Assembly (NCBI RefSeq): GCF_028416635.1
Contig: NZ_CP114013.1
Location: forward strand, 4,092,001-4,156,000
DNA: 64,000 nucleotides
Direction of reading: 5' to 3'
DNA from: Baekduia alba
GTDB lineage: Bacteria > Actinomycetota > Thermoleophilia > Solirubrobacterales > Solirubrobacteraceae
Shown: positions 1 through 64,000 of the stretch, piece by piece
Layout: every line of letters begins with the position of its first letter
How positions within the stretch are numbered: the stretch's first letter is position 1
The notes under the pieces: generated by a model
What the model saw: the letters and a program-made list of their open reading frames with translations, nothing else
What the model was told of the DNA's origin: nothing
Database searches by the model: none
Position numbers and translations under genes: made by a program

Positions 1-191
1 CGAGCGGCACGATCGTCGCCCGCGGTGACCGTCAGCCCGCGGGGCCTCAGGCGCACTTCGTTGTTCAGAACTAGTTGTTATTGCTGATCATTTGGAGTCT
101 TTTCGACTTCATCTTGGGCGCCAGAGGGCGCCGCTTCCAACGAGCCTTGGGCTCGCGTTCTCCGACGCGACGCGCGTCGCTGACCGGGCTG

Positions 192-410
192 CTAGGCAGC
201 CAGCTGCAGCAGCTCGGCGATCGCGGCGCCGATCGGCGGGCCGGCCTCGAGCTCGATGAACCCCCATTGGCCGTTGGGGTTGAGCTCGAGGAACCAGAAC
301 TTCCCGCCCTGGTCGATCACCAGATCGATCGCGGCGAACTCCAGGGCCCAACGCGCGGGTAAGCGCCAGGCAGCCGCGACGGACGACAGGCGGCAACGCC
401 ACGTCGGCGT
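192..410 (-). pseudogene. ATP-grasp (graspetide-ligase-like) C-terminal remnant
   Basis: The last 70 or so codons of this minus-strand frame read like the C-terminal end of an ATP-grasp ligase of the MvdD/RimK-like type: an AIDLVID strand, then FLELNPNGQWGFIE, which carries the Glu and Asn that bind metal-ATP in this fold, then a helix ending in AELLQ. Such enzymes form amide or ester cross-links in ribosomal peptides, or ligate amino acids. The roughly 200 upstream residues expected for the family are absent and the upstream frame is not protein-like, so I call it a decayed fragment. The family call is fairly safe; the substrate class is not. Confidence 0.5.
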
Positions 411-753
411 CGAACGTGGGACCACCGACGACTTCGCGGTGCCGCCAGTCCCGTGCCCCGGGTCGTCAGGCCCTTGGACACGCCGCGCCAGGAAGGGTGG
501 CGGGTCCAGGTTCGCCCACGTCGGTGAGCACATCGTGGATGCCGAACGGCACGACGCCTTCGGTGGCCCCATCGGGCGGTGTCTGAAATGGCAAGGTCAT
601 GTCCTTCCAGGTTGAAGTTGGTCTTCTGGCACCCGAAGACCCGGGCGCGGTCGCCGTGCCGGGAGTTGCACCCGGCGTCCTTCCGAGACGTGGCGCCTCA
701 AACGGTTCTCGTCCGGCTCGAAAAGCCGGAACGGCGTGGCGGACAACCGAGGA
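411..753. other. Intergenic stretch, nothing recognised
   Basis: GC-rich sequence in which all open frames look like compositional shadows. No promoter, RNA or protein family is recognisable. It may be more decayed DNA of the ATP-grasp locus. Confidence 0.4.
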
Positions 754-975
754 TCAGGGCCCGAACCCGGCCGCGACTGCGACTCCGGACGCGGCGACGC
801 CGCAGCCCGAGCTGGTGCTCGACCAGCGCGGCGGGCTGGGCGACGACGTTGCCGACGAGGCGGCGGCCAGCAGGACGAGGGGTACACCAAGCCAGCGCTG
901 CCGCGGCGAGAGGCTCGCCAGGCGCTTGCCGATCTTGCGGCGAAGCTGCTCGAGCTGCTCGGAGTCGAACAACAT
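754..975 (-). CDS. Small putative membrane protein, hypothetical
   Basis: A 73-residue frame beginning MLFDSEQLEQLRRKIGKRL. It is worth listing because an AGGAGGAAC ribosome binding site lies immediately upstream of the ATG, one of the best in this part of the window. A charged helix is followed by a short hydrophobic stretch (LGVPLVLLAAAS) near residues 32-43 and a Ser/Pro/Gly-rich tail. I recognise no family. The C-terminal half has shadow-like composition, so the gene may be frameshifted after the hydrophobic segment. Confidence 0.35.
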   Translation of the reverse strand: MLFDSEQLEQLRRKIGKRLASLSPRQRWLGVPLVLLAAASSATSSPSPPRWSSTSSGCGVAASGVAVAAGFGP

Positions 976-1363
976 CGTTCCTCCTCGCTTGGGCGTTGGA
1001 AGGGCCCGAGCGCAAGGCGGTCGTCGGTGACGACCGGCGCGAGCCGAATGGCGGTTGCCGGTTCGGCGGTACTGCAGAGACGGGCGCGAGAGGGCAGAGA
1101 AGAAGAAGGGCGCCAAACGGTAATGCCGCGCGCGTGAGGCGCCAAACTCCGCTGCGCTCAAGCTCTTCGCCGGTTCCAGCGAAGCGCCCGACGGCGCCTC
1201 ACGGATCCAGCGAAGGGCGCGTCAGCGCGTCCACAGCAGACGCGGGTCGACGATGTGGACGCGCCGCGGCCGGCAGGCCTCGGGCTCAATTGATCGCATC
1301 CGTTAATCGCGCCCGCCACCAATCGGCGTTACGCCCGGAGCGCCACGTCATAGCCTCGCGGCC
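976..1363. other. Intergenic stretch before the secreted pair
   Basis: No convincing gene. It probably contains the promoter of the secreted-protein pair that starts at 1364, but I cannot place -35/-10 boxes with confidence. Confidence 0.4.
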
Positions 1364-1918
1364 ATGCCGACCGCAATCTCCAGACGCATCGCCCTCGTCG
1401 CCTTGGCGGCGGCGGCGTTGACCTCGGCCACCGCCGGCCCCGCCGCCGCAGCGGGCACTCCGATCATCGACGGGACCCTCGGCACGGGCGGGACGTGGGC
1501 GCTCTCCATCCGCCACCAGGACATCGGAGCGGTCAAGGGCGTCTGCATCGAGATCGACACCGCGCCGACCAACGGCACCGCAGGCGGTACCGCCGGCGGC
1601 TGCGCGGCCGGCAGCCTGCGCGTGGACCACGGCCTCTTTCCCCTGACCGCGACCAGCCACGAAGGCGACGCCGTGACTTCGGCCGTCGCGGCGGGAATCG
1701 TCGACGCGCGGGCCCACGACGTCCGGTTGACCTTCGCCGACGGCAAGCACCTGAAGATCCTGACCAAGCCGGGACCGCGCGCGTGGCGCCACGTCCTCAA
1801 GATGGACGTGCGCTACTTCGGTGCCGACCTCCTGACCACCTCCTCCGCAGACATCAGGTACTTCAGCGCATACGACCGCCACGGACACCGCATCACCCGG
1901 ATCGAGGGCAAAGCCTGA
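1364..1918 (+). CDS. Secreted hypothetical protein (184 aa)
   Basis: The N-terminus is a clear Sec signal peptide: MPTAISRR, a hydrophobic ALVALAAAALTSATA core and an Ala-rich cleavage region (AAAAG) near residue 30. The mature part is about 150 residues, has two cysteines near residues 62 and 83 and looks beta-rich. I recognise no family. It overlaps the next gene by one base (TGATG), so the two are probably translated together and may act at the cell surface. Confidence 0.7.
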   Translation: MPTAISRRIALVALAAAALTSATAGPAAAAGTPIIDGTLGTGGTWALSIRHQDIGAVKGVCIEIDTAPTNGTAGGTAGGCAAGSLRVDHGLFPLTATSHEGDAVTSAVAAGIVDARAHDVRLTFADGKHLKILTKPGPRAWRHVLKMDVRYFGADLLTTSSADIRYFSAYDRHGHRITRIEGKA

Positions 1919-2370
1919 TGGCGATGTCCGGCCCCACCTCCCTCCCTGCCGTGGCCGCGGTCGTCGCCGGTCTCCTGGGCGCCGCGTGGGCGACGACCGC
2001 GACGTCCGACGCCGACGGCGCCCAGCCTGCGCGCCCGTGCAAGAAGACCCACCCGCTGTCGGCACCGCGCCCGCTCGTCGCGAAGATCGGCGGCAAGCGC
2101 ACGGTGCTCGGTCACCTGTCTGTGTACGACGAGGGTCGCGAGCTGTGCGCGATCACGAGCTCCAAGGGCACCCGCTGGCACGGCACCGACAAGTACATGG
2201 AAACCAAGCTGTCGACGGTCGACGCCGAGCGGACCGGCGACGGCCGCTTCCTGCATCAGACCGGCGGCGTGCGCCTGCGCGACACTCACCACGGCTTCGT
2301 CGCCATGGGCATGATCCGCCTGGACTCCGGTGAGCATGCGGGGGCGGTCGTGTCGAGCAGGGCGCGCTGA
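1918..2370 (+). CDS. Secreted or membrane-anchored hypothetical protein (150 aa)
   Basis: The ATG overlaps the stop of the preceding gene. A hydrophobic N-terminal segment (LPAVAAVVAGLLGAAWA) resembles a signal peptide or anchor. The mature region has two Cys residues (PARPCKK and ELCAIT) that could form a disulfide, and is otherwise polar. No family recognised. The same-strand overlap and shared secretion signal suggest a functional pair with its neighbour. Confidence 0.65.
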   Translation: MAMSGPTSLPAVAAVVAGLLGAAWATTATSDADGAQPARPCKKTHPLSAPRPLVAKIGGKRTVLGHLSVYDEGRELCAITSSKGTRWHGTDKYMETKLSTVDAERTGDGRFLHQTGGVRLRDTHHGFVAMGMIRLDSGEHAGAVVSSRAR

Positions 2371-2997
2371 CATCGGCGCGAGCGAGCACATCACCTACAA
2401 CTTCGCAAGGACCGTCGGATGAAGCGACGCCGATGGATCATGCTTGCGCGCGCGACATCGGGACCGGTTGGAGGCGGCCGCCGTCGCCGGACGACTCCCA
2501 GCGCACCGAGCTGATCGACCTCGATCTCGAGGAGGCAGCCCAGGCGCACGGATGGTCCTGTTCGGCATGCCAGCGGACAACCGCTCGATGCGCTTCCTGC
2601 GCTGCACGCCGGCAGCGTGTCGATCGGCGGTTTCAGCATCACGCGCGGGTCCGCCGCCGAGCCCACCGCGTCGCGCGGGCCTGGAGCGCGTCCCGGTCCG
2701 CTCGATTCAGGTGCGCGCACAGCCCCGTGCGACCGGCGCTCGACGCGTCGCAACGCACCCTGAGTCGGTCACGGGGACGTTGGGGCGTCTAGGCGCGTCC
2801 GCAGGCATGTCGCGAACGACGTCGCACGCGTGAGCCCGTGCCGTGCGCGCGCTGCGGAAGCTGAAACCACGGGAGTCGGCGCGCCGCGAGGTGCTCCGAC
2901 TCCCGGTCGGGGCAGCGTCCACGCACCCAGTCCGGCGCCCGCGGAGGCCCACGGTCGAGATCGACGGCCGGCTCGACGTCGAGGCACGCGAGAAGTG
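2371..2997. other. Decayed DNA
   Basis: About 630 bp without a convincing gene. Open frames are Arg/Ala-rich shadows with no ribosome binding site. It lies directly upstream of the DUF1214 remnant and may be the corresponding decayed N-terminal part. Confidence 0.4.
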
Positions 2998-3306
2998 GTG
3001 CTTCAGGCCATCGCGGCATCGCCGGTCATGTTCTGCCGGGGCGAGGGCGCGCGCACGGCCTATCGGCTCGGGCTACGCGAAACCGACGGGGCCTACCTCG
3101 ACGGCAGCAACTCCTACCGGTTGCGGGTTCCGCTGCTGGTGCCCGCCCAGCTGTTCTGGTCGGTGACGATCGACGACGCCGTGACCCGCAGCCAAGATAG
3201 CCAGCCCGCCGCCGACCTCCTGCATGCCATGCGAAGCGGCTGGGGGGCGGCGCTGGTCGCCCCAGAGCCCAGTTGTCGCGGCTGCCGACGATTCGGATGC
3301 CGGTGA
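2998..3306 (+). pseudogene. DUF1254/DUF1214-family remnant
   Basis: Residues encoded from about 2998 to 3210 match the conserved C-terminal signature of DUF1214 proteins: a short helix, then LRETDGAYLDGSNSYRL, a Pro-rich turn and FWSVTIDDAVTRSQ, the family's usual FWS-x-YD-x-TRS block. The reading frame then degenerates into an unrelated Cys/Arg-rich tail, and the large N-terminal DUF1254 region is missing. It is a truncated fossil. The family's biochemical role is not established. Confidence 0.6.
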
Positions 3307-3329
3307 CCGCACCGAGCGGCGCGTGGCAG

Positions 3330-3944
3330 CTAGAGCCAGTGGCCGGAGCGGCGCACGAGCTGCCACGCGGACGGCAGCACGGCCGCGCCGACGAGCGCCT
3401 TGATGACGCCGCCCGCCAGGAAGATCGTGAAGCCGTTGTGGATCGTCCACGACCACGACTGGCCGACCGCGAGCTTGAGGCCGACCAGCCCGCAGGCGAA
3501 CACGATGAGCTGGGCGATGCCGAAGGAAACCAGGGCGGTCAAGACGCGCCGGTCGGCCGCTCGCTCGGCGAGCGCGCCGATCGCGGCGGCCGCGAGCACG
3601 AAGCCGACGAGGTAGCCGCCGCTCGCACCCCAGACGACCGACCAGCCGGAGGCGCCGTCGGCGTACACGGGCAAGAGGAGCCCGGCCACCACGTAGAGCA
3701 TCAGCGCCGCGGCGCCGCGGCGCGCGCCGAGCGTCGCGCCGACCAGGCCGACGGCCAGCGTCTGCCCGGTCACCGGCACCGGCGACGGCGGGACATGCAC
3801 GCTGACCTGCGCCAGCAGCGCCGTCAGGCCGGCGCCACCGAGGATCAGCAGGAGGTCGCGGACGCGTGCGCCGGGCAGCGCGTCGGCAAGCACGATCGGA
3901 GCGGGCGCGAGGGCTGTGGAGGAGGTCAGCATGGCGACGAGCAT
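3330..3944 (-). CDS. bioY: BioY, biotin transporter S component
   Basis: About 204 residues with six hydrophobic segments and the BioY pattern: LTALLAQVSVHVPPSPVPVTGQT after TM1, then LGARRG and YVVAGLLLPVYA in the middle. BioY is the membrane substrate-binding subunit for biotin uptake, alone or with an ECF ATPase module; no EcfA/EcfT gene is next to it. The most upstream in-frame codon is TTG (3950), but ATG at 3944 or 3932 is likelier. The island palindrome at 3947-3962 covers the start region, so the gene should be repressed together with the divergent HMG-CoA-lyase operon. Co-regulation with a biotin-dependent carboxylase makes biological sense because it raises biotin demand. Confidence 0.92.
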   Translation of the reverse strand: MLVAMLTSSTALAPAPIVLADALPGARVRDLLLILGGAGLTALLAQVSVHVPPSPVPVTGQTLAVGLVGATLGARRGAAALMLYVVAGLLLPVYADGASGWSVVWGASGGYLVGFVLAAAAIGALAERAADRRVLTALVSFGIAQLIVFACGLVGLKLAVGQSWSWTIHNGFTIFLAGGVIKALVGAAVLPSAWQLVRRSGHWL

Positions 3945-3946
3945 AT

Positions 3947-3962
3947 ACAAACGTACGCTTGT
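3947..3962. promoter_or_regulatory. Island operator 1 (bioY / HMG-CoA lyase divergent promoter)
   Basis: ACAAACGTACGCTTGT, a 16-bp near-perfect palindrome preceded on the minus strand by the conserved flank ACGA. It sits between the divergent starts at 3944 (-) and 3981 (+). Seven related sites occur at other promoters of the island, so it is the proposed binding site of the TetR protein encoded at 21366-22001. Confidence 0.75.
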
Positions 3963-3980
3963 TCGTTATCGTTGGCGACC

Positions 3981-4943
3981 GTGCCCACCGACTTCCCAGC
4001 CACCGTGACGATCAACGAGGAAGGCCCGCGCGAGGGCTTCCAGATCGAGCCCGGCCCGATCTCCACGGCCGACAAGGTCGCCTTCGTCGAGGCCCTCGCC
4101 GGCACCGGCGTGCGCAAGATCGACTGCGTCTCGTTCGTCGATCCGCGGCGCGTGCCCGGCATGGCCGACGCCGACGCCGTCGCGACCGGCATCCACCGCG
4201 TGCCCGGCATCCGCTACACCGGCCTGTGGCTCAACGAGCGCGGCTTGGACCGCGCCCTCGCGCTGCCGCTCGACACCGTCGGCGCCATCCGCGTCACCGC
4301 ATCGGAGACGTTCAGCACCAACAACACGGGCAAGGGGATCGTGGCCACCCAGGACGAGCAGCGGCGCTGGCTGGAGCGCTACGTCGCCGCCGGGATCCCG
4401 GTCGAGAGCGGCTACGTGATGACCGCGTTCGGCTGCAACTTCGAAGGTGAGGTGCCGGTCGCCACGGTGATCGACATGGTGGCCTTCATCCTCGAGCTCG
4501 TCGACGGCGCCGGCCTGCCACGGCCCCGCGTCTTCCTCGCCGACACCGTCGGCCACGCGGCGCCCAGCGCCATCGAGCGCGTCGTCGGCGCCGTGCGCGA
4601 CCGCTGGCCCGACCTCCCGCTCGGTCTCCATCTCCACGACACCCGCGGCCTCGGCGTCGCCAACGTGCACGCCGCGCTCGCGCTCGGCGTCGACCACTTC
4701 GATGCCGCCTGCGCGGGCCTGGGCGGATGCCCGTTCGCCGGGCACGCCGGTGCCGCCGGAAACGTCTGCACCGAGGAGGTCGTCTTCCTCTGCGAGGAGC
4801 TCGGCATCGACACGGGCATCGACCTCGAGCGGATGATCGACTGCGCGCGCATGGCCGAGGAGATCGTCGGCCACCGGCTGCCCGGCAAGCTCACCCGCGG
4901 CGGCAGCCTCCGCGCCATCCGCGGCGGCCAGGTTGCGGCATGA
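3981..4943 (+). CDS. Hydroxymethylglutaryl-CoA lyase family enzyme
   Basis: A 320-residue DRE-TIM-family enzyme. Seen: TINEEGPREGFQIEPGP at the N-terminus (the GPRDG block), HLHDTRGLG with metal-binding His residues, and GLGGCPFA with the HMG-CoA-lyase catalytic Cys at about residue 250. Family members split 3-hydroxy-3-methylglutaryl-CoA into acetyl-CoA and acetoacetate, the last step of leucine and acyclic-terpene catabolism. I chose GTG 3981, which leaves about ten residues before the conserved core; TTG 3972 is possible. Its last codon overlaps the start of the FAH gene (ATGA). The island operator lies just upstream. Confidence 0.88.
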   Translation: MPTDFPATVTINEEGPREGFQIEPGPISTADKVAFVEALAGTGVRKIDCVSFVDPRRVPGMADADAVATGIHRVPGIRYTGLWLNERGLDRALALPLDTVGAIRVTASETFSTNNTGKGIVATQDEQRRWLERYVAAGIPVESGYVMTAFGCNFEGEVPVATVIDMVAFILELVDGAGLPRPRVFLADTVGHAAPSAIERVVGAVRDRWPDLPLGLHLHDTRGLGVANVHAALALGVDHFDAACAGLGGCPFAGHAGAAGNVCTEEVVFLCEELGIDTGIDLERMIDCARMAEEIVGHRLPGKLTRGGSLRAIRGGQVAA

Positions 4944-5911
4944 AGCTCGCGACCGCCCGCCGCCCCGGCGACGACGCCGAGCTCTGGGGCGTCGTCGCCG
5001 ACGGCGCCCTGCACGCGCTCGCCGGCGACGGCGCGCGCCGCTGGCCCGACCTCGCCGCCTACCTCGCGGACCCGGACCCCGCGGCGCTCGCCCGCGCGGC
5101 CGACGGCGGTGCGCCGCCGATCGCGCTCGACGACCTCGAGCTGCTCCCGGTCGTCCCGCGTCCCGCCAAGCTGCTCTGCGTGGGGCTGAACTTCGAGGCA
5201 CATCGCCTCGAGACCGGCCGCGACGCCGCCCCGCACCCCACGATCTTCACGCGCTTCGCCGACACGCTCGTCGGCCATCGCCGGCCGCTGCTGCTGCCGC
5301 GGGCGTCGCAGTGCCTGGACTACGAGGGCGAGATCGCCTTGGTCATCGGGCGCCACGCGCGCGCGGTCGAGACTGCCGACGCGCACGACGCCGTAGCGGG
5401 CTACACGCTCTTCCAGGACGCGACGCTGCGCGACTTCCAGAACCATGCTGGCCAGTTCACGCCGGGCAAGAACTTCCCGGCGACGGGCGGCCTGGGGCCG
5501 GTGCTCGTCACGGCCGACGAGGTCGGCGACCCGCGCTCGCTCGAGCTGACCACGACGGTCAACGGCGACGAGCGCCAGCGCGGCCGACTCGACGACCTCA
5601 CCTTCGACATCCCGACGATCGTCGCCTACTGCTCGACCTGGACCGCGCTGGCGCCGGGCGACGTGATCGCGATCGGCACGCCCGGCGGGATCGGCAGCCG
5701 CATGGACCCTCCGCGCTGGCTGACGGCGGGCGATGTCGTCGAGGTCGCGGCGCCGGGCCTCGGCGTGCTGACCAACCCCGTTGCCGCCGAGATCGATCAG
5801 CTCGCGAGAGCGCCCCGACCCACACCCGGCCGCACGCGTGCGGCGGCCCAGGCGAGCGGCCAGTCGTGGACCGGCGTCGCCCCCGAAAGCGGGGCGACGC
5901 CGGCCACGTGA
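4940..5911 (+). CDS. Fumarylacetoacetate hydrolase (FAH) family protein
   Basis: A 323-residue protein with the FAH C-terminal fold: KLLCVGLNFEAH, then LDYEGEIALVIGRHA with the metal-binding Glu pair, GYTLFQDATLRDFQ, TPGKNFPATGG and GDVIAIGTPGGIG. Relatives hydrolyse or decarboxylate 2-oxo acids or hydrate 2-hydroxypentadienoates; the substrate here is unknown. It is translationally coupled to the HMG-CoA-lyase gene. Beyond residue 290 the tail is Pro/Ala/Thr-rich and overlaps, antisense, the last 115 bp of the Old Yellow Enzyme gene, so the true C-terminus may be poorly constrained. Confidence 0.85.
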   Translation: MKLATARRPGDDAELWGVVADGALHALAGDGARRWPDLAAYLADPDPAALARAADGGAPPIALDDLELLPVVPRPAKLLCVGLNFEAHRLETGRDAAPHPTIFTRFADTLVGHRRPLLLPRASQCLDYEGEIALVIGRHARAVETADAHDAVAGYTLFQDATLRDFQNHAGQFTPGKNFPATGGLGPVLVTADEVGDPRSLELTTTVNGDERQRGRLDDLTFDIPTIVAYCSTWTALAPGDVIAIGTPGGIGSRMDPPRWLTAGDVVEVAAPGLGVLTNPVAAEIDQLARAPRPTPGRTRAAAQASGQSWTGVAPESGATPAT

Positions 5912-7044
5912 TCGGCGTGGCCGCCCTCGACCAGGTGATCGAGAAGCGCCGCTGCGTGCAGCGTCGGGTAGTCGATGTAGCCCTCGTCGCCGCCGCCGTA
6001 GAACGTCTCGCGCACGGGCTCGTTGCAAGCCGCTCCGGACGCCAGCCGCGCCGGCAGGTCCGGGTTGGCGAGGAACAGCCGCGCGAAGCCGACCGCGTCG
6101 GCATCGCCGCGGCGGAGGATCGCCGCCGCGCGCTCGCGGTCGAGCTCGCCGGTGGCGATCAGCCCGCCGTCCCAGCGCCGCCGGACCCAGCCCGCGTCGA
6201 TCTGGCCAGTGCGGTCCTCGCCCGTCCCCTGCGCGCCCGAGACACCGGGCTCGACGACGTGGACGTAGGCGAGCTCGCGCCGCGACAGCGCGTCGAGCGC
6301 CGCGCCGAACAGCTCCGCCGGGTCGGGGTCGTGCATGTCCTGGAAGCTGCTCGTCGGCGATAGGCGGACGCCGACTCGCCCCGACCCCCACACCGCGCAG
6401 ACGGCCTCGGCGACCTCGCGCAGGAACCGGGTTCGCGCGACCGGCGTCCCGCCGTAGGCGTCGGTGCGCCGGTTGGAGGAGGCGTGGAGGAACTGGTCGA
6501 TGAGGTAGCCGTTGGCGCCGTGCAGCTCGACGCCGTCGAAGCCGGCGTCGCGCGCGCGGCGGGCGGCGCTCGCGAACTCCTCGACGACCGCGCCGATCTC
6601 GGCGACGCTCAACTCCCGCGGCACGACGTAGGGCACCTGACGGCGCGCGAGGTAGGTGGTGGTGTCGATCGCGACGGCCGACGGCCCAACCGGCGCGGCG
6701 CCGTCGGGCAGCAGCTCGGGCAGGCCGGCGCGGCCGAGGTGCCAGAGCTGGGCGACGATCCGCCCGCCGGCGGCATGCACGGCGTCGATGATCTGCCGCC
6801 ACGCGGCGACCTGCCGCTCGTTCCAGAGGCCGGGCAGGTCCGGGTTGCCCGCGGCCGTCGGCGAGATGCAGACGCCCTCGGAGACGATCAGCCCAGCGCT
6901 CGCCCGCTGGGCGTAATAGAGCGCCGCGGCGGCATGCGGCGTGGCGGCGTCGACCGCGCGGCTGCGGGTCATCGGCGCCATCACGACGCGGTTGGCGAGG
7001 GCCAGGCGCCCGAGCAGCGCCGGTGCCAGGAACGGATCCGTCAC
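5797..7044 (-). CDS. Old Yellow Enzyme family NADH:flavin oxidoreductase
   Basis: A 415-residue FMN enzyme. Seen: N-terminal LANRVVMAPMTRSRA, QLWHLGRAG, and GVELHGANGYLIDQF, giving the substrate-binding pair His175/Asn178 and proton-donor-like Tyr180; NRRTDAYGG follows. OYEs reduce activated C=C bonds of enals, enones or enoates using NAD(P)H. The GTG start is 3 bp after the carboxylase beta stop, so it ends the ligase-MaoC-carboxylase-OYE operon. The last 40 or so residues are an atypical extension overlapping the convergent FAH gene. An alpha,beta-unsaturated intermediate (such as a citral-like aldehyde) is a plausible but unproven substrate. Confidence 0.9.
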   Translation of the reverse strand: MTDPFLAPALLGRLALANRVVMAPMTRSRAVDAATPHAAAALYYAQRASAGLIVSEGVCISPTAAGNPDLPGLWNERQVAAWRQIIDAVHAAGGRIVAQLWHLGRAGLPELLPDGAAPVGPSAVAIDTTTYLARRQVPYVVPRELSVAEIGAVVEEFASAARRARDAGFDGVELHGANGYLIDQFLHASSNRRTDAYGGTPVARTRFLREVAEAVCAVWGSGRVGVRLSPTSSFQDMHDPDPAELFGAALDALSRRELAYVHVVEPGVSGAQGTGEDRTGQIDAGWVRRRWDGGLIATGELDRERAAAILRRGDADAVGFARLFLANPDLPARLASGAACNEPVRETFYGGGDEGYIDYPTLHAAALLDHLVEGGHADHVAGVAPLSGATPVHDWPLAWAAARVRPGVGRGALAS

Positions 7045-7047
7045 GAC

Positions 7048-8625
7048 CTAGACCGGGTAGACGCCGTTGCGGCGCACGTGGGGCTCGGCGGGGCGACGGC
7101 GGTAGAGCGCGAACCGCGTGATCAGCTCGTCGCGCAGCGCGTCGCCCTGGACGACGGCCTCGACCGCGTTCTCGTTGGCGATCTTGAGCACGTCGATGTC
7201 GGCGTCGTACTCGGCGCGCAGCTCGGCCTCGACGCGAGCTCGCTCCTCGGGGTCCTCGATCGCCGCGAGCTTGTTGTAGTGAATGGCGTTCACCGCGGCC
7301 TCGGGACCCATCAGCGCGGGCTTGGCAGTCGGCAGCGCCAGGACCGCATCAGGGCCCATCGGGCTGCCCGACATCGCGAGGTACCCGCCGCCATAGGCCT
7401 TGCGCACCAGCACGGCGATCCGCGGCACCCGGCTCTCGGCGACCGCGAAGAGCATCTTGGCGCCGTGGCGGATGATGCCGTCGCGCTCGACCGCACTGCC
7501 GATCATGTACCCGGCGATGTCCACCAGGAACAGCAAGGGGATGTTGAAGGCGTTGCAGATCCAGACGAAGCGGGCGGCCTTGTCGGAGGAGTCCGAGAAG
7601 AGCACGCCGCCCTTCTGGGTCGGCTGGTTGGCGATGATGCCGACGCTCTCGCCGCCCAGCCGGGCGAAGCCCGCCGTCAGCTCCCGCGCGAACAGCGGCT
7701 TGTAGGCGAAGAAGCTGCCCTCGTCGACCACCGCCTCGATGAGCTCCTCGATGTCGAACGCCTGGGCCTCCCGGACCGGCACGATCTCCTCGACCGGGCG
7801 CGCGTCGGCGCGCGGCGGGCGCGCCGTCACGCGCGGCGGCCGCTGATCCCAGCGACTCGGCAGGTAGGAGAGCCAGACGCGCAGCGCCGCGATCGCCTCC
7901 TCCTCGGTGTCGACCAGCAGGTCGCCGAGCCCGGACACCGTGCAGTGCATCTCGGCGCCGCCCATCTCCTCCAGCGTCACGCGCTCGCCGGTCACCATCT
8001 CGGCCTGGCGTGGCGCACCGAGGTAGGCCGTGGCGTTGCCGCGGACCATCACGGTGTAGTCGCACAGGGCGGGCACGTAGGCCGAGCCCGCGGGCGACGG
8101 GCCGAACAGCGCACACACCTGCGGCACGCGCCCGGAGACCTGGATCTGGTTGTAGAAGATGTTGCCCCACGCGCGACGGCCGGCGTAGCTCTCGAACTGC
8201 TCGTCGATCCGCGCGCCCGCTGCGTCGACGAGGTAGATCAGCGGCGCGCCGATCTCGTCCGCCAGGTCCTGCATGCGCGTGATCTTCTCGAAGGTGCGCT
8301 TGCCCCACGTGCCCGCCTTGACCGTGTAGTCGTTGGCGATGACGCAGACCTCGCGCCCGCCGATCGTGCCGACACAGCACACGACGGCGTCGCCGGGCAG
8401 GCCCTCGGCCGATCGCGCGAGGAGCCCGTCCTCGAACGACGGCTCCTCGTCGAGCAGCAGGGCGAGGCGGTCGCGGACCAGCAGCTTGCCCGCGGCCTGG
8501 TGGCGTTCGCGCTGCTTGGCCGGGCCACCGAGGAGCGCGGTCGCGACGACGTCGGCGACCCGCTCATGGACGGTCCGAACGTCCTCCTGGTCGACGTCGG
8601 CGGGCGGCGGGACGGTCGTGGACAT
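7048..8625 (-). CDS. Biotin-dependent acyl-CoA carboxylase, carboxyltransferase (beta) subunit
   Basis: 525 residues with both crotonase-like carboxyltransferase halves. Seen: AGARIDEQFESYAGRRAWGN and the GPSPAGSAY oxyanion loop in the N half, then KGGVLFSDSSDKAARFV, FLVDIAGYMIGSAVERDG and KAYGGGYLAM in the C half. It transfers CO2 from carboxybiotin to an acyl-CoA. GGAEMHCTVSG resembles the GGADxHCxxSG of methylcrotonyl/geranyl-CoA carboxylases more than the propionyl-CoA type, a hint rather than proof. The start (ATG 8625) overlaps the MaoC stop. Its alpha partner is encoded divergently at 10679-12493. Confidence 0.92.
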   Translation of the reverse strand: MSTTVPPPADVDQEDVRTVHERVADVVATALLGGPAKQRERHQAAGKLLVRDRLALLLDEEPSFEDGLLARSAEGLPGDAVVCCVGTIGGREVCVIANDYTVKAGTWGKRTFEKITRMQDLADEIGAPLIYLVDAAGARIDEQFESYAGRRAWGNIFYNQIQVSGRVPQVCALFGPSPAGSAYVPALCDYTVMVRGNATAYLGAPRQAEMVTGERVTLEEMGGAEMHCTVSGLGDLLVDTEEEAIAALRVWLSYLPSRWDQRPPRVTARPPRADARPVEEIVPVREAQAFDIEELIEAVVDEGSFFAYKPLFARELTAGFARLGGESVGIIANQPTQKGGVLFSDSSDKAARFVWICNAFNIPLLFLVDIAGYMIGSAVERDGIIRHGAKMLFAVAESRVPRIAVLVRKAYGGGYLAMSGSPMGPDAVLALPTAKPALMGPEAAVNAIHYNKLAAIEDPEERARVEAELRAEYDADIDVLKIANENAVEAVVQGDALRDELITRFALYRRRPAEPHVRRNGVYPV

Positions 8626-9065
8626 CAGGCGGCCGCCCGGTTCAGGAGCAGGGTGTTGTCGAAGGTCATGACTTCCTCTTCGCGCTGGTTGACGACGGAG
8701 TAGTGCAGCCGGCAGACGTCGCGCTCGCCGCGGGCGGCGGGGCGCAGCTCGGCGACGCGGACGCGCGCGCGGATCGTGTCGCCGAACCGGACCGGCGCGC
8801 TGGCGCGCACGCCGTCGAGGCCGAGCCAGGCGACGACGTTGCCCGTGAACACCCCGCACTGCGTGACGAGGCCGAGCGCGAGCGCGAGCGTCAGCGGACC
8901 GTGCGCCACGCGCTCGCCGAAGGCCGACTGGGCCGCCGCCTCGGCGTCGGTGTGCAGGGCGACCCAGTCGCCGGTGAGCCCCGCCCAGCTGACCACATGG
9001 GTCTCGGTGACGGTGAGCGCGGCGCTCTCGAACTCTTGATCAATGACGAATGTCCACGGAGGCAC
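8625..9065 (-). CDS. MaoC-like dehydratase (hot-dog fold)
   Basis: About 146 residues with the hot-dog hydratase signature: DWVALHTDAEAAAQSAFGERVAHGPLTLALALG, where the Asp/His of the hydratase-2 motif and the HGPLT turn are clear. MaoC-like proteins hydrate enoyl-CoAs (R-specific) or dehydrate hydroxyacyl-CoAs. GTG at 9065 gives the conventional N-terminus; TTG at 9086 would place the start inside the operator at 9083-9098. The gene lies between acyl-CoA ligase and carboxylase beta, and its own operator suggests an internal regulated promoter. It may act on the unsaturated product of the carboxylase. Confidence 0.85.
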   Translation of the reverse strand: MPPWTFVIDQEFESAALTVTETHVVSWAGLTGDWVALHTDAEAAAQSAFGERVAHGPLTLALALGLVTQCGVFTGNVVAWLGLDGVRASAPVRFGDTIRARVRVAELRPAARGERDVCRLHYSVVNQREEEVMTFDNTLLLNRAAA

Positions 9066-9082
9066 CGAACGGACTTTGACGA

Positions 9083-9098
9083 ACAAGCGTTAGCTTGT
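9083..9098. promoter_or_regulatory. Island operator 2 (MaoC-carboxylase-OYE)
   Basis: ACAAGCGTTAGCTTGT, with two exact 6-bp inverted halves (ACAAGC/GCTTGT). It lies immediately upstream of the MaoC start and touches the stop codon of the acyl-CoA ligase gene, so the downstream three genes probably have their own controlled promoter inside the operon. Confidence 0.75.
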
Positions 9099-10618
9099 CA
9101 AGCGAAGAGCTGACGCTCCGCCAGGTCGCGCTTGAGGACCTTGCCGGTCTGGCTGATCGGCATGTCGTCGAGGCCCACCAGGACCATGCGCTTGGGCACC
9201 TTGTAGCCGGCCAGCTGGGCGCGGCAGTGCTCGCGCAGCGCGTCGATCGTGACGTCGGCGCCGGGCTTGACGGCGACCACCGCGCAGACCTCCTCGTCCC
9301 AGGCGGTGCTGGGCACGCCGAGCACCGCGGCCTCGGCCACGGCGGGATGGGTGTAGAGCACGTGCTCGACCTCCGCGCTGTGCACGTTCTCCCCGCCGGT
9401 CTTGATCATGTCCTTGGTTCGGTCGCGGAAGAACAGGTAGCCCTCCGCGTCGCGCGCCGCGACGTCACCGGTGCGCAGCCAGCCGTCGGACAGGACATCG
9501 GCCGTGGCGTCGGGGTCCTCGAAGTAGCCGAGCATCACGTTGGGGCCCTTGACGTGGATCTCCCCCGGCTCCCCGGCCGGCGACGGCGTCCCGTCGGGCT
9601 CGCGGACCTCGACCGAGCAGAGCAGGAACTCGCGCCCGATCGAGCCGTCGAGCTCGGGCCGGAACATGTCCTCCGGGCGCAGGCGGGTGACGATCGGCCC
9701 CGCCTCGGTGAGGCCGTACTGGTAGTAGAGGGAGACGCCGGGCACCGCGGCCGCGACCGCCCGTTTGTCCTCCATCAGGAACGCCGCGCCGCCGACGTAG
9801 ATCCGCCGCAGGCGCGTGCTCGCGCAGTCCTCGAGCGCCCCGGCGTGCAGCATCCGCCGCACCATGTTGGGCACCAGGAACCCGTTGGTCACGCCGGTGT
9901 CGGCGATGGTGCGCGCCACCTCGCGCTCGTCGAAGGACCGCACCAGCACCGCCGAGGCGCCCAGGACCATGTGCGGCATGAACCAGCACAGCAGCGAGGC
10001 GGAGTGGAACATCGGCGCGATGCACAGCGTCCGGTCGTCGTCGCGCATGTCGGTGTCGACGATCTCGTTGAACGCATTGGCCATCACGTTGGCGTGCGAG
10101 AGCAGCACGCCCTTCGGGAACCCCGTCGTCCCGCCCGTGTAGAGCATCACCGCGGGGGCGCTCGGGTCGACCGCGAGCGCCGGCGGTCCCGCGCCGGCGA
10201 CCAGCAGCGACGCGTAGTCGCTGCGCTCGTCGACCACCGCGAACGTCGGGCCGACGTCGCCGGTGGCCAGCGCCGCGTCGAGGTCGGCGCGATGGTGGCC
10301 GTCGACCAGCACGACCGCCGGCCGCGACTGGTTGAGCGCGAAGACGAGCTCGGGAGTGGCCCAGCGCCAGTTGTACATGACGGCGATCGCGCCGATCGCC
10401 GCGGCGGCCATCACGCACTCCGCCCCGAAGGCGCCGTTCTGGGCCAGGACGCCGACCCGGTCGCCCGCCCCGACGCCCTCGCGACGCAGCCCTTCCGCCA
10501 GCCCCCAGGCACGGGTGGCGAGCTCGCGGTGCGTGCGGCTGGTCGTCTCATCGATGATCGCCACGCGATCGGCATGGCGCCGAGCGTTGCGTTCCAGCAC
10601 CTCTCCAAGCGTGAGCAC
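9098..10618 (-). CDS. Acyl-CoA synthetase (AMP-forming)
   Basis: 506-residue ANL-superfamily ligase. Seen: P-loop-like VMLYTGGTTGFPKGVLLSH (A3), YYQYGLTEAG (A5), GWLRTGDVA (A7), FRDRTKDMIKTGGENVHS (A8 hinge) and QTGKVLKRDL with the catalytic Lys near the C-terminus (A10). It activates a carboxylic acid to its acyl-CoA and is the likely entry step of the pathway. I chose GTG 10618, giving an N-terminus VLTLGEVLERNARRHADRVA typical of the family. It is transcribed away from the carboxylase alpha gene across a shared 60-bp promoter containing an island operator. Confidence 0.92.
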   Translation of the reverse strand: MLTLGEVLERNARRHADRVAIIDETTSRTHRELATRAWGLAEGLRREGVGAGDRVGVLAQNGAFGAECVMAAAAIGAIAVMYNWRWATPELVFALNQSRPAVVLVDGHHRADLDAALATGDVGPTFAVVDERSDYASLLVAGAGPPALAVDPSAPAVMLYTGGTTGFPKGVLLSHANVMANAFNEIVDTDMRDDDRTLCIAPMFHSASLLCWFMPHMVLGASAVLVRSFDEREVARTIADTGVTNGFLVPNMVRRMLHAGALEDCASTRLRRIYVGGAAFLMEDKRAVAAAVPGVSLYYQYGLTEAGPIVTRLRPEDMFRPELDGSIGREFLLCSVEVREPDGTPSPAGEPGEIHVKGPNVMLGYFEDPDATADVLSDGWLRTGDVAARDAEGYLFFRDRTKDMIKTGGENVHSAEVEHVLYTHPAVAEAAVLGVPSTAWDEEVCAVVAVKPGADVTIDALREHCRAQLAGYKVPKRMVLVGLDDMPISQTGKVLKRDLAERQLFA

Positions 10619-10661
10619 AGCCGCATTCTCCCGGGTTCGTGGTTTCGTGTATCGTAAACGA

Positions 10662-10677
10662 ACAAGCACTCGTTCGT
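10662..10677. promoter_or_regulatory. Island operator 3 (acyl-CoA ligase / carboxylase alpha)
   Basis: ACAAGCACTCGTTCGT, a slightly degenerate copy of the island palindrome with the conserved ACGA flank on its left and further inverted symmetry at the edges (AACGA.../...TCGTT). It ends one base before the ATG of the carboxylase alpha gene, leaving no room for a ribosome binding site, and lies 44 bp from the ligase start. Confidence 0.72.
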
Positions 10678-10678
10678 T

Positions 10679-12493
10679 ATGAAGACCATTCTGATCGCCA
10701 ACCGCGGCGAGATCGCCGTCCGCATCGCCCGCACCTGCCGGGACCTCGGACTGCGCGCCATCGCCCTTCACTCCGACCTCGACGCCGGTGCGCTGCACGT
10801 GCGCGTCGCCGACGACGCCGTCCACCTTCCCGGCGCGTCGGCGGCCGAGACCTACCTCGACGTCGAGGCGGTCATCACGGCCGCGCGCGCCGCGGGCGCC
10901 GACGCCGTCCACCCCGGCTACGGCTTCCTCGCCGAGCACGCGGGCTTCGCGCGCGCCGTGCAGGACGCCGGGCTGACCTGGATCGGCCCGCCGCCCGAGG
11001 CGATCGCCGCGATGGGCGACAAGGTCAGCGCGCGGCGCGCCGCCACGGCCGCCGGCGTCGCGGTCGTCCCGGGGACGACCGCTCCGCTCACCGGCCACGA
11101 CGAGGTCGTCGCCTTCGGCGACGAGCACGGCTGGCCGGTCGCGGTCAAGGCCTCGGCCGGCGGCGGCGGACGCGGCATGCGCGTGATCGAGCGCGCCGCG
11201 GACGCCGCGCGGCTCGTCGCGGCCGCGGCGCGCGAGGCCGCGGCCGCCTTCGGCGACGACCGCCTGTACATCGAACGCTACCTGCTCGCACCGCGCCATC
11301 TCGAGGTCCAGCTGCTCGCCGACGCCCACGGCACCTGCGTCGCCGTCGGCGACCGTGACTGCTCGATCCAGCGCCGGCACCAGAAGCTCGTCGAGGAGGC
11401 GCCCGCCCCCGGCCTGGCCCCGGACGTGCGAGCTGCGATGGCCGAGGCCGCCGTGGCCGTCGCCCAGGCGGTCGGCTACGTCGGCGCGGGCACCGTCGAG
11501 CTCCTCTACGAGGACGGCCGCTTCTACTTCCTGGAGATGAACACCCGGCTGCAGGTCGAGCACACGGTCACCGAGGCCGTGTCCGGCCTGGACCTCGTCG
11601 CCGAGCAGCTGCGCGTCGCCACCGGCGAGCCGCTCGCCGCGCACGTGCACGACAGCGCTCCGCGCGGCCACGCGATCGAGCTGCGCCTCAACGCCGAGGA
11701 GCCCGCCGGCGGGCGCTTCCTGCCCGCGCCGGGGCCGATCCGCCGGCTCACGCTCCCCCACGGCCCGGGCATCCGCGTCGACACCGGCTACGAGGCTGGC
11801 GACGTCGTGAGCGACCGCTACGACAACCTCATCGCCAAGCTCGTCGTCTGGGCTCCGGACCGCGCCTCCGCGCTGCGACGCGCCCGCCGCGCGCTCGACG
11901 AGCTGGTCGTCGAGGGCGTGCCGACGACGGCGCCCGCGCTGGCCGCCGTCCTCGCCCATCCGGACTTCGAGGCCGTCGCCCACGCGACGCCGTGGCTGGA
12001 GCAGCACGCCGAGATCGTCCCGGCGGCGCCGCCGCGCGTCGCCGAGCCCGAACCCGAGCCCGAGCCCGCGGCGCGCGCGCCGGGCCGCGACGTGGTGACG
12101 GTCAACGGTCGCGACTATTGGGTGCCCTCGGCCGAGGCTCCCGCCGCCGACGCCGGCCCGACCGCCGTGACCGCGCCGCCGGCCTTCGCGCCGCGCCGCG
12201 CCGCCGGCGCCGCCCCCAGCGACGGCGCCCCCGCCCTCGCCGTCGCGTCCCCCGGCGCCGCCTCGTCCACGGTCACCGCCGGCGCGGTCACGGCGCCGAT
12301 GCAGGGCCGGATCCTGCTCCTGCACGCGACCGTCGGTGAGACGGTCCGTCGCGGGGATGTGCTGTGCGTCATCGAGGCGATGAAGATGGAACAGGAGATC
12401 ACGGCCGAGCACGACGGCACCGTCGCGGAGGTGCGCGTCGCCGAGGGCGACGGCGTCGGCCCCGGCGACGTGCTCGTGGTGGTGGCCGCATGA
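10679..12493 (+). CDS. Acyl-CoA carboxylase alpha subunit (biotin carboxylase + BCCP)
   Basis: 604 residues. The biotin carboxylase part (1 to about 445) shows the canonical start KTILIANRGEIAVRIAR, HPGYGFLAEH, the Gly-rich ATP loop KASAGGGGRGM, and EMNTRLQVEHTVTEAVSG at the active site. A Pro/Ala linker follows, then a biotinyl domain with EAMKMEQEI and the biotinylated Lys at about 569. It carboxylates biotin with ATP and bicarbonate for the beta subunit at 7048-8625. The start is unambiguous by homology, yet sits directly against the operator, so the mRNA may be leaderless. The stop overlaps the next gene. Confidence 0.93.
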   Translation: MKTILIANRGEIAVRIARTCRDLGLRAIALHSDLDAGALHVRVADDAVHLPGASAAETYLDVEAVITAARAAGADAVHPGYGFLAEHAGFARAVQDAGLTWIGPPPEAIAAMGDKVSARRAATAAGVAVVPGTTAPLTGHDEVVAFGDEHGWPVAVKASAGGGGRGMRVIERAADAARLVAAAAREAAAAFGDDRLYIERYLLAPRHLEVQLLADAHGTCVAVGDRDCSIQRRHQKLVEEAPAPGLAPDVRAAMAEAAVAVAQAVGYVGAGTVELLYEDGRFYFLEMNTRLQVEHTVTEAVSGLDLVAEQLRVATGEPLAAHVHDSAPRGHAIELRLNAEEPAGGRFLPAPGPIRRLTLPHGPGIRVDTGYEAGDVVSDRYDNLIAKLVVWAPDRASALRRARRALDELVVEGVPTTAPALAAVLAHPDFEAVAHATPWLEQHAEIVPAAPPRVAEPEPEPEPAARAPGRDVVTVNGRDYWVPSAEAPAADAGPTAVTAPPAFAPRRAAGAAPSDGAPALAVASPGAASSTVTAGAVTAPMQGRILLLHATVGETVRRGDVLCVIEAMKMEQEITAEHDGTVAEVRVAEGDGVGPGDVLVVVAA

Positions 12494-13254
12494 GCGACGG
12501 GCTGAGCGTCCTGCACGCCGACGGCGGCGTCGTCGAGCTCGTGCTCGACCGCCCCGACACGCGCAACGCGCTGAGCTACGAGCTCGCCGCGCGCCTCGTC
12601 GAGGAGCTGCGCCGCGCCGCGGAGGACCCCGACACGCGCGTCGTCCTCCTGCGCGGCAACGGCAAGTCGTTCTGCTCCGGCGGAGACCTGCAGGAGTTCC
12701 GCACCAGCTTGGACGACTCGGCGGCGGTCTACCACGACAGCGGCCGCGTCTGGGCCGAGCTGGTCCGCACGCTCGTCACGCTCCCGCTGCCGACGATCGT
12801 CGCCGCCCACGGCCACGCGCTGGCCGGCGGCTGCGCGATCGTCGCCGCCGCCGACGTCGCCCTGCTCGCCGAGGGCACCGCGCTCGGCATGTCGGAGATC
12901 CGGATCGGCCTCTTCCCGGCGATCGTCTACGGCACGCTCGCGCGCGCCGTCGGCCACCGCGCCGCGCGCGAGCTCGCGCTGACCGGCCGGCGCGTCGACG
13001 CCGGCGAGGCGGTCGCGCTCGGCCTCGCCCACCGCCTCGTCGCCGCCGACGACCTGCTCGCGCAGGCCCGCGCGCTGGCGACCGACCTCGCCGGCCTCGG
13101 CCGCGACCCGCTGCGCCTCGGCAAGGAGCTCATGAACGAGGCCGAGCGCCTCGACGTCGACGGCGCGACCCAGCTCGGGCGCGCCATGCGCGGCGCCTTC
13201 ATGACGTCGGCGGACTTCCGCGCCGGCGTCGCGCAGTTCCTCGAGCGCACCTGA
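12490..13254 (+). CDS. Enoyl-CoA hydratase/isomerase family protein
   Basis: 254-residue crotonase-fold protein: LDRPDTRNALS near the N-terminus, GNGKSFCSGGDLQEF (first oxyanion-hole strand) and HALAGGCAIVAAADVALLAE (second), then SEIRIGLFPAI. Crotonases of carboxylase clusters hydrate methylglutaconyl- or isohexenylglutaconyl-CoA, which would fit here. Position 118 or so shows ALAGGC, and an acidic residue occurs in MSEIRIG, where the general-base Glu is expected. It overlaps the carboxylase alpha gene by four bases. Its stop codon directly abuts the convergent permease stop (TGATCA). Confidence 0.88.
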   Translation: MSDGLSVLHADGGVVELVLDRPDTRNALSYELAARLVEELRRAAEDPDTRVVLLRGNGKSFCSGGDLQEFRTSLDDSAAVYHDSGRVWAELVRTLVTLPLPTIVAAHGHALAGGCAIVAAADVALLAEGTALGMSEIRIGLFPAIVYGTLARAVGHRAARELALTGRRVDAGEAVALGLAHRLVAADDLLAQARALATDLAGLGRDPLRLGKELMNEAERLDVDGATQLGRAMRGAFMTSADFRAGVAQFLERT

Positions 13255-14214
13255 TCAGGACGCGGCGGCCGCCGGCGCGCGACGCCGGCGGACCAGCCGC
13301 TGCGGCCGCAGGCCCGGGGCGCCGACGGCCACGCCGATCACGGCGGCCTGGACCAGCAGCTGCAGGGCCGTCGGCGCGCCGAGACCGAGGATCAGCTGCG
13401 TCAGCTGGCTGAGGAACAGCGCGCCGCCGACACTCCCGATCACGCTCGCCTTCCCGCGCCCGAGCGCGGTGCCCCCGACCACGACCGCCGCGATCGGGGC
13501 CAGCAGGTAGGCGTCGCCGCTCGTGATGCTCGGCGACTGCACGTAGCCCGTGAGCAGGATCGCGCCCGCCGCGTAGCAGAGCGCCGCGGCGACGTAGCCG
13601 GTCAGCACGAAGCGCCCGACGGGGATCCCCGACGCCAGCGCCGTGCGCGGCGCGGCGCCGCACGCGACGAAGCGCCGACCCGCGATCGTCTGGGCCAGCA
13701 GCACGCGGGCGACGAGCGCGAACGCCGCCGCGACGAGCACCGTGTTGGAGATCCCCATGGTCTTGGCCAGCGCGAAGTCGCTGAGCGCGTGCGGCGCCCC
13801 GGTCGGGACGCCGCCGGAGTAGGAGCGCACGATGCCCGCCAGCAGCGCGTTGACCGCCAGCGTCGCGACGATCGGCGAGACGCGCAGGCGCGTCACCACC
13901 AGCCCGGTGAACAGGCCCGCGAGCGCGGCCGCGGCGAGCGCGAGGGCGATGCCGCCGACCAGCCGGCCGTCGTGACCGGCCGGGAAGCGCGTCACGACCA
14001 CCGCCGCCATCGACATGACGCCGGGCACCGACAGGTCGATCCCGCCCTGCTGGACGACGAGCGTCTGGCCGATGGCGACGATCGCGAGCACGGCGGCGAA
14101 CGGGAGCATCGACGAGATCGACGAGCCGCGCAGCGTGCCCGGCGCGAGCACCGCGCTCAGCACGAGCAGGCCGGCGAGGCCCAGCCAGACCCCGGCTCCA
14201 CGCGGAACGGTCAT
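13255..14214 (-). CDS. Ribose-type ABC transporter permease (system 1)
   Basis: 319 residues and 8-10 hydrophobic segments, BPD_transp_2/RbsC family: AIVAIGQTLVVQQGGIDLSVPGVMSM near the N-terminus is the hallmark GIDLSVG-like block, and GDAYLLAPIAAVVVGGTALGRG near residue 240 is the second family signature. It partners with the fused ATPase-permease encoded just upstream (4-bp ATGA overlap), so this importer would have one fused and one free permease subunit. It forms the 3' end of the operon starting with acyl-CoA dehydrogenase. Confidence 0.9.
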   Translation of the reverse strand: MTVPRGAGVWLGLAGLLVLSAVLAPGTLRGSSISSMLPFAAVLAIVAIGQTLVVQQGGIDLSVPGVMSMAAVVVTRFPAGHDGRLVGGIALALAAAALAGLFTGLVVTRLRVSPIVATLAVNALLAGIVRSYSGGVPTGAPHALSDFALAKTMGISNTVLVAAAFALVARVLLAQTIAGRRFVACGAAPRTALASGIPVGRFVLTGYVAAALCYAAGAILLTGYVQSPSITSGDAYLLAPIAAVVVGGTALGRGKASVIGSVGGALFLSQLTQLILGLGAPTALQLLVQAAVIGVAVGAPGLRPQRLVRRRRAPAAAAS

Positions 14215-16754
14215 GCCTGCTCACCCCGCGCCAGCGAGTAGCAGCCGGCGGCGAGCACGGTCAGCCCGCCGAGCAGGTACAGCTGCCAGGCGTCGTCAAG
14301 CCGCACGAACACCGCGACGGTGTTGATCTGGACGACGAGCAGCGCGCCGGCCAGCGCCCCGAGGAACGAGCCGCGTCCGCCGAAGATGCTCGCGCCGCCG
14401 AGCACGACCGCGGCGATGCTCGCGAAGGTGTAGGACGTGCCGGCGTTCGGGTCGCCCGAGCCGACCTGACCCATCAGCATCAGCGCGCCGCAGAGCGTCA
14501 GCAGCGCGCACCCGCCGTAGACCCCGAGCAGGACGCGCCCGGTGCGGATCCCGACGCGTGCGGCCGCGCCGCGGTCCGAGCCGACGGCCCGGACCTGCCA
14601 GCCCCAGCGTCGTCGTCGCAGCGCGCGCTCGAGCGCGAGGCCGACCGCCGCGGCGACGATCGCCGCGATCGGGATCGGCCCGACGGTGGCGTCGACGGTG
14701 TCGGCGAGCGACGTCGAGATCGTCCCGCCGGGCTCCGGGCGCAGGAGCAGCGACACGCCCTGCAGCGCCATGTAGGACACGAGCGTGGCGATCATCGGGT
14801 CGATGCGCGCGACCACGATCAGGGCACAGTTGACGGCGCCGACGAGGACGGCGACGCCGACGAGCACGGCGATGCCGATCCAGAGCCCGAGGCTCGTGCG
14901 GTCCTCCGACAGCTCGAACGACGCGACCACGACCAGCAGGCCGGTGAGCGGACCGACCGACAGGTCGATGCCGGCGGTGAGCATCACGAGCTGCTGGCCG
15001 AGCGCGACGAACGCGAGCGCCGCGAAGAGCGTCAGCACCGACGTGACGTTCGTGGCCGACAGGTAGCTCGCGTCGACCGAGATCGCCCACAGGGCCAGGG
15101 CGAGGATCGCGACGACGAGGACCGCGGCGGGCGCGCGATCGGAGCGCAGCAGCCGCCGCAGGCGGACGGCGGCTCCGGGGCTGCGGTCGCCATGGCCGGC
15201 GTCGCGCCGCGCGGCGGTCGAGGTCAGCACCGCGTGCGTGATCGCCGCCTCGCGCACGTCGTCCCCGGCGAGCTCCGCGATCACCCGCCCGCGCGAGACC
15301 ACGAGCACGCGATCGCACAGGCCCTCGAGCTCCGCGTTGTCGGAGCTCGCCAGAAGGACGCACGCGCCGCCGTCGGCGCTCGCGCGCAGGATGTCGTAGA
15401 TCTCGGCCCGCGCGCCGACGTCGACGCCCTGGCTGGGCTCGTCGGCGAGCAGGATCGCGGGGTCGGTCGGCAGCGCGCGGGCGAGCACGGTCTTCTGCTG
15501 GTTGCCTCCCGACAGCGTGTCGATGCCGGCCTCGAGCCCGGGTGTCTTGATCCCGAAGGCGGCGCGCAGCTGCCCGGCGGCGGCCCGTTCGGCGTCGGCG
15601 CGCACGAACCCGGCGCGCGCGACGCTCCGCAGGCCCCGGACCATCAGGTTCTCGCGCACCGACAGCGCCGGGAAGACGCCTTCGGCGTGCCGGTCGGCGG
15701 GCACGTAGACGATGCCCGCTCGCTCGGCCGCGGCCGAGGTGCGCAGGCGCGTCGCGCGGCCGTCGACCCGGATCTCGCCGTCGGTCGGCGTGAGCCCGGC
15801 GACGGTCCGCAGCAGCTCGCGCTGGCCCTGGCCGACGATCCCCGCCAGGCCGACGATCTCGCCGGCTCCGACGGCGAGCGTGGCGCCGTCGAGGCCCGCG
15901 CCGCGCAGCTCGCGCAGCTCCAGGCGCGGGACGCCGAGCACCCCGGCGGCCGCCTTGGGCGGGAAGCGCGACGCGAGCTCGCGGCCCACGATCAGCGCCA
16001 CGACCTCGTCCTCGGAGACCGCGGCGGCGTCGAGCGTGCTGCGCACCGCGCCATCGCGCAGGACCGTGATGCGATCAGCGATCTCGCGCACCTCCGGGAT
16101 GCGGTGCGAGATGTAGATGACGGCCCCGCCGGCGGCGGTGAGCGCGCGCACGGCGGCGAAGAGCCGCTCGACGTCCTCGGCGAGCAGGTGCTCGGTCGGC
16201 TCGTCGAGCACGAGCACGCGTGGCTGCCCGGCCAGGGCGCGCGCGATCTCGACGATGAAGCGCTCGTCGGGCGCCAGGTCGCGCACGAACGAGCGCGGAT
16301 CCAGCGCGGTCGGCGCGCGCCACGGCGCGAGCAGCGCGGCCACGCCGGCGACGCCGTCGGCGTCGGCCGCAACGCGCAGCTGCGGCGGCAGCGTCAGCAG
16401 CGCGTTCTCGGCCACCGTGAGGTCCCGCACGAGCGCGGGCTCCTGGTAGACGATCGCCAACCCCAGCGCCCGGATCGTCTCGGGGTCGGCGCCTTCGACG
16501 CGGATCCCGCCGAGCTCGATCGTCCCCGCGTCGCAGGCCAGCACACCGGCCGCGACGGCCATCAGCGTGGACTTCCCGGCGCCGTTCTCGCCGACGATCG
16601 CGTGGACCTCCCCCGCCCGCACGTCGAGCGTGACGCCCTTCAGCGCGTGCACGCCCGGGAAGCGCTTGTCCACGCCGTGGATCGCGAGCGCGCGCTCCCC
16701 AGGCGGTGCGGTCGCGGTCGCCGTTGGCTGCTGCTGGTCAGCGTCGATGATCAT
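14211..16754 (-). CDS. Fused ABC importer: two ATPase domains plus permease (system 1)
   Basis: 847 residues with three parts. NBD1 (about 22-255) has Walker A VGENGAGKST (55-63) and Walker B VLVLDEPTEHL, but in place of the LSGGQ-type signature reads LAPDERFIVEIARAL. NBD2 (about 260-500) has a degenerate Walker A (GIVGQGQREL) with a canonical LSGGNQQKTVLARAL signature. From about 530 a RbsC-like permease follows (ALGQQLVMLTAGIDLSVGPL and GGASIFGGRGSF). In RbsABC-type systems these are normally separate proteins. Starts at ATG 16754 or 16784; the latter lies in the hairpin at 16771-16799. Presumed substrate binder: 22107-23264. Confidence 0.9.
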   Translation of the reverse strand: MIIDADQQQPTATATAPPGERALAIHGVDKRFPGVHALKGVTLDVRAGEVHAIVGENGAGKSTLMAVAAGVLACDAGTIELGGIRVEGADPETIRALGLAIVYQEPALVRDLTVAENALLTLPPQLRVAADADGVAGVAALLAPWRAPTALDPRSFVRDLAPDERFIVEIARALAGQPRVLVLDEPTEHLLAEDVERLFAAVRALTAAGGAVIYISHRIPEVREIADRITVLRDGAVRSTLDAAAVSEDEVVALIVGRELASRFPPKAAAGVLGVPRLELRELRGAGLDGATLAVGAGEIVGLAGIVGQGQRELLRTVAGLTPTDGEIRVDGRATRLRTSAAAERAGIVYVPADRHAEGVFPALSVRENLMVRGLRSVARAGFVRADAERAAAGQLRAAFGIKTPGLEAGIDTLSGGNQQKTVLARALPTDPAILLADEPSQGVDVGARAEIYDILRASADGGACVLLASSDNAELEGLCDRVLVVSRGRVIAELAGDDVREAAITHAVLTSTAARRDAGHGDRSPGAAVRLRRLLRSDRAPAAVLVVAILALALWAISVDASYLSATNVTSVLTLFAALAFVALGQQLVMLTAGIDLSVGPLTGLLVVVASFELSEDRTSLGLWIGIAVLVGVAVLVGAVNCALIVVARIDPMIATLVSYMALQGVSLLLRPEPGGTISTSLADTVDATVGPIPIAAIVAAAVGLALERALRRRRWGWQVRAVGSDRGAAARVGIRTGRVLLGVYGGCALLTLCGALMLMGQVGSGDPNAGTSYTFASIAAVVLGGASIFGGRGSFLGALAGALLVVQINTVAVFVRLDDAWQLYLLGGLTVLAAGCYSLARGEQA

Positions 16755-16770
16755 GTTCACGCAGGGGTCG

Positions 16771-16799
16771 TCCGGGCCCTCCATGACGGAGGGCCCGGA
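16771..16799 (-). terminator. Strong hairpin between aldehyde dehydrogenase and ABC genes
   Basis: A perfect 12-bp inverted repeat, TCCGGGCCCTCC, with a 5-nt ATGAC loop. It follows the aldehyde dehydrogenase stop by 28 bp and precedes the ABC fusion start by 17 bp on the same strand. No T-run follows. It could be a partial terminator or an mRNA-processing/stability element setting enzyme-to-transporter ratios. Confidence 0.7.
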
Positions 16800-16827
16800 A
16801 CGGTGGACGGGACGGCGAGGCGGGGAC

Positions 16828-18318
16828 CTAGATCGCGACCGCGACGGACTTGAGCTCGGTGTAGAGCTCGAGCACCTCGCGGCCGTGCTCACGGCCCCAG
16901 CCGGACTGGCGGAAGCCGCCGAACGGGAGCGCGGGATCGGTGACGGTGTAGGAGTTGACGTACACCGAGCCGGCCCGCAGGCGCCTGACCATGCGGTGGG
17001 CGGTGGCGAGGTCCTTGGTCCAGACGCCGGCCGCCAGGCCGAACTGCGAGTCGTTGGCCAGCGCGACGACCTCGTCGACGTCGTCGAAGCCCTGCGCCAC
17101 GAGCACCGGTCCGAAGATCTCCTCGCGCACGACCTTCATGTCGGGGCGGGTGTTGACCAGGATGGTGGGGTCGACGAAGAAGCCGTCGCCGTCCCCCGCC
17201 CCGTCGCGCACGCCGCCCGCGACGGCCTCCGCGCCCTCGGCCGCGCCGGACTCCAGGAAGCCGCGGACGCGGTCGAGGTGCCGGCGCGAGGTCAGCGGCC
17301 CCATCTCGGTCTCCGGATCGAGACCGGGCCCGACGCGGATCGCCTTCGCGCGGACGGCCAGCCCGTCGATCACCTCGTCGTAGACGTCGTGGTGCACGTA
17401 GAGCCGCGAGCCCGCCACGCAGGACTCGCCCGCGTTGTAGAAGATCGCGTCGGCCGAGGTCGGGATCGCCTGCGAGAGGTCGGCGTCGCCGAAGATGATG
17501 TTGGGGGACTTGCCACCGAGCTCCAGCGACACCTTCTTGAGGTTGCCGGCCGCGGCGCGCACGATCTCGCGCCCGGTCTCGGTCGAGCCGGTGAACGCGA
17601 TCTTGTCGACGTCGGGATGGCCGGCGAGCGCCACGCCGACCACGTGCCCGTAGCCCGTGACGACGTTGACGACGCCGTCCGGGACGCCGGCCTCCTGGGC
17701 CAGCTGCGCGAGCCGCAGCGCGGTCAGCGACGTGTCCTCGGCCGGCTTGAGCACCACGGCGTTGCCGGTCACCAGGGCCGGCGCCAGCTTCCACGCCGCC
17801 ATCAGCATCGGGAAGTTCCACGGGATGATCTGGCCGATGACGCCCAGCGGCTCGCGCACGGTGAAGCTGTGCCACTCGCCGGGCGTGGAGATCGCCACCG
17901 TCTCGCCGGTGATCTTCGTGGCGAGGCCCGCCATGTAGCGGAAGTAGTCGGCGGTCAGCGGCACGTCGGCCGCCCGCGAGGCCGCGATCGGCTTGCCGAC
18001 GTCGAGCGTCTCGAGCAGCGCGAGCTCCTCCCCGTGCTCCTCGACGAGCTCGGCGATGCGCCAGACGATGCGCCCGCGCTCGGACGGCGAGAGGCGCGTC
18101 CACGGGCCGTTCTCGTACGCGTCGCGAGCCGCCGCGACCGCGAGGTCGACGTCGGCCGCGGTGCCCGCGGCGATCTCCATGATCTCCTCGCCGGTCGACG
18201 GGTCGACGACCGGGATCACCCCTCCGCCGGTGGCCTCGACCCAGGCCCCTCCGATGAAGAGCCCGCGCGGCACGGCGGCCAGCGCTGCATCGACGGCGGT
18301 GCTCTCTGTTGCTGACAT
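16828..18318 (-). CDS. NAD(P)-dependent aldehyde dehydrogenase
   Basis: 496-residue ALDH superfamily enzyme. Seen: PWNFPMLMAAWKLAPAL and KPAEDTSLTA (cofactor binding), FTGSTETGR, the general base in LELGGKSPN (Glu266) and the catalytic Cys300 in NAGESCVAGSR; EEIFGPVL and PFGGFRQSGWGRE near the end. It oxidises an aldehyde to an acid, which the acyl-CoA ligase of the island could then activate. It is third in the acyl-CoA dehydrogenase operon, 26 bp after the SnoaL-like gene. Residues around the cofactor site do not let me decide NAD versus NADP. Confidence 0.93.
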   Translation of the reverse strand: MSATESTAVDAALAAVPRGLFIGGAWVEATGGGVIPVVDPSTGEEIMEIAAGTAADVDLAVAAARDAYENGPWTRLSPSERGRIVWRIAELVEEHGEELALLETLDVGKPIAASRAADVPLTADYFRYMAGLATKITGETVAISTPGEWHSFTVREPLGVIGQIIPWNFPMLMAAWKLAPALVTGNAVVLKPAEDTSLTALRLAQLAQEAGVPDGVVNVVTGYGHVVGVALAGHPDVDKIAFTGSTETGREIVRAAAGNLKKVSLELGGKSPNIIFGDADLSQAIPTSADAIFYNAGESCVAGSRLYVHHDVYDEVIDGLAVRAKAIRVGPGLDPETEMGPLTSRRHLDRVRGFLESGAAEGAEAVAGGVRDGAGDGDGFFVDPTILVNTRPDMKVVREEIFGPVLVAQGFDDVDEVVALANDSQFGLAAGVWTKDLATAHRMVRRLRAGSVYVNSYTVTDPALPFGGFRQSGWGREHGREVLELYTELKSVAVAI

Positions 18319-18344
18319 GACGTCCCTTTCCCTTGCTGTCTGTC

Positions 18345-18800
18345 TCAGGCCGCCGCGGCGCCGAACAGGACCTCGGCGTCGCCCGTCGACCAGGCGTTCT
18401 CGATGACCAGATGCGCGATCCGCCAGCCCGGGGTGTCCCGGACGACGTCCACGAAGTAGTGGTTCTGCAGGAGCAGCCGGCGCTCCGGGCGCTCCGGGTC
18501 GACGTGCGTGGCGGCGACCAGCGCGTGGACGCGACCGCGATCGCCGTCTTCGGTCGGCGTGAACCGGCCGTTGGTGACCACGTGCGTCGTGACCAGGTGC
18601 CGGGTCGCCGGGAACGCGATCTCCATGATCACGTCGCGCCCCTCCATCAGCGGGACCTCGGCGCCGAAGCGCGCGGCCGGGTGGCGGAAGTCGAGGACCG
18701 CGTCGGCGGCGAAGGCCGACTCGTAGAGCTCGCGGTCGCCCAGGTCCTGGCCGGCGGCGAACCGCAGGACGGCGTCGAGCGCCGGCTCGAGCTCGGACAT
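18345..18800 (-). CDS. SnoaL/NTF2-like protein
   Basis: 151 residues of the nuclear-transport-factor-2 fold: an N-terminal helix (LDAVLRFAAGQDLGD), YESAFAADAVLDFRHPA, a central MEGRDVIMEIAFPATRHLVTTHVVTN strand-helix region and a C-terminal IAHLVIENAWSTG. Such small cone-shaped proteins serve as isomerases, cyclases, dehydratases or binding subunits. It begins 8 bp after the acyl-CoA dehydrogenase stop. A second SnoaL-like protein lies in the island at 24640-25164; each sits beside an importer gene set, suggesting roles tied to the imported substrate. Confidence 0.75.
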   Translation of the reverse strand: MSELEPALDAVLRFAAGQDLGDRELYESAFAADAVLDFRHPAARFGAEVPLMEGRDVIMEIAFPATRHLVTTHVVTNGRFTPTEDGDRGRVHALVAATHVDPERPERRLLLQNHYFVDVVRDTPGWRIAHLVIENAWSTGDAEVLFGAAAA

Positions 18801-18808
18801 CGATCCGC

Positions 18809-20083
18809 TCACACCCGTGCCGGGCTCGGCACCGACGCCACGCTGGCCGCGCCCGCCAGCGGGTCGTACCCGTCGGCGCGCAGGAAGTCGTGGATCTGGC
18901 GGCGGCGCATGCCCATGTTGCCGCCGTCGTAGAGCGGGAACGCCAGCGCGTCCTGCATCAGCCCGGCCAGCGGCAGGTGCGCCGCGTAGCTCTCGACGCC
19001 GACGACGCGCATCGCGTCGTACACCACCTGCACCGCGGTCTCCGAGCAGAAGACCTTGGCCATGACCGGCAGCTCCTGCCCGGCGCCACCGGTGACGTCG
19101 AAGTAGTGGGCGGCCTTCCAGGTCAGGTACCGCGACGCCTCGATCCGCGTCTTGATGTCGCCGAGCATGTAGCCGACGTTCTGATGGTCGATCAGGGGCG
19201 ACGCGCCCAGGCGCCGCTCGCTGCGCGTGAACTCCAGCGCGCAGTCGAACGCCGCCCGCATCACGCCGACGCTGCCCGTGCCGACCATCGGCGCCGTCCA
19301 CGAGAACGTCCGCGACAGGATCTCGATGCCGTCGCCCGGCTGGCCGATGAGGTTGCCGGCGGGGACGCGCACGTTCTCGAAGTGCACGCGCGGCGACAGC
19401 GCGGCGCGGTGGCCGATGGTCTCGAGCCAGCCGTCGACGCGGATGCCCGGGCGGCGGCCGTCGACCGCGATGACCGCCAGCGACTCCTGCGGCGGCAGAT
19501 CGGCGTCGGTGCGGCAGACGACCGTGAAGAGGTCGGCGCCCAGGCCGTCCCAGCCCGTCCCGTTGGTGGTGAACTGCTTGGACCCGTTGATGACCCACTC
19601 GTCGCCGTCGAGCGTGGCGATCGTCTGGATGCCCGCCGTGGGATCGGGCGAGTCGAAGTTCGCGGCGCCGCCGACCTCCGTGAACGCGAAGGCCGCCAGC
19701 GGTTCGCCGTCGTCGACGAGGAACGGCGCGAGCAGGCGCTCCTGCTGCTCCTGGGTGCCGAACTGGATGATCGGCTGCAGGCCCAGGCCACAGGAGAACA
19801 GCGTGCACGGGACGTTGATGTCGACGCAGGCGACCTCCTCGCCGCCGATGGCCTGGTTCAGCAGCCCGCTGTAGGTGCCGCCGACCGACGTGGGGAGCAG
19901 CCCCTTGAGGAACCCGGCGCGGACCATCTCGCGGTAGAACGGCCGCAGCGCGTAGAAGCGCTCGTCGGCTTCCGCCAGCCCGGCCGTCGCGGCCTTGACC
20001 TCGGTCAACACCGTCTGGGCGAACTCGCGTGCACCGGCGCGGAGCTCCTCCTGCTCGGTACTCGGGGTGAAGTCGATCGGCAT
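18809..20083 (-). CDS. Acyl-CoA dehydrogenase family protein
   Basis: 424 residues. Seen: N-terminal helical region (STEQEELRAGAREFAQTVL), FAFTEVGGAANFDSPD and DEWVINGSKQFTTNGTGWDG in the beta domain, FENVRVPAGNLIGQPGDG, and an all-alpha C-terminal domain with MRVVGVESYAAHLPLAGLMQDA. It is an FAD enzyme that introduces an alpha,beta double bond in an acyl-CoA. First gene of a five-gene minus-strand operon (ACAD, SnoaL-like, ALDH, ABC fusion, permease), driven from a promoter carrying two island operators shared with the divergent cupin-SDR pair. Confidence 0.9.
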   Translation of the reverse strand: MPIDFTPSTEQEELRAGAREFAQTVLTEVKAATAGLAEADERFYALRPFYREMVRAGFLKGLLPTSVGGTYSGLLNQAIGGEEVACVDINVPCTLFSCGLGLQPIIQFGTQEQQERLLAPFLVDDGEPLAAFAFTEVGGAANFDSPDPTAGIQTIATLDGDEWVINGSKQFTTNGTGWDGLGADLFTVVCRTDADLPPQESLAVIAVDGRRPGIRVDGWLETIGHRAALSPRVHFENVRVPAGNLIGQPGDGIEILSRTFSWTAPMVGTGSVGVMRAAFDCALEFTRSERRLGASPLIDHQNVGYMLGDIKTRIEASRYLTWKAAHYFDVTGGAGQELPVMAKVFCSETAVQVVYDAMRVVGVESYAAHLPLAGLMQDALAFPLYDGGNMGMRRRQIHDFLRADGYDPLAGAASVASVPSPARV

Positions 20084-20102
20084 GCCTCTCCTCTCCAGGC
20101 TG

Positions 20103-20118
20103 AAAAACGTACGCTTGT
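20103..20118. promoter_or_regulatory. Island operator 4 (acyl-CoA dehydrogenase side)
   Basis: AAAAACGTACGCTTGT; on the minus strand it reads ACGAACAAGCGTACGTTTTT with its flank. It is 20 bp upstream of the acyl-CoA dehydrogenase start and is one of a pair in this divergent promoter. Confidence 0.75.
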
Positions 20119-20169
20119 TCGTTTGGACACTAGACGGATCCCAAAGGGAAAGTCAAGCGCCTTTTACGA

Positions 20170-20185
20170 ACAAGCGTCCGTTTGC
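20170..20185. promoter_or_regulatory. Island operator 5 (cupin-SDR side)
   Basis: ACAAGCGTCCGTTTGC preceded by ACGA, 38 bp upstream of the cupin start. With operator 4 it brackets a short AT-richer segment, so each divergent promoter has its own site, and looping or cooperative repression is possible. Confidence 0.75.
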
Positions 20186-20222
20186 TAATCTCACGCCGTC
20201 CATCGACCGAACTGGAGAGGCC

Positions 20223-20660
20223 ATGACCGCCTTGTCGGAAGCGCCAATCGTCCTAACGCGCGGGAGCGACGTCCTGACGCAGACCGCTCAGACCGAGGGC
20301 GCGCGGCGGCTGCTCGGCGTCGGGGCCGCGACCGGCGCCAGCCGGATCTGGATGGGCCGCGTCGAGAACGCGCCCGGCGAGTGGTCGGCGCCGCACCACC
20401 ACGGCGAGGCCGAGACGGGAGGCTTCGTGCTGTCGGGCCGGGCGCGCATCTACTTCGGCGCGGACTACTCCGAGTTCATCGACATGGGGGCGGGCGACTT
20501 CTGCTTCGTCCCGCCGTTCGTCCCGCACATCGAGGGCAACATGAGCGACACCGAGCCGCTCGTCTACATCACGGCGCGCACCCCCGACAACATCGTGGTC
20601 AACCTGCCCGGCCCTGGCCGCGACGTCCACGCCGACACGCTGCGCGCGGGACGGAGCTGA
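20223..20660 (+). CDS. Cupin-domain protein
   Basis: 145 residues of a single cupin barrel: SAPHHHGEAETGGFVLSGRARI (metal-binding His cluster plus Glu) and GDFCFVPPFVPHIEGN (second motif with His). Small cupins bind a metal and can be dioxygenases, isomerases, lyases or ligand sensors. The start is well supported by GGAGAGG 2 bp upstream of CCATG. Followed after 2 bp by the SDR gene, so the pair is an operon under the island operator. The active metal site looks intact, so I expect an enzyme rather than only a binder. Confidence 0.85.
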   Translation: MTALSEAPIVLTRGSDVLTQTAQTEGARRLLGVGAATGASRIWMGRVENAPGEWSAPHHHGEAETGGFVLSGRARIYFGADYSEFIDMGAGDFCFVPPFVPHIEGNMSDTEPLVYITARTPDNIVVNLPGPGRDVHADTLRAGRS

Positions 20661-20662
20661 CC

Positions 20663-21319
20663 ATGGCCGGAGCGATCGTCATCGGCGCCGGCCCCGGCAT
20701 CGGCGCGTCCGTCGCGCGGCGCTTCGCCCGCGAGGGCCTGCCCGTCGCGCTGCTGGCCCGTTCCGCCGCGACGCTCGAGGCGAGCGCGCGCACCGTCGTC
20801 GACGCGGGCGGCACGGCGCTCAGCCTCGTCGCCGACAGCACCGACGACGAGGGGCTGCGCGCCGCGCTGGCCCAGGCCGTGGAGCGCCACGGCGTCCCCG
20901 AGGTCCTCGTCTACAACGCCGCGCAGATCCGCTCCGACCAGCCCGGCGACCTGACGGTCGACGAACACCGCGACGCCTGGGCGGTCAACGTCGCCGGCGC
21001 GGTCACGGCCGTCGCCGCGGTCGCGCCCGCGATGGCGGACGCCGGCGCGGGGACGGTGCTCCTCACCGGCGGGATGCCGGAGCCGCTGTTCGACCTGGTC
21101 AGCCTCTCGCTCGGCAAGGCCGGCATCCGCGCGCTCGCGCAGCTGCTCGACGCCCACTACGGCGAGCGCGGCCTGCACGTCGCGACCGTGACGGTCTGCG
21201 GCCCCGTCGAGCCCGGCGGCCCGTTCGACCCCGACGAGATCGCCGACGCGTACTGGCGGCTGCATCGCCAGCCGCGGGAGGCGTGGGAGCGCGAGCTGGT
21301 CTACCGCGGTCGCGCCTGA
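20663..21319 (+). CDS. SDR-family protein lacking the catalytic tyrosine
   Basis: 218 residues with a Rossmann fold: VIGAGPGIGASVARRFA (cofactor loop), VYNAAQI (the usual NNAG position) and a C-terminal PVEPGGPFDP. In place of the usual Tyr-x-x-x-Lys it reads SLSLGKAGIRAL: the Lys is kept but the position four residues before it is Leu. The upstream serine is in TGGMPEP, not the usual SS. It may therefore use different chemistry, or be a binding or regulatory member; a subgroup of SDRs with SLGK motifs exists. Tightly coupled to the cupin gene. Confidence 0.8.
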   Translation: MAGAIVIGAGPGIGASVARRFAREGLPVALLARSAATLEASARTVVDAGGTALSLVADSTDDEGLRAALAQAVERHGVPEVLVYNAAQIRSDQPGDLTVDEHRDAWAVNVAGAVTAVAAVAPAMADAGAGTVLLTGGMPEPLFDLVSLSLGKAGIRALAQLLDAHYGERGLHVATVTVCGPVEPGGPFDPDEIADAYWRLHRQPREAWERELVYRGRA

Positions 21320-21329
21320 GGGGCCTGAG

Positions 21330-21357
21330 GGCGGCGCCGGCGCGCGCCGGTGCCGCC
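21330..21357. terminator. Bidirectional hairpin between SDR and TetR genes
   Basis: A GC-only inverted repeat of about 13 bp per arm with one mismatch (GGCGGCGCCGGCG / CGCCGGTGCCGCC) and a 2-nt loop, lying in the 46-bp gap between the convergent SDR and TetR stop codons. No T-tract is present. Confidence 0.6.
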
Positions 21358-21365
21358 GTCGCCTC

Positions 21366-22001
21366 CTAGCCGCCCTCGCTGACCAGCGGCGCGAGCATCT
21401 GCCCGAGCTCGACCTGGCGCTGGTCGTTGGTCAGCGACCGCAGCACGAAGTCGGAGTAGACGGTGGCGATCTCCGCGAGCGACATGCGGCCGCCCGGCTG
21501 GTACCAGTCGGCGACCTGTGTGCCTATCGCGACGATGCCGTAGGTCGCCAGCCGCACGTCGCTGACGTGGAAGACGCCGGCGTCGACGCCGTCGCTGACG
21601 ATCTTCCGCAGCAGCTGCTCGTACTCGTCGCGCTGCTCGACCACCGCGGCGCGCTTGACCGGCGGAAGCGCGCGCAGCTCCGAGTTGCCGATGAAGACCT
21701 CCTGCGACCGCACGGCGTGGAACGCGACGTGGAGCTCCACCGCGGTGCGCAGGCGGTCGACGGGCTCGGTCTGCGTGGCCAGCGCGGCGTTCACCTCGTC
21801 GAGGAGGTCGCGCATGATCCCGCTCATGATCGAGTACAGCAGCTCCTCCTTGGAGCTGATGTGGTTGTACAGGCTGCCGACCTTGATGCCGACGTCCGAG
21901 GCGAGGTCGCGCAGCGACGTGGCCTCGTAGCCGTGCTGGCAGAACAGCCGGATCGCGGACCCGCGGATGGCTTCTGCGGTGATGGCTCCGTTGCGCGGCA
22001 A
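21366..22001 (-). CDS. TetR/AcrR family regulator, proposed repressor of the island
   Basis: 211 residues. The N-terminal HTH is typical: AIRLFCQHGYEATSLRDLASDVGIKVGSLYNHISSKEELL (about 17-56). The C-terminal ligand domain has VELHVAFHAVRSQEVFIGNSELRAL and resembles acyl-CoA-responsive TetR proteins such as the KstR2 type, though I cannot assign a ligand. TTG 22001 is supported by AGGGAG about 8 bp upstream. An island operator lies 22 bp before the start, so it is probably autoregulated. It is the only regulator between 3.3 and 28.7 kb and the natural candidate for all eight operators. Confidence 0.88.
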   Translation of the reverse strand: MPRNGAITAEAIRGSAIRLFCQHGYEATSLRDLASDVGIKVGSLYNHISSKEELLYSIMSGIMRDLLDEVNAALATQTEPVDRLRTAVELHVAFHAVRSQEVFIGNSELRALPPVKRAAVVEQRDEYEQLLRKIVSDGVDAGVFHVSDVRLATYGIVAIGTQVADWYQPGGRMSLAEIATVYSDFVLRSLTNDQRQVELGQMLAPLVSEGG

Positions 22002-22022
22002 TGGGTTAGCTCCCTGGGACGA

Positions 22023-22038
22023 ACAAGCGCTCGTTTTC
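22023..22038. promoter_or_regulatory. Island operator 6 (TetR autoregulation)
   Basis: ACAAGCGCTCGTTTTC with the conserved GACGA flank, located 22 bp upstream of the TetR start and reading in the direction of the consensus on the plus strand. Confidence 0.72.
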
Positions 22039-22106
22039 AGCTTAGCAGTAAGCGCGACGGCGCGGAGCGGCCGCCCAGCGGCCGCCCCTCGGCTTCGCGA
22101 TGCGAC

Positions 22107-23264
22107 CTAGAACAGTTTCTCCAACTGCGCGGACGTCAGGCTCGACGACAGGTCGGCGTCGGGCGGCAGGCCCTTGTCGCACCGCGGGTCCTTGCCGCCG
22201 CGCGTGTCCATGAACGGCTGCACCTGGTAGCCGGCGGGCTCGTCGTCGCTGACGCCGTTCTTGATCGCGACCGCCTTGCGCAGCGCGATGCGGGCGAGCG
22301 TCGGCGTCTCGTCCATCGACAGCAGCGGGAACCGCTTGGGCTCAGCGGCCCAGACGCAGCCGAGCTCGTTGGCGCTGGCCACGGTCGCGATCGGCACCAT
22401 CGGCTTGCCGGCGTTGCGATAGGCGCGCACGGCACCCGTCATGGCCGTCCCGTAGGAGGAGAAGTACCCGTCGATCTTGGGGTACTTGCCCAGCGCTCCG
22501 GCCACCGCCTGCTGGACCGACGCCGCGTCGAACTTGGTCTCCAGGAACGTCGACTGCAGCAGCTTGAGGCCCGGCGTCGCCGCGAGCTCCTCCTTGAGGA
22601 CACCGAGCCACTTGGTGTCCTGCGGGTTGCCGGGCGTGCCGCCCACGAAGAGCAGGTTGCCCTTGCCCCCGAGCGCCGATGCCATCCAGGCGACCCACTG
22701 CTTGATCAGCGTCTTGTCGTCGACCGAGATGAAGTCCGCGTAGTCCTTGCCGATCGTCCCGCCCGGGTCGGCGTTGTACGGCACGACCGCGACGCCCTTC
22801 TTGTAGGCCCTGCGCAGCGCCGACAGCGTCGCGCTGCCGAAGTCGTCGAAGCCGATGATGACGTCGACCCCCTGGGCCACGAGCGCGTCGACCCCCGAGA
22901 TGTACTTCTGCGGATCACCGTTGGCGTCGACGTACAGCGGCTTCTCGATGTTCGAGCACTTGGCCGCCTCGTCCTCGTACTCGGCGCGGACGATCTTGCG
23001 CCACCCGTTGCCGCCAAAGCCGTCGACCAGCGCGACCTTCAGCGGCTTGGTGCCGCAGAACCGGGTGATGTCCGGGCGCCCGTCGGGCCCCGCCGAGGCG
23101 GCGATCGCGGCCTCGGACTTCTGCGTCGCGGCCGCCGCGTCGGCGCTCGCGCCGTCGCCCGTCTTGCTCGTCTTGCTCGTCGCGCCGCACGCGGCGATGG
23201 AGACCGCGGCAAGCGCGCTCGCTCCCGTCATCGCGGCCAGCCTGACCTGTCGGTGCACCCTCAT
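22107..23264 (-). CDS. Ribose-type ABC substrate-binding lipoprotein 1
   Basis: 385 residues. A lipoprotein signal peptide with ALAAVSIAACG (lipobox Cys near residue 26) is followed by a Ser/Thr/Ala spacer and a Peripla_BP_4-like fold: FCGTKPLKVALVDGFGG, ALVAQGVDVIIGFDDFGS, GNLLFVGGTPGN and GYFSSYGTAMTGAVRAY. ATG 23264 has GGAGGA immediately upstream. It captures the substrate for an importer, presumably the fused transporter encoded at 13255-16754. It is a clear paralogue of the protein at 23509-24609, from which it diverges across a 244-bp promoter with two operators. Confidence 0.88.
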   Translation of the reverse strand: MRVHRQVRLAAMTGASALAAVSIAACGATSKTSKTGDGASADAAAATQKSEAAIAASAGPDGRPDITRFCGTKPLKVALVDGFGGNGWRKIVRAEYEDEAAKCSNIEKPLYVDANGDPQKYISGVDALVAQGVDVIIGFDDFGSATLSALRRAYKKGVAVVPYNADPGGTIGKDYADFISVDDKTLIKQWVAWMASALGGKGNLLFVGGTPGNPQDTKWLGVLKEELAATPGLKLLQSTFLETKFDAASVQQAVAGALGKYPKIDGYFSSYGTAMTGAVRAYRNAGKPMVPIATVASANELGCVWAAEPKRFPLLSMDETPTLARIALRKAVAIKNGVSDDEPAGYQVQPFMDTRGGKDPRCDKGLPPDADLSSSLTSAQLEKLF

Positions 23265-23331
23265 GACTCCTCCACGCCCTCTCTCCAGGACCCGCGACCG
23301 GACCATCCGGACCAAGACGGACCGTAAACAA

Positions 23332-23347
23332 GCAAGCGTTCGTTTTC
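23332..23347. promoter_or_regulatory. Island operator 7 (binding protein 1)
   Basis: GCAAGCGTTCGTTTTC, the most degenerate of the eight copies, 68 bp upstream of the binding-protein 1 start and beside a short AT-rich tract that probably contains the promoter. Confidence 0.6.
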
Positions 23348-23425
23348 AACTCCAAATTCATATTAGGCGATTTTGCAGGTCTTTCCGTGATCCACAGCGC
23401 CGTGTCGTTACGTCGAAGTTGACGA

Positions 23426-23441
23426 ACAAGCGTAAGTTTGC
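23426..23441. promoter_or_regulatory. Island operator 8 (binding protein 2)
   Basis: ACAAGCGTAAGTTTGC with the conserved GACGA flank, 68 bp upstream of the binding-protein 2 start. Its distance mirrors that of operator 7 from the divergent gene. Confidence 0.72.
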
Positions 23442-23508
23442 CTACGCTGCCCTACGTCAATGCAGCCGAGGCGAACGGTCGCTGCGGCTCACGGAGAGAG
23501 GTGGAGAG

Positions 23509-24609
23509 ATGCGCTCGAGTGCAGCTCGGGGGTCTGTCGCGTCGCTGGCAGCGCTGCTGGTCGCAGCCGCGGCGACGGGATGTGGCGGCAGCAGCAACAG
23601 CGACGCGTCTGGCGGCGCGACGACGGCGCCCGCGTCGAAGACCGGCGCGGCGGCCGGCGGCGTGTGCGGCACCAAGCCGATCACGGTCGGCTTCGCCAAG
23701 GGCGCCGGCGACACGTGGACCAAGATCACGCTGGCCACGCTGAAGGACGAAGCGGCCAAGTGCCCCAACATCAAGAAGGTCCTGTTCACCGACGCCCGCG
23801 GCAACCAGACCAAGGGCATCGCCGACCTCAACGGCCTCGTCGCCCAAGGCGTCAACGTCCTCGTCGTCATGCCCGAGTTCGGCCCCGCCCAGCTGCCCGC
23901 GCTGCGGGCGGCGACGCGTGCCGGCGTCACCGTCATCACCCAGATCGACGCGCTCGGCGCCAAGGTCCCCCAGGACATCGCCGGCGACGTCAACCCCGAC
24001 ATGGACGCCGTCGGCAAGCAGTGGGCCGACTGGCTGGAGAAGACGACGCCGAACGGCAAGGTCGTGTTCCTCGGCGGGATCCCCGGCGCGCAGTCCTCCA
24101 AGACGCTGTTCGACGCGCTGAAGAAGGGCCTGGCCGCGCACCCCGACCTCAAGCTCGTCGTCGACCACGTCGTCGACACCAACTGGAACGCCGGACAGCG
24201 CCAGCGCGTGATGGCCGGGCTGCTGGCCAAGTACGGGCGCATCGACGCGGTCGTCTCCGACTACGGGACGATCGACTACGGGACGCTCAACGCCTACAAG
24301 CAGGCGCACCTCAAGCTGCCGGCGCTCGCCGCGTTCGCCAGCTCCAACGGGATCAGCTGCTACTGGGCCAAGAACGGCAAGTTCCCGTTCCTGTCGGTCG
24401 ACGGTCAGACGACGGTCATCCGGCACTCCCTGCGCAAGGGCCTGGCGCTCTTCAACGAGGTCAAGGACCCCGAGCCCGGGACCGTCCAGCTCGTCAACGG
24501 CATCGACACGTCGGCCGGCAAGCCGCCGACCTGCGACACGTCGCTGCCCGACGACGCCGCGCTCGGCTCCGACCTCTCGCCGGACCAGCTCCGAGCGATC
24601 TTCAACTAG
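23509..24609 (+). CDS. Ribose-type ABC substrate-binding lipoprotein 2
   Basis: 366 residues: signal peptide with ALLVAAAATGCGGSS (lipobox Cys near 25), a Ser/Gly/Thr-rich spacer, then a periplasmic-binding fold with VCGTKPITVGFAKGAGDTW, LVAQGVNVLVVMPEFG, DVNPDMDAVGKQWADW and VVFLGGIPGAQ. The ATG has GGAGAG directly upstream. Same overall layout as binding protein 1, including a Cys pair around the N-terminal lobe (CGTKP and AAKCPNI) and another near the C-terminus. First gene of the plus-strand importer operon 2. Confidence 0.88.
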   Translation: MRSSAARGSVASLAALLVAAAATGCGGSSNSDASGGATTAPASKTGAAAGGVCGTKPITVGFAKGAGDTWTKITLATLKDEAAKCPNIKKVLFTDARGNQTKGIADLNGLVAQGVNVLVVMPEFGPAQLPALRAATRAGVTVITQIDALGAKVPQDIAGDVNPDMDAVGKQWADWLEKTTPNGKVVFLGGIPGAQSSKTLFDALKKGLAAHPDLKLVVDHVVDTNWNAGQRQRVMAGLLAKYGRIDAVVSDYGTIDYGTLNAYKQAHLKLPALAAFASSNGISCYWAKNGKFPFLSVDGQTTVIRHSLRKGLALFNEVKDPEPGTVQLVNGIDTSAGKPPTCDTSLPDDAALGSDLSPDQLRAIFN

Positions 24610-24639
24610 CCAACACACCCCAACCAAGGAGACGCTGAC

Positions 24640-25164
24640 ATGAGCGACCTGGAGACGCGCGTGGCCAAGCTCGAGGCGGCTGAGGAGATCAAGCGCCTCA
24701 AGTACCGCCACATCCAGCTGACCGACGCCGGCTACCCCACCGACGACCTCACCGCGCTGTGGGCCGAGGACGGGACGTGGGAGGGCATCTTCACCGACGT
24801 CGACGAGCGCTGGGAGGGCGCGCCTGGCACCGGCGCCTTCCACGGCCACGAAGGCATCCAGCGCTTCTGGGAGCTCAACGGAGAGCTCTACCAGTGGGTG
24901 CTGCACATCATGGTGTCGCCCGACATCACGGTCAACGACGACCTCGAGACCGCGTCGGGCAAGTGGCACTGGCTGATGCCGTGCATCCGCAAGATCGACG
25001 GAGCGCCGACGTCCGCGTGGCTCGGCGGCTTCCAGACGGACACGTATCGGAAGGTCGACGGGGTCTGGAAGTTCCAGACCGTCCGCGTCGACCTGAAGGT
25101 GATGGCCTCGCACGAGGGCGGCTGGTACCCCGACCGCTATATCAACGAGGCCCCGGTGTCGTGA
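24640..25164 (+). CDS. SnoaL-like domain protein (174 aa)
   Basis: Helical start (ETRVAKLEAAEEIKRLKYRH), then DDLTALWAEDGTWEGIF, HGHEGIQRFW and a curved sheet ending TYRKVDGVWKFQTVRVDLKVM. This is the SnoaL_4-like NTF2 fold often found with aromatic or terpenoid catabolic enzymes as hydroxylase-like, isomerase or dehydratase proteins. Function here is unassigned. It lies 30 bp after binding protein 2, with AAGGAGA upstream of the ATG, and its stop overlaps the GTG start of the transporter fusion. Confidence 0.78.
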   Translation: MSDLETRVAKLEAAEEIKRLKYRHIQLTDAGYPTDDLTALWAEDGTWEGIFTDVDERWEGAPGTGAFHGHEGIQRFWELNGELYQWVLHIMVSPDITVNDDLETASGKWHWLMPCIRKIDGAPTSAWLGGFQTDTYRKVDGVWKFQTVRVDLKVMASHEGGWYPDRYINEAPVS

Positions 25165-27725
25165 CCCGGTCCGGCTCCTCCTCCGTGTCGACGACTCCCG
25201 CTGCGGCGGGGGTCGTCGACCGCCGGGCCGCCGGCACGCGCCTGCTGCTCACCGAGGTCAGCCGGGCGTTCCCCGGCGTCCAGGCGCTCGACCGCGTGAG
25301 CCTCGACGTCGCGGCGGGCGAGATCCACGGCCTGGTCGGGGAGAACGGCGCCGGCAAGTCGACGCTGATGGCGATCGCCTCCGGCGCCCTGGCCGCCGAC
25401 CACGGCCACGTGCGGGTCGACGGCGTCGCCCTCGAGCAGTCCGGCGACCCGTCGCAGGCCCGCCGGCTGGGCGTCGCGATCGTCCGCCAGCACCCGCAGC
25501 TGATGCCCGACCTGACCGTGGCCGAGAACCTGGTGGCTGGGCTCGACGAGGTCCACCGGCCGCGCTCCCTGCGTGAGCTCGAGGCATGGGCCGGCGACCG
25601 CCTCCGCGACTGGCGCGAGGACTGCGGGCTCGCGCCCGGCGACCGCGTCGACACGCTCGCGCCCGACCAGCGCTTCGTCGTCGAGATCGCGCGGGCGCTC
25701 GCGCAGCGCCCCGCGGTGCTGATCCTCGACGAGCCGACCGAGCATCTCCTGCCGACCGACGTCGACGTGCTCTTCGCCCGCGTCCGCGCGCTCGCCGCGC
25801 AGGGCACGGCCATCGTCTACATCTCGCATCGCCTGCGGGAGGTCCAGCGCCTCGTCGACCGGCTCACGGTCCTGCGCGACGGCACCTCCTGCGGGACCTA
25901 CGGCGCCGGCGACCTCACCGAGGACGAGATCGTCGAGCTGATCGCGGGCCGTCCGATCGCCGCGGCGTTCCCGGCGCGCCACTCGGCGGTCGGCACCGAG
26001 GCGGTCCTCGAGCTCGAGGGCTTCGGCGGCCCGGGGTTCGCGCCGCTCGACGTCACCGTGCGCCGCGGCGAGATCCTGGGTCTGGCGGGCATCGAGGGCA
26101 ACGGGCAGCGTGAGCTGCTGCGCGCGCTCGCGGGCCTCGCGCCGGCGACCGGCGAGATCGTGCTCGAGGGCCGTCGGCTCGCCGCCCGCCGGGCGCGACC
26201 CGCCGCCCGGCCCGGCATCGCCTACGTGCCCAACGACCGCCATCGCGAGGGGATCCTCGCCGACGCCAGCGTCCGGGAGAACCTGTCGCTGCGGCGGCTG
26301 GACATGGTCGCGCGACACGGTCTGCTGCGGCCGCGCGTCGAGCGCCGCCGGGCCGCGGCCGCCGTCGCCGACTTCGACATCAAGACGCCCACCGTCGACA
26401 CGCCGATCGGCAGCCTCTCGGGTGGCAACCAGCAGAAGGCGGTCCTGGCGGGGGCGCTGGCCACCGAGCCCCGGCTGCTGCTGGCCGACGAGCCCACCCA
26501 GGGCGTCGACGTCGGGGCACGCACCGAGATCTACCGCGTGCTGCGCGACTACCTGGAGGACGGCCACGCGATCGTCCTGCTCGCCTCCGACGCGCTCGAG
26601 CTCGAAGGGCTCTGCGATCGCGTGCTCGTCTTCTCGCGCGGGCAGGTCACCGCGACGCTCGACGGCGACGCGGTGACCGAGCGCAACATCGCCTCGGCGC
26701 TGCTGACCACGACGACGGCCGCACGCGCCGGCGACGCCGCGCAGCGCGGCGGTCGCGGTCACCGGCTGCGGTCGTGGCTGGCCGGAGACGGCGCGCCGCC
26801 GCTGATCGTCGCGCTCGCCGTCCTGCTGCTCGGGCTCTACGCGATGTCGGCCAACGACCTGTTCCTGACCGAGCGCAACCTCGTCGGGATCCTCGCGCTG
26901 ACCGCGACGCTCGCGCTGGCGGCGATAGGCCAGCAGCTGGCGATGCTCGTCGGCGGGATCGACCTGTCGGTCGGGCCGCTGATGGGCCTGCTGGTGGTCA
27001 TCGAGTCGTTCTTCCTGACCGAGGGCGCGGGCGCCAGACGTGCCGCGGTCGGCTGGGTGCTGCTCGTGGTCGTCGCCGTCGCGGTCGGCGCGCTGAACTG
27101 GTCGCTGGTCGACCTCGGCAAGCTGCACCCGATGGTCGCGACGCTCGTGACCTACATGGGGCTGCAGGGCATCTCGCTGCTGCTGCGCCCGACGCCGGAC
27201 GGCCTGATCTCCAGCGACCTCATCGCCACGATCACGACCGGCTGGGGCATCGTGCCCGCCGCGTTCGTGGTCGCCGTGGTCGTCGCCGTCGGGCTGCAGC
27301 TCGCGCTGACGCGCACGCGGGTCGGCATCGAGCTGCGCGCCGTCGGGTCCAACGCGGAGGCCGCGCGCGTCTCGGGGATCAGCCCGCCCGTCCGCCGGCT
27401 GATCGCCTACGTCGGCTGCTCGCTGCTGGCGGCGGCCGCCTCCGTCCTGCTGATGGCCCAGGTCGGGTCCGGCGACCCGTCCGCGGGGTTGGACTACACC
27501 TTGACCAGCGTCGCGGCCGCCGTGATCGGCGGCGCCAGCATCTTCGGCGGCCGCGGCTCGTTCATCGGGTGCCTGCTCGGCGCCCTCCTCCTCCAGGAGG
27601 TGACGTCGGTGACGACGTTCCTGCAGCTCGACGCGGCGTGGCAGTCCTACCTCCAGGGCGGGATGATCCTGCTCGCGGTCGCGGCCTACTCGATCGCGCG
27701 CCGGTCGGTGGAGCACGCGCGATGA
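25161..27725 (+). CDS. Fused ABC importer: two ATPase domains plus permease (system 2)
   Basis: 854 residues with the same three-part plan as the protein at 14211-16754. NBD1: GENGAGKSTLMAIASG, a divergent signature LAPDQRFVVEIARAL and Walker B LILDEPTEHLLPTD. NBD2: degenerate Walker A GIEGNGQREL, signature SLSGGNQQKAVLAGAL, LLADEPTQGVDVGA. Permease from about 530: AAIGQQLAMLVGGIDLSVGPLMG and GGASIFGGRGSF. Start GTG 25161 overlaps the previous stop. The shared oddities of both proteins (DEPTEHL, no LSGGQ in NBD1) imply duplication from a common fused ancestor. Confidence 0.9.
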   Translation: MTRSGSSSVSTTPAAAGVVDRRAAGTRLLLTEVSRAFPGVQALDRVSLDVAAGEIHGLVGENGAGKSTLMAIASGALAADHGHVRVDGVALEQSGDPSQARRLGVAIVRQHPQLMPDLTVAENLVAGLDEVHRPRSLRELEAWAGDRLRDWREDCGLAPGDRVDTLAPDQRFVVEIARALAQRPAVLILDEPTEHLLPTDVDVLFARVRALAAQGTAIVYISHRLREVQRLVDRLTVLRDGTSCGTYGAGDLTEDEIVELIAGRPIAAAFPARHSAVGTEAVLELEGFGGPGFAPLDVTVRRGEILGLAGIEGNGQRELLRALAGLAPATGEIVLEGRRLAARRARPAARPGIAYVPNDRHREGILADASVRENLSLRRLDMVARHGLLRPRVERRRAAAAVADFDIKTPTVDTPIGSLSGGNQQKAVLAGALATEPRLLLADEPTQGVDVGARTEIYRVLRDYLEDGHAIVLLASDALELEGLCDRVLVFSRGQVTATLDGDAVTERNIASALLTTTTAARAGDAAQRGGRGHRLRSWLAGDGAPPLIVALAVLLLGLYAMSANDLFLTERNLVGILALTATLALAAIGQQLAMLVGGIDLSVGPLMGLLVVIESFFLTEGAGARRAAVGWVLLVVVAVAVGALNWSLVDLGKLHPMVATLVTYMGLQGISLLLRPTPDGLISSDLIATITTGWGIVPAAFVVAVVVAVGLQLALTRTRVGIELRAVGSNAEAARVSGISPPVRRLIAYVGCSLLAAAASVLLMAQVGSGDPSAGLDYTLTSVAAAVIGGASIFGGRGSFIGCLLGALLLQEVTSVTTFLQLDAAWQSYLQGGMILLAVAAYSIARRSVEHAR

Positions 27726-28705
27726 GCGCGCTCGTCCAGCGCGTGACGCGCTCGGAGTACGTCGGGGTCTGGTACGCCACCGCTGCGCTCTTTCTCGCCA
27801 GCGCGATCGTCGCCCCCGCAACCGTGCGCGGAGACGCGATCCGGCTGATGGTGCCGTTCGCCGCGATCCTCTCGATCGCCGCGATCGGCCAGACGCTGGT
27901 GATCCGCCAGCGCGGGATCGACCTGTCGGTCGCCGGCGTGATGTCGCTGTCGGGGATCGTGACGAGCAAGGTCGCCGCCGAGCACCACCTCGCGGTCGTC
28001 CCCGCGATCGCCGTGACGTTGTTGGTGTGCCTGCTGATCGGCGTCGTGACCGGGCTGATCGTGACGCGCCTGGGGATCACGCCGCTGGTGACCACGCTGG
28101 CGGTCAACGCGCTCCTGCTCGGCGCGATCCAGACCTACTCGGGCGGCGTGCCGATCGGGGCGCCCGCGGGGCTGAACCGGTTCGCGCTCGGCGCCGTCCT
28201 CGGCATCCCCAACACGGCGCTCGTGGCGATCGCGGTCGTCGCGCTCGTGTCGGCGATCATCGGCGGCACGACGTTCGGGCGGCGCTTCGTCGCCGTCGGC
28301 GAGAGCCCCGAGACCGCACGTGTCGCGGCAGTCGCCGTGCTCCGCTACGAGGTGGCGACCTACGCGCTCGCCGCCGTCTGCTTCGGCATCGCCGGGATCC
28401 TGCTCGCCGGCTACGTCGCCACGGCGATCCCCAACGCGGGCGACAGCTACCTCCTGCCGGTGATCGCCGCGGTCGTCGTCGGAGGGACGCCGTTCACCGG
28501 TGGGCGCGGCAGCGTGATGGCGACCGTCGTGGCGGCCGTCTTCCTCTCCCAGCTGCTCGCGCTCGTGCTCGCCCTCGGCGCCCCGAGCTCCACGCAGTTC
28601 CTGGTCCAGAGCGCGGCTATCGCATTCGCGACCGGCTTCCGCCACCTGAAGGTGCCGGCGGCCCTGCGGCGCCGCCGGTCGATCGCGCTGGACGGAGCGC
28701 CGTGA
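27722..28705 (+). CDS. Ribose-type ABC transporter permease (system 2)
   Basis: 327 residues, RbsC family: LSIAAIGQTLVIRQRGIDLSVAGVMSLSG near the N-terminus, IVTRLGITPLVTTLAVNALLLG in the middle, and DSYLLPVIAAVVVGGTPFTGGRG near residue 245. Overlaps the fusion gene by four bases. Closely parallels the permease at 13255-14214, so each importer pairs a free permease with a fused one. Last gene of the island; no clear terminator hairpin follows. Confidence 0.9.
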   Translation: MSALVQRVTRSEYVGVWYATAALFLASAIVAPATVRGDAIRLMVPFAAILSIAAIGQTLVIRQRGIDLSVAGVMSLSGIVTSKVAAEHHLAVVPAIAVTLLVCLLIGVVTGLIVTRLGITPLVTTLAVNALLLGAIQTYSGGVPIGAPAGLNRFALGAVLGIPNTALVAIAVVALVSAIIGGTTFGRRFVAVGESPETARVAAVAVLRYEVATYALAAVCFGIAGILLAGYVATAIPNAGDSYLLPVIAAVVVGGTPFTGGRGSVMATVVAAVFLSQLLALVLALGAPSSTQFLVQSAAIAFATGFRHLKVPAALRRRRSIALDGAP

Positions 28706-28911
28706 GCGGCTCAGGTACGCAAGCAGGACAGGGGTGTCCAGGTACTGCCGCGCCCGGTCGACGGACGACTCGCTGCCGTCGATCGTGGTCGGCCGGCGCT
28801 ACGCGTCCGGGTCATCGACCTGCCTCCGCGCGCGGGCTAGGGTCGCCCGCCTGAGGGTGAACCGTCGCCATGTGGGCGTGCTGCAGCACGATGGGGCCGA
28901 AGAGCGTAGGG

Positions 28912-29010
28912 CTACGCGGCGTGGAAGAAGGCGCGGTTGGTGAACGTCTGGGAGGGCACGTCGGCGAACCAGTGGTCAGACGTCGCGAAGCCGCGAGCCA
29001 GCGCCCACAG
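28912..29010 (-). pseudogene. Phospholipase C / phosphoesterase fragment
   Basis: About 32 codons read ALARGFATSDHWFADVPSQT and then FTNRAFFHAA before a stop. This is the metal-site region of the phosphoesterase family that includes phospholipase C and acid phosphatase (consensus LAxxFAVxDxWFxSVPxQTxxNR). Nothing else of the roughly 500-residue protein is visible nearby, so it is a fossil fragment. Confidence 0.55.
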
Positions 29011-29067
29011 GACCGCGCATCTGTCACGTCGATGGCGCGGCCTGCTCGCCGGGAGGCCAGCGCCAGG

Positions 29068-29727
29068 TCAGCTCCCACCAGGCCTGCGCATGACGGTCAG
29101 GCCGACGAGGCGCGAGACGATCATCGCGATGAAGGCCACGCCTGCGAGCTGCTCGATCATCACGATCGCACGGGCGAAAGCCTTGACCGGCACGACGTCG
29201 CTCAGGCCGGTGCTCGACAGGGTTGTGAAGCTGAGGAACAGCAGCTCCATCCAGGTCCGGTCCCCGGTCGGGTCGACTGCGGCGATGAAGCTCTGCGGCT
29301 CGATCGCCTGGCACACCGTGAAGGTGTAGGCGAACGCCCAGGCCACGAGCGTGAACGTGGCCCCGACCGCGAACAGCTCGTCTCGGGTGACGTCGTGGTC
29401 GGCCAGCATGTAGGTGATCAGCGCGCCGGCCGCGTAGAAGTACAGGATCGCCTCCAGCACCGACGAGTACGGCAGCAGCGTGTCGCTGCCGGTGACCGCC
29501 TGGATGGCCAGCAGCACCACCGCCGGCAGGCCGAGCAGCAAGGCGATCCACGTCAGCGCCGGGGTGCTGCGCACAGCCAACAGCACGAGGCCGAGGATCA
29601 GGATGCCCAGGGCGCTGAACACCGCACGTCCCGCGCCGCTGCCTTCCATGAACGGATACAGGAGCACGGCCGCCAACTGGGTGGCGAGCAGCAGCGCCGA
29701 AGGTTCCTGCCTCGCCAGCCTGAGCAT
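29068..29727 (-). CDS. Ion-channel (Ion_trans_2-like) membrane protein with altered filter
   Basis: 219 residues with about five hydrophobic segments followed by a pore region and a last helix (AFARAIVMIEQLAGVAFIAMIVSRLVG). The pore loop reads FTTLSSTGLSDVVP where potassium channels have TTVGYGD: Tyr and the second Gly are replaced by Leu and Ser. Known relatives in soil bacteria have TTLTSTGYGD-like filters. It is probably a channel with unusual or lost K+ selectivity. No cytosolic RCK domain is attached, and it is not in an operon. Confidence 0.75.
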   Translation of the reverse strand: MLRLARQEPSALLLATQLAAVLLYPFMEGSGAGRAVFSALGILILGLVLLAVRSTPALTWIALLLGLPAVVLLAIQAVTGSDTLLPYSSVLEAILYFYAAGALITYMLADHDVTRDELFAVGATFTLVAWAFAYTFTVCQAIEPQSFIAAVDPTGDRTWMELLFLSFTTLSSTGLSDVVPVKAFARAIVMIEQLAGVAFIAMIVSRLVGLTVMRRPGGS

Positions 29728-30194
29728 CGCGACAGGCTAGCCACGAGCCCGGGCGACCCGCGTCGCCATCGCCTACGAGGCGCTGCGCGGACGCGCGGAT
29801 GAGCACGTGATGAACACTTGCCTGCGTGCAGCGTCTGCGGTCCTTCGCGTTCTCGATCGGCTGCCGGCTCATGGTCGCCGGCATTCTGCTGACGGTCCTG
29901 CACGCGGCGTAGGGAATCGCCCTGACCGTGCTCGGTCTCGTTGTCGGCTCGATGAGCACGGCCCACGGCAAGGCCTCGTCGCGCGACGCGTGACACGATC
30001 GGCCGGAGTTGTAGATGCTCCGCCGGGCTCGACGGTCGTGACCTCGTCCAGGAGGTGTTCGTCGCGCGACGGGCCGGCCGGCGCCCATCGTCCAGCGCGC
30101 GAGCGTTCCTGCAGCTCGTTGCGTCGGCGCTGCCGCTCAGACGCCCAGCAGCAGATATGAGGCGGTACCGTGCCGTTGCGTGGAAGGGCTTGCC
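29728..30194. other. Intergenic stretch with possible sigma-factor trace
   Basis: No complete gene. Around 30030-30060 one plus-strand frame reads GRDLVQEVFVA, like region 2 of ECF sigma factors, but the flanking sequence does not continue the family. The end of the stretch carries GGAAGG 7 bp before the GTG of the next gene. Confidence 0.3.
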
Positions 30195-31163
30195 GTGGCT
30201 GATCCGACCGATCCCATCCGTCTCGGCATCGTCGGGCTCGGTGCCATGGGTGCGGAGATGCTCGCGGTTGCAACGGCGGCTCCCGGCGTTGAGGTCGTCC
30301 ACGCCGCAGATCCATCGACCGAGGCCGTTCAGCGCGCCGCTCGAGACCATCCCGCGATCCTGATCGGCACCGATCCCGATGCGGTGGTGCGGAGTGACGC
30401 CATCGATGCGATCTACATCGCAGCGCCGCCGCTGCACCACGCCGACTACGCGGTCCGTGCCCTAGACGCCGGGAAGGCGGTCTTCTGCGAGAAGCCGCTG
30501 GCGATCGACCTGGACGACGGTCGCGCCATGGTCGCGGCGGCTCAGCGATCGGGTCTCGTGAACGCCGTCAACTTCGCGCTTGCCGATCGACATGCGGCGC
30601 TCGAGGTGGAACGCGCCGTGCGTGCTGGCGAAGCCGGCGACGTGCGTGGCGTCGACATCCGACTGACGTTCCCGACCTGGCCGAGAAGCTTCCAGAAAGA
30701 CGCTCATTGGCTGTCGCAAGCCGAGCAAGGAGGCATGCTTCGGGAAGTGCTGTCTCACTTCATCTACCTCACGGACCGTCTGCTCGGGCCCCTGGAACCG
30801 GTGTTGCTCGACGCTCGCCGACCGGATGCGGGAAGCAGCGAGACGAGCGTGTTCGGGCTGCTGACCGCGGGCGACGTGCCCGTGCGCATCCTCGCCCGAG
30901 CTGACGCGGCGCTGCCCGAGACCTATGAGTGGGAGCTGCACGGCGCGCGCAGGTCCTACCGCCTCATCGACTGGGGTGAGCTCTCGGTCTCCGAAGGAGC
31001 AGCTTGGACGCCGATTGCGCTGGAGGCCGAGCGCGGCACCGAGGCCACGAGGCTGGCGGAGTTCGCACGCGCCGTCCGCCGATCCGAGGCGGCACGGCTC
31101 CCTGATTTCGAGACCGCCCTACGGGTGCAGACGATCATCGAAGCGTTCCACGATGGAGCTTGA
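30195..31163 (+). CDS. Gfo/Idh/MocA family oxidoreductase
   Basis: 322 residues with the N-terminal Rossmann domain (RLGIVGLGAMGAEMLAVA; AIYIAAPPLHHADYAVRALDAGKAVFCEKPLA, where the EKP motif is diagnostic) and the C-terminal alpha/beta sheet domain (GGMLREVLSHFIYLTDRLLGPL). NAD(P)-dependent sugar or cyclitol dehydrogenase-like role. GTG 30195 has GGAAGG at optimal spacing; GTG 30180 is the alternative. It overlaps the downstream SDR start by 11 bases, so the two form a small operon, now damaged by the SDR frameshift. Confidence 0.88.
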   Translation: MADPTDPIRLGIVGLGAMGAEMLAVATAAPGVEVVHAADPSTEAVQRAARDHPAILIGTDPDAVVRSDAIDAIYIAAPPLHHADYAVRALDAGKAVFCEKPLAIDLDDGRAMVAAAQRSGLVNAVNFALADRHAALEVERAVRAGEAGDVRGVDIRLTFPTWPRSFQKDAHWLSQAEQGGMLREVLSHFIYLTDRLLGPLEPVLLDARRPDAGSSETSVFGLLTAGDVPVRILARADAALPETYEWELHGARRSYRLIDWGELSVSEGAAWTPIALEAERGTEATRLAEFARAVRRSEAARLPDFETALRVQTIIEAFHDGA

Positions 31164-31901
31164 CCTCGACGACCGCGCGTTCATCGTGAGCGGCGGCAGT
31201 CGGGGGCTGGGGCGCGCCACCGCGGAGGTTCTCGTCGCCGAGGGCGCTCGGGTGCTGATCAGCGGCCGCGACGGTGATGCGCTCGACGATGCCGTGCGCG
31301 CGCTCGGGCCGTCGGCGACCGCCGCGACGGCCGACAACGCCGCGCCGGACGCCGCAGATGCGCTGGTGACCATGGCGCTTGCTTCATACGGACGGCTGGA
31401 CGGGCCCTCATCTCCGTCGGCGGCCCACCGCGCGGGTCGGCGCTCGAGACCACCGATGAGCAATGGACGCAGTGGTTCGACACGCTCTTCCTCGGCGGCC
31501 TTCGCATCGCTCGAGGCGTCGCGGAGGCGGCGCGCGCGCGACGCGAGCCCGCGTCCATCGCGTTCGTGCTCTCCACGTCGGTCAAGCAGCCCATCGCCGA
31601 CCTCGCGCTGTCGAACGGGCTCCGCCCCGGCTTGGCGATGGTGGCCAAGACCCTGGCAGACGAACTGGGCCCTCACGGGATCCGGGTCAACGGCCTCCTG
31701 CCCGGCCGGATCGCGACCGACCGGCTCGCCGCACCGGGCGCCGCCGCACGCGCGTCTGCGGCCCGCCAGGCCATCCCGTTGCGGCGCGACGGCACGCCGG
31801 CCGAGTTCGGACGCGTGGCCGCCTTCCTCCTCTCCCCCGCGGCCTCCTACGTGACCGGCGTGATGCTCGCGGTCGACGGAGGCGTCACGCGCTCGATGTG
31901 A
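31153..31901 (+). pseudogene. SDR-family oxidoreductase, frameshifted
   Basis: The first 85 codons give a good SDR N-terminus (FIVSGGSRGLGRATAEVL, then a conserved ASYGRLDG). At about 31401-31407 (GGGCCC) the protein-like frame shifts by one base: the continuation ALISVGGPPRGSALE, the PGLAMVAKTLADELGPHGIRVN block and ASYVTGVMLAVDGG are all in another frame to the stop at 31901. One missing base within the GC run explains it. The catalytic Tyr position reads GLRPGLAMVAK, so this SDR also appears to lack Tyr. Either a pseudogene or a sequencing indel. Confidence 0.75.
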
Positions 31902-32199
31902 GGCGCGACACCCGCGCCGCCGGAGGCGACGCGATCCGGCGCCGGCCGGCCGAACGTGATGCGCTCGCCGATGCCGCAGTTCGCGCGTTCTGCCTCACCA
32001 ACGCGAACTTGCGCGCCAGTGAGCAGTCGCTGTGGTTCGTCGGAAATCTCCAGCGGATCCTGCGACGGGCCGAGACGACGCCCGGCATACATCTACGGCG
32101 TCTTGCTGAACAGGTTCTCGGCCTGTTTGAGTGTGTCCGACCCCTGGCAGAGGCTGAGAGGTGCGAGCCACCTCAAACGCCCACCTGGAAGGCCGGACA
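31902..32199. other. Intergenic stretch, nothing recognised
   Basis: An open plus-strand frame includes AVRAFCLTNANLRASEQSLW, which looks protein-like but matches nothing I can name. It may be a remnant bordering the insertion sequence. Confidence 0.3.
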
Positions 32200-32820
32200 C
32201 ATGACCGACCGTAGATGCCGCTTCGGACCGGCGGCGAAGATCGAGATGATCCGCCGTCGACAGCGAGTCGTTTCGTTCGATCGCTGGTTCGATGGCCTGC
32301 TCACCGACGACGGTCAAGACGGCCTGGGACCGCTGGCAACGGGCCGGCCAAGAGCAGCGCGAGGACTTCTCTTGTCTGCTGCCCCGGCGGCCGATTCCAA
32401 GGACGTGTCCTTGGTCGTTGAGCGCCGAGGTTGAACGTTAGATCCTGGCCGCGAGGGCCAAGACCGGTTGGGGCGAGATGCGTCTGTCGGTGCTTTGCGG
32501 CGGACGGCATCGCTCGAGCATCGGCAAGGTCTTGCGTTGCCACGGTGTCTCGCGGCTGCCGAGATCTGCGCGGGCCAGCTCTCGGCGTTATGAGTGGGCC
32601 CAGGCCGGAGCGCTGCTGCACTTTGACGCGCTGCGACCGCCGAAGTTCGACCGCCCCGGCAACTGGGCGACCCGCCAAGCGCGCCGAGAAGGATCGCACC
32701 CGTCAGGCCGGAACGACCTACGTGCTCGGGGTCATCGATGATCACACCCGCCTGACCTACTGCGAGCTGCACAGCGGCGAAAGCGCAGTGGAGTTCCCCC
32801 GTTTCAACGGACGGGGTTGA
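32200..32820 (+). mobile_element. IS481-family transposase remnant (N-terminal and start of DDE domain)
   Basis: Protein-like segments in shifting frames follow IS481 transposase order: a short helix with TVKTAWDRWQRAG (HTH end), ILAARAKTGWGEMRLS, HRSSIGKVLRCHGVSRLPR, SRRYEWAQAGALLHFD carrying the first catalytic Asp, RPPKFDRPGNWATR, then in another frame YVLGVIDDHTRLTYCELHSGE with the second Asp. There is an in-frame TAG near 32430 and a frameshift near 32690, and the last 120 or so residues are missing. Clearly inactive. No terminal inverted repeats could be identified. Confidence 0.75.
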
Positions 32821-33130
32821 GCTTTCGACGCGGCCACTATCTCAGTGGCCAGAACCAGTCGCAATGCCGGTCCGAGGGCGGATCGTGCAACGACCGCGAT
32901 CAGAGCGGCCTGCGCCGGTGGGCGAAGAGCCTGAGCATCAGGACCTCGGCCGCCGCTGTGATGCCGTGGGCGGACATCGTTGCGTTCACGATCACGGCGC
33001 TCCTCGGCGCGGCGTCGCTCCCCCAAAGCGGTGACCTCGCCGTTGCCGGTGAGCGTCCGGATGCCTATGGTCGCCGCGACCGAGAACGGGAGTCGGCCGG
33101 GCTGGCTCCGATGCGGGAGGCAAGGTACCC
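32821..33130. other. Intergenic stretch before the LamG-like gene
   Basis: No gene recognised. The last bases include GGGAGGCAAGG upstream of the ATG at 33131. Confidence 0.35.
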
Positions 33131-34078
33131 ATGTTGCGTCGCAAGATCATGATCATGGTCGGTTTGGCCAGCCTGTCGTTGGCGGCCGTGACCGCGGCCC
33201 AGGCCGCTGAGTGCCCGCCGCCACCGCCGTCGGACTGCCGACCGGCGGACGGCTCGCTCGACTGCCTGACGCCCTACGCCCGCGGGGTGATGTATGGGAA
33301 CGCGCCAGCGGTGTCGCCGGTGTACTACTGGCGCCTGGGCGAGGACCTCGACTTCGCGCTGGACTGGATGCAGGGCGTCGGCTCCACGCTGGACCTCGGC
33401 AGCCAAGTGCAGCGATCCCAGCCGGGCGCGTTGGCGTGCGACGAGGACGGGTCGGTCGCGCTGTCGGGCGCCGTTTCGGACCAGGTGTGGGAGAGCCATC
33501 TCGTCGGCGACCCGGATGGCGTGCGCGCCGCCGCGCCGGGCACGGCGCCGTTCGGCCTGGCCATCTGGGTCAAGCCGAACCGGCTCGACGCCAACTCGCG
33601 CCGCATCATGGGGCACGAGCTGCCGGCCGGCGGCTACTTCCTCGCGGCGCGCAGCGACCGGCTGAGCTTCACGCGGTACGAGCACGGCGACGGCTCGTCG
33701 CACGAGGACACGATCGCCCTGTCGCACGGGCTGCCGAACGACCGCTGGTCGTTCGTCGTCGCGACCTACGACGCCGACCATGTCATGCATCTCTACGTGG
33801 ATGGCGTCCAGGTGGCCGAGGGCGACTCCAAGCTCGCGCTTCCGGACGATCCGTCGTGGGACTTCGAGCACGGCGAGCCAGCGGGCACCGGCCGGCTGGT
33901 CCTCGGCGCGAGCGGTCGGTCCTACGACGCCCGCGTCCCGACGTCGCGGATGTACCTCGAATGGGACGGCGGGCTCGACGAGGCCGCGTTCTACGGCGAC
34001 CGCATCCCGGAGGCGTCGGATGTCGACCGGCTGTGGCGCATCGGCACGACCGGCTGGTCGAGCGACCTGCCCGGATAG
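33131..34078 (+). CDS. Secreted LamG-like (concanavalin-type) domain protein
   Basis: 315 residues. The signal peptide is KIMIMVGLASLSLAAVTAAQA with cleavage near residue 26, then a Pro/Cys-rich segment (ECPPPPPSDC) and a jelly-roll domain: YYWRLGE, FGLAIWVKPNR, GYFLAARSDRLSFTRYE, NDRWSFVVATYDADHVMHLYVDG, GRLVLGASG, and LEWDGGLDEAAFYGDR at the end. This order (trace of a LamG_3 fold) is usual for secreted carbohydrate- or surface-binding proteins. Stands alone; no enzyme domain is attached. Confidence 0.8.
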   Translation: MLRRKIMIMVGLASLSLAAVTAAQAAECPPPPPSDCRPADGSLDCLTPYARGVMYGNAPAVSPVYYWRLGEDLDFALDWMQGVGSTLDLGSQVQRSQPGALACDEDGSVALSGAVSDQVWESHLVGDPDGVRAAAPGTAPFGLAIWVKPNRLDANSRRIMGHELPAGGYFLAARSDRLSFTRYEHGDGSSHEDTIALSHGLPNDRWSFVVATYDADHVMHLYVDGVQVAEGDSKLALPDDPSWDFEHGEPAGTGRLVLGASGRSYDARVPTSRMYLEWDGGLDEAAFYGDRIPEASDVDRLWRIGTTGWSSDLPG

Positions 34079-34307
34079 CGCGCGTCGAGCTCCCGGCTCG
34101 GTCAGCCGCCGGCCGGTTGCAGGCGGACGACGGTCGCGCCGAGTGCCGCTCGGGTCGCGGTGCTGCTCACACCCTCGCGCCACGCATCGCGCCCCTTGGG
34201 ATACGACGGTCATAGCCGTCACCGGCGACATGGGCTTCACGGACGAAGACCTCGCCGCCCTCAGAGAACCCTGGCCCATGGGAGCCGTTGGCCCCGGATT
34301 CGCCGGG

Positions 34308-34329
34308 TTTCAGGCACTCGTGCCTGAAA
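34308..34329. repeat. Short-loop hairpin (arm repeat, copy a)
   Basis: Perfect 10-bp inverted repeat TTTCAGGCAC / GTGCCTGAAA with a 2-nt loop. It resembles the short hairpins at 55729-55742 and 59867-59880 that flank the tRNA-His-like modules. Confidence 0.7.
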
Positions 34330-34373
34330 CGCCGAAGGCATACAACTCGTCCGCGGATGCAGCTGGAAGTCGC

Positions 34374-34481
34374 GATTTGCAGGGCATTTCTTGAGCCGGT
34401 CCGGCCGGGTGGCGCGAAAAAGCACCCGTGGATTACGGGCGATTCCGGACGGTCTAGGCACTGCTGGCGCTCGAGTGCCTG
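34374..34481 (+). repeat. Arm repeat, copy b
   Basis: Begins GATTTGCAGGGCATTTC, contains GGATTACGGGCGATTCCGG and ends with AGGCACT-(11 nt)-AGTGCCT. Related copies: 55312-55424 (minus), 55893-55999 and 60032-60137 (plus). No tRNA-like sequence is recognisable beside this copy. Confidence 0.65.
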
Positions 34482-36199
34482 TAATCAGACCGGTCGCCTA
34501 TGAGCGCCGTGTGGTCTCGTGAGACCAGCACATGGGCGGCGTTCCCGGCCAATCGCTCCGTCTGAGGGGTCTCATGAGTCTTCGGGCAGCAGGCCCAGCA
34601 ATGTGCGGCGCTGGGCATTGCGCTCGGCGAGGGTCGCCTTGAGCGCCCAGGTGGCAGCCAGCTCCGAGTCTGCGGCCTCGACCCGCGGCGTACCAGTCGG
34701 GTTCGCGAACCGATGACGGATGTGCGATGAAGGCGTCTGAGGCTTCCTGGAGGCGATCTGTGTAGCCGTGAACGATCGCCTCGTGATGCCATGGCAGCAG
34801 CGGGCCCTCGATCGCATTGCCGATCGCCCGGACAAGCTGTTGAGCGCGCTGCGAGTCAACATTGACGATGACGGGATCTTCCTGCCGTGCCAGCGCGGCG
34901 CGCACGGTCGCAAGGCCCCGGCCGTGTTCACCGCCGCCAAGGCTAGACACCGGGCGCAGCCCCGGGTCATCCCCACGGCAAGCCGCACGCGGACACATCT
35001 ACCGTCCCAGGCACGACATCCACCCGCTCTCACAGCACGTGGACCGAAACTGAGGTCGCCCACTCAGCGCCCGGCCCGGGTGCACGAGTCACGACACTGC
35101 CCGAGGGCCTTTGCTGGACAGTTCGACGCGCAGGTCACCGACGAGAACGCCGCCGGCTGCAGTCCCGGCTCGTCGTCGAGGCCGCGGCGGCCGACCGCCG
35201 GCTCGCGGCCCGGGAGGGACCTCCTCGTCGTGCCCGACGTGCTCGCAACGGCAGCGGCGTCACGGCCTGCTACTTCGAGTGGGTGCAGAGCCCACCAGAT
35301 GTACGCCTGGGACCTCACCGACATCCGGTGCGCGTCCGACACGGATGCATCTGGCGCTGGACAAGCGTCCTCGACGCGGCAGAACGCCACGACGTCGACT
35401 GGCGCACGGCGGCGCCGACGTCGCGGTCGACCGCGACGCGCAGGCGGCGCGCTGGCGCGGCTGCGCGCCGTCCACCCCTGGAGCCGGTCGCGCCGATCCG
35501 TGTTGCGCGCGGATGTCATCGGCAGGCGCAAGCCGCCAGCCCATTTGGGCCAAGCGCCGCTGCGCCGAATCCCGGGTTTGCAGTCGCAGTCGGCTTCGCC
35601 GAATCGTCCGACGAAGGCACATTTGATCACCGACCCCCGCACGCATACCTTGTCGCGCTCACTTCTCCCCCTCTTCTTCGCCCTCGCGCCTAGCGCGCAA
35701 CATCTCTCCCACAGCACAAGCTGCTGGGCCCGCCTCAGCCAATTCGTGACCGCCGAGACTCCCTCGCGGCTTCACGATCGATCCCCGCTGACTCGAGACC
35801 TTCGACGCCCGGCGCCGGATGCCTCGACGCGACCATGAACGCGCGTCCCGTAGCTCGCCAGCGGGTGGACGCTCGGGTACAACGCACCGAGCCCCGCCCG
35901 CCTCATCCTTTCCGGTCACGACACGGCTGAGGCTTCTCTACCCACCGAGCAACGTGCGCTCTCTCGTAGGTCGACTCGACCCCGGAACGGCGCATCACGC
36001 CCCCCGTCAGCACCCGGCCAGCAGGGCCCGGCGCCGGCAGCACAGAGAAAGGACCCGTGCCGGTCCAATGAAAACAGCGCCACGTCCCGTCTCGGCGCGG
36101 GGTCCACCCGCACCGACACGCGCCGTGCCGAGGCTGGCACGTGCCTCGCCTCATACGGCAAAGCAGGACGGACAACACAAACACCAAGGAAGGTCTGAC
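34482..36199. other. Gene-poor stretch
   Basis: About 1.7 kb with no gene I can support. Two minus-strand frames between 34570 and 34990 look partly protein-like (QRAQQLVRAIGNAIEGPLLP and, in another frame, LAATWALKATLAERNAQRR), compatible with a frameshifted helical protein of unknown family. The rest is shadow-like. The 5' untranslated region of the radical SAM gene lies at the end, with AAGGAAGG upstream of its ATG. I looked for a short precursor-peptide gene next to the radical SAM gene and found none. Confidence 0.4.
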
Positions 36200-37264
36200 A
36201 TGACGACTGTGCAACGGCACACGAAAGCCGAGGACGATCAACAGCAGCCGCCCGCCCTCCACGGCGCCGCGCTGGAGTTCGTGTGGCTGGAGCTGACCGG
36301 CAAGTGCCAGCTGCAGTGCACGCAGTGCTACGCCGAGAGCGGCCCCTCGGGCACGCACGGAACGATGAGCGACGAGGACTGGATCAGGGTCATCGACCAG
36401 GCCGTCGGCCTGGGTGTGGGGATGGTGCAGTTCATCGGTGGTGAGCCGATGCTGCACCCGGCGCTCGGGACGCTGGTCGAGCATGCCCTCGACCAAGGCG
36501 TCGCCGTCGAGGTGTACAGCAACCTGGTTCACGTACCCAAGCACCTGTGGACGATCCTGTCGCGCGAGGGGGTACAGCTGGCCACATCGTGGTACACCGA
36601 CGACCCGGGCGAGCACGCGCAGATCGTGGGGCGCCCGACCCACCGGCAAACGCTGGCCAACATCCAGCTCGCCCAGTCGCTGGGCATCCCGCTGCGCGCC
36701 GGAGCGATCCGCCTTGCCAACGACCAACGCATCGAGCACGGCGTCAACCAACTGCACACGCTTGGCGTGTCGCAGGTCGGCGTCGACGACCTGCGCGGCG
36801 TCGGTCGCGGTGCAATAGGCGCCGAGCCTGACCTCAGCGCGCTGTGTGGGCAATGCGCCAACGGGCGCGTGGCAATCCTGCCCGACGGCTCGGTCTCGCC
36901 GTGCGTGTTCTCCCGCTGGGACCAGATGCACGTCGGCAACGTCCGCCGGCAATCACTGACCGACATCGTCGCCGGCACTCCTCTCACCACCATCCGCCAA
37001 GAGCTCCAAAACCACTTCAACACGAGCACCGCACCCGTGGGAGTGTGCGACCCCAACGGCGCCTGCAGGCCGAACACACCCCCGCCGGGGTGTCGCCCCC
37101 AAGTCCCGAGCTGCCTGCCCGACAGGCCGCATCCGGTTGCGGACCCGGCGGAGCAGGCGCCCGCCCGGTCCGCATGCGAACCCGGTATCTGCGGCCCTGG
37201 CACACGGCATTGCAAGCCCGTAGCGCCGACGTGCCTTCCTGACAAGCCACATCCCGTCAACTGA
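36200..37264 (+). CDS. Radical SAM/SPASM protein with Cys-rich duplicated tail
   Basis: 354 residues. CQLQCTQC (Cys36/40/43) is the CX3CX2C cluster motif binding [4Fe-4S] and SAM; VQFIGGEPMLHP is the GGEP motif. The SPASM-like region has LCGQCANGRVAILPDGSVSPCVFSRWDQMHVGN. SPASM enzymes usually modify peptides or proteins. Residues 283-354 form an unusual tail with eight Cys and a duplicated unit (CRPQVPSCLPDRPHPV and CKPVAPTCLPDKPHPV). ATG 36200 follows AAGGAAGG. The gene stands alone, with no recognisable precursor peptide, and is closed by a strong terminator. The tail may carry extra clusters, bind metal or act as a built-in substrate. Confidence 0.88.
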   Translation: MTTVQRHTKAEDDQQQPPALHGAALEFVWLELTGKCQLQCTQCYAESGPSGTHGTMSDEDWIRVIDQAVGLGVGMVQFIGGEPMLHPALGTLVEHALDQGVAVEVYSNLVHVPKHLWTILSREGVQLATSWYTDDPGEHAQIVGRPTHRQTLANIQLAQSLGIPLRAGAIRLANDQRIEHGVNQLHTLGVSQVGVDDLRGVGRGAIGAEPDLSALCGQCANGRVAILPDGSVSPCVFSRWDQMHVGNVRRQSLTDIVAGTPLTTIRQELQNHFNTSTAPVGVCDPNGACRPNTPPPGCRPQVPSCLPDRPHPVADPAEQAPARSACEPGICGPGTRHCKPVAPTCLPDKPHPVN

Positions 37265-37309
37265 CCGCCGTCGCCAAGCTGCTTCACCTCGGCACGGCTG
37301 AGCGTGCCC

Positions 37310-37341
37310 GCACCGCCCCCATGAGGACATGGGGGCGGTGC
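37310..37341 (+). terminator. Terminator after radical SAM gene
   Basis: A perfect 13-bp stem (GCACCGCCCCCAT / ATGGGGGCGGTGC) with a 6-nt GAGGAC loop, 45 bp after the stop. No T-run, as is common in GC-rich actinobacteria. Confidence 0.8.
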
Positions 37342-38246
37342 GCGACCGGTGCTGCCGAGGGCACTGCACGTGCTCGGTCCGATGCGAGAGCCGCGTGACT
37401 CGTGGCGGGGTCTCCCGCGCGATAGAGACGTCGTCGATCCCGCTCATCGGGATCGGCGGCGCCTCGACGCCTCCAAGTCGCGGCCCCGACCGCTCTCTTT
37501 TTTTCTTCTTACATCTTAGTAATCATTTATCCTTGTTGATCTGTAACCGCCGGCAAGGAACGCTCGGGACACGATGCGGCGCTGTCGCAGCGGCGTCGCT
37601 GATGCCGACGATCCAGGGCGTCGTTCATGAGATGGTCGATGCCGGAGGCGTCGGCGTTTCTGCTTGATCCAGCACGCCACACCGGCTTGCGGGCTGACGG
37701 CCGCGTCGCCCCCCAGCGGCGTGTGGCCAGGGGATCTCGCGTCCCCCGGTGATCCCGCTCGGACGCACGATGAGCGCCGCCAAGAGCGCAAGAGCGAGAA
37801 CGAGATTCGCAGTGCTCGACGGAATGTCCAGCCCGGAGACGCCATTGACCTCGGCACGCTGGCACGCGACAACGATCACGGTCATGAACACGCAGCCGGC
37901 AACCGGCCCGGTCACGCTGCGCAACCTCCGACCACCAGCATGGCGATCGACAAGAACGTCAACGGAAAGTAGAAGTCCAGATAGCTAAAAATGAGCACCT
38001 TGGGCGCCCCGCCGCTCATGAGACGGGCCGCCCGCGTCAGGCGGGCGAGACACACGCCTCAGCGTTCGACGCAGCGGATGCCCTCGTGCGCGATAACCCG
38101 GCCTTCCGGACACCCCGCACCACAATGATCAGCTGTAGGTGAGCACAGCCGCTCGTCGCCGGCCTGGGGACCGGCGAGGGCGGTTGCCCACCGGCGAGCC
38201 GCCCGCCTACCTGGAATGCTGGGTACGGCGGGGCGGCGCGCCTTCG
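37342..38246. other. Gene-poor stretch with an AT-rich patch
   Basis: No firm gene. At 37497-37550 there is an unusually AT-rich patch. On the minus strand around 37730-37920 a hydrophobic frame ends NLVLALALLAALIVRPSGI, reminiscent of the C-terminal end of LivH/LivM-type ABC permeases, but too short to be more than a suspected remnant. Confidence 0.35.
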
Positions 38247-38531
38247 CTAGCGTCCCGTCGACACCACCAACTTGCCCGCGACGCGGTCGTGCTCCATGTC
38301 GTCGTGGGCCGTTGCAATCTCGTCCATGGTGTAGGTCTTGGCGATCGGCACCGTCGCCTCGCCGGCGGCGATCGCGTCCAGGAAGTCCTGCAGGACGGCC
38401 GGCGGGAGGTCGAACGCGTCGCCGGAATAGCCGGTGAGGTGCACGCCGTTGGGCAGGAAGCCGGCTGGGTAGAAGTCCGGCACGGTCCACTCGTTGGAGA
38501 GGTAGCCGGTGCTGCAGGCCACGCCGTGCAC
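38247..38531 (-). pseudogene. Zinc-binding dehydrogenase / quinone oxidoreductase, C-terminal fragment
   Basis: 94 codons matching the C-terminal third of medium-chain quinone reductase-like proteins: GYLSNEWTVPDFYPAGFLPNGVHLTGY, LQDFLDAIAAGEATVPIAKTY, and TAHDDMEHDRVAGKLVVSTGR. The catalytic and cofactor-binding N-terminal 220 or so residues are missing upstream, where an AT-rich patch (38600-38650) marks a probable breakpoint. A truncated relic. Confidence 0.75.
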
Positions 38532-38727
38532 GCGCGTGGCTTCCAGGCTTCACCGCCCGGCGGCGGTCGCGGGCCTCAAACCTGCTGGCGGACTTATCCC
38601 TGATTGTCAGCATTAGTTGAATGATAAGAATATATGATAAAAAGATATGCCGAGCGTTTCATCACTGCGGGCCGCCCGCCCGTCGCGGTGTGCGAGAGGC
38701 GGGGCGGCTCGAGCGGGTGCTCGGCGA

Positions 38728-39247
38728 TCAGTCGGCCGGCGCCGAGCGTCGTCGTGTCCTGATGTCCAGCAGGTAGAGGCGCCGCTGCTCGATCTCCTCG
38801 GGCGGGCAGGTGAGCGCGTCCGTCCAGTCGCCCCCCAGACCTTCGGCGCGGACGCCGTGCGCGATGTACGCGCCCTCCCAGCCTCGGCCGAGCTCGCGCG
38901 ACGCGGCGATCCGGGACATGCCCAGCGGGACCCGCTCCCTCGGTCCCGTAGGGAGGGCGCGCGGCTCCTCGCGCGGACCGAAGACGTCGGCCGGCAGCAA
39001 CTCCCAGTCGAGCGTCTCTTCCGGCAGCTCCGCGACCGGTCGCTCGCCCAGCGGCAGGGCGGTGAGCTGCATCATCGCGCGCATGATCTCGCTGTAGCGC
39101 AGCGAGCCGTCGGCGATGTGATCGACGAAGTGGCGCGCCGAGTGGGGTCATCGTGATCGTCACGAAGATCGACTTCGCGTGGCGCATGCGCGCCTCAATG
39201 TCCCGGTTCGCGTTGTACGCGTCGCGCGCGATCGCTGCGGCGATCAC
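38728..39247 (-). pseudogene. Hypothetical protein, apparently frameshifted
   Basis: Two protein-like segments in different frames: IARDAYNANRDIEARMRHAK then IFVTITMT (from GTG 39247), and from about 39145 ARHFVDHIADGSLRYSEIM, LPEETLDWELLPADVF and RRLYLLDIRTRR to the stop at 38728. A single-base change near 39150 would join them into a protein of about 170 residues. I recognise no family. Weak evidence; the second part alone (118 residues, ATG 39084) is the longest uninterrupted piece. Confidence 0.35.
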
Positions 39248-39263
39248 GAGGCGAACGCGGTTG

Positions 39264-39560
39264 TCACGTTGCGGGCTCAGCGTGAACGATCACCGGGGAG
39301 TCCGCGCTCGTCGCGCCAGTGGGACCGGATCGTGACTTCGCCGTCGTCCCCCCGTCCCCAATCACCGCCACGCTCTTCTGGTCGCCGACGTCGAGCGTCA
39401 GGACGCGTGCTGCGGTGACCGGCTGGGGCAGCCCTTTGGCCAGCTCTGGAAATCGCGGACGCAGCTCCTGCGAGAAGTCCGCCAATACTGCCTCCATGTC
39501 GCCGCGCAGCACGGCATCAGCATGCTGCTGGATGTGATCGCGCGTCCTTGTCTCGTCCAT
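39264..39560 (-). CDS. NTF2-like protein with internally frameshifted segment
   Basis: 98 residues. Start ATG 39560 has AAGGAGCG upstream. The first 68 residues (RDHIQQHADAVLRGDMEAVL, LPQPVTAARVLTLDVGDQ) and the last few (PVIVHAEP) fit small SnoaL/NTF2-like proteins. The middle segment (TTAKSRSGPTGATSADS) does not, but the neighbouring frame over the same bases reads GDDGEVTIRSHWRDERGLP, exactly the strand expected there. Two compensating frameshifts, near the G-runs at about 39355 and 39298, therefore seem to have altered 16-17 residues. Probably a damaged protein or assembly error. Confidence 0.6.
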   Translation of the reverse strand: MDETRTRDHIQQHADAVLRGDMEAVLADFSQELRPRFPELAKGLPQPVTAARVLTLDVGDQKSVAVIGDGGTTAKSRSGPTGATSADSPVIVHAEPAT

Positions 39561-39885
39561 CGTCGCTCCTTGGTGTCGCTGTGGTTATCGACGGGCCTGC
39601 GTCGGGTTGCTAGTCGTGGACGCCTCTAAGCGCGAGCGCGCTTTCGGGCGCCGTTGACGCCACCCTCACCACGACGCGATCGCCGAGACCGCCCGATGGT
39701 TTCGCTCCCGCGGCGGGTACGTAAGCCTGCCGAGGCGAGGGCCCGGTGCGGTCCATCACCCACTCCACGCCGGTCGGCGCTTCGGCCGAGCCGTGGCCGG
39801 CGACCAAGTCAACGCCGTCGCACGAGCGCGTTCGATGGCGTGCGTGCGGGGCGGGCCGGCCCCGACCGGGAATGCTGCAAATGGA
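39561..39885. other. Intergenic stretch, nothing firm
   Basis: A 65-codon minus-strand frame (39610-39807) containing PTGVEWVMDRTGPSPRQAY is faintly protein-like but has no family and no ribosome binding site. Confidence 0.3.
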
Positions 39886-40884
39886 TCAGCGATCGATGGT
39901 GGTCATCATCGCCGCGGGGTAGCGTTCGCCGATCGCCGCGCCGACCGGCGCCGCCGCGTCGAGGGCTTCCAGGAGCTCGGAGGTGAGCTCGAGCTTCGCG
40001 GCGGCCAGGTTGGCCGCGAGTCGTTCGCTGTGCCGGGTACCGGGGATCGGCAGGATGTCGTGGTTCTGGCCCAGCAGCCAGGCGAGCGCCAGCTGGCTCG
40101 GGGCCACGTCGCTGGCCGCGGCCAGATCGTGGATGCGCTGGACGAGGGCGAGGTTGGCGTCCACGGTGTCGGCCGCGAAGCGCGGTGCCGTCAGTCGCCA
40201 GTCGCCCGGCGCCAGATCCTCCCGCGAGCGGATCGCGCCGGTGAGCATTCCGCGTCCGAGCGGCGCGTAGGCCACCAGGCTGACCCCAAGCGCTTGCGTC
40301 GTCGGCAGCACGTCGACCTCGGGCGAGCGCTCCCACAGCGAGTACTCGATCTGAAGGGCGGCGATCGGGTGAACGGCGTGGGCGCGGCGCAGGGTCGAGG
40401 CGCTGACCTCGCAGAGGCCGAGGTGCCTGACCTTGCCCTCGGTGACGAGCTCGGCCATCGCGCCGACGGTCTCCTCGATGGGAACCTTCGGATCGAGACG
40501 GTGCTGGAAGTACACGTCGATCGTCTCTAGCCCGAGACGGCGGAGGCTGGCTTCGGCGGCCTGGCGAACGTAGGCCGGCGAGCCGTCGATGCGAACCAGC
40601 GCGCCGCCGTCGGTGCGAACCTGCCCGAACTTGGTGGCGATCACCGCGGGGGTCGACGCTGCGGCGACTGCGCGGGCGATGAGTCGCTCGTTGGACTGGG
40701 GACCGTAGGCATCGGCGGTATCGAGTAGGCAGCCGGCCTCGATGCCGGCCGCCAGCGTCCTTAGCGATTGCGCGTCGTCGGTCTGGCCATAGAACTCGCT
40801 CATGCCCATGCACCCGAGGCCGATCGGTCCGGCGCCGAGGGTGTGGGAGAGGGAGAGGGAGAGGGACGAGGTGCTGGAGGTCAT
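39886..40884 (-). CDS. Aldo/keto reductase
   Basis: 332-residue AKR TIM barrel: GLGCMGMSEFYG, LLDTADAYGPQSNE (catalytic Asp and Tyr), AVIATKFGQVR (catalytic Lys), IDVYFQHRLDPKVPIEET (His), and PIPGTRHSERLAAN for NADPH binding near the C-terminus. Reduces aldehydes or ketones with NADPH; substrate unknown. ATG 40884 follows AAGGAAG. A Ser/Leu repeat (SSLSLSLSHT) near the N-terminus comes from a simple GAGAGG-type DNA repeat. It is divergent from a TetR gene across two operator-like palindromes, so probably the repressor's target. Confidence 0.92.
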   Translation of the reverse strand: MTSSTSSLSLSLSHTLGAGPIGLGCMGMSEFYGQTDDAQSLRTLAAGIEAGCLLDTADAYGPQSNERLIARAVAAASTPAVIATKFGQVRTDGGALVRIDGSPAYVRQAAEASLRRLGLETIDVYFQHRLDPKVPIEETVGAMAELVTEGKVRHLGLCEVSASTLRRAHAVHPIAALQIEYSLWERSPEVDVLPTTQALGVSLVAYAPLGRGMLTGAIRSREDLAPGDWRLTAPRFAADTVDANLALVQRIHDLAAASDVAPSQLALAWLLGQNHDILPIPGTRHSERLAANLAAAKLELTSELLEALDAAAPVGAAIGERYPAAMMTTIDR

Positions 40885-40906
40885 GGGCTTCCTTGGTGAA
40901 AGGCGT

Positions 40907-40931
40907 TTCCAACGGAACGGTTGGGTTGGAA
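40907..40931. promoter_or_regulatory. Operator of the AKR/TetR divergent promoter, site 1
   Basis: TTCCAAC...GTTGGAA palindrome (7-bp arms, 25 bp overall), repeated imperfectly at 40969-40990. It lies 22 bp upstream of the AKR start. Confidence 0.6.
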
Positions 40932-40968
40932 TCGACGGTACACTCACGGCCATGGCTCGTCAAGCAAG

Positions 40969-40990
40969 TTCCAACGAACCGGTTGGGTTG
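40969..40990. promoter_or_regulatory. Operator of the AKR/TetR divergent promoter, site 2
   Basis: TTCCAACGAACCGGTTGGGT, sharing 18 of 20 bases with site 1. It ends at the GTG of the TetR gene, implying tight autorepression. Confidence 0.6.
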
Positions 40991-41598
40991 TGACTCGTCG
41001 TGGCGATGAGACCCGCCGGCGTCTCCTGGAGGCGGCCGCTGCGGAGTTCGCAGCCAACGGCATCGCCGGCACCAAGATGGAGGCGATTGCTCGCTCGGCG
41101 CAGGCCAACAAGGAGCGCCTCTACGGCAACTTCGGCAGCAAGGATGCGCTTTTTGCCGAGGTTCTCCGTGGGCGCATGGGCGACCTTGCGGCCGCTGTCG
41201 AGCTCGATCCCAACGCGGTGCCGGAGTACCTGGGCCGCATCTTCGATTTCCATGCGGAGCACCCCCAGTTGATCAGACTGCTTCACTGGGAGGGCCTGCA
41301 GACAGCGCCGCCTTGGGCAGAGCAGAACCTGCGGACCGCGCACTACGCCGAGAAGGCCCGCGCCGTGGGGGAGGGATCGGGTGACGAGGATCCGGCCGCG
41401 TTACTGGTCGGTCTCTTGGCCCTGGCGACGTGGTGGTTCGTCGTGCCGCAGATCGTTGAGATGACGCTCGGAGAGGACCCCGCCACGCCAGAGAGCCGCG
41501 CTCGTCAGCGCGCCACGGTCGTTCGACTGGCCGAGCGGATGGTGGCGAGCAGCCGCGCACCTTCCCGCGTTAGTGGAGGGCTTCGCCCCGGCCGGTGA
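40990..41598 (+). CDS. TetR family regulator (divergent from AKR)
   Basis: 202 residues: TRRGDETRRRLLEAAAAEF, NGIAGTKMEAIARSAQAN and RLYGNFGSKDALFAEVLRG form the N-terminal HTH; the C-terminal region has IFDFHAEHPQLIRLLHWEGL and a helical TetR_C_17-like fold. GTG 40990 is chosen because it begins the conserved TRRGDETR stretch; translation from further upstream would read through the operators. Expected to repress itself and the AKR. Confidence 0.85.
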   Translation: MTRRGDETRRRLLEAAAAEFAANGIAGTKMEAIARSAQANKERLYGNFGSKDALFAEVLRGRMGDLAAAVELDPNAVPEYLGRIFDFHAEHPQLIRLLHWEGLQTAPPWAEQNLRTAHYAEKARAVGEGSGDEDPAALLVGLLALATWWFVVPQIVEMTLGEDPATPESRARQRATVVRLAERMVASSRAPSRVSGGLRPGR

Positions 41599-41617
41599 CC
41601 ATGCAGCGCCTCGCGCC

Positions 41618-42195
41618 TCAGCAGCGCGAGCGGCCAGGTGAGGCGACGTTGTTCCACGTGAACTCGTAGTGCACGAGATCACGGTGCTCGGCACCGCAGC
41701 GAAAGCCGGCGCGGCCCGAGCACCGCGCGGCCCGTCCCAGTCCGCGGCCGACCGCCGCGGATACTCGTCGCGATCAAAGCCCGACTTGGTCGCCACGCCC
41801 TCCAGGAGCCGCGCGCGGCGCTCGCTCGCACCCTTGCGATTCAGGACCAGGGTGCCCGGCCAGCCCGTGCGCGACGCGCGCAGGAAGTGCTTGCCCATGT
41901 TGGGGTACTTGGTATTGGAGAAGGTGATGTTCTGCACCCTCGACGGCCTGGTGCAGCCAGACGGCTGGTCGGGACCGGTGCTACTCGCGGCGTCGTCGGG
42001 CGTGATCCGAACCGTCGCACTGGACAGGCGCTTACGGGCGCTGACCTTGATTTTCATCGAGACCGTCGCGCCTCGCGCACGGCCGCCCTCGGGCTCGGAG
42101 CCGAGACCTTCACCGCCGGCAGCGGCTGGTGATGCTCGGCCGAGGCCGGGCTCGGCGCTGGCAAGCCCCACCACCAGCGCTCCCAACACGACCAT
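41618..42195 (-). CDS. NucA/NucB-like secreted nuclease, probable C-terminal frameshift
   Basis: Signal-like N-terminus (MVVLGALVVGLASAEPG), Gly/Pro-rich spacer, then ITFSNTKYPNMGKHFLRA, LVLNRKGASERRARLLEG and GFDRDEYPRRSAAD. The RDEYP block is the metal-binding signature of NucA/NucB deoxyribonucleases. Past it the uninterrupted frame runs on to 41401, antisense to the TetR gene, with shadow-like composition. A neighbouring frame reads HRDLVHYEFTWNNVASPG and stops at 41618, just clear of the TetR gene. A frameshift near 41680-41710 is likely; the boundary given assumes the 41618 stop. Confidence 0.55.
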
Positions 42196-42461
42196 TGGCC
42201 GACGCGTACAACTTCCTCTGTTCCGGCGCTTATCCCACGAGCACCGTAGCTGATCACCGGTGCTGAGCAAGTGGCAGGCGCCGATCCCGGGACCCAGGCC
42301 CACCCGCCCGCAGCGCTTCGCCAGCCGATCCGGGGTCCGGTCAACCGCGCGTCCGATGCGCGCCATTGAGAGCCGCCCGCGTCGACGCGGCGAGCGCCCT
42401 GACCCATCCTCCGGGGCCGCGACGGCTGGTCGCGATTCGGTCGGGCGATCGTCGTGTGGGC

Positions 42462-43202
42462 TCAACGCACGCGCACCGGCGTTCCGGGCGCAAGGCGCGC
42501 GGCGAGCCAGGCGATCAGCTTGTCGTCCATGCGGATGCATCCGTGTGAGCTGGCCGATCCGAGTGGGTCGTTCAGCAGGGGGCCGGCGCGGCCGTGCAGC
42601 GCGACGCGGCCGGGGCCGCCGCCGTAGTTCAACAGGGTGTTGGAGTGCGCGGTGAGGTGCAGGGCCCAGGGGCCGAGCTCGGAGCCGGGCGGTTGGCGGA
42701 CGCGCTCGTAGACGGCGAACAGCCCGGCGGGCGTCGGCGTCTGGTGCGTGCCGACGACGACCGGCCAGCTGCGGATCAGGCGGCCGTCCCGGTAGGCGAA
42801 CACGCGACGCGTGCGGCGATCAACCTCGACGCGCCAGCGCATGCGCGACACCGCTACGCGCGCGGCAACCACCCAGCCCGCGCGCGCGTTGGGCCGGCTC
42901 GGGAGCTCGACCCGCAGCCACCGCCGGCCGGACGCGTCGTGGGCGACGCCGAGGACGAGGAGGTAGACCGAGCCGCCGTTCCACGCCGCGGTGGAGCTGA
43001 TCGCGCCCCGGACTGGCGCGTCGGGGCGCGGCGCGCCGTGCACGGGTGTGGACGCGACGACCCGCGCGCGCCACGCCATGTGGGCGGTCGGGGCGGCGAC
43101 GCGAGCGTCATCGGTCGCGATCGCCGGCGCAGATGCAGACGCCATCCCCAGCAGCGCTGCGAGCGCGACGCCCAGGCCGCCCGCAGCCCTAGCCCGTGAC
43201 AC
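42462..43202 (-). CDS. L,D-transpeptidase (YkuD domain)
   Basis: 246 residues: signal peptide (GLGVALAALLGMASASAPA), an SH3-like region (ARVVASTPVHGAPRPDAP...RWLRVELPSRPNARAGWV), then a YkuD domain: RRVFAYRDGRLIRSWPVVVGT, TPTPAGLFAVYE and the active-site SSHGCIRMDD with Cys222. It makes or remodels 3-3 peptidoglycan cross-links, or attaches proteins to the wall. GTG 43202 overlaps the end of the giant DUF11 gene by 14 bases, so the two are translationally coupled. Confidence 0.9.
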   Translation of the reverse strand: MSRARAAGGLGVALAALLGMASASAPAIATDDARVAAPTAHMAWRARVVASTPVHGAPRPDAPVRGAISSTAAWNGGSVYLLVLGVAHDASGRRWLRVELPSRPNARAGWVVAARVAVSRMRWRVEVDRRTRRVFAYRDGRLIRSWPVVVGTHQTPTPAGLFAVYERVRQPPGSELGPWALHLTAHSNTLLNYGGGPGRVALHGRAGPLLNDPLGSASSHGCIRMDDKLIAWLAARLAPGTPVRVR

Positions 43203-46200
43203 CGCCGCCCCGGGCCGTCTTGACCTGCTGGGCGGCCGCCGTGACGGTCGCCGCGGCTCGCCGGCTGCCGGCGTTGCGCGCGGTCGCGGTCGCGACGTTG
43301 CGGACCGGTCCGCCCGTCGCGCTGCTGCTCAGGCGTGCCGTCAGGCGGAAGGCGCGGCCGTGCCCGGCGCGCAGCATCGCGATGGTCCAGCACGGCCGGC
43401 CGTCACGGAACTTCGCCCCTGGGGCGGAGATCGCGACCAGCCCCGACGGGAGCGTGTCGCAGACGACCACGCCCGCCGCCGCCTGGCGGCTGACGTTGGT
43501 CACGCGCAGGCGGTAGTGGACGCGCTGGCCGACCTGGACGGGCGAGCGCCGCGTCGTGGTCTTCACCAGGCGCAGACGGGCCCGCGGGGCGGTGACCGAC
43601 GTCCCGGTCGAGGAGACGTTGTCGACCGGACGCGCGTCGGCGGCGGCCGAGAGCACGCTGGCGGTGTTGCGCACCGGCCCCGGCGCGATCGGCCGCGTGG
43701 TGACCGTCGCGCGCCGGGTCTCCCCAGCGGGGAGCGTCCCGACGGTGCACCGCACGACGGCGTCGACGGCCTTGCAGGTGCCGCCGGGCAACGATGCCGA
43801 GATGTACTCCAGGTTGGCGGGCAGCGTGTCGGTGACGACGACGCCGGTCGCCGTGGAGCCGCCCGCGTTGGTGACGTCGAGCGCGTAGCGCAGGGCGACG
43901 CCGAGCTGCGGCGCTTCGTTGCTCAGCACCTTCTTGCGCAGCGTCAGGTCGGCGTCCGAGCGGAGCTCCCGATTCGCCGCCGGCGCCCCGACGGTGGTCG
44001 TGGCGCTCGAGCGATCGTTCTCGGCGACCGGGTCGGGCTGGTCGCCGGCGATCGTGGCCGCGTTGGTCAGGACCGCGCCCTGGCGGTCGGCGGCGATCGT
44101 GCCCACCACCTGAATCTGCGCCGCGCCGCCGCTGGCCAGCCCGCCCAGCGCGCACGTGACCGTCGATCCGGTGGCCGTGCACGCGCCCTGGGTCGGCGTG
44201 GCGGAGACCAGCGTCACCCCGTCGGGCAGCGTGTCGGAGACCGTGACGCCGGTGGCGGCCGACGGGCCATGGTCGGTGGCGACGAGCGTCCACGCGATCT
44301 GCCCGCCCGCCGCCGCCACGGCGGGTCCGGTCTTGACGACGCCCAGGTCGGCCGAGGGCCCGACCAGCGTGCTCGCCGATGCCGTGTCGTCGGCCGGATG
44401 GTCGTCGCCCTGGTCGGAGACGACGGTCGCGGTGTTGACGAGCGTCTGATCAGCCAGCGCGACCGGCACGGTGGCGGTGATCGTGCGGTCGGCGTGGTCG
44501 CCGACGGCGAGCGCGCCGACGTCGCAGGTCACGACGCCCGTCGCCTCAGTGCAGCCGGCGTCGGCCGACGCGAACGCGGTGCCGGCGGGCAGCGGATCGA
44601 CGATCTTCACGCCGGTCGCTGGATCGGGCCCGGCGTTGACGACCGAGACCGTCCAGGTCACCGAGCCGCCGGCCGCGACGGTCGCCGGCGCGGTCTTGAC
44701 CAGCCGCAGGTCGGCGACCGGGCCGACGGTGACCGGGGCGCTGGCGCTGTTGGGATCGCCCCCGCCAACCGGCTCGTCCGTGGTCGTCGCGACCGTCGCC
44801 GTGTTCGTCCACGGGCCGTTGACGACGCCGGCGGCGACGACGGTGATCAGCGCGTCGGCGCCTACGGCCATGTCGCCCGGCGCGCAGGTGACGGTCGCGC
44901 CGGCGACGGCGCAGCCCGTGCCCGTCACCGAGACGACGGTCAGACCCGCGGGCATCGGATCGCTGAGCGTCACCGAGCGTGCGACCGACGGACCGGCGTT
45001 GTGCACCACCATGGTGAAGGTGGTCTGGCCGTTCTTGAGGATCGCCGACGGGCTGGCGGCCTTGGTCGCCGACACGTCGGCCAGCGCGGACGGCGACGCG
45101 TTAGACGTCGAGGTGTCGTTGCCGCCGACCGGATCGGTCGTTGTGGTGCTCACCGTCGCGGTGTTGGACAGCGGCGAGGCGACGACGCCGGGATCGACGG
45201 CGACGGTGATGTCGTAGGTGTGGTCGAAGCCGGCCGCGACCGTCCCCAGCGCGCAGGTCACGGTGCCCGCCGTCGCGGTGCACGGCGCGTCGGCCGAGAC
45301 GAACGTGGTCCCGATCGGCAGCACGTCGCTGACCGAGGCCGACTGGGCGTCGGACGGGCCGAGGTTGCGGACGCGCAGGTGCCAGACGTAGTCGGTGCCA
45401 GCGGTGTAGTCCGCCGCGCCCGACTTGACCATCGACAGGTCGGCACGCGTGCTGACGTCCAGCGACCCGGTGTCGCTGACGGGCGTCGGCACCTCATCGG
45501 AGCTCGCCCGGCCGGTGTTGGTCAGCGTGGTCCCGTCGGCGACGTCATGGCCGACCGTGACCGGCACCGTCACGGTGACCGTCGAGCCGGCGGTCAGCGT
45601 CGCGACGGTCCAGTGGACGGTCGTCTCCCCAGCGCCCGGCCCGGAGGCGACCGACGCCTCGCTGAAGCCCGCGCCCGGCGACGCCGTGGCGTCGCCCGCG
45701 GCGTAGCTGAACCCCGCGGGCAGGACGTCGGCGACGTCGACGTTGCGCGCCGTCCCGTTGCCGTTGTTGGTGACCGCCAGCGAGAACGAAGACGTCGCGC
45801 CTGCGTTGACCGCGCCGTGGTCGGGCGTCTTGACGATCGCCAGGTCCGGGAGCTGCAGCGTGGCCGTGGCGGTGTCGGCCGGGCTGCCGTACGCGCCGTC
45901 GGCGTTGCCGGCGTTGCCCGCCTCGTCGGTGGCCGACGTCACCCGGGCGCTGTTGACGTTGGCGTTGGCCGCCGTGCCGGGCGTGGTCGCCGCGGCCGGC
46001 AGCGGCCGGGCGACGAACGTCACCGTCGCGGTGGCGCCGTGCGCCAGCGTCCCGACGTCCCAGTCCAGCTCGTCGCCGCCCGCGTCGGCGGTGATCGTGG
46101 GCTCCTGGGCCCCGCCCGGGGTGATCGTCGCCGAGTTGGCGCGGTAGGCCCAGTTGGGCGGCAGCGTGTCGGTGACGTGGACCGCGCTCGCGGCGGCCGT

Positions 46201-49200
46201 GCCCGACGTGTTGGTGACCGTCAGGCGCCAGGTGAAGTCCTGGCCGACCTCGGCCGTGCCGGTCTTCGCCCCGCCGGAGGCCCCGACGTTCTTGACGGTG
46301 GTGAACGTCGGGAAGTCCAGGACGACCTGGGTGGCGTCGCTGCCCCCGTCGGTGTAGTCCTTGTAGACCGTGCCCGGGTTGGCGGCCCGGGTCGCGCCCG
46401 GCACGGCGAAGTAGTGCGGGATCGCGGCGGTGTTGTCGATCGTCTGCGCGTCGTGCAGTCCGGCGGCCGCCACGAGGTCGGCGGTGTAGGTCAGCGTCAC
46501 GCTCTCGCCCGCCGCGATCGGGCCGGCGATCTGCCACGTGATGTCGGGGTCGCCCGCCGTCCAGCCGTCGCTGACCGTGACGCCCGCGACCGTGGCGACG
46601 TTCACGCCGGTCAGCTCGGCGTCGGGCTGGTCGCCCACCGTCACGTCATAGGCCGGGGCGTCGCCCGTGTTCTTGACGACGACCTGGTAGGTCAACCCGC
46701 TGTCGGACTGCGCCGTGGCCGGGCCGTCGACGAACGCGCCGCCGCCGACCTTGACCTTCTTGTCGATCGTCAGCTTCGGCTCGATGACGGTCACCGGCGC
46801 CGTCGCGACGGTGGAGGTGTCGTCGAAGCCGGTCGGGATGGTGGCCGCGTCGAACGCGCCGACGTTGTTGGTGCGGTTGGTCGCCACCGTGGCCGAGTTG
46901 GTCGGCGTCTGGCCGGCGAGGACCGCCGCGCCGCCGGTGCGGTGCGTGGCGCGCACGTGCGCGGTGTAGGTGAGCTCGATGACCTGCGGGGTCGCCAGCG
47001 GAGAGGCGAAGTCGCCGAGGTCCCAGGCGATCCGCGTCGTCCCGGAGACGACCGGGGTGTAGTGGTTGACCGGGTTGACCAGCGGGCAGCCGCTGATGCA
47101 CGTCTCGGTGCCGTAGGCGTCGAAGTCCAGGCTGTCGGGCAGCACGTCGACCGCCGTCACGTCGAACAGCGCCAGGCTCGACGGGATGGTGACGCGCAAG
47201 GTGTAGGTGATCGGCGCGCCGATGGTCGCCGTGGTCGGGCTGGCCGCCTTGGTGATCGTCGCGCCGACCAGCGTGATCGTGTCGCTCGTGACCGCCGAGT
47301 AGCCGGCGCCGGTCGTGCGCTCGCCGTCGGCGTCGGCGGGCGCGCCGAGGCTCGTGGCGGTGGTAGTGACGGTGTTGACCTTGGTCGCGCCGCCGACGCC
47401 GGGGTCGTCGACCTTCACGCGGTAGGTGAAGCTCGTGCTCGCGCCGGGGGCGAGCGTGCCGATCGCCTTGGTGATCGTGCGCGTGGCGGCATGCCACGTC
47501 GCGCCGCCGGTGATGGGCAGGACGTTGCCGTCGGCCACCGGGGCGTTGCCCGGCGCGGGGTTGATCGGCGTCAGGCCGGCGGGGACGACGTCGGTGAGAA
47601 CGAGGTCGTGGGCGGTCGAGACGCGGCCGGGCGCCGTCGGGTTGGTCGTCGTGACCGTGTAGCTGATGATGTCGCCTGGCGCGGCGCGCGCCGGGTTCTT
47701 GTCGTCGGTCTTGGTCTGGGCGAGCAGCGGCTCGACGATCTGCGTCGTCAGCGTGGCCGACGTGCGCGACTGCGCGCCGCCGACCGGATCGGTCCAGCCC
47801 AACGTCGCCTGGTTGGTGAGGTTGCCGGACGTCCGGGTGTTGGCCGCGACGTCGGCGACCTTCGTGCGGAACGTCAGCACGACCACGTCGTCGCCCGAGC
47901 CCGTGGCGTTGGCGTAGTCGGTGGGGAACACGACCCGCGGCGTCGCGCCGCTGGTGTCCAGCGTGAACGTGCCGGGCAGCGCGACGCCGTTGAGCGTCGC
48001 GGCGGCCGAGCCGCCGACATAGGGCTGGCGCGTCGCGCTGTCGACCGCGTCGGTCAGCTGCGCGGTGCCGTGCAGCGTCGTTCCCGCCGGGACGGTCGCC
48101 GTCAACGTGTAGGTGATCTCTTCGCCGATCGTCGCCTGGGCGTTCGTGTTGCCGCTCTCAGTGATTTCGGTGTCGCGCGCCTTGACGACGCCGGCGTCCG
48201 CGGTGTGGACGTCGCTGGTGTCGTCGGCGGCCGGCGCGTTGGGCGTGGCCGGGTTGCTCGGGTCGATGTTGCCGGCGGGCGTGTAGATGTAGGTCCCGCC
48301 GAGGTTCGTGGCGCCCTCGTACTGGCGCACGCCCGCGTGGTTGAGCAGCGTGCGGCCGGGGCCGACGTCGGTGGGCACCGTCAACGTGTAGGTCAACGTC
48401 GTGGTCGCGCCGGCGGCGAGCGTGGGCAGCGTCCACCGGACCTGGTCGTTGGCGACGCCGCCGTCCACGCACGTGCCACCGTCGCTGATCGGCCCCGGCG
48501 CCAGCGGGCACTGGTAGTCGACGGGCAGGATGTCGCGCACCTCGACGCCGGTTGCGTCCTGCGCGCCGGAGTTCGTGATGTCCACCCGGTAGGTGACCTC
48601 GTCGCCGCCCTGGACTGCGATGTTGTCGTTGTCGGGTCCCAGCGGGCCGACGACCGTGCTGCCGCCGCGGACGACCGTCGCGACCCCCTTGGTCAGCCCG
48701 ACCTCGGGCGTGTCGAGGACGTAGTCGGCCTGGTCGCGCAGCGAGGTGGAGACGCCGGGCGTGTCGGTGGAGGAGAACTTCAGCAGGTTGCCGGTGATGT
48801 CACCGGTCGCCGGGGTTCCGGGCGGCCGCGCGACCGTCGAGAACACGCGCGAGAAGACCTTGTTGCCCGACGGGACGCTGCTGCCGGTGACCGTCCAGCG
48901 CAGGACCTTGTCGGCGGCCGCGGCGCTGTCGTCCAGCGTGGAGGTAACGTTGTGGCCCGGACCTGCCGCCTCGCTACCTGCCTCGTAGTCCGCGCTCGCG
49001 GGCAGGAAGTCGGCCAGCGCCTGCGGCGTCGTGTCCACCGCCGAGGGGAACTTGACCTGCACCCACCAGCAGACGCGATCGCCCGGGTGGTAGTGCGGGA
49101 CCGTGTCGACGTAGGTCGCCACCGAGCAGTCGGTCCCCGCTGCGGCGACCTTCTTGTCGATGACCGGATCGGTGGCGGTCTGCGCCGCGTCGCTGACGTC

Positions 49201-50874
49201 GTCGATCGCGCTGCCGTCGGGCACGTCGTGATCGATCGCCGGTCCCGGCGTCGAGCAGTCGGCGGTCCCCGGCGAGGTGCAGCGGATGAACTGCGTGGCG
49301 TCGGTGCGGACCTTGTTGTCGGCGCTGTCGCGCGTGAGGATCGGGCCGGCCGACAGGAAGTTCGACTGGTAGTGCGCGCGGGTCCGGGTCGGGAAGGTGA
49401 TGGTGAAGGAGTCGTTGACGCCCGTGTGCGCGAGGTGGGCCAGGACGCTCGCGTCCCAGGTCAGTGTCCAGGTGCCGTCGGCGTTCTCGTCGGCGGTCTT
49501 GTAGGGCGCGGAGGGCACGTTGCCGCCGGCGGGGTCGCACTCGCTGTCGGCCCCGTCGTTGCCGGAGGTCCGGTTGGTCGTGTCCAGCGGGCAGAGGCCG
49601 TCGGGCAGCGTGTCGGTGACGGTGGCGCCATCGACGTAGCGGTACTCCGAGCTGGCGAACTGCAGCGTCCACGTCGTGATCGCGCCCTGTTCGAGCGCCG
49701 CGGACGACGCGGTCTTGTGCACCAGCCAGTCCTCGGCCGTGCGGGTGATCGTCGAGTTGTCGGAGACCGGGACGGGCGTGCCGCCTTGATAGGAGCCGTT
49801 GGCACGCGCGAGGTTGGTCAGCGCGGTCTCGTCGGTGATCTCGGCGCCCGAGTTGTTGTCCAGGTTGGCGCCCTGCCCGCCCGACGCCGCCGTAGGGCGC
49901 GTCCCGGTGAACGTGGTGGTGTTGGCGCGCAGCGGCACCGCGGCGCGGTAGGGGAAGGACTTCGTCTGGCCGGGCGCGAGCGTGCCGACGTCCCAGACGA
50001 CGTGGGTGTAGACGCCGGTGGACAGCGGGCCGGAGCCGTCGGGGTCCACGGACTCGGTGTCGACCGAGATCGGATCAACGCAGCCTCCCACCGAGGCGAT
50101 CGCGATCGACCCAGAGCCCGGGTACTCCTGCGTGCTGCCGGGATTCGTCGGCGCATCGGTCGTGTGGTCGTCGGTGCCCGTGCCGCAGCCCAGGAACTCC
50201 AGCCCCGCCGGCAGGTAGTCGTCCAGCGTCGTGCCCGTCGTGGAGTGGACGGTGTTGTTCTCGACGCCGACCGTGTAGACGACCTGGTGGTCGTGCACGC
50301 CGCGCAAGATCTCGCCCTCGGCCGACGGCTCGTCCTTGGTCACCTTGATCGCGTTGATCGTCTCGGTGCCCGAGACCGGGCCGGCCGAGCCGGTCGCGCC
50401 GCCCGCCGGGGCGCCGGCGGCGTCGAACTTCGGCACGAACCGCGGGTCGGAGTTCACGAACGCCTGCGCGGTGACCGGGAAGGTCGAGCCGACGTCGTAG
50501 GACGCCTGCGAGTAGTTGAGGTCGAACGCGAGCGTCCGGCTCGAGTTCGGCGAGAGGTCCGAGACGTTGCTGAACAGCAGCGTGGTCTGCCCAGCGGCCG
50601 GCTGGTCGGCGATCACGTCCGGCGCGACCGCGGCGCCGCCCGAGTAGCTCACGCCCACCGGCAGGACGACCCGGTAGCTGAGGTTGTAACCGTAGGTCCC
50701 GGGCGGGTTGGTCGCTGTGACCGTCACCGGCACGGCTTCGCCGTACAGCACGCTGCGCGACGACACCGACGCCGAGATGTCGGGCGTGCCCGCGGCCTGG
50801 GCGGCGGCGGTAGGAACAGCAAAGAGGGCGAGCGCGAACAGCGCGCGGCCCAGGGCGCGAAGGCGGAAGGACAT
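43189..50874 (-). CDS. Giant secreted DUF11-repeat surface protein
   Basis: About 2,561 residues: signal peptide (LGRALFALALFAVPTAAAQAAG), then roughly 16 immunoglobulin-like DUF11 modules. Recurring pattern: D-x-LP-x-G near the middle of each (TDTLPDGL, ADVLPAGF, VDPLPAGTAF, VSDTLPDGV) and VTNTGxxxATxV before it. Later modules carry Cys pairs (DAGCTEATGVVTCDVG). The C-terminus is basic (ARNAGSRRAAATVTAAAQ), with no LPXTG or transmembrane anchor. ATG 50874 starts the signal peptide; 50916 is an upstream alternative. Followed by an overlapping L,D-transpeptidase gene. Likely a stalk-like adhesin or cell-surface filament. Confidence 0.9.
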   Translation of the reverse strand: MSFRLRALGRALFALALFAVPTAAAQAAGTPDISASVSSRSVLYGEAVPVTVTATNPPGTYGYNLSYRVVLPVGVSYSGGAAVAPDVIADQPAAGQTTLLFSNVSDLSPNSSRTLAFDLNYSQASYDVGSTFPVTAQAFVNSDPRFVPKFDAAGAPAGGATGSAGPVSGTETINAIKVTKDEPSAEGEILRGVHDHQVVYTVGVENNTVHSTTGTTLDDYLPAGLEFLGCGTGTDDHTTDAPTNPGSTQEYPGSGSIAIASVGGCVDPISVDTESVDPDGSGPLSTGVYTHVVWDVGTLAPGQTKSFPYRAAVPLRANTTTFTGTRPTAASGGQGANLDNNSGAEITDETALTNLARANGSYQGGTPVPVSDNSTITRTAEDWLVHKTASSAALEQGAITTWTLQFASSEYRYVDGATVTDTLPDGLCPLDTTNRTSGNDGADSECDPAGGNVPSAPYKTADENADGTWTLTWDASVLAHLAHTGVNDSFTITFPTRTRAHYQSNFLSAGPILTRDSADNKVRTDATQFIRCTSPGTADCSTPGPAIDHDVPDGSAIDDVSDAAQTATDPVIDKKVAAAGTDCSVATYVDTVPHYHPGDRVCWWVQVKFPSAVDTTPQALADFLPASADYEAGSEAAGPGHNVTSTLDDSAAAADKVLRWTVTGSSVPSGNKVFSRVFSTVARPPGTPATGDITGNLLKFSSTDTPGVSTSLRDQADYVLDTPEVGLTKGVATVVRGGSTVVGPLGPDNDNIAVQGGDEVTYRVDITNSGAQDATGVEVRDILPVDYQCPLAPGPISDGGTCVDGGVANDQVRWTLPTLAAGATTTLTYTLTVPTDVGPGRTLLNHAGVRQYEGATNLGGTYIYTPAGNIDPSNPATPNAPAADDTSDVHTADAGVVKARDTEITESGNTNAQATIGEEITYTLTATVPAGTTLHGTAQLTDAVDSATRQPYVGGSAAATLNGVALPGTFTLDTSGATPRVVFPTDYANATGSGDDVVVLTFRTKVADVAANTRTSGNLTNQATLGWTDPVGGAQSRTSATLTTQIVEPLLAQTKTDDKNPARAAPGDIISYTVTTTNPTAPGRVSTAHDLVLTDVVPAGLTPINPAPGNAPVADGNVLPITGGATWHAATRTITKAIGTLAPGASTSFTYRVKVDDPGVGGATKVNTVTTTATSLGAPADADGERTTGAGYSAVTSDTITLVGATITKAASPTTATIGAPITYTLRVTIPSSLALFDVTAVDVLPDSLDFDAYGTETCISGCPLVNPVNHYTPVVSGTTRIAWDLGDFASPLATPQVIELTYTAHVRATHRTGGAAVLAGQTPTNSATVATNRTNNVGAFDAATIPTGFDDTSTVATAPVTVIEPKLTIDKKVKVGGGAFVDGPATAQSDSGLTYQVVVKNTGDAPAYDVTVGDQPDAELTGVNVATVAGVTVSDGWTAGDPDITWQIAGPIAAGESVTLTYTADLVAAAGLHDAQTIDNTAAIPHYFAVPGATRAANPGTVYKDYTDGGSDATQVVLDFPTFTTVKNVGASGGAKTGTAEVGQDFTWRLTVTNTSGTAAASAVHVTDTLPPNWAYRANSATITPGGAQEPTITADAGGDELDWDVGTLAHGATATVTFVARPLPAAATTPGTAANANVNSARVTSATDEAGNAGNADGAYGSPADTATATLQLPDLAIVKTPDHGAVNAGATSSFSLAVTNNGNGTARNVDVADVLPAGFSYAAGDATASPGAGFSEASVASGPGAGETTVHWTVATLTAGSTVTVTVPVTVGHDVADGTTLTNTGRASSDEVPTPVSDTGSLDVSTRADLSMVKSGAADYTAGTDYVWHLRVRNLGPSDAQSASVSDVLPIGTTFVSADAPCTATAGTVTCALGTVAAGFDHTYDITVAVDPGVVASPLSNTATVSTTTTDPVGGNDTSTSNASPSALADVSATKAASPSAILKNGQTTFTMVVHNAGPSVARSVTLSDPMPAGLTVVSVTGTGCAVAGATVTCAPGDMAVGADALITVVAAGVVNGPWTNTATVATTTDEPVGGGDPNSASAPVTVGPVADLRLVKTAPATVAAGGSVTWTVSVVNAGPDPATGVKIVDPLPAGTAFASADAGCTEATGVVTCDVGALAVGDHADRTITATVPVALADQTLVNTATVVSDQGDDHPADDTASASTLVGPSADLGVVKTGPAVAAAGGQIAWTLVATDHGPSAATGVTVSDTLPDGVTLVSATPTQGACTATGSTVTCALGGLASGGAAQIQVVGTIAADRQGAVLTNAATIAGDQPDPVAENDRSSATTTVGAPAANRELRSDADLTLRKKVLSNEAPQLGVALRYALDVTNAGGSTATGVVVTDTLPANLEYISASLPGGTCKAVDAVVRCTVGTLPAGETRRATVTTRPIAPGPVRNTASVLSAAADARPVDNVSSTGTSVTAPRARLRLVKTTTRRSPVQVGQRVHYRLRVTNVSRQAAAGVVVCDTLPSGLVAISAPGAKFRDGRPCWTIAMLRAGHGRAFRLTARLSSSATGGPVRNVATATARNAGSRRAAATVTAAAQQVKTARGGGVTG

Positions 50875-51707
50875 CAAAGGGGAGTTGTTTGGGGAGGGAG
50901 ACGTTGGACGTTTCATCTGCGTGCGGGCCGAGTCAGCCACGCAAGACACCGGATTCCGTTCGCCACCTTACGCCCGGGACCTGCGTCCCGCGACGGTCGG
51001 TGTCTGATGTTGATCGGTGGAGGACATGCATCCATGCGCCGAACCACTCCAACAAGTGCCCGCCGCGGTCGACCTCGGTCCAGCGATCGACGCGCGCCGT
51101 GCGCTCCGCCCGGGGCCGCAACCTCGGCCTGGGGCTGCCGGGGCATCGGGCTGGGCCTGATCACCGGCGGGTTCGCGCTGCGGGCCGTGCTCGTCGATGC
51201 CGGCGGCGCTCGTCCAGCGTCCTCGTGCGTGAGGCGTTCTGGGCGGCCGAGGCCGTTCATCGGGCTCGAGGGAGCCGGCGTCACTGGAGCGGGCTCCGGC
51301 GCAGGAGCCGGCGTCGGGGTGGGGTTCGGCGTCGGAGAGGGGTTCGGCGCCGGGACGGGAGCGGGCGCCCGCATCGGAGGCGCCGTCGAGCATGGGCAGG
51401 GCAGGCTTTCGCAGTGGATCCCGTCGCCGTTGGCATTATCCGCCCAAGTGGCGTGTCCACCGATCTAACGGTCCGGCTGCTGCCGGCGTCGGCGCGAGCG
51501 ACCCGCGTCCTCTTCATAAGCCACGCCGCCGTGCGCGTGTCCACGCCGGAAGCCGCGCCCAGCACGTCGCCCAGCGGGGTGACGGGCGCGGCTCGGGGAC
51601 GGCTGCGTTTGCCTCAACTCGATAGCCGAACGTGGCGCGGCCTCGGCGTGATCTGATCTGCTCCTGCGCTCATTGTCCTGTCTCCGCCCGATCGTGAGGT
51701 CACGGCC
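50875..51707. other. Intergenic stretch with Pro-rich minus-strand frame
   Basis: About 830 bp. A minus-strand frame at 51260-51374 encodes PAPVPAPNPSPTPNPTPTP, a low-complexity linker of the kind found in secreted proteins, arising from a GGC/GGT-rich simple repeat at 51270-51370. No folded domain is recognisable on either side, so I do not call a gene. The promoter of the DUF11 protein probably lies at 50880-51000. Confidence 0.35.
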
Positions 51708-52190
51708 ATGTCCACGCCTGAAGGGAAGGCAACCGCCCCCAAGTCAGCTCACCCCCACGCTCTGAGGATCCTCTCGCGCAAGCCCCTGACCACGGGGCGG
51801 GCGGCGTGGATCATCGCGTGGGTCACCGTCTTGATGACGATCATCAGCGGGCTGCTGATCCACCTCACCGATAAGAAGAATTACCCTGAGATCGGTGACG
51901 GCTTGTGGTGGGCCATACAAACCGTCACGACCGTCGGCTACGGGGACCTCGTGCCCACGAGCACGACGGGACGGTTTATCGCCGCGCTGGTGATGGTTGT
52001 CGGGATCGGCTTCCTGACCGTCGTCACTGCCGCGATCACGTCAACGTTCGTCGAGTCCGCCCGGCGCCGCCTGCAGGCCACGAGAACCGACACCGTGTCC
52101 GCGAGGCTCGATCAGATCGGCACGCGTCTGGACGCGATCGAAGCGACGCTCAAGAACATCAGCGGGCACCGCGACGACGCTCCGCGATGA
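51708..52190 (+). CDS. Two-TM potassium channel (KcsA-like)
   Basis: 160 residues: polar N-terminus, TM1 (AAWIIAWVTVLMTIISGLLIHL), pore helix (GDGLWWAIQTV) and the intact selectivity filter TTVGYGDLVP, TM2 (FIAALVMVVGIGFLTVVTAAITSTFV), then a cytoplasmic coiled-coil-like helix (SARLDQIGTRLDAIEATLKN) that could help tetramerise. K+-selective conductance in the inner membrane. A useful contrast to the altered filter at 29068-29727. Confidence 0.92.
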   Translation: MSTPEGKATAPKSAHPHALRILSRKPLTTGRAAWIIAWVTVLMTIISGLLIHLTDKKNYPEIGDGLWWAIQTVTTVGYGDLVPTSTTGRFIAALVMVVGIGFLTVVTAAITSTFVESARRRLQATRTDTVSARLDQIGTRLDAIEATLKNISGHRDDAPR

Positions 52191-52212
52191 ACCGCCGACC
52201 GGATCCCGGCGA

Positions 52213-53241
52213 TCAGCCGGGCGCGAGTTCGGGCTGTGGGTCGCGCTTTGCTTCGCGTGCGCCCAGAGCGTGGACGACGGCCAGGCCGACGACGAGCAGG
52301 CCGACACCGACGAGGATCTCAACGCCGCGTTCCTCGGCCTCGAAGCCGACCTGGCCGGGTGCGGACAGCAGGAGCACGAGCGAGAAGGTGTAGAGGCCAT
52401 ACATCAGCCAGTAGGTCTTCTTGGCCTGCGTGAGCGCGATGATGAAGGCGATGACGCCGATCGTGGTGAGGACGGCTTGAGGCGGCGAGATGATGGCGAT
52501 CGGGACGGCTGCGGCGATTCCGAGCGCGGTGCCGAGCGCCTTGCCGCGGATGCGGTCGCGTTTGCCCATGATGATGTACAGGACCAGGATGAGCACCGGC
52601 TCGGGAACCCAGTAGGGCTCGGTCCAGCCCAGCGCCACGCCGATCGCGGCGGTGGCACCGAGAACGAGTCCGAACATGCCCGCCACCCCGGCGGCGACGC
52701 GCGGGGCAAGGTGATCGCCGTCCACGATCCTTGGAGCGCCGAACCGGTGCGCGAGGACGACGCCGTAGAGCGACGCGATCGCGAGGATCACGCCGTAGAT
52801 CACGGCGTCGGTCACCGTGGAGACGGGCGTGACGAACGTGGCGGCATAGGGGACCATCAGCAGCGCGGCAAACCACCCGAACCTGATCCCGGCGCCGGCA
52901 ATGACACCCGCGGCGGCCAGCAGAGCCACCCACCACCAGTCATAGGCGGTATACGCCCCGAGCCCTCCCGCTACTCCGAGTGCCGGGGCGACGTACAGCA
53001 TGCGGTGGGTGCCGCCGAGTTTCGCTCCGACGGCGCCGAGCAGCACCCCGGTGAACATCGCCGAGACCCCGAGTTCCCCGACGAACGCGCCGATCACCAG
53101 CGCGGGCAGGACGAGCACCACCACGACAGCGCCAACGATGTGCAGCACTCGCCGCGCGCCGGACGGCTTAGGTTCGGCACCTGCGGCGTCCGCTTCGATC
53201 GCCACGGGGCGCGGCGCGCCACTGTGCTTAACCGAGCTCAC
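52213..53241 (-). CDS. FUSC-like multi-pass membrane protein
   Basis: 342 residues with about ten hydrophobic segments in two halves. The second half has TEPYWVPEPVLILVLYIIMGKRD and RGKALGTALGIAAAVPIA, matching the FUSC/aromatic acid exporter signature (YWxPLTVLxVLRP and RxxGTxxG). Proposed exporter of small aromatic acids or similar compounds. GTG 53241 overlaps the MarR gene by 14 bases, so it is the last gene of an IclR-MarR-FUSC operon. No periplasmic fusion partner is present. Confidence 0.8.
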   Translation of the reverse strand: MSSVKHSGAPRPVAIEADAAGAEPKPSGARRVLHIVGAVVVVLVLPALVIGAFVGELGVSAMFTGVLLGAVGAKLGGTHRMLYVAPALGVAGGLGAYTAYDWWWVALLAAAGVIAGAGIRFGWFAALLMVPYAATFVTPVSTVTDAVIYGVILAIASLYGVVLAHRFGAPRIVDGDHLAPRVAAGVAGMFGLVLGATAAIGVALGWTEPYWVPEPVLILVLYIIMGKRDRIRGKALGTALGIAAAVPIAIISPPQAVLTTIGVIAFIIALTQAKKTYWLMYGLYTFSLVLLLSAPGQVGFEAEERGVEILVGVGLLVVGLAVVHALGAREAKRDPQPELAPG

Positions 53242-53728
53242 TCGCGAGCCTCCAGATCTTCGTCCGAGCCAACTCGACCACGCCACCCCCATCGACGGCA
53301 TCATCCGATCTGGATGAGACGGCCGCCAACCACTTGATCGCAGCGTCGTCGAGCACTGCTGCTATCGCCTGGAGGCGAGCGGCAGGCGGCCTTCGCGACT
53401 CAGCTACGCGCAGCTTCTCAGCCTCGGGACCGACGGCTCGGAGCCGTACGTCGCGATGGTTGGCCGGCCCGCTGTCACGGCGTACCAGGCCGGCGGCCAC
53501 GCGCCGGCGAATCACGCCGGTGGTCCCGCTCGCGCTGATCTGCAGCGCCCGGGCCAGCTCGCCGGGTCGCATCGAGCCGCTGCGTTTGACCAATCCCAAC
53601 GCGCGCAGGTCGGTGGGCGTGAGGGCGCGCGCACGCCCGAGCGCGGCCATGTGGCGCACCGCGGACTCGACCAAGCGAGCAAGGCCATCGGCGAGGACCC
53701 GATCGACGTCCCCGCCCAGGTCGGTCAC
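53228..53728 (-). CDS. MarR-family regulator
   Basis: 166 residues with a winged helix: TPTDLRALGLVKRSGSMRPGELARALQISASGTTGVIRRRVAAGLV (about 37-82), then the wing with RRDSGPANHRDVRLRAVG. The C-terminal helices are typical but Ala/Arg-rich. GTG 53728 overlaps the IclR stop, and its own stop lies inside the FUSC start region. It probably regulates the FUSC exporter in response to an aromatic ligand, as inferred from context. Confidence 0.85.
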   Translation of the reverse strand: MTDLGGDVDRVLADGLARLVESAVRHMAALGRARALTPTDLRALGLVKRSGSMRPGELARALQISASGTTGVIRRRVAAGLVRRDSGPANHRDVRLRAVGPEAEKLRVAESRRPPAARLQAIAAVLDDAAIKWLAAVSSRSDDAVDGGGVVELARTKIWRLASELG

Positions 53729-54449
53729 GCCGACCCGACCGTCAAGTCATCGCTCAACTCCCGGGCGGTGCGTATGACGAGACGCGCGACGTGGTCGTCG
53801 ACCTCGATGCCGGAGGCCTGCAGGGCAGCCACGGTCTCGCCGCTCTCGACGATCGGCGCCGCCACACTGCAGCCGTCCGCCACCGCCTCGCCGGCGTCGG
53901 CCGCGTAGCCGTCGGCGCGGACCATCTCGAGTTCACGGCGCAGGGCAAGCGGGTCGGTGATTGTGCGATCGGTCCGTCGCTCGAGCGGTGCGGAGAGGAC
54001 GCTGTCGCACCAGCGATCGCGCCAGGCCAGCAGCACCTTCCCACCCGCGCAGCAGTGCACAGGAACGACCTCCTGCACCGCCGGCCCAGCCACCTCGCCC
54101 TCGGCGTCGCAGCGCAGGACGCAGACCACCGACTGGTAGCTCGGCATCACCAGCTCGGCGACCACGCCGGTCCGCTCGTGCGCCAGCGCGACATAGGGTC
54201 TCGCGCGCCGCACGAGCGTCGAGTTGTTCAGCACCTGCCCGGCCAGCGCCACCATCCGCATCGTCGGCCGGTAGCGCCGCCGGTGATCCTCGCCGCGCAC
54301 CAGGTACTCCTCCTCGACCAGCTGCTCGAGCACGCGTCGGGCCGTGCGCGGATGCGCGCCAAGCGCCTCGGCCAGCTGGGCGCCGACAGCGACTCGTAGG
54401 CCAACAACTCGAGCACCCGCATCGTGCGCGCGACATGCCACGCCTCCAC
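53725..54449 (-). pseudogene. IclR-family regulator, frameshifted in the HTH
   Basis: From GTG 54449 the frame encodes AWHVARTMRVLELLAYESLS, the first helix of an IclR winged helix. At about 54376-54383 the reading shifts by one base; QLAEALGAHPRTARRVLEQL, VEEEYLVRGEDHRRRYR and the whole effector domain (ALAHERTGVVAELVMPSYQ, CCAGGKVLLAW, VRADGYAADAGEAVADGCSV) continue in the other frame to the stop at 53725. One missing base in a GGGC/GCCC run restores a 240-residue protein. Its stop overlaps the MarR start. Recent mutation or sequencing indel. Confidence 0.75.
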
Positions 54450-54500
54450 GTCTAACCCACCGACCGCGCGCGCCCGGCGACGCGATCCCGCTCGCCGCGA

Positions 54501-54758
54501 CTAGGTGTGTTGTGCATGGACTTGCGGGATGTAGGTGACGGTGATGCCCAGCGACACGGTGAACTCGTGCCAAAAGGTGTCCTTGGCGACCATCAGAGCG
54601 ATCTCGTACAACTCGTCCAACGAGCGCCCTTCGAGGTTGGTCTCAAACGTGACGCTGTGCTGGGTGAGCTGGTCGTCGCCGCCCTCCAGATTGGAGAACG
54701 TGATGTGGACGCAGACGCGCATCTCGACGTCGTCCTCGTCCTCCTCGCGCCCGGTCAC
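54501..54758 (-). CDS. Small hypothetical protein (85 aa)
   Basis: Acidic start (TGREEDEDDVEMRV), two beta strands (VCVHITFSN, HSVTFETNLEG) and a helix-strand end (DELYEIALMVAKDTFWHEF, VSLGITVTYIPQ). No family recognised. The ATG overlaps the stop of the upstream small gene, so the two form an operon; codon composition is normal for the region. Confidence 0.65.
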   Translation of the reverse strand: MTGREEDEDDVEMRVCVHITFSNLEGGDDQLTQHSVTFETNLEGRSLDELYEIALMVAKDTFWHEFTVSLGITVTYIPQVHAQHT

Positions 54759-55018
54759 TGCGGGCGCAGCAGCCGGGCGGCGCGCAGGCCTGCGTGGCTG
54801 GCAAAGACGAACTCGCCGAGCCGATGCACCAACCCGTCGCCGACCAGGATCTTGACCGCCTTCTCCAACAGGAACCGCTCCTGCCGTGGGTCTTGGTCGG
54901 GGCTGGCCAGCAGCCGGTCCAGCTCGTCGATCGAGTAGAGCGCCGGGTGATGCTCGACCAGGAAGTCGAGCAGGTAGCCGGCGGGGCCGCCCTCGGTGGC
55001 GTTGTCGCGCTCAGCCAT
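54755..55018 (-). CDS. Small winged-helix-like hypothetical protein (87 aa)
   Basis: Helical with a probable winged-helix layout: GYLLDFLVEHHPALYSIDELDRLL, then RQERFLLEKAVKILVGDGLVH and a strand pair RLGEFVFAS. Could be a DNA-binding or protein-binding wHTH. ATG 55018 follows a 103-nt leader containing the 45-bp repeat at 55077-55121. It overlaps the downstream 85-residue gene by four bases. Confidence 0.65.
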   Translation of the reverse strand: MAERDNATEGGPAGYLLDFLVEHHPALYSIDELDRLLASPDQDPRQERFLLEKAVKILVGDGLVHRLGEFVFASHAGLRAARLLRPQ

Positions 55019-55076
55019 GTCGACGCACCCCCGCGGGCGATGGCCGCGGCCAGTCGGGCGCGCGGCGATCTCGCGT

Positions 55077-55121
55077 CTCGATACGGTCCGAGATGTCCGT
55101 GGAGTTGACGCTCCTTGGGCC
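55077..55121 (-). repeat. 45-bp repeat R, copy 1
   Basis: 43 of 45 bases match 59701-59745. On the minus strand it contains CCAAGGAGCGTCAACTCC (a GGAG/CTCC inverted repeat) and ends CGGACCGTATCGAG. It lies 59-103 bp upstream of the small gene at 54755-55018 and may be a promoter or leader element. Confidence 0.6.
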
Positions 55122-55311
55122 ATGCCCCCGGCCGTTCGCTCGGCGCGGGGGCGCTATTTCACCGGCACCACCAAGCGGCAGACCCGGCCTCATTTGAGGC
55201 CGCCTGTCCGCAACGGTGGTACGCCGCGGGCAGGCGGGCGGGCCACGCTAGCTCTGCCCCCGAGAAAGGGGAAGCGAGCCCGGCGGACGGATTTTTGCCA
55301 GGTACTGGCGC

Positions 55312-55424
55312 CCAGGCACTGGAACGCCGCGAGTGCCTGGAACCCCGACAATCGCCGGTAATCCGCGGCAATCCGCCGCGACTCGACCGGTGACGAGCAC
55401 CCCGGAAAGCCCTGCAAATAGCGA
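55312..55424 (-). repeat. Arm repeat, copy c
   Basis: Minus-strand copy of the arm repeat: TATTTGCAGGGCTTTCCGG, GCGGATTACCGGCGATT and the hairpin CCAGGCACT-(11 nt)-AGTGCCTGG (55312-55340). It directly precedes the tRNA-Ala-like trace on the plus strand. Confidence 0.6.
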
Positions 55425-55427
55425 TTT

Positions 55428-55486
55428 CTGAGCGCGCAGGCTTCTTGCATCGCACCCAGGAGGTCTCGGACCTCCGATAAGCATCG
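55428..55486 (+). pseudogene. tRNA-Ala-like trace
   Basis: GAGCGCGCAGG, CTTGCATCGCA and CAGGAGGTCTCGG follow the order of the D-stem end, the TGC anticodon loop and the variable region of tRNA-Ala(TGC), with small insertions. The T-arm is collapsed to TCGG-ACCT-CCGA. At best a strongly decayed tRNA. Confidence 0.25.
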
Positions 55487-55793
55487 ATTTGCAGGAGTTT
55501 TTCGCTCCGTATCAGGCGACCTCCTGGACGTCGCCCAAGGAGCTCACGGTGGCATGTCGAGCCCGTCGCAGGGCTGTCCGACGTGGCGTCATCTGCGCCT
55601 CGCGCGGACGCGGTGACGCGGGGCCACGGAGGCGGCGGCGGCCGGGTCCCCTTCTGGGGCCTGGCCGCCGCTACAGCAACGCCGAATCCGGGCGGACCCA
55701 TCCCGATCGACGGCGATATCGCCGAATAAGGCACGAGTGCCTCAACCGCGCGCCGCCGCTAGGCCATTCTGAACGATCTCTGAAACGAAGAAA

Positions 55794-55810
55794 CCCCGCG
55801 ACGTGCGGGG
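55794..55810 (-). terminator. Terminator downstream of tRNA-His-like sequence 1
   Basis: CCCCGC-GACGT-GCGGGG stem followed on the minus strand by TTTCTTCGTTT, a classic rho-independent terminator 14 bp after the tRNA-like 3' end. The equivalent in copy 2 (59932-59948) has one mismatch. Confidence 0.75.
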
Positions 55811-55823
55811 CTTCTCGACGAGG

Positions 55824-55895
55824 GTGAGCGAGGGGACTCGAACCCCCGACCGCCTGGACCACAAGCAGGAGCTCGACAGCACGCGAAGCGCCCAC
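55824..55895 (-). pseudogene. tRNA-His(GTG)-like sequence, copy 1
   Basis: Exactly 72 nt with cloverleaf spacing. The acceptor arms GTGGGCG/CGCTCAC pair (one G-U), the T-arm GGGGG-TTCGAGT-CCCCT is sound, the anticodon loop is TTGTGGT (GTG, His), and position 73 is C as in tRNA-His. The D-stem (TCGC/GAGC) and one anticodon-stem pair are broken and the encoded G-1 is missing. The 3' half is preserved, the 5' half decayed, as at integrase attachment sites. Confidence 0.65.
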
Positions 55896-55988
55896 TTGCC
55901 GAGCATTCGCGTCACCGCATGCCGTTCTCACGGGCCGCGATAGCCACGGATCACGGTCGATTCTGGGCGGTTCAGGCACTCCTGGCGC

Positions 55989-56339
55989 TCAAGTGCCTGG
56001 ACGATCGTGGTCCTCACGCAGGCCCAGCGTCGCCATCCGCCGCTCGCCCCACGCAGCCAGGGGGCCGAGCGCGCCGCTGAGCGCCTCACCCGGCTCGGTC
56101 AGGGCGTACTCGACGCGGGGCGGGACCTCGTCATGGTCTGTGCGGTCCACGATCCCGTCGCTCTCGAGCTCACGCAGATGCTGACTCAGCATCTTGTCGC
56201 TGATGCCCGGGATCGCGCGCCTGAGCTCTCCGAAGCGATGCACGCGCTCGGCGAGCGCCCACAGGATCAGTGCCTTCCACTTGCCCCCGACGACGTCCAT
56301 GGCGGCGTCGAGGCCGCAGCTGTAGGGCGGGTTTCGCAT
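55989..56339 (-). CDS. HxlR-type transcriptional regulator
   Basis: 116 residues: NPPYSCGLDAAMDVVGGKWKALILWAL, RVHRFGELRRAIPGISDKMLSQHLRELESDGIVDRT and YALTEPGEAL, the complete HxlR winged helix with the conserved Cys of the CG-LD motif. ATG 56339 has GGAGGCGGGAG upstream. It follows the imine-reductase-like gene on the same strand by 40 bp, and a palindrome in front of that gene (57285-57300) is its probable operator. The stop codon lies within the arm-repeat hairpin, which may serve as terminator. Confidence 0.9.
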   Translation of the reverse strand: MRNPPYSCGLDAAMDVVGGKWKALILWALAERVHRFGELRRAIPGISDKMLSQHLRELESDGIVDRTDHDEVPPRVEYALTEPGEALSGALGPLAAWGERRMATLGLREDHDRPGT

Positions 56340-56379
56340 GCTCCGCCTCCAGGCGTCGGAACCAGTACCAGCACGCACC

Positions 56380-57228
56380 TTATGCCACAGGCGCCGCGTT
56401 GCGCATCAGATCCAAGCAGACGTGAAGGTGGCCGATCAGCCCGTCGCTCAAGCCCTGCGCGCGGGTCGCCTCGATCATGTTCTCCAGAGCGACCGCCTGC
56501 ATCTGCGGGTTGAACTCCGGCGCCACCTCACCTCGTGCGTTCACGTTCATGGGCACGAAGGGCAACATCTGCTCCATCCACGGGAGCAGCAGGTCGGACA
56601 TGAACGGGTCGATCTCGCCGTCGCCCGAGGCGACCATCGCGATCGCCTGCTGTGCGCCGGCGAACATCCCGTACATCCCTCCGAGCAGCGCCATGTCGTA
56701 CAGCGACGCGAGGCCGGCGTCCTCACCGACGTGGATCGACCTGCCGAACGCGGCGAGCGCGGGCTCCACGCGTCGAAAGACGTCCGTCGCGCCGCTGCAG
56801 AGGATGAACGCGCCCAGCTGTCCAATGGTCGGCGGCACCGCCATGATCCCACCGTGGACGTAGTCCACGCCACGCGCGCGCATCCACCCTTCCTGCGCGC
56901 GGGCATGTGCCGGCAGCCCGTTGGTGACGTTCACGATCGTCGTGCCGCGCAGCTCGCTGCCGAGCGGCTCCAAGACCGCGCGCACGGCAGCGTCGTCGAG
57001 GAGGCACACGATCGCGACGTCGCTGTCGGCGATCGCCGCCGACGCCGTCTCGGCCAGCGGCGCACCACGCGCCGTCAGCATCGTGGCCTTGTCGGCACTG
57101 CGGTTCCACACCGTCGTCGGATGTCCCGCCGACAGCAGTGCGCCGGCGAGCGCCTGGCCCATCGCGCCGAGGCCGAGGACGGCGACACGTGGCTGGTCAC
57201 TCTCAAGGGAGGTCAGTTCAGCAGACAT
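56380..57228 (-). CDS. NAD(P)-binding beta-hydroxyacid dehydrogenase / imine-reductase-like enzyme
   Basis: 282 residues. N-terminal Rossmann domain: PRVAVLGLGAMGQALAGALLSAGH, TTVWNRSADKA (Arg/Ser suggests NADPH). The middle helix region has DYVHGGIMAVPPTIGQLGAFILCSG, and the C-terminal half ASLYDMALLGGMYGMFAGAQQ and FNPQMQAVALENMI. Lacks the catalytic Lys region of hydroxyisobutyrate dehydrogenases and resembles imine reductases. Start ATG 57228. Co-transcribed with HxlR, which probably controls it. Confidence 0.85.
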   Translation of the reverse strand: MSAELTSLESDQPRVAVLGLGAMGQALAGALLSAGHPTTVWNRSADKATMLTARGAPLAETASAAIADSDVAIVCLLDDAAVRAVLEPLGSELRGTTIVNVTNGLPAHARAQEGWMRARGVDYVHGGIMAVPPTIGQLGAFILCSGATDVFRRVEPALAAFGRSIHVGEDAGLASLYDMALLGGMYGMFAGAQQAIAMVASGDGEIDPFMSDLLLPWMEQMLPFVPMNVNARGEVAPEFNPQMQAVALENMIEATRAQGLSDGLIGHLHVCLDLMRNAAPVA

Positions 57229-57284
57229 GCGCCTACGGTTACCGATCGCATCGACAAGTACAAGAACTGACTTCATGGTCAGTG

Positions 57285-57300
57285 CTTACCAAAAGGTAAG
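57285..57300. promoter_or_regulatory. HxlR operator candidate
   Basis: CTTACCAAAAGGTAAG, a perfect 6+4+6 palindrome 57 bp upstream of the imine-reductase-like gene. It resembles the TTAC-N-GTAA sites typical of HxlR-family regulators. Confidence 0.6.
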
Positions 57301-57479
57301 AGCCTGCTGCACCATGTCGGAACGTGACCTTGGTGATCGGCGACGGGCTCGTGCAAGCCCTGATCATCGACGACGACCCAACCCCGCGCCGCCGCGATCA
57401 CCTCGCTCCTGCGCTCGGCCCGCGGTGACCGCATCGATGCCGCCACGACGTTGACCGACGCGATCGTACGCGCTTGCCT

Positions 57480-57956
57480 ACCGATCGCCCGGAAGCAGCC
57501 GGTAGGGTGAGGCCTCTGCGCCGCACGGGTCGGTGTGGCCGCTGGGGGCGACATGATGTCGGCGTGCCGCTTCTGGCGGTTGATGCCTGCGTGTTTTGCG
57601 GCGATGGTTGGAGGTGAAGAGCCAGCCATCACGGCGGCAGTGCGTTGGTTGCTGGTGGTGTAGATCGCGCCGTAGGCCCAGCCGTCGAGCATGGTGCGGA
57701 TGAAGCGTTCGGCTTTGCCGTTGTCTGGGGCCGGTAGGGGCGGGTGCGCAGGCTCCAGGCCCAGGCGGCCGTATCGGTTCTAGCCGCGCCACCGCAAAGA
57801 CGCCGTGACCGAGCTTTCGGGAAGAGATGCTCGTGCCTGCTTCCGCAGGCAACCGGACGCAATCTGCGAGGCGTCCGGTTGCCCAAGGACACGCACTCGT
57901 GCAAGTTGACCTACATGTCGGCTCTATGCGAGCTCGCCGGCGTCGGCCCCCGCTAG
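57480..57956 (-). mobile_element. IS481-family transposase C-terminal remnant
   Basis: Minus-strand segments in alternating frames give LRTRPYRPQT, then DNGKAERFIRTMLDGWAYGAIYT and SNQRTAA, the C-terminal end of an IS481 DDE domain including the catalytic Glu in NGKAERF. The order and frame breaks show decay. This is the half missing from the plus-strand remnant at 32200-32820, although it need not come from the same copy. Confidence 0.7.
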
Positions 57957-57965
57957 TCGGCGGCC

Positions 57966-58823
57966 ATGCACTACGGTCCTCGAGCAATGACATCGACTAC
58001 ACGTGATGTGGTCGCCTTCGCCCGCGACGTGGAGATCGTCGCGCCGCTGTGGCAGGGCTCCGGCGAGGCGGGGCTCGGCGCGGGATCGCGAGCGCTGGCC
58101 GAGTGGATCGTCGCCGAAGCCAGGCGGCTCACGGTGCCGGCGGATGAAGACGGCGACAGCGATGATGACGACGTGCGCGCCCTGTCGGCGGTCGCGGCCC
58201 ATCTGGACGCCGTGCGCCGCACGCTTGGCCAGCTGGATCCGTCGCGCACGCTGACGCTGGGCGGCGACTGCACCGTGGAGGTCGCGCCCGTCAGCCATCT
58301 CGCGGCGCGCCACCCCGAGTTGCGCGTGCTGTGGATCGACGCGCACGCCGACCTCAACGACCCGGCCACGAGCCCCAGCGGCCTGGCCCACGGCATGCCG
58401 CTGCGCCTTCTGCTCGGCGACGGTCACCCCGACCTCCTCCCCGCCACCACGCTCTCGCCCGACCGCTGCGCTCTCGTAGGGGTCCGCGACATCGACCCGG
58501 CCGAGCGCGAGCTGATCACGCGGCGCGACATCGCGTGGTTCGCTGACCCTGCAAGCCACGAGGTCGCCACATGGCTGCCCGCCGGAGCGCCGGTCTACCT
58601 CCACCTCGACCTCGACGTCCTGGACCCAGCGATCTGGCCCGCGGTCGCCCTCCCGACCCCGCGCGGCTCGTCGGTGCAGGAGCTCGCTGCGCTCATCGCC
58701 GCCGTGCGCGAACGGGCCACGCTGGTCGGCATCGGCATCACCGAGTACCTCCCGCGCGCGCCGCACGACCTCGCCACCCTCGAACCGGTGTTCGCCGCAC
58801 TGGGCCTGACGACGACCGGGTGA
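57966..58823 (+). CDS. Arginase/agmatinase-family enzyme
   Basis: 285 residues (278 from ATG 57987). Metal-binding motifs: LTLGGDCTVE, where arginases have GGDH, so the first ligand His is Cys; LWIDAHADLND (Asp/His/Asp ligands) and HLDLDVLDP near residue 215. Ureohydrolase fold; hydrolyses a guanidino or formimidoyl substrate. GGDC variants occur in uncharacterised actinobacterial members and may bind metal differently. Lies between the two tRNA-like modules, next to an IS fragment, so probably cargo of that segment. Confidence 0.85.
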   Translation: MHYGPRAMTSTTRDVVAFARDVEIVAPLWQGSGEAGLGAGSRALAEWIVAEARRLTVPADEDGDSDDDDVRALSAVAAHLDAVRRTLGQLDPSRTLTLGGDCTVEVAPVSHLAARHPELRVLWIDAHADLNDPATSPSGLAHGMPLRLLLGDGHPDLLPATTLSPDRCALVGVRDIDPAERELITRRDIAWFADPASHEVATWLPAGAPVYLHLDLDVLDPAIWPAVALPTPRGSSVQELAALIAAVRERATLVGIGITEYLPRAPHDLATLEPVFAALGLTTTG

Positions 58824-58920
58824 GCCCGCCGGTTCATGACCTCAGATGTCTCATCGATCTCCGGCCGAGCGCCCGGCAGGAGGCGTCGGTTGCCCCTCCT
58901 CGGCGGGGCTTGCGGGCCCA

Positions 58921-59282
58921 TCAGCGCCCGGTCTCGAGGATCCAATCCATCGCAAGCGGACAGGCGTTGAGCACCGAGATGTGGCCGTCGCGCGGGCGCA
59001 ACCAGAGCTCGGCGAACGGTAGGCCCGCGACGAGCTGATCCGCGTGGGACACGGGAACGACGCGGTCCTCGCCACCGTGCACGACGAGAACCGGCACGTC
59101 GATGTCCGCGAGCTCGAAACCCCATGGCTCGACGAAGGCGACATCGTCGTCAACCAGGCCATCGCTCCCAGCGGCGTTGGCAGCTTGGGCGTCCGCGCCG
59201 AGCGCGCGCCATCGGCCTCCCAACGGGCCGCGGTGAAGCTCTGCCCGTCGAAGGCGACTTTGCGCGCGAACTCCGCGCGGGC
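58921..59282 (-). pseudogene. Alpha/beta hydrolase fragment, frameshifted
   Basis: The C-terminal third is clear: DDDVAFVEPWGFELADIDVP, VLVVHGGEDRVVPVSHADQL with the catalytic Asp, and LRPRDGHISVLNACPLAMDW with the catalytic His. About 40 codons upstream the protein-like frame changes (EFARKVAFDGQSFTAARW), and the nucleophile-elbow half (GxSxG) is absent. A decayed hydrolase. Confidence 0.65.
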
Positions 59283-59439
59283 CGCGCGGCCTCCCGTCGC
59301 CGAGCGCAGACCGCCTGGCGCGTGCGTGCCTTGTACCACTCGGACATGGCCGGACCTCCTCACTCTTGAGGTCAGCCGGAGCCTTCTCTCCGGCCAGACA
59401 AACCCTCGCGAGGAGTGTCCGGCCACCACACATCACCGG

Positions 59440-59724
59440 TCAACCCCAAGCACTACCGGCCATAGGGTCTAGTCGTGCGAGTACAACCGAGGGTGTCCAG
59501 GACCGCGAAGGCATCTCGGAAATCGACGCCGCGGCCAGGAGATCGGACGGTGCGAGGTCGCGAGCCTCGTCGAAGGAACCGTGGTTGAAGTCCAAGTTGG
59601 GAAGCGTCTGAGCACGCAGCAGGCCACGCAGCCCCGCCTCGATCATCAGGACGAGCGAGATGTTGTCGTCGTTGCTCGATGCCGCGAGCGAGTCTCGGGA
59701 CTCGATACGGTCCGAGTTGTCCAT
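59440..59724 (-). CDS. Small hypothetical protein (94 aa)
   Basis: ATG 59724 has AAGGAG nine bases upstream. Sequence begins MDNSDRIESRDSLAAS, then LVLMIEAGLRGLLRAQTLPN and FDEARDLAPSDLLAAASI; soluble, mostly helical by composition. No family recognised. The start region coincides with repeat R copy 2, whose copy 1 has ACG instead of ATG at the same place, so this reading frame could be accidental to a conserved promoter or leader. Confidence 0.4.
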   Translation of the reverse strand: MDNSDRIESRDSLAASSNDDNISLVLMIEAGLRGLLRAQTLPNLDFNHGSFDEARDLAPSDLLAAASISEMPSRSWTPSVVLARLDPMAGSAWG

Positions 59725-59745
59725 GGAGTTGACGCTCCTTGGGCC
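59701..59745 (-). repeat. 45-bp repeat R, copy 2
   Basis: Differs from 55077-55121 at two positions. Here the repeat supplies an AAGGAG ribosome binding site and the ATG of the small gene ending at 59440. Confidence 0.6.
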
Positions 59746-59847
59746 GACTGCGGTCAGCGGCTCCACGGAGACGAGGCCGACCGGTCCTCCAGAGGCCCCA
59801 GCCGCCGTCGCAACGACGCCGAATCCGCACGAATCGGCGCCCATCCG

Positions 59848-60137
59848 CGGCGATATCGCCGAATAAAGGCACTGGTGCCTGAACCGCGCGCCGCCGCTAG
59901 GCCATTCTGAACGATCTCTGAAACGAAGAAACCCCGCGACGTGCAGGGCTTCTCGTCAAGGGTGAGCGACGGGACTCGAACCCGCGACCGCCTGGACCAC
60001 AAACGCAGACTCTATCCGGGTGGAATGTACCATTAGCAGGGCATTCGCGGATCTCGCTGTGGTCGACGCCGGGCTGGCGTTCCCGCGGATTCGGGCCGGT
60101 TCCGCACGGTCCAGGCACTCCTCGGATTTGAGTGCCT
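59848..60137. repeat. tRNA-His-like repeat module, copy 2
   Basis: Same order as copy 1: palindrome CGGCGATATCGCCG (59848-59861), short hairpin AGGCACT-GGTGCCT (59867-59880), invariant stretch with CCATTCTGAACGATCTCTGA, weakened terminator, tRNA-His-like sequence (59962-60033, minus) and arm repeat ending with hairpin 60112-60136. Together the copies bound about 4.1 kb as direct repeats. Confidence 0.8.
59962..60033 (-). pseudogene. tRNA-His(GTG)-like sequence, copy 2
   Basis: The 3' half, from anticodon loop TTGTGGT through T-arm GCGGG-TTCGAGT-CCCGT to acceptor CGCTCAC and C73, is intact. The 5' half no longer pairs: only three acceptor pairs, and broken D and anticodon stems. It is therefore a remnant carrying the segment usually used as an integrase attachment core. 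Confidence 0.65.
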
Positions 60138-60293
60138 GAACGATCCGTGCGTCTCGGCAGCACGACGCGACCGCCACTTTCGGCGAGCGCACACCGGGAC
60201 GATCGACCAACCGGTACCCAACGCCGCAGGCGTCTCAAAGGGTGAATCGTTGCGCAAACCTACACTTAGGCCATGGAGGAGAAGCAAGCCGAC

Positions 60294-61103
60294 ATGACGA
60301 CGATCGAGGGGCTCAGCACAGCCCTCTCCCAGTTGAGAGAACACACTGCGGGGCGGCTTCTCGGGGGGACGCCGGACGGCACGTTCTGTCCGAGCTGCGG
60401 TGATACGCGGCGAATGGGTGTCTATGCGCTCTTCCGCGCAGGGCGCGAAGTGACCCGCGTTACCAGCGGAACGGTCGCGGAGGAGAACGACATGTCCATC
60501 CCGGGCAACCTCCCGAGCGTCTTCCGTCTCACGTGTGTCCAGTGCCAGGCGGCCATGATCGTCGTGGCCTACGTCAGTCCTGACGGTCCCCAGGTCGTTG
60601 CCCTGCCCTCTACGTACGGGGGTCTCAGCACCCCCAACAGCCCGAAAGGCGTCGGCCACTACCTCGACCAGGCCGAACGTGCTCTCGCTGTCGGCGCGTT
60701 CACGGCCGCAATGACGATGTACCGAGCGGCCCTCGAACAGATCCTCCTGGACCAGGGCTACAAGGCTCGGATGCTGGGCCCGAAGATCAAGGAGTTGGAG
60801 ACGGACCCCAACCCGCCGCGTTGGTTCCGAGACCTTGATCCGGGCTTCCTCGACGTGATCCGGAAGCTCGGCAACTTGGCGACCCACGCCGGCGACGGCA
60901 ACATCGACGAGCAGAAGAAACTCGACAAGACCTTAATCGCAGAAGTGCGGGCGCTGTTCGTCGAACTGTTGGACGACATCTACGAGGCGCCCGCGCGACG
61001 CAGAGCGCGGCTCGCCACGCTCCAGCAGGCGAGTACCGGACCGAAACCCTCGCAACCGTCACACGGCGGCACCGCGACCACAAGCAACGCAACCGGTTCC
61101 TAG
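60294..61103 (+). CDS. DUF4145-domain protein
   Basis: 269 residues. An N-terminal zinc-ribbon-like part has FCPSCGDTRRMG and LTCVQCQAAM (two CxxC pairs); the DUF4145 helical region has YLDQAERALAVGAFTAAMTMYRAALEQILLDQG and VIRKLGNLATHAGDGN with the conserved His. DUF4145 proteins are common in restriction and other defence loci. ATG 60294 is preferred because GGAGGAG lies 12 bp upstream; ATG 60273 is the alternative. Converges on the large nuclease-like gene, 77 bp away. Confidence 0.82.
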   Translation: MTTIEGLSTALSQLREHTAGRLLGGTPDGTFCPSCGDTRRMGVYALFRAGREVTRVTSGTVAEENDMSIPGNLPSVFRLTCVQCQAAMIVVAYVSPDGPQVVALPSTYGGLSTPNSPKGVGHYLDQAERALAVGAFTAAMTMYRAALEQILLDQGYKARMLGPKIKELETDPNPPRWFRDLDPGFLDVIRKLGNLATHAGDGNIDEQKKLDKTLIAEVRALFVELLDDIYEAPARRRARLATLQQASTGPKPSQPSHGGTATTSNATGS

Positions 61104-61180
61104 AACTCGGAAGTCGCGATGAGGATGGGAAGGGTGCCGTAAGCCCGCCATCAGTCGCCGCTGGCGCCTACGAGCCCGGC

Positions 61181-64000
61181 TCAGCTGCGCTCCGCCAGCG
61201 CATCGGCAAGCTGCCAGAAGTCGAGCACAGGCATCGGCAGGTCCTCAAGGAATGGCGCGGTGACTTCCGCATCAACAACGATCGATCCACGCACCGTCCA
61301 CGCATCTGACCAGTCCTGTCCGAGCCAGGCGACCACATCAGCACGGTGTGCCTCCAACCAAGCAACGCGCTCGACGTGCCGATCGATCGCGGCGGGCTTC
61401 GAGCCATCCGACTTGAAGGTGCGCTTGAGCTCGCGGGCGATCTCGATCGGTGTCCGGCTGACGGCGAGGTTCTTGACCTCCACCGCGTGGATCACCCGCT
61501 CGTGCGGGTCGAGTGCGAGCACGTCGATGTCGCCAAGCGGCTGGTCGCTCGAGCGCGCGATGTGCTTGCCGGCGACTCGATCGACCTGCTCGCGGACGAC
61601 GAAGCCAGGAACGCTGGCATACAACTTGGCAACCCGCGAGTTGAATTGCGCATCTTCCTTCTGCCGCAAGGCGCCGATAGCCCGCGTCATCTCCGGGGTG
61701 GTCACCTTGAGCCGAGCGTGCGAGATGTCATCCACGAGCATCCGCCCCGCAGCATGGACGGCACGGAATCCGTACACCAACTCCTCGCCATCCGACCCGG
61801 GTCGTAGGACGAGCGGCCGGCGTAGCAAGGAGAGGCGACGGCCGAACCGCCACGGGTAGACGTCGGCCCCGCTGAACGGATCTGAGGGTGTCAGCAGCGA
61901 GTCTCGTGGACCCAGCGAGAAGTGCCCAATCGCCGCACGGAGCTTGCGCTCTTCCCAATCGAACTCCGCTACGAGCCGGTGGACGACCTCATCGACGCCG
62001 ATCACCGTCACGGGATCGCGGTCGCTCATGTCGACCAAGTCCTGGAACAACTGAAGGATCTCGGTCAGCGACATACCCCACTCGTGGACCGCGGCCGCAT
62101 CGAGCTTCGCTACTTCGGCGAGCGCTTCATCGCCTGCGTCGTCTTCGTTCCACATCGACGGAAAGTGTCGATGCGCGCGATCGACCTGAGCTTGTCTGAA
62201 GCGGTCCATAAACCGGGCGCGCCCGGCATAAAACCGTCCATCGCGTGCAATGCCGAGCCGGCCCGAGGCGAGCATCGACAGCTGCGTGTCGTCAAGGCCC
62301 TCACGGATCGCGTCCGACACCCCGCCTCGACCGACGACCTGGGCGGCGAGCGCGACGAGCCGGTCCTGGACCGCCAACGTCATTGGTCGCAATCCCCGAG
62401 GCGGGAACGCCGCCACGCACTCGATGACGAACCGCAGCGCCACGCTCGCGTCGGCGTGACGTGCGTATTCGCGCTGTGTGTGCCCGACGATGTCCGTGGT
62501 GTCGCCGTAGCAAGCCAAGCGTGTCGGCAGGATGTAGCGGTCGAACGCCCCTTGGCTCATCAACGACTCGTTCGCGACGATGAGCGCCTCGAGCACACCG
62601 TCCGGATGGAGTGTCGAGATCAGCGCGGTCAGCTGACCGAGGTGGAACCGGACGGCCTTCCAGAGCACCACCGTCCGGTCCTCGGTGGCAATCAGTCCCA
62701 CGGCGCGATTCCAGCTGCGACGGAGATACGCGCCAAGCTCGTCCATCGCTTCGGCGTCGTCGCTCTCGCGCAGCGGCAGTCGCTTGCGTGGCAGCTTCTG
62801 GGAGTCGAGAGATAGATCGGCGCGCGGTCCGAACATCAAGACCATCTTCTTGAAGCCGAGCGGTGCCATGCGCTCAACGACTTCATCGACGTCCAAGTCG
62901 TCGTCGCTGTCCGCAAGAGCGGAGAGCAGCACGCGCACCAACTGCCGCTCCCCTTCGTTGTCCGGCCGGGCGAAGGCAGGGTTCTCGCGTGGATCGAGCG
63001 ACAGCTGAAGCCACCCGCGCCCGACCTCCTCCACCGAGATCGTGCCGTCCCCGCCCAGCGCCACCGTGATTGCCAAGCGACCACATGTGAGATCACCTGC
63101 CAGCTGCCACACCCAGTAGGCAACTGCATCAACGAGTTGGCCGATCAACCGGTCGAGGTCGTGCGCGAGCACCCAGACATGCATGCCGTCGACGTCGACC
63201 GCGATGCCGTCGATGTCGGCGGTGATAGGGCGGTACAGCGGCGCGTCGATCTCGTCGAATCGGTGTGCCACTTCGATCAGGCCCCGCCCCGGAGGGCCCG
63301 GCACGCCGTGGCGATCGACACGGCGCAGGACGTCCGCCCGCAGCGCTTCCGCCCTACCCTGCGAGGTGATCAGGGTCGGCGGCCTGTCGTCGCCCAGGTA
63401 GAACGAGTGCGACTCGCTGCGCCAAAGCGCGAAGGCCTCGAGCGGGTCGGTCGTCATGATCCGGCACTCCAGGCGATCGGAATCCTGGACGTACCGCCAG
63501 AGCGCGAGCGGGTCATTGCGCTCCGCGACACTGACGATCTCCAGATCACCCGCGAACAGGCTCACTCGCCGCAGACCGGTCACCGAATGGTCTGCCTGAT
63601 CGAACCACGCGGCCGAACGGCCAACGCCTGCTAGGACGACGAGGTGAAGCACGTGATTCGGAGAACGCGGGCCTGCGAGTAGCTGCTGGGCAAGGGCAGC
63701 GCCGCGTCTGGCGATACGGTCGACGTGCACGGCCGCATGCCACGGCGTGTCGGGCTCCTGTCCGTCGTAGTCCAACAGATCGTCCGCGAGCGTCGTGACG
63801 ATCGCCGCCGCGTCGTCATCAAACCGCCAGACCTCGTGCCGTACGTGCGTGAGGTCGTCGTCCGCGACGAGGCCCGCATGCGTCCATTCCAAACGCTCTA
63901 GGGAACGTTCGATCGACGTCCCATGCGCCTGCATCACACGATCCGACAGGACGTCGAGCCAGCCGGCGCGTGCGGCAAGCATGAGCAGCTGGTGGCGAAG
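61181..64000 (-). CDS. Large protein with C-terminal PD-(D/E)XK-like nuclease motif, partial
   Basis: The frame is open to the right edge (939 codons visible; N-terminus outside the window). The first 800 or so residues are mixed alpha/beta with no family I can name. The C-terminal part reads PLGDIDVLALDPHERVIHA then VEVKN, followed by a helix: Asp...Glu-x-Lys spacing as in PD-(D/E)XK nucleases of the NERD/Mrr type. Probably a nuclease effector. Gene size, solitary location and a DUF4145 neighbour in accessory DNA suggest a defence or mobile-element function, which is an inference. Confidence 0.7.
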   Translation of the reverse strand, partial: LRHQLLMLAARAGWLDVLSDRVMQAHGTSIERSLERLEWTHAGLVADDDLTHVRHEVWRFDDDAAAIVTTLADDLLDYDGQEPDTPWHAAVHVDRIARRGAALAQQLLAGPRSPNHVLHLVVLAGVGRSAAWFDQADHSVTGLRRVSLFAGDLEIVSVAERNDPLALWRYVQDSDRLECRIMTTDPLEAFALWRSESHSFYLGDDRPPTLITSQGRAEALRADVLRRVDRHGVPGPPGRGLIEVAHRFDEIDAPLYRPITADIDGIAVDVDGMHVWVLAHDLDRLIGQLVDAVAYWVWQLAGDLTCGRLAITVALGGDGTISVEEVGRGWLQLSLDPRENPAFARPDNEGERQLVRVLLSALADSDDDLDVDEVVERMAPLGFKKMVLMFGPRADLSLDSQKLPRKRLPLRESDDAEAMDELGAYLRRSWNRAVGLIATEDRTVVLWKAVRFHLGQLTALISTLHPDGVLEALIVANESLMSQGAFDRYILPTRLACYGDTTDIVGHTQREYARHADASVALRFVIECVAAFPPRGLRPMTLAVQDRLVALAAQVVGRGGVSDAIREGLDDTQLSMLASGRLGIARDGRFYAGRARFMDRFRQAQVDRAHRHFPSMWNEDDAGDEALAEVAKLDAAAVHEWGMSLTEILQLFQDLVDMSDRDPVTVIGVDEVVHRLVAEFDWEERKLRAAIGHFSLGPRDSLLTPSDPFSGADVYPWRFGRRLSLLRRPLVLRPGSDGEELVYGFRAVHAAGRMLVDDISHARLKVTTPEMTRAIGALRQKEDAQFNSRVAKLYASVPGFVVREQVDRVAGKHIARSSDQPLGDIDVLALDPHERVIHAVEVKNLAVSRTPIEIARELKRTFKSDGSKPAAIDRHVERVAWLEAHRADVVAWLGQDWSDAWTVRGSIVVDAEVTAPFLEDLPMPVLDFWQLADALAERS

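Follow-up and report, generated by a model that had tools for sequence, protein, structure and literature searches.

Genes of the island

The window analyzed here, a stretch of 64,000 nucleotides of Baekduia alba, carries a 25-kb island with genes for a biotin-dependent carboxylase route, two importers, biotin uptake, and a regulator. The genes are listed below by position in the window.

3330..3932, minus strand: BioY, biotin importer S-component (Pfam); start ATG 3932 or 3944
4005..4943, plus strand: HMG-CoA lyase-like (Pfam/NCBIfam); 62% identity to the Pacificitalea gene; start uncertain
4940..5911, plus strand: fumarylacetoacetate-hydrolase-family (FAH) protein; start uncertain
5797..7044, minus strand: Old yellow enzyme (OYE)/NADH:flavin oxidoreductase
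7048..8625, minus strand: acyl-CoA carboxyltransferase (beta subunit); 73% identity to the Rhodococcus ruber plasmid gene
8625..9065, minus strand: MaoC-like hydratase
9098..10618, minus strand: AMP-binding acyl-CoA ligase (from translation); 53% identity to the R. ruber AMP-binding protein; start uncertain
10679..12493, plus strand: biotin carboxylase and biotin carrier (alpha subunit)
12490..13254, plus strand: enoyl-CoA hydratase family
13255..16784, minus strand: Importer 1, permease and ATPase-permease fusion (CUT2-like)
16828..18318, minus strand: aldehyde dehydrogenase
18345..18800, minus strand: SnoaL-like protein
18809..20083, minus strand: acyl-CoA dehydrogenase-fold flavoprotein, closest to nitroalkane oxidase
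20223..21319, plus strand: cupin and SDR
21366..22001, minus strand: TetR-family regulator, TetR_N and TetR_C_24 (Pfam); predicted to bind the operators
22107..23264, minus strand: substrate-binding protein 1 (Peripla_BP_4)
23509..28705, plus strand: Importer 2 unit, with substrate-binding protein 2, SnoaL-like protein, ATPase-permease fusion, and permease

The first-pass annotation had proposed one repressor for about twenty genes, including two importers and biotin uptake. This estimate agrees with our assignments, in which the predicted regulon comprises 22 genes in 10 units with two CUT2-like ABC importers, BioY, and the TetR gene itself.

Predicted operator: sequence, placement, and frequency

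Eight sites in the window fit a 20-bp quasi-palindrome, ACGAACAAGCGNNCGTTTGT.

Operator 1, 3943..3966, minus strand: between BioY (minus) and the HMG-CoA lyase-like gene (plus); exact consensus
Operator 2, 9079..9102, plus strand: 18 bp upstream of the MaoC start (GTG 9065), unit MaoC-carboxyltransferase-OYE (minus)
Operator 3, 10658..10681, plus strand: between acyl-CoA ligase (minus) and biotin carboxylase (plus)
Operator 4, 20099..20122, minus strand: divergent promoter, side of the acyl-CoA dehydrogenase/nitroalkane oxidase-like gene
Operator 5, 20166..20189, plus strand: divergent promoter, cupin-SDR side
Operator 6, 22019..22042, plus strand: 22 bp upstream of the TetR start; autoregulation predicted
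Operator 7, 23324..23347, plus strand: upstream of substrate-binding protein 1 (minus); weakest
Operator 8, 23422..23445, plus strand: upstream of substrate-binding protein 2 (plus); a TTGACG hexamer precedes

All eight sites named in the annotation are present, but the core it gave them, ACAAGCG-N2-CGTTTGT, is exact only at 3947 (minus strand). The other seven carry one to three mismatches, chiefly in the right half, which is degenerate across the island operators. The left half, ACGAACAAGC, is present in seven of the eight, and the better half lies on the minus strand at 3947 and 20103. The site placed at 23332 exists, but the core has its fewest mismatches (two) at 23328, ACAAGCAAGCGTTCGT, while the matrix favors a register 4 bp farther on (29.5 vs 25.7). 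This weakest site lacks the ACGA that the annotation gave as usually preceding the core, and its register is ambiguous.

The sites had been described as lying at gene starts, and all eight are indeed intergenic, in an island where intergenic DNA makes up only 3.3% (96.7% coding; p ~1e-12 under random placement). At 9083, the site shares 1 base with the stop codon of the upstream gene. Genome scans were run as pattern searches with mismatches; the matrix has 24 columns and was built from the window sites alone. Within the window, 16 matches at ≤3 mismatches were found against 3.6 expected, with a maximum of 12 across 100 shuffles. Genome-wide, the 16-mer core at ≤3 mismatches occurred 233 times and its reversed control 228 times (both strands counted). 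The loose core alone is thus uninformative, a count that favors reading the matches as chance or as shared low-complexity similarity without function. The full 20-mer, however, gave 9 matches at ≤3 mismatches in the 5.86-Mb genome and 0 for the reversed control. At ≤2 mismatches, the genome scan proposed in the annotation restricted it to the island (7/7, control 0). Two three-mismatch matches fall outside; the known off-island candidates are limited to 1269967, which scores 21 bits and lies close to a gene start, and 758978, at 17 bits. The 20-mer scan already refutes chance, and the intergenic placement and the conservation in other genomes add to this, so that such an explanation retains practically no probability. 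With the corrections given above, the observation made in the annotation is confirmed.

Instead of an operator, the repeat could in part be a promoter element (−35 region, e.g., TTGACGAACAAG) read by a dedicated sigma factor. At the cupin gene and at substrate-binding protein 2, the site follows TTTACG or TTGACG, and a −10 element may lie about 17–18 bp on. However, the repeat has dyad character and does not keep one orientation toward the genes (the strong half is directed away from the gene at 9083 and 22023), and a scan of 19000–24000 gave no canonical sigma-70 promoter. The motif also correlates with the TetR recognition helix, as described below. A sigma factor element is therefore very unlikely.

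The TetR regulator and related clusters

The sole TetR gene found in the island is preceded by Operator 6, as the annotation had it. A site at its own promoter and seven others together give the layout of a local autoregulated TetR regulon. Both its helix-turn-helix domain (TetR_N PF00440, 45.6 bits, cut-off 24) and its C-terminal domain (PF17932, 117.7 bits, cut-off 26.4) exceed the Pfam cut-offs, placing the protein in the TetR/AcrR family. Model matches point to the FadR family and, as a distant relative, to FasR, which is named an activator; the KstR2 and 3vpr structures are sequence relatives. Scores for the FadR/KstR-type and other NCBIfam equivalogs stay far under their cut-offs: SACE_7040 (58.1/250 bits), FadR of Bacillus (57/200), FasR (44.9/330), and KstR (24.7/280). 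Among TetR homologues, a recognition helix of SLYNH or SLYNY mostly accompanies the motif, and the motif is absent from those with YHW, YKH, YLY, or YQY. One SLYNH homologue (L021) has no site nearby. Homologues at 33–40% identity from the same genus, family, and order (L018–L024) stand in other contexts with no good adjoining site. A contig search with the TetR protein returned two short partial matches only, both without the motif.

A plasmid cluster of R. ruber encodes a TetR 49% identical to that of the island. At ≥13 bits, the window matrix placed 10/10 sites there in intergenic DNA and none in coding sequence; the cluster is 22% intergenic, and shuffles average <1 match per locus. These sites precede genes for TetR, biotin carboxylase, acyl-CoA dehydrogenase (two), aldehyde dehydrogenase, a substrate-binding protein, MaoC, and an alkene reductase. 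Pacificitalea sites occupy the divergent promoters of acyl-CoA dehydrogenase/OYE and of hydratase/carboxyltransferase. In its two stretches, 4/8 matches at 13 bits fall inside genes, and no good site lies beside the TetR gene itself. Two Methylobacterium plasmids have a site at the TetR/isovaleryl-CoA dehydrogenase promoter, and two other genomes contain further matrix sites. Because the cross-species sites were picked with the window matrix, their consensus is biased toward it. BioY also occurs in related clusters of two other lineages. Cupin matches on Rhodococcus and Arthrobacter plasmids were set aside, as they belong to anthranilate-type clusters different from the island cluster. A literature search on the island gene set and on R. 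ruber MSA14 found nothing relevant. Judged by sequence comparison, the operator, TetR type, and gene set are conserved together across phyla.

This conservation bears on whether the sites serve a different, unlinked regulator, such as a global fatty-acid or branched-chain one, with the local TetR carrying one incidentally. The genome holds 16 other TetR-family matches to the island TetR, and its binding to the operator is a prediction. Unlike the expectation for a global regulator, however, no 20-mer match at ≤2 mismatches lies off the island, and plasmids from other phyla carry the motif together with this type of TetR and this set of genes. We consider an unlinked regulator improbable. A separate leucine-type cluster of the same genome (3.825–3.833 Mb) has its own TetR; checked as a second target, it lacks the island operator (best 12.6 bits). 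This paralogous cluster has the palindrome GAATGATCGTTC.

Proposed mechanism and known systems

The palindrome is highly likely to serve as operator for the island TetR, whose dimer would repress the ten units, its own gene included. One local repressor very probably switches the pathway, its importers, and the biotin importer together, because the sites occur only in island promoters and the same site, repressor, and enzyme kinds recur on plasmids of distant bacteria. The one-repressor reading is thereby supported, with the 20-mer confined to the island, a site at the regulator's own promoter, and a window matrix predictive in other phyla; binding and repression are inferred from these patterns.

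The TetR dimer would sit on eight sites overlapping or adjoining the promoters of ten transcription units and would repress all of them, activation being the alternative. Substrate uptake and activation would yield an intermediate of the pathway, probably an acyl-CoA thioester, which may bind the TetR C-terminal domain and release the DNA. Release would turn on the importers and the enzymes of substrate activation. It would also turn on the biotin-dependent carboxylase, the accompanying hydratase and HMG-CoA lyase-like enzyme, and BioY, which would supply the carboxylase cofactor. The substrate may be a branched acid, possibly of isoprenoid type, or a compound from which such an acid is formed. 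More tentatively, and less likely than not, the island could represent a catabolic regulon that has spread horizontally and occurs on one actinobacterial megaplasmid, on plasmids of alphaproteobacteria, and in scattered genomes of the phylum to which the window belongs. Its substrate-sensing TetR would command biotin import only while the pathway runs, and the substrate would be novel for such regulators, possibly entering via the nitroalkane-oxidase-like flavoenzyme.

These results provide a concrete, testable operator for an uncharacterized TetR clade conserved across phyla. The operator marks out the genes of a degradation pathway, narrowing the search for its substrate. Biotin import would be tied to biotin-dependent catabolism by a pathway regulator, not by a biotin sensor (BirA, BioR, BioQ).

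AtuR/RdmA, the acyclic terpene utilization repressor of Pseudomonas, binds AGCAAGCGCTTGG / CCAAGCGCTTGCT.(PMC9973270) As in the island, a local TetR stands beside the genes of a biotin-dependent acyl-CoA carboxylase pathway that includes a ligase, an acyl-CoA dehydrogenase, and a hydratase, and the half-site CAAGCG is common to both operators.(PMC9973270) However, the AtuR operator itself was not matched in the window: it has no 2-bp gap, a different flank, and two sites in one intergenic region, whereas the window has a gapped 20-bp dyad at eight sites. The island also adds importers, BioY, cupin, and OYE. At the geranyl-pocket position (MCC Phe191), as located by alignment to liu-type MCC rather than by superposition, the window, R. 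ruber, and Pacificitalea carboxyltransferases have Trp, not Gly. With the AtuR operator absent and this presumed pocket residue bulky, a geranyl-CoA/acyclic terpene pathway was not adopted.

The available part of the BkaR report describes the mycobacterial branched-chain keto-acid repressor, an autoregulated TetR protein that represses an accA1/accD1 carboxylase operon and has a palindromic operator, GTTA-N-T-N4-A-N-TAAC.(PMC3920632) Autoregulation, a carboxylase operon as target, and a palindromic operator are shared with the island, but that operator was rejected because its sequence is unrelated to the window sites. BkaR also has fewer sites, and that part of the report notes no BioY or importer. 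LiuQ, reported in Proteobacteria only from betaproteobacteria (PMC5343134), resembles the island in placing a TetR over leucine/isovalerate genes for isovaleryl-CoA dehydrogenase, carboxylase, and HMG-CoA lyase. The liu-like cluster on Methylobacterium plasmids has a TetR of 44–47% identity whose recognition helix is identical to that of the island TetR and whose operator is related. Importers, OYE, cupin, FAH, and BioY set the island apart from both, as does the lack of a standard isovaleryl-CoA dehydrogenase. With KstR2, FadR (Bacillus), and 3vpr-type TetR_C_24 regulators, the island TetR shares the general TetR layout. The system is of a known type, that of AtuR, BkaR, LiuQ, and KstR2, of which the island would be a new, apparently mobile member, and the coupling to biotin import is its unusual part.

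Candidate operators and their frequency

The first-pass annotation had proposed one TetR repressor acting through eight palindromes on about twenty genes of the island, a carboxylase gene cluster of about 25 kb. All eight positions were confirmed in the sequence, with a nearly invariant left half and a variable right half. The site placed at 23332 can be read in two registers: 23328 gives fewer core mismatches, and the scoring matrix built from the eight sites slightly favors 4 bp further on.

The eight candidate operators, each in the orientation of its stronger half
3947, minus: ACGAACAAGCGTACGTTTGT
9083: ACGAACAAGCGTTAGCTTGT
10662: ACGAACAAGCACTCGTTCGT
20103, minus: ACGAACAAGCGTACGTTTTT
20170: ACGAACAAGCGTCCGTTTGC
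22023: ACGAACAAGCGCTCGTTTTC
23328: GTAAACAAGCAAGCGTTCGT
23426: ACGAACAAGCGTAAGTTTGC

The 16-mer core (ACAAGCG-N2-CGTTTGT) with up to 3 mismatches matched 16 times in the window against 3.6 expected. Across the whole 5.86-Mb genome it was not more common than its reversed control, so the core alone is too weak for the proposed excess over chance. That excess holds for the ACGA-extended 20-mer: up to 3 mismatches gave nine genome matches, all seven with up to 2 mismatches lay in the island, and the reversed 20-mer had zero matches genome-wide. All eight sites fall within noncoding sequence, which makes up 3.3% of the island.

An off-island site on the same contig (G000:C1:1269967-1269986, L037; 3 mismatches, 21 bits) lies about 35 bp upstream of an ORF whose product resembles a small-molecule transporter, and is a possible extra target. 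A second (G000:C1:758978-758997, L036; 3 mismatches, 17 bits), probably within a reading frame, is near another acyl-CoA carboxylase paralogue (759303-760457).

Predicted regulon of the island

Gene content was assigned from Pfam, NCBIfam, translation, and start-codon inspection. The predicted regulon comprises ten units and 22 genes.

Predicted units
1: BioY
2: HMG-CoA lyase-like, FAH-family
3: MaoC, carboxyltransferase, OYE
4: acyl-CoA ligase, 9098-10618, minus (open frame extends into antisense of the neighboring gene)
5: biotin carboxylase/carrier, enoyl-CoA hydratase
6: acyl-CoA dehydrogenase-fold flavoprotein, SnoaL, aldehyde dehydrogenase, importer 1
7: cupin, SDR
8: TetR
9: substrate-binding protein 1
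10: substrate-binding protein 2, SnoaL, importer 2

Predicted operators lie about 15 bp from the BioY ATG (3932) and 18 bp from the MaoC GTG (9065), with spacings of 1 bp at the biotin carboxylase ATG and 22 bp at the TetR start. Positions so near the starts fit blocking of RNA polymerase, and we infer leaderless transcripts.

Among solved structures, the closest to the "acyl-CoA dehydrogenase" at 18809-20083 (minus) is nitroalkane oxidase (E 1e-79). This protein keeps the DGGNxGxRRRQ stretch, which carries the catalytic Asp/Arg and is absent from the dehydrogenases of related clusters. Elsewhere in the window are a 2586-aa, probably surface, protein with eleven DUF11 repeats (43189-50949, minus) and, outside the island, a Radical SAM/SPASM protein (36200-37264, plus).

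Related clusters and recognition helix

The matrix, trained on the window sites alone, was run on clusters located by searching with either the TetR or the carboxyltransferase. The cluster on the R. ruber MSA14 megaplasmid (TetR 49%, carboxyltransferase 73% identical to the window) encodes ligase, carboxylase, MaoC, OYE, cupin, aldehyde dehydrogenase, FAH, SnoaL-type, and CUT2-type importer genes. All 10 of its 10 matches at 13 bits or more were intergenic, with 22% of the sequence intergenic (p about 3e-7); shuffled sequences averaged less than 1 match per locus at 13 bits. These sites precede TetR, SDR, biotin carboxylase, acyl-CoA dehydrogenase (two), aldehyde dehydrogenase, substrate-binding protein, MaoC, and alkene reductase. 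A Pacificitalea plasmid (TetR 41%, HMG-CoA lyase 62%, carboxyltransferase 60%) carries the same genes together with BioY and importers of the TRAP type; sites occur at two divergent promoters, along with four in-gene matches at the 13-bit threshold. Paired sites lie between TetR and isovaleryl-CoA dehydrogenase in two Methylobacterium plasmids, and G084 and G323, two other genomes of the window's phylum, have sites beside MaoC, hydratase, and carboxylase. The pooled consensus of thirty sites is ACRAACRANCGTNCGTTYGT, to be read with caution since all were selected with the window matrix. Matches at the carboxyltransferase threshold occurred in 3 of 396 phylum genomes, the window's own included, and on plasmids besides; the predicted system's distribution is wide but patchy.

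The recognition-helix region of the window TetR is VGIKVGSLYNHI, and motif-bearing homologues have VG[IVL]Q[VA][GA]SLYN[HY]. No good site was found near the genes of homologues with AIYHW, TLYHW, SLYKH, ALYLY, or ALYQY. The rule is imperfect, because the SLYNH homologue L021 also had no nearby site.

The same genome holds a leucine-type cluster at 3.825-3.831 Mb (G000:C1:3825128-3833200, L044/L045) with carboxyltransferase, biotin carboxylase, HMG-CoA lyase, acyl-CoA dehydrogenase, and its own TetR (32% identity to the window TetR). The island motif is absent from this cluster (best score 12.6 bits), and the interval between its TetR and acyl-CoA dehydrogenase holds a distinct double palindrome that resembles an operator, CTACTGAATGATCGTTCGAA/TTCGAATGACCATTCGATAG. 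On this sequence evidence, the island TetR looks insulated from the leucine-type cluster.

Biotin import, candidate ligand, and known systems

BioY is present in the island, in the Pacificitalea cluster, and in G323, where it immediately adjoins the carboxylase. The window's genome also encodes bioB and another BioY, which shares 76% identity with the island copy and lies some 2 kb outside the leucine-type cluster. Island BioY is thus not the sole biotin supply and looks like an additional, pathway-linked importer.

Bacillus FadR and KstR2, both of which respond to CoA thioesters, are among the relatives identified by model match or by structure-sequence match. By this analogy, our best guess is that the inducer would be an acyl-CoA. 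The ligase, carboxylase, hydratase, and HMG-CoA lyase suggest a branched acid as the pathway substrate. Geranyl versus methylcrotonyl specificity is set by one residue, Phe191 in MCC and Gly162 in GCC (PMC4673880). Aligned to a liu-type carboxyltransferase, the window protein has Trp at the position inferred to correspond. This would favor a small substrate, although overall the protein is nearer to propionyl-type subunits.

Local autoregulated TetR control of carboxylase pathways is already known for AtuR (PMC9973270), BkaR (PMC3920632), and LiuQ (PMC5343134). The island is predicted to share this arrangement with them, with its own putative operator, a wide but patchy distribution, and an unusual predicted tie to biotin import.

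Follow-up and report, generated by a model that had tools for sequence, protein, structure and literature searches.

The window analyzed here, a stretch of 64,000 nucleotides from Baekduia alba, harbors a gene for a radical SAM enzyme with a C-terminal tail that contains eight cysteines, each followed two positions later by a proline (Cys-x-Pro, CxP). The reading frame is intact from the ATG at 36200 to the TGA at 37262-37264. The gene and its immediate surroundings comprise the following features:

36186..36193, plus strand: AAGGAAGG, a Shine-Dalgarno-like stretch 6 nt 5' of the ATG, read from the sequence
36200..37264, plus strand: radical SAM/Twitch enzyme gene, 354 amino acids plus stop, from the ORF listing and translation
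36278..37027, plus strand: predicted folded enzyme core, residues 27-276, from AlphaFold2 confidence along the sequence and conserved columns
Within residues 27-276: core cysteines, with C36, C40 and C43 forming CX3CX2C, and C216, C219 and C235 in the Twitch part
37046..37261, plus strand: predicted disordered tail, residues 283-354, 8 cysteines, all Cys-x-Pro, from AlphaFold2 and motif count
37091..37138, plus strand: unit copy 1, CRPQVPSCLPDRPHPV, residues 298-313, 16 residues
37211..37258, plus strand: unit copy 2, CKPVAPTCLPDKPHPV, residues 338-353, 16 residues
37309..37342, plus strand: possible terminator, a perfect 15-bp hairpin with a 4-nt loop and no T-run

The strong terminator that the first-pass annotation had placed behind the gene can be retained only in part. 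The 15-bp stem is perfect and the hairpin has a fold z of -4.4 (96-nt stretch), but no T-run lies 3' of the stem and the hairpin was missing from a terminator consensus scan. A search of positions 33500-38500 for RNA elements gave no Rfam match. Upstream, positions 33131-34078 (plus strand) encode a protein that starts with a signal-like stretch and also matches a LamG-type domain (PF13385, E 1e-14), and about 2.1 kb without a convincing gene separate it from the radical SAM gene. On the minus strand, at about 43192-46998, lies a 1269-residue open frame of repeats (within the stretch read) that resembles a surface repeat protein and corresponds to L076 15193-18999.

The enzyme core

The window protein matches PF04055 (Radical_SAM; E 6e-13, 49.7 bits against a cut-off of 29.5) and PF13186 (SPASM; E 3e-10, 40.6 bits against a cut-off of 21.5), and the CX3CX2C motif is present. 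When modeled with AlphaFold2 on the family alignment A4 (see below), 222 of the 354 residues, forming the core, reach a pLDDT of at least 90 and the tail lies mostly below 50, in a model from which metals are left out. The best solved folds are SkfB (Z 24.2), SuiB (Z 23.2) and BlsE (Z 21.1), and the top two are both peptide maturases. No family of peptide-recognition (RRE) domains is among the Pfam matches and the barrel is preceded by only about 26 low-confidence residues; since the window protein begins at the radical SAM barrel, an N-terminal RRE as in SkfB is missing. An assignment to the antiviral viperins was considered and rejected (NF038283, 34 bits against a cut-off of 180; PADLOC pVip, 43.8 bits over residues 30-159 only).

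The full SPASM motif, as defined in an excerpt of PMC6231123, has seven cysteines (CX9-15GX4C, CX2CX5CX3C and C) and two auxiliary clusters. The window protein does not contain it: C216, C219 and C235 fit its first part, and the spacing of the tail cysteines (283, 289, 298, 305 and onwards) misfits CX2CX5CX3C. These three conserved residues precede the last helix and are the sole cysteines in the Twitch part before the tail. In all 46 tailed rows of A4, the first tail CxP cysteine follows 39-54 residues past the C235 equivalent. According to the same excerpt, Aux I of SkfB is bound by Cys351 and a CXC after helix alpha2', and in CteB the open site of Aux I is filled by a cysteine of the substrate (PMC6231123). 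By analogy, the first tail cysteine may be a cluster ligand, and the later tail cysteines would not be needed for that role.

Family and distribution

A scan with one genome per species yielded 68 loci, of which 61 (L002-L062) hold close relatives, nearly all actinobacterial; the other seven (L063-L069; weak, mostly Elusimicrobia) were left out of the analysis. Tail counts omit L017, L052, L053, L054, L057, L058 and L059, which are broken, truncated or at a contig end. Alignment A4 comprises 48 of the 58 usable rows, after omission of near copies (L003, L007, L016, L020, L022, L026, L029, L030 and L041) and likewise of L056.

Few genomes of the window's own group have the gene: it was found at E 1e-30 in 3 of 399 genomes of the class sample, and at E 1e-25 in 2 of 146 genomes sampled from the family and in 4 of 396 sampled from the phylum (own genome included in each count). 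None of six other genomes of the genus has it, and it is the sole PF13186 match in its own 5.86-Mb genome. On the tree, it groups with kinase-linked members from Nocardiopsis and Streptomonospora (support 100/95). None of the NCBIfam matches listed for the window protein reaches, or comes near, its cut-off, and searches of open-licence full texts turned up neither an account of the family nor one of any CxP substrate fused to a radical SAM enzyme. Judged by sequence, the tail marks an uncharacterized, mostly actinobacterial enzyme family that carries no NCBIfam name.

The Cys-x-Pro tail

The first-pass annotation had counted eight cysteines in residues 283-354 and noted a repeated unit. Both observations hold: there are exactly eight (283, 289, 298, 305, 326, 331, 338 and 345), all in CxP, a number that 2 of 200,000 shuffled versions of the 78-residue tail reach, and the unit is present as the two 16-residue copies listed above. 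Across A4, 325 of 332 tail cysteines lie in CxP, against 3 of 319 in the body, and residue shuffles within the tails averaged 53 such cysteines and never exceeded 71. In a set of 61 rows, which includes three added loci from one further genus of the same phylum, the count is 401 of 409. The CLPD(R/K)PHPV duplication was not seen among the other family tails listed, and it is the CxP grammar, not this duplication, that the family has in common.

That the tail might be absent or unconserved in close homologues, the first of two objections raised in the first-pass annotation, did not prove to be the case. A tail is present in 46 of the 48 A4 rows, with 1 to 13 CxP motifs, and its length and repeat content vary as that annotation had wished to see examined: across the family the motif number runs from 0 to 13 and the number of tail cysteines from 1 to 14, the x residue is almost free and the spacing between cysteines varies. 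Some tails are very short (one CxP in L039, two in L019 and L055). Two relatives, L072 and L073, have no tail. They are tandem genes of a single genome from the window's class (L074, 533-2261), and no small CxP-rich ORF lies next to them in the 12 kb that were read; the core can therefore do without the tail, possibly acting on another substrate. The tail had no match among PDB sequences.

Several loci carry natural lesions. A deletion in L017 removed the tail together with the start of the AAA gene, L052 has lost part of the SPASM region and retained its tail, and a tail-region deletion in L039 left a single CxP. In L095 an enzyme relative is interrupted, exactly at the border of body and tail, by a transposase-like ORF (about 7660-8760; of the IS30 type by eye), and the tail and a PIMT gene sit beyond that ORF.

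Purifying selection acts on the tail as it does on the body: in Lentzea (7 sequences) pN/pS was 0.215 in the tail and 0.184 in the body, and in the Nocardiopsis group (4 sequences) the values were 0.105 and 0.309, respectively. The two unit copies of the window tail differ from each other with pS 0.65 and pN 0.22 (0.73 and 0.11 in the 10-codon core), and in L040 two 18-residue copies are identical as protein, with 7 synonymous differences and no others over 18 codons. Since duplicated units differ mainly at synonymous sites, the peptide itself appears to be selected and kept, within the limits of estimates on repeat copies that rest on short stretches.

Partner genes and tail content

The first-pass annotation had described a lone enzyme. 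This is accurate for the window gene: a 16-kb scan of its surroundings turned up no kinase, PIMT or AAA partner, and both types of partner are missing from its genome. For the family it does not apply, since 52 of 61 loci are linked to a kinase or a PIMT. A profile search found a kinase of the APH fold in 40 of 61 loci; in 38 of these 40, an AAA ATPase of profile A2 also lies close to the enzyme gene. A PIMT-like methyltransferase adjoins the enzyme in 12 of 61 loci, and neither partner was found in 9 of 61, which include contig ends and broken loci. The AAA ATPase and APH-fold kinase recur as a pair adjoining the radical SAM gene, as at L002 7910-9483 and equivalents; in L002 a PIMT match is present as well, over 6 kb upstream, where the stretch ends. 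Gene order varies, with the kinase and AAA genes on the opposite strand in L010, L023 and L033. A second, distant radical SAM ORF lies in L075 (14756-16096), with about 6 kb between it and the tailed enzyme L071.

The predicted model of the kinase folds like aminoglycoside phosphotransferases; by sequence it had no match in the PDB, and 9 of 15 kinase members matched Pfam APH at E 0.05 or better. Searched against 14 genomes, the kinase profile was found in 11 and was absent from the genome of the lone member L008 and from those of the PIMT-type L036 and L046. Four of the 15 matches were weaker paralogues without a radical SAM family member nearby, which counts against a strict pairing of kinase and enzyme. 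The window genome gave no kinase match, in a search for which the run on 14 genomes serves as positive control, and contained only weak, generic methyltransferase matches and one unlinked AAA paralogue, which suggests that the AAA ATPase is generic. The four PIMT partners scanned against TIGR04188 (ATP-grasp peptide methyltransferase) scored 281.9, 245.6, 210.6 and 255.4 bits against a cut-off of 380. Among neighbors common to at least 4 loci no ATP-grasp gene was recognized by eye, and the neighborhood comparison revealed no conserved peptidase or exporter and no dehydration lyase as a conserved neighbor.

The composition of the tail outside the CxP motif shifts with the partner. A Tyr is found in the last 8 residues at 33 of 37 kinase loci versus 2 of 22 others, and at least two Asp outside CxP at 13 of 14 PIMT loci versus 8 of 45 others; DGC occurs in the tail at 6 of 14 PIMT, 0 of 37 kinase and 0 of 8 lone loci. 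These counts are exploratory, since motifs and cut-offs were picked after the tails had been seen. Contexts change at least 10 times on the tree, and the independent supported pairs (3 for the kinase, 1 for the PIMT) run mostly in the expected direction, are not significant and are too few to reach significance. The window gene, within the kinase-linked group, has neither a kinase nor a terminal Tyr, and L008, a lone member inside a kinase-linked clade, lacks the terminal Tyr as well. Long CxP tails are kept in the window gene, L008, L045 and L071, with neither kinase nor PIMT nearby, and the CxP unit itself is independent of partner type.

Search for a separate precursor

The second objection of the first-pass annotation was that a precursor might be encoded elsewhere in the genome. 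None was found, neither in the window's genome nor as a CxP-rich gene near the 61 homologous loci. On visual inspection the ORFs listed near these loci looked like spurious GC-rich frames, except in L058, where the CxP-rich ORF is the same enzyme gene, split by a frameshift. When the window tail was searched against its own genome, the next best match had E 0.07 and contained a stop. A CxPxCxPxCxP pattern at the DNA level was found in 0 of 3 genomes, a result of little weight as the window's own tail misfits the pattern.

Discussion

Following the observations above, we propose that the tail is a covalently attached RiPP-like substrate that is modified by its own enzyme, a reading to which we assign a probability of about 45%. 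In its predicted fold the core, approximately residues 27-276, resembles SkfB and other radical SAM/Twitch enzymes that modify peptides, but it has no N-terminal RRE; the disordered C-terminal tail (283-354) with its string of CxP units would be its peptide substrate, attached in cis. Most probably, a SAM-derived radical would take hydrogen from the tail, and an auxiliary cluster left with an open iron would bind the tail cysteine thiolates in turn, which would result in cysteine-derived cross-links (thioethers) at several CxP units. In relatives, the kinase could then phosphorylate Tyr or Ser/Thr in the tail, and the PIMT-like methyltransferase could lead to aspartimide at DGC-like sites. Any release of the tail would be a further, conjectural step.

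The first-pass annotation had offered three options for the tail, namely an extra cluster site, a metal-binding module and an internal substrate. The last of these is supported by several computed results: the statistics of the motif, selection at the level of the peptide, the disorder predicted for the tail and the way in which tail content tracks the partner. A self-modifying enzyme would explain why RRE and precursor are both missing, why the tail is disordered, repetitive, strictly phrased and under selection, and why its content depends on the partner; the fold shared with SkfB and SuiB, the graspetide-like PIMT and the substrate cysteine at Aux I of CteB point in the same direction. Several observations weigh against it: the links between partner and tail are post hoc and rest on few independent events, the first tail cysteine lies at the place of the SkfB ligands, no conserved peptidase or exporter was found, and some relatives have very short tails or none.

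The main rival, which we regard as rather unlikely overall, holds that the tail is a cluster or metal module. The Twitch auxiliary cluster would be completed by one or two CxP cysteines at the start of the tail, and those that follow would ligate additional iron-sulfur clusters, or Zn or Cu, with a role in electron transfer or in the handling of metals; the true substrate would be something different. Its cluster component keeps some plausibility, because the Twitch part has only three other cysteines (216, 219 and 235) and the first tail cysteine, 39-54 residues past the C235 equivalent in the 46 tailed A4 rows, lies about where the Twitch ligands of SkfB (Cys351 and the CXC) are found in the excerpted PMC6231123; the substrate and cluster readings may therefore both be partly true. 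Zinc-binding cysteine motifs are also described for cysimiditides, which are likewise PIMT substrates, in an excerpt of PMC13001092. A cluster module is harder to reconcile with a cysteine number of 1 to 14 at variable spacing and with the complete absence of the tail from L072 and L073, and metal binding alone would not require a proline at +2 that is as strict as the cysteine (325/332). Nor would a metal module be expected to change its C-terminal Tyr and Asp content with the partner, and the tail is predicted to be disordered, although AlphaFold2 leaves metals out.

Two further explanations appear improbable. The window gene might be a partnerless relic heading to decay in its own genome, as it groups with kinase-linked Nocardiopsis and Streptomonospora members (100/95) and its genome has no kinase, six relatives (L017, L052, L053, L054, L057 and L058) are visibly broken, and 0 of 6 other genomes of the genus contain the gene. 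However, its frame is intact, the conserved core cysteines are present, all eight tail cysteines remain in CxP, its two tail units differ mostly at synonymous sites, and other lone members retain intact tails. Very doubtful, too, is the notion that the tail, itself unmodified, acts in docking or regulation by recruiting partners or a substrate in trans. Disordered tails often serve docking, and the shift of tail features with the partner would fit; yet long CxP tails persist in the window gene, L008, L045 and L071, which have neither partner nearby, and the CxP unit is the same whatever the partner.

Should self-modification of a built-in substrate be proved, it would be unusual. Enzyme and peptide would form a 1:1 package without leader recognition, in which radical SAM peptide chemistry would be easier to study, and a family would be opened that precursor-based genome mining does not see, since the peptide has no gene of its own. 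If it is metal that the tail binds, the family would instead present a cysteine module of a new and highly repetitive type, attached to a radical SAM enzyme.

Comparison with known systems

Radical SAM peptide enzymes are well known. The closest to the window protein is the sactisynthase SkfB of Bacillus subtilis (PDB 6efn), the best match both by fold (Z 24.2 over 262 residues, 24% identity, rmsd 8.9) and by PDB sequence. The two share the radical SAM barrel and Twitch region, with the last Twitch cysteines at the C-terminal end. SkfB has an N-terminal RRE and a separate precursor, as described in an excerpt of PMC6231123, whereas the window protein starts at the barrel and carries a CxP tail, and it scores 41.5 bits on the SkfB model TIGR04403 against a cut-off of 300. 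Among the NCBIfam matches listed, StsB-type radical SAM/SPASM maturases are best by E-value (8e-17, residues 20-163), at 61.2 bits against a cut-off of 625, but a separate precursor was not found here; on the AlbA model the score is 34 bits against a cut-off of 850.

The aspartimide RiPPs (graspetide-linked, lanthimiditides and imiditides) provide a parallel in their PIMT partner, which also adjoins 12 of 61 family loci, and the DGC-like Asp in PIMT-linked family tails resembles TXDGC, the lanthimiditide core motif according to an excerpt of a review (PMC13001092). Unlike in those pathways, the PIMT is here paired with a radical SAM enzyme, whose tail is the putative peptide; the PIMT scores (211-282 bits) lie below the TIGR04188 cut-off, and the window gene itself has no PIMT partner. 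The likeness to a further group of pathways lies in the APH fold of the partner kinase (40/61 loci). APH-fold kinases occur in RiPP pathways, for example those of class V lanthipeptides, from which the present systems differ in that the kinase has no PDB sequence match and a conserved dehydration lyase was not seen.

Fusion of an enzyme to its substrate is already known from the borosins, in which a methyltransferase is fused to its own core peptide. The proposed shared logic is that enzyme and C-terminal substrate form one chain, with repeats in some members. The borosin enzyme is an alpha-N-methyltransferase, and the excerpted literature gives its chemistry as backbone N-methylation; the window protein is a radical SAM enzyme for which self-modification is only proposed. 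More tentatively than the substrate role of the tail itself, we suggest that this is a widespread family whose members cross-link their own CxP tails in cis, unit by unit, as a radical SAM counterpart of the borosins, with interchangeable APH-fold kinase or PIMT partners that would read target residues encoded in the tail, and that the window member could be its minimal, one-gene form.
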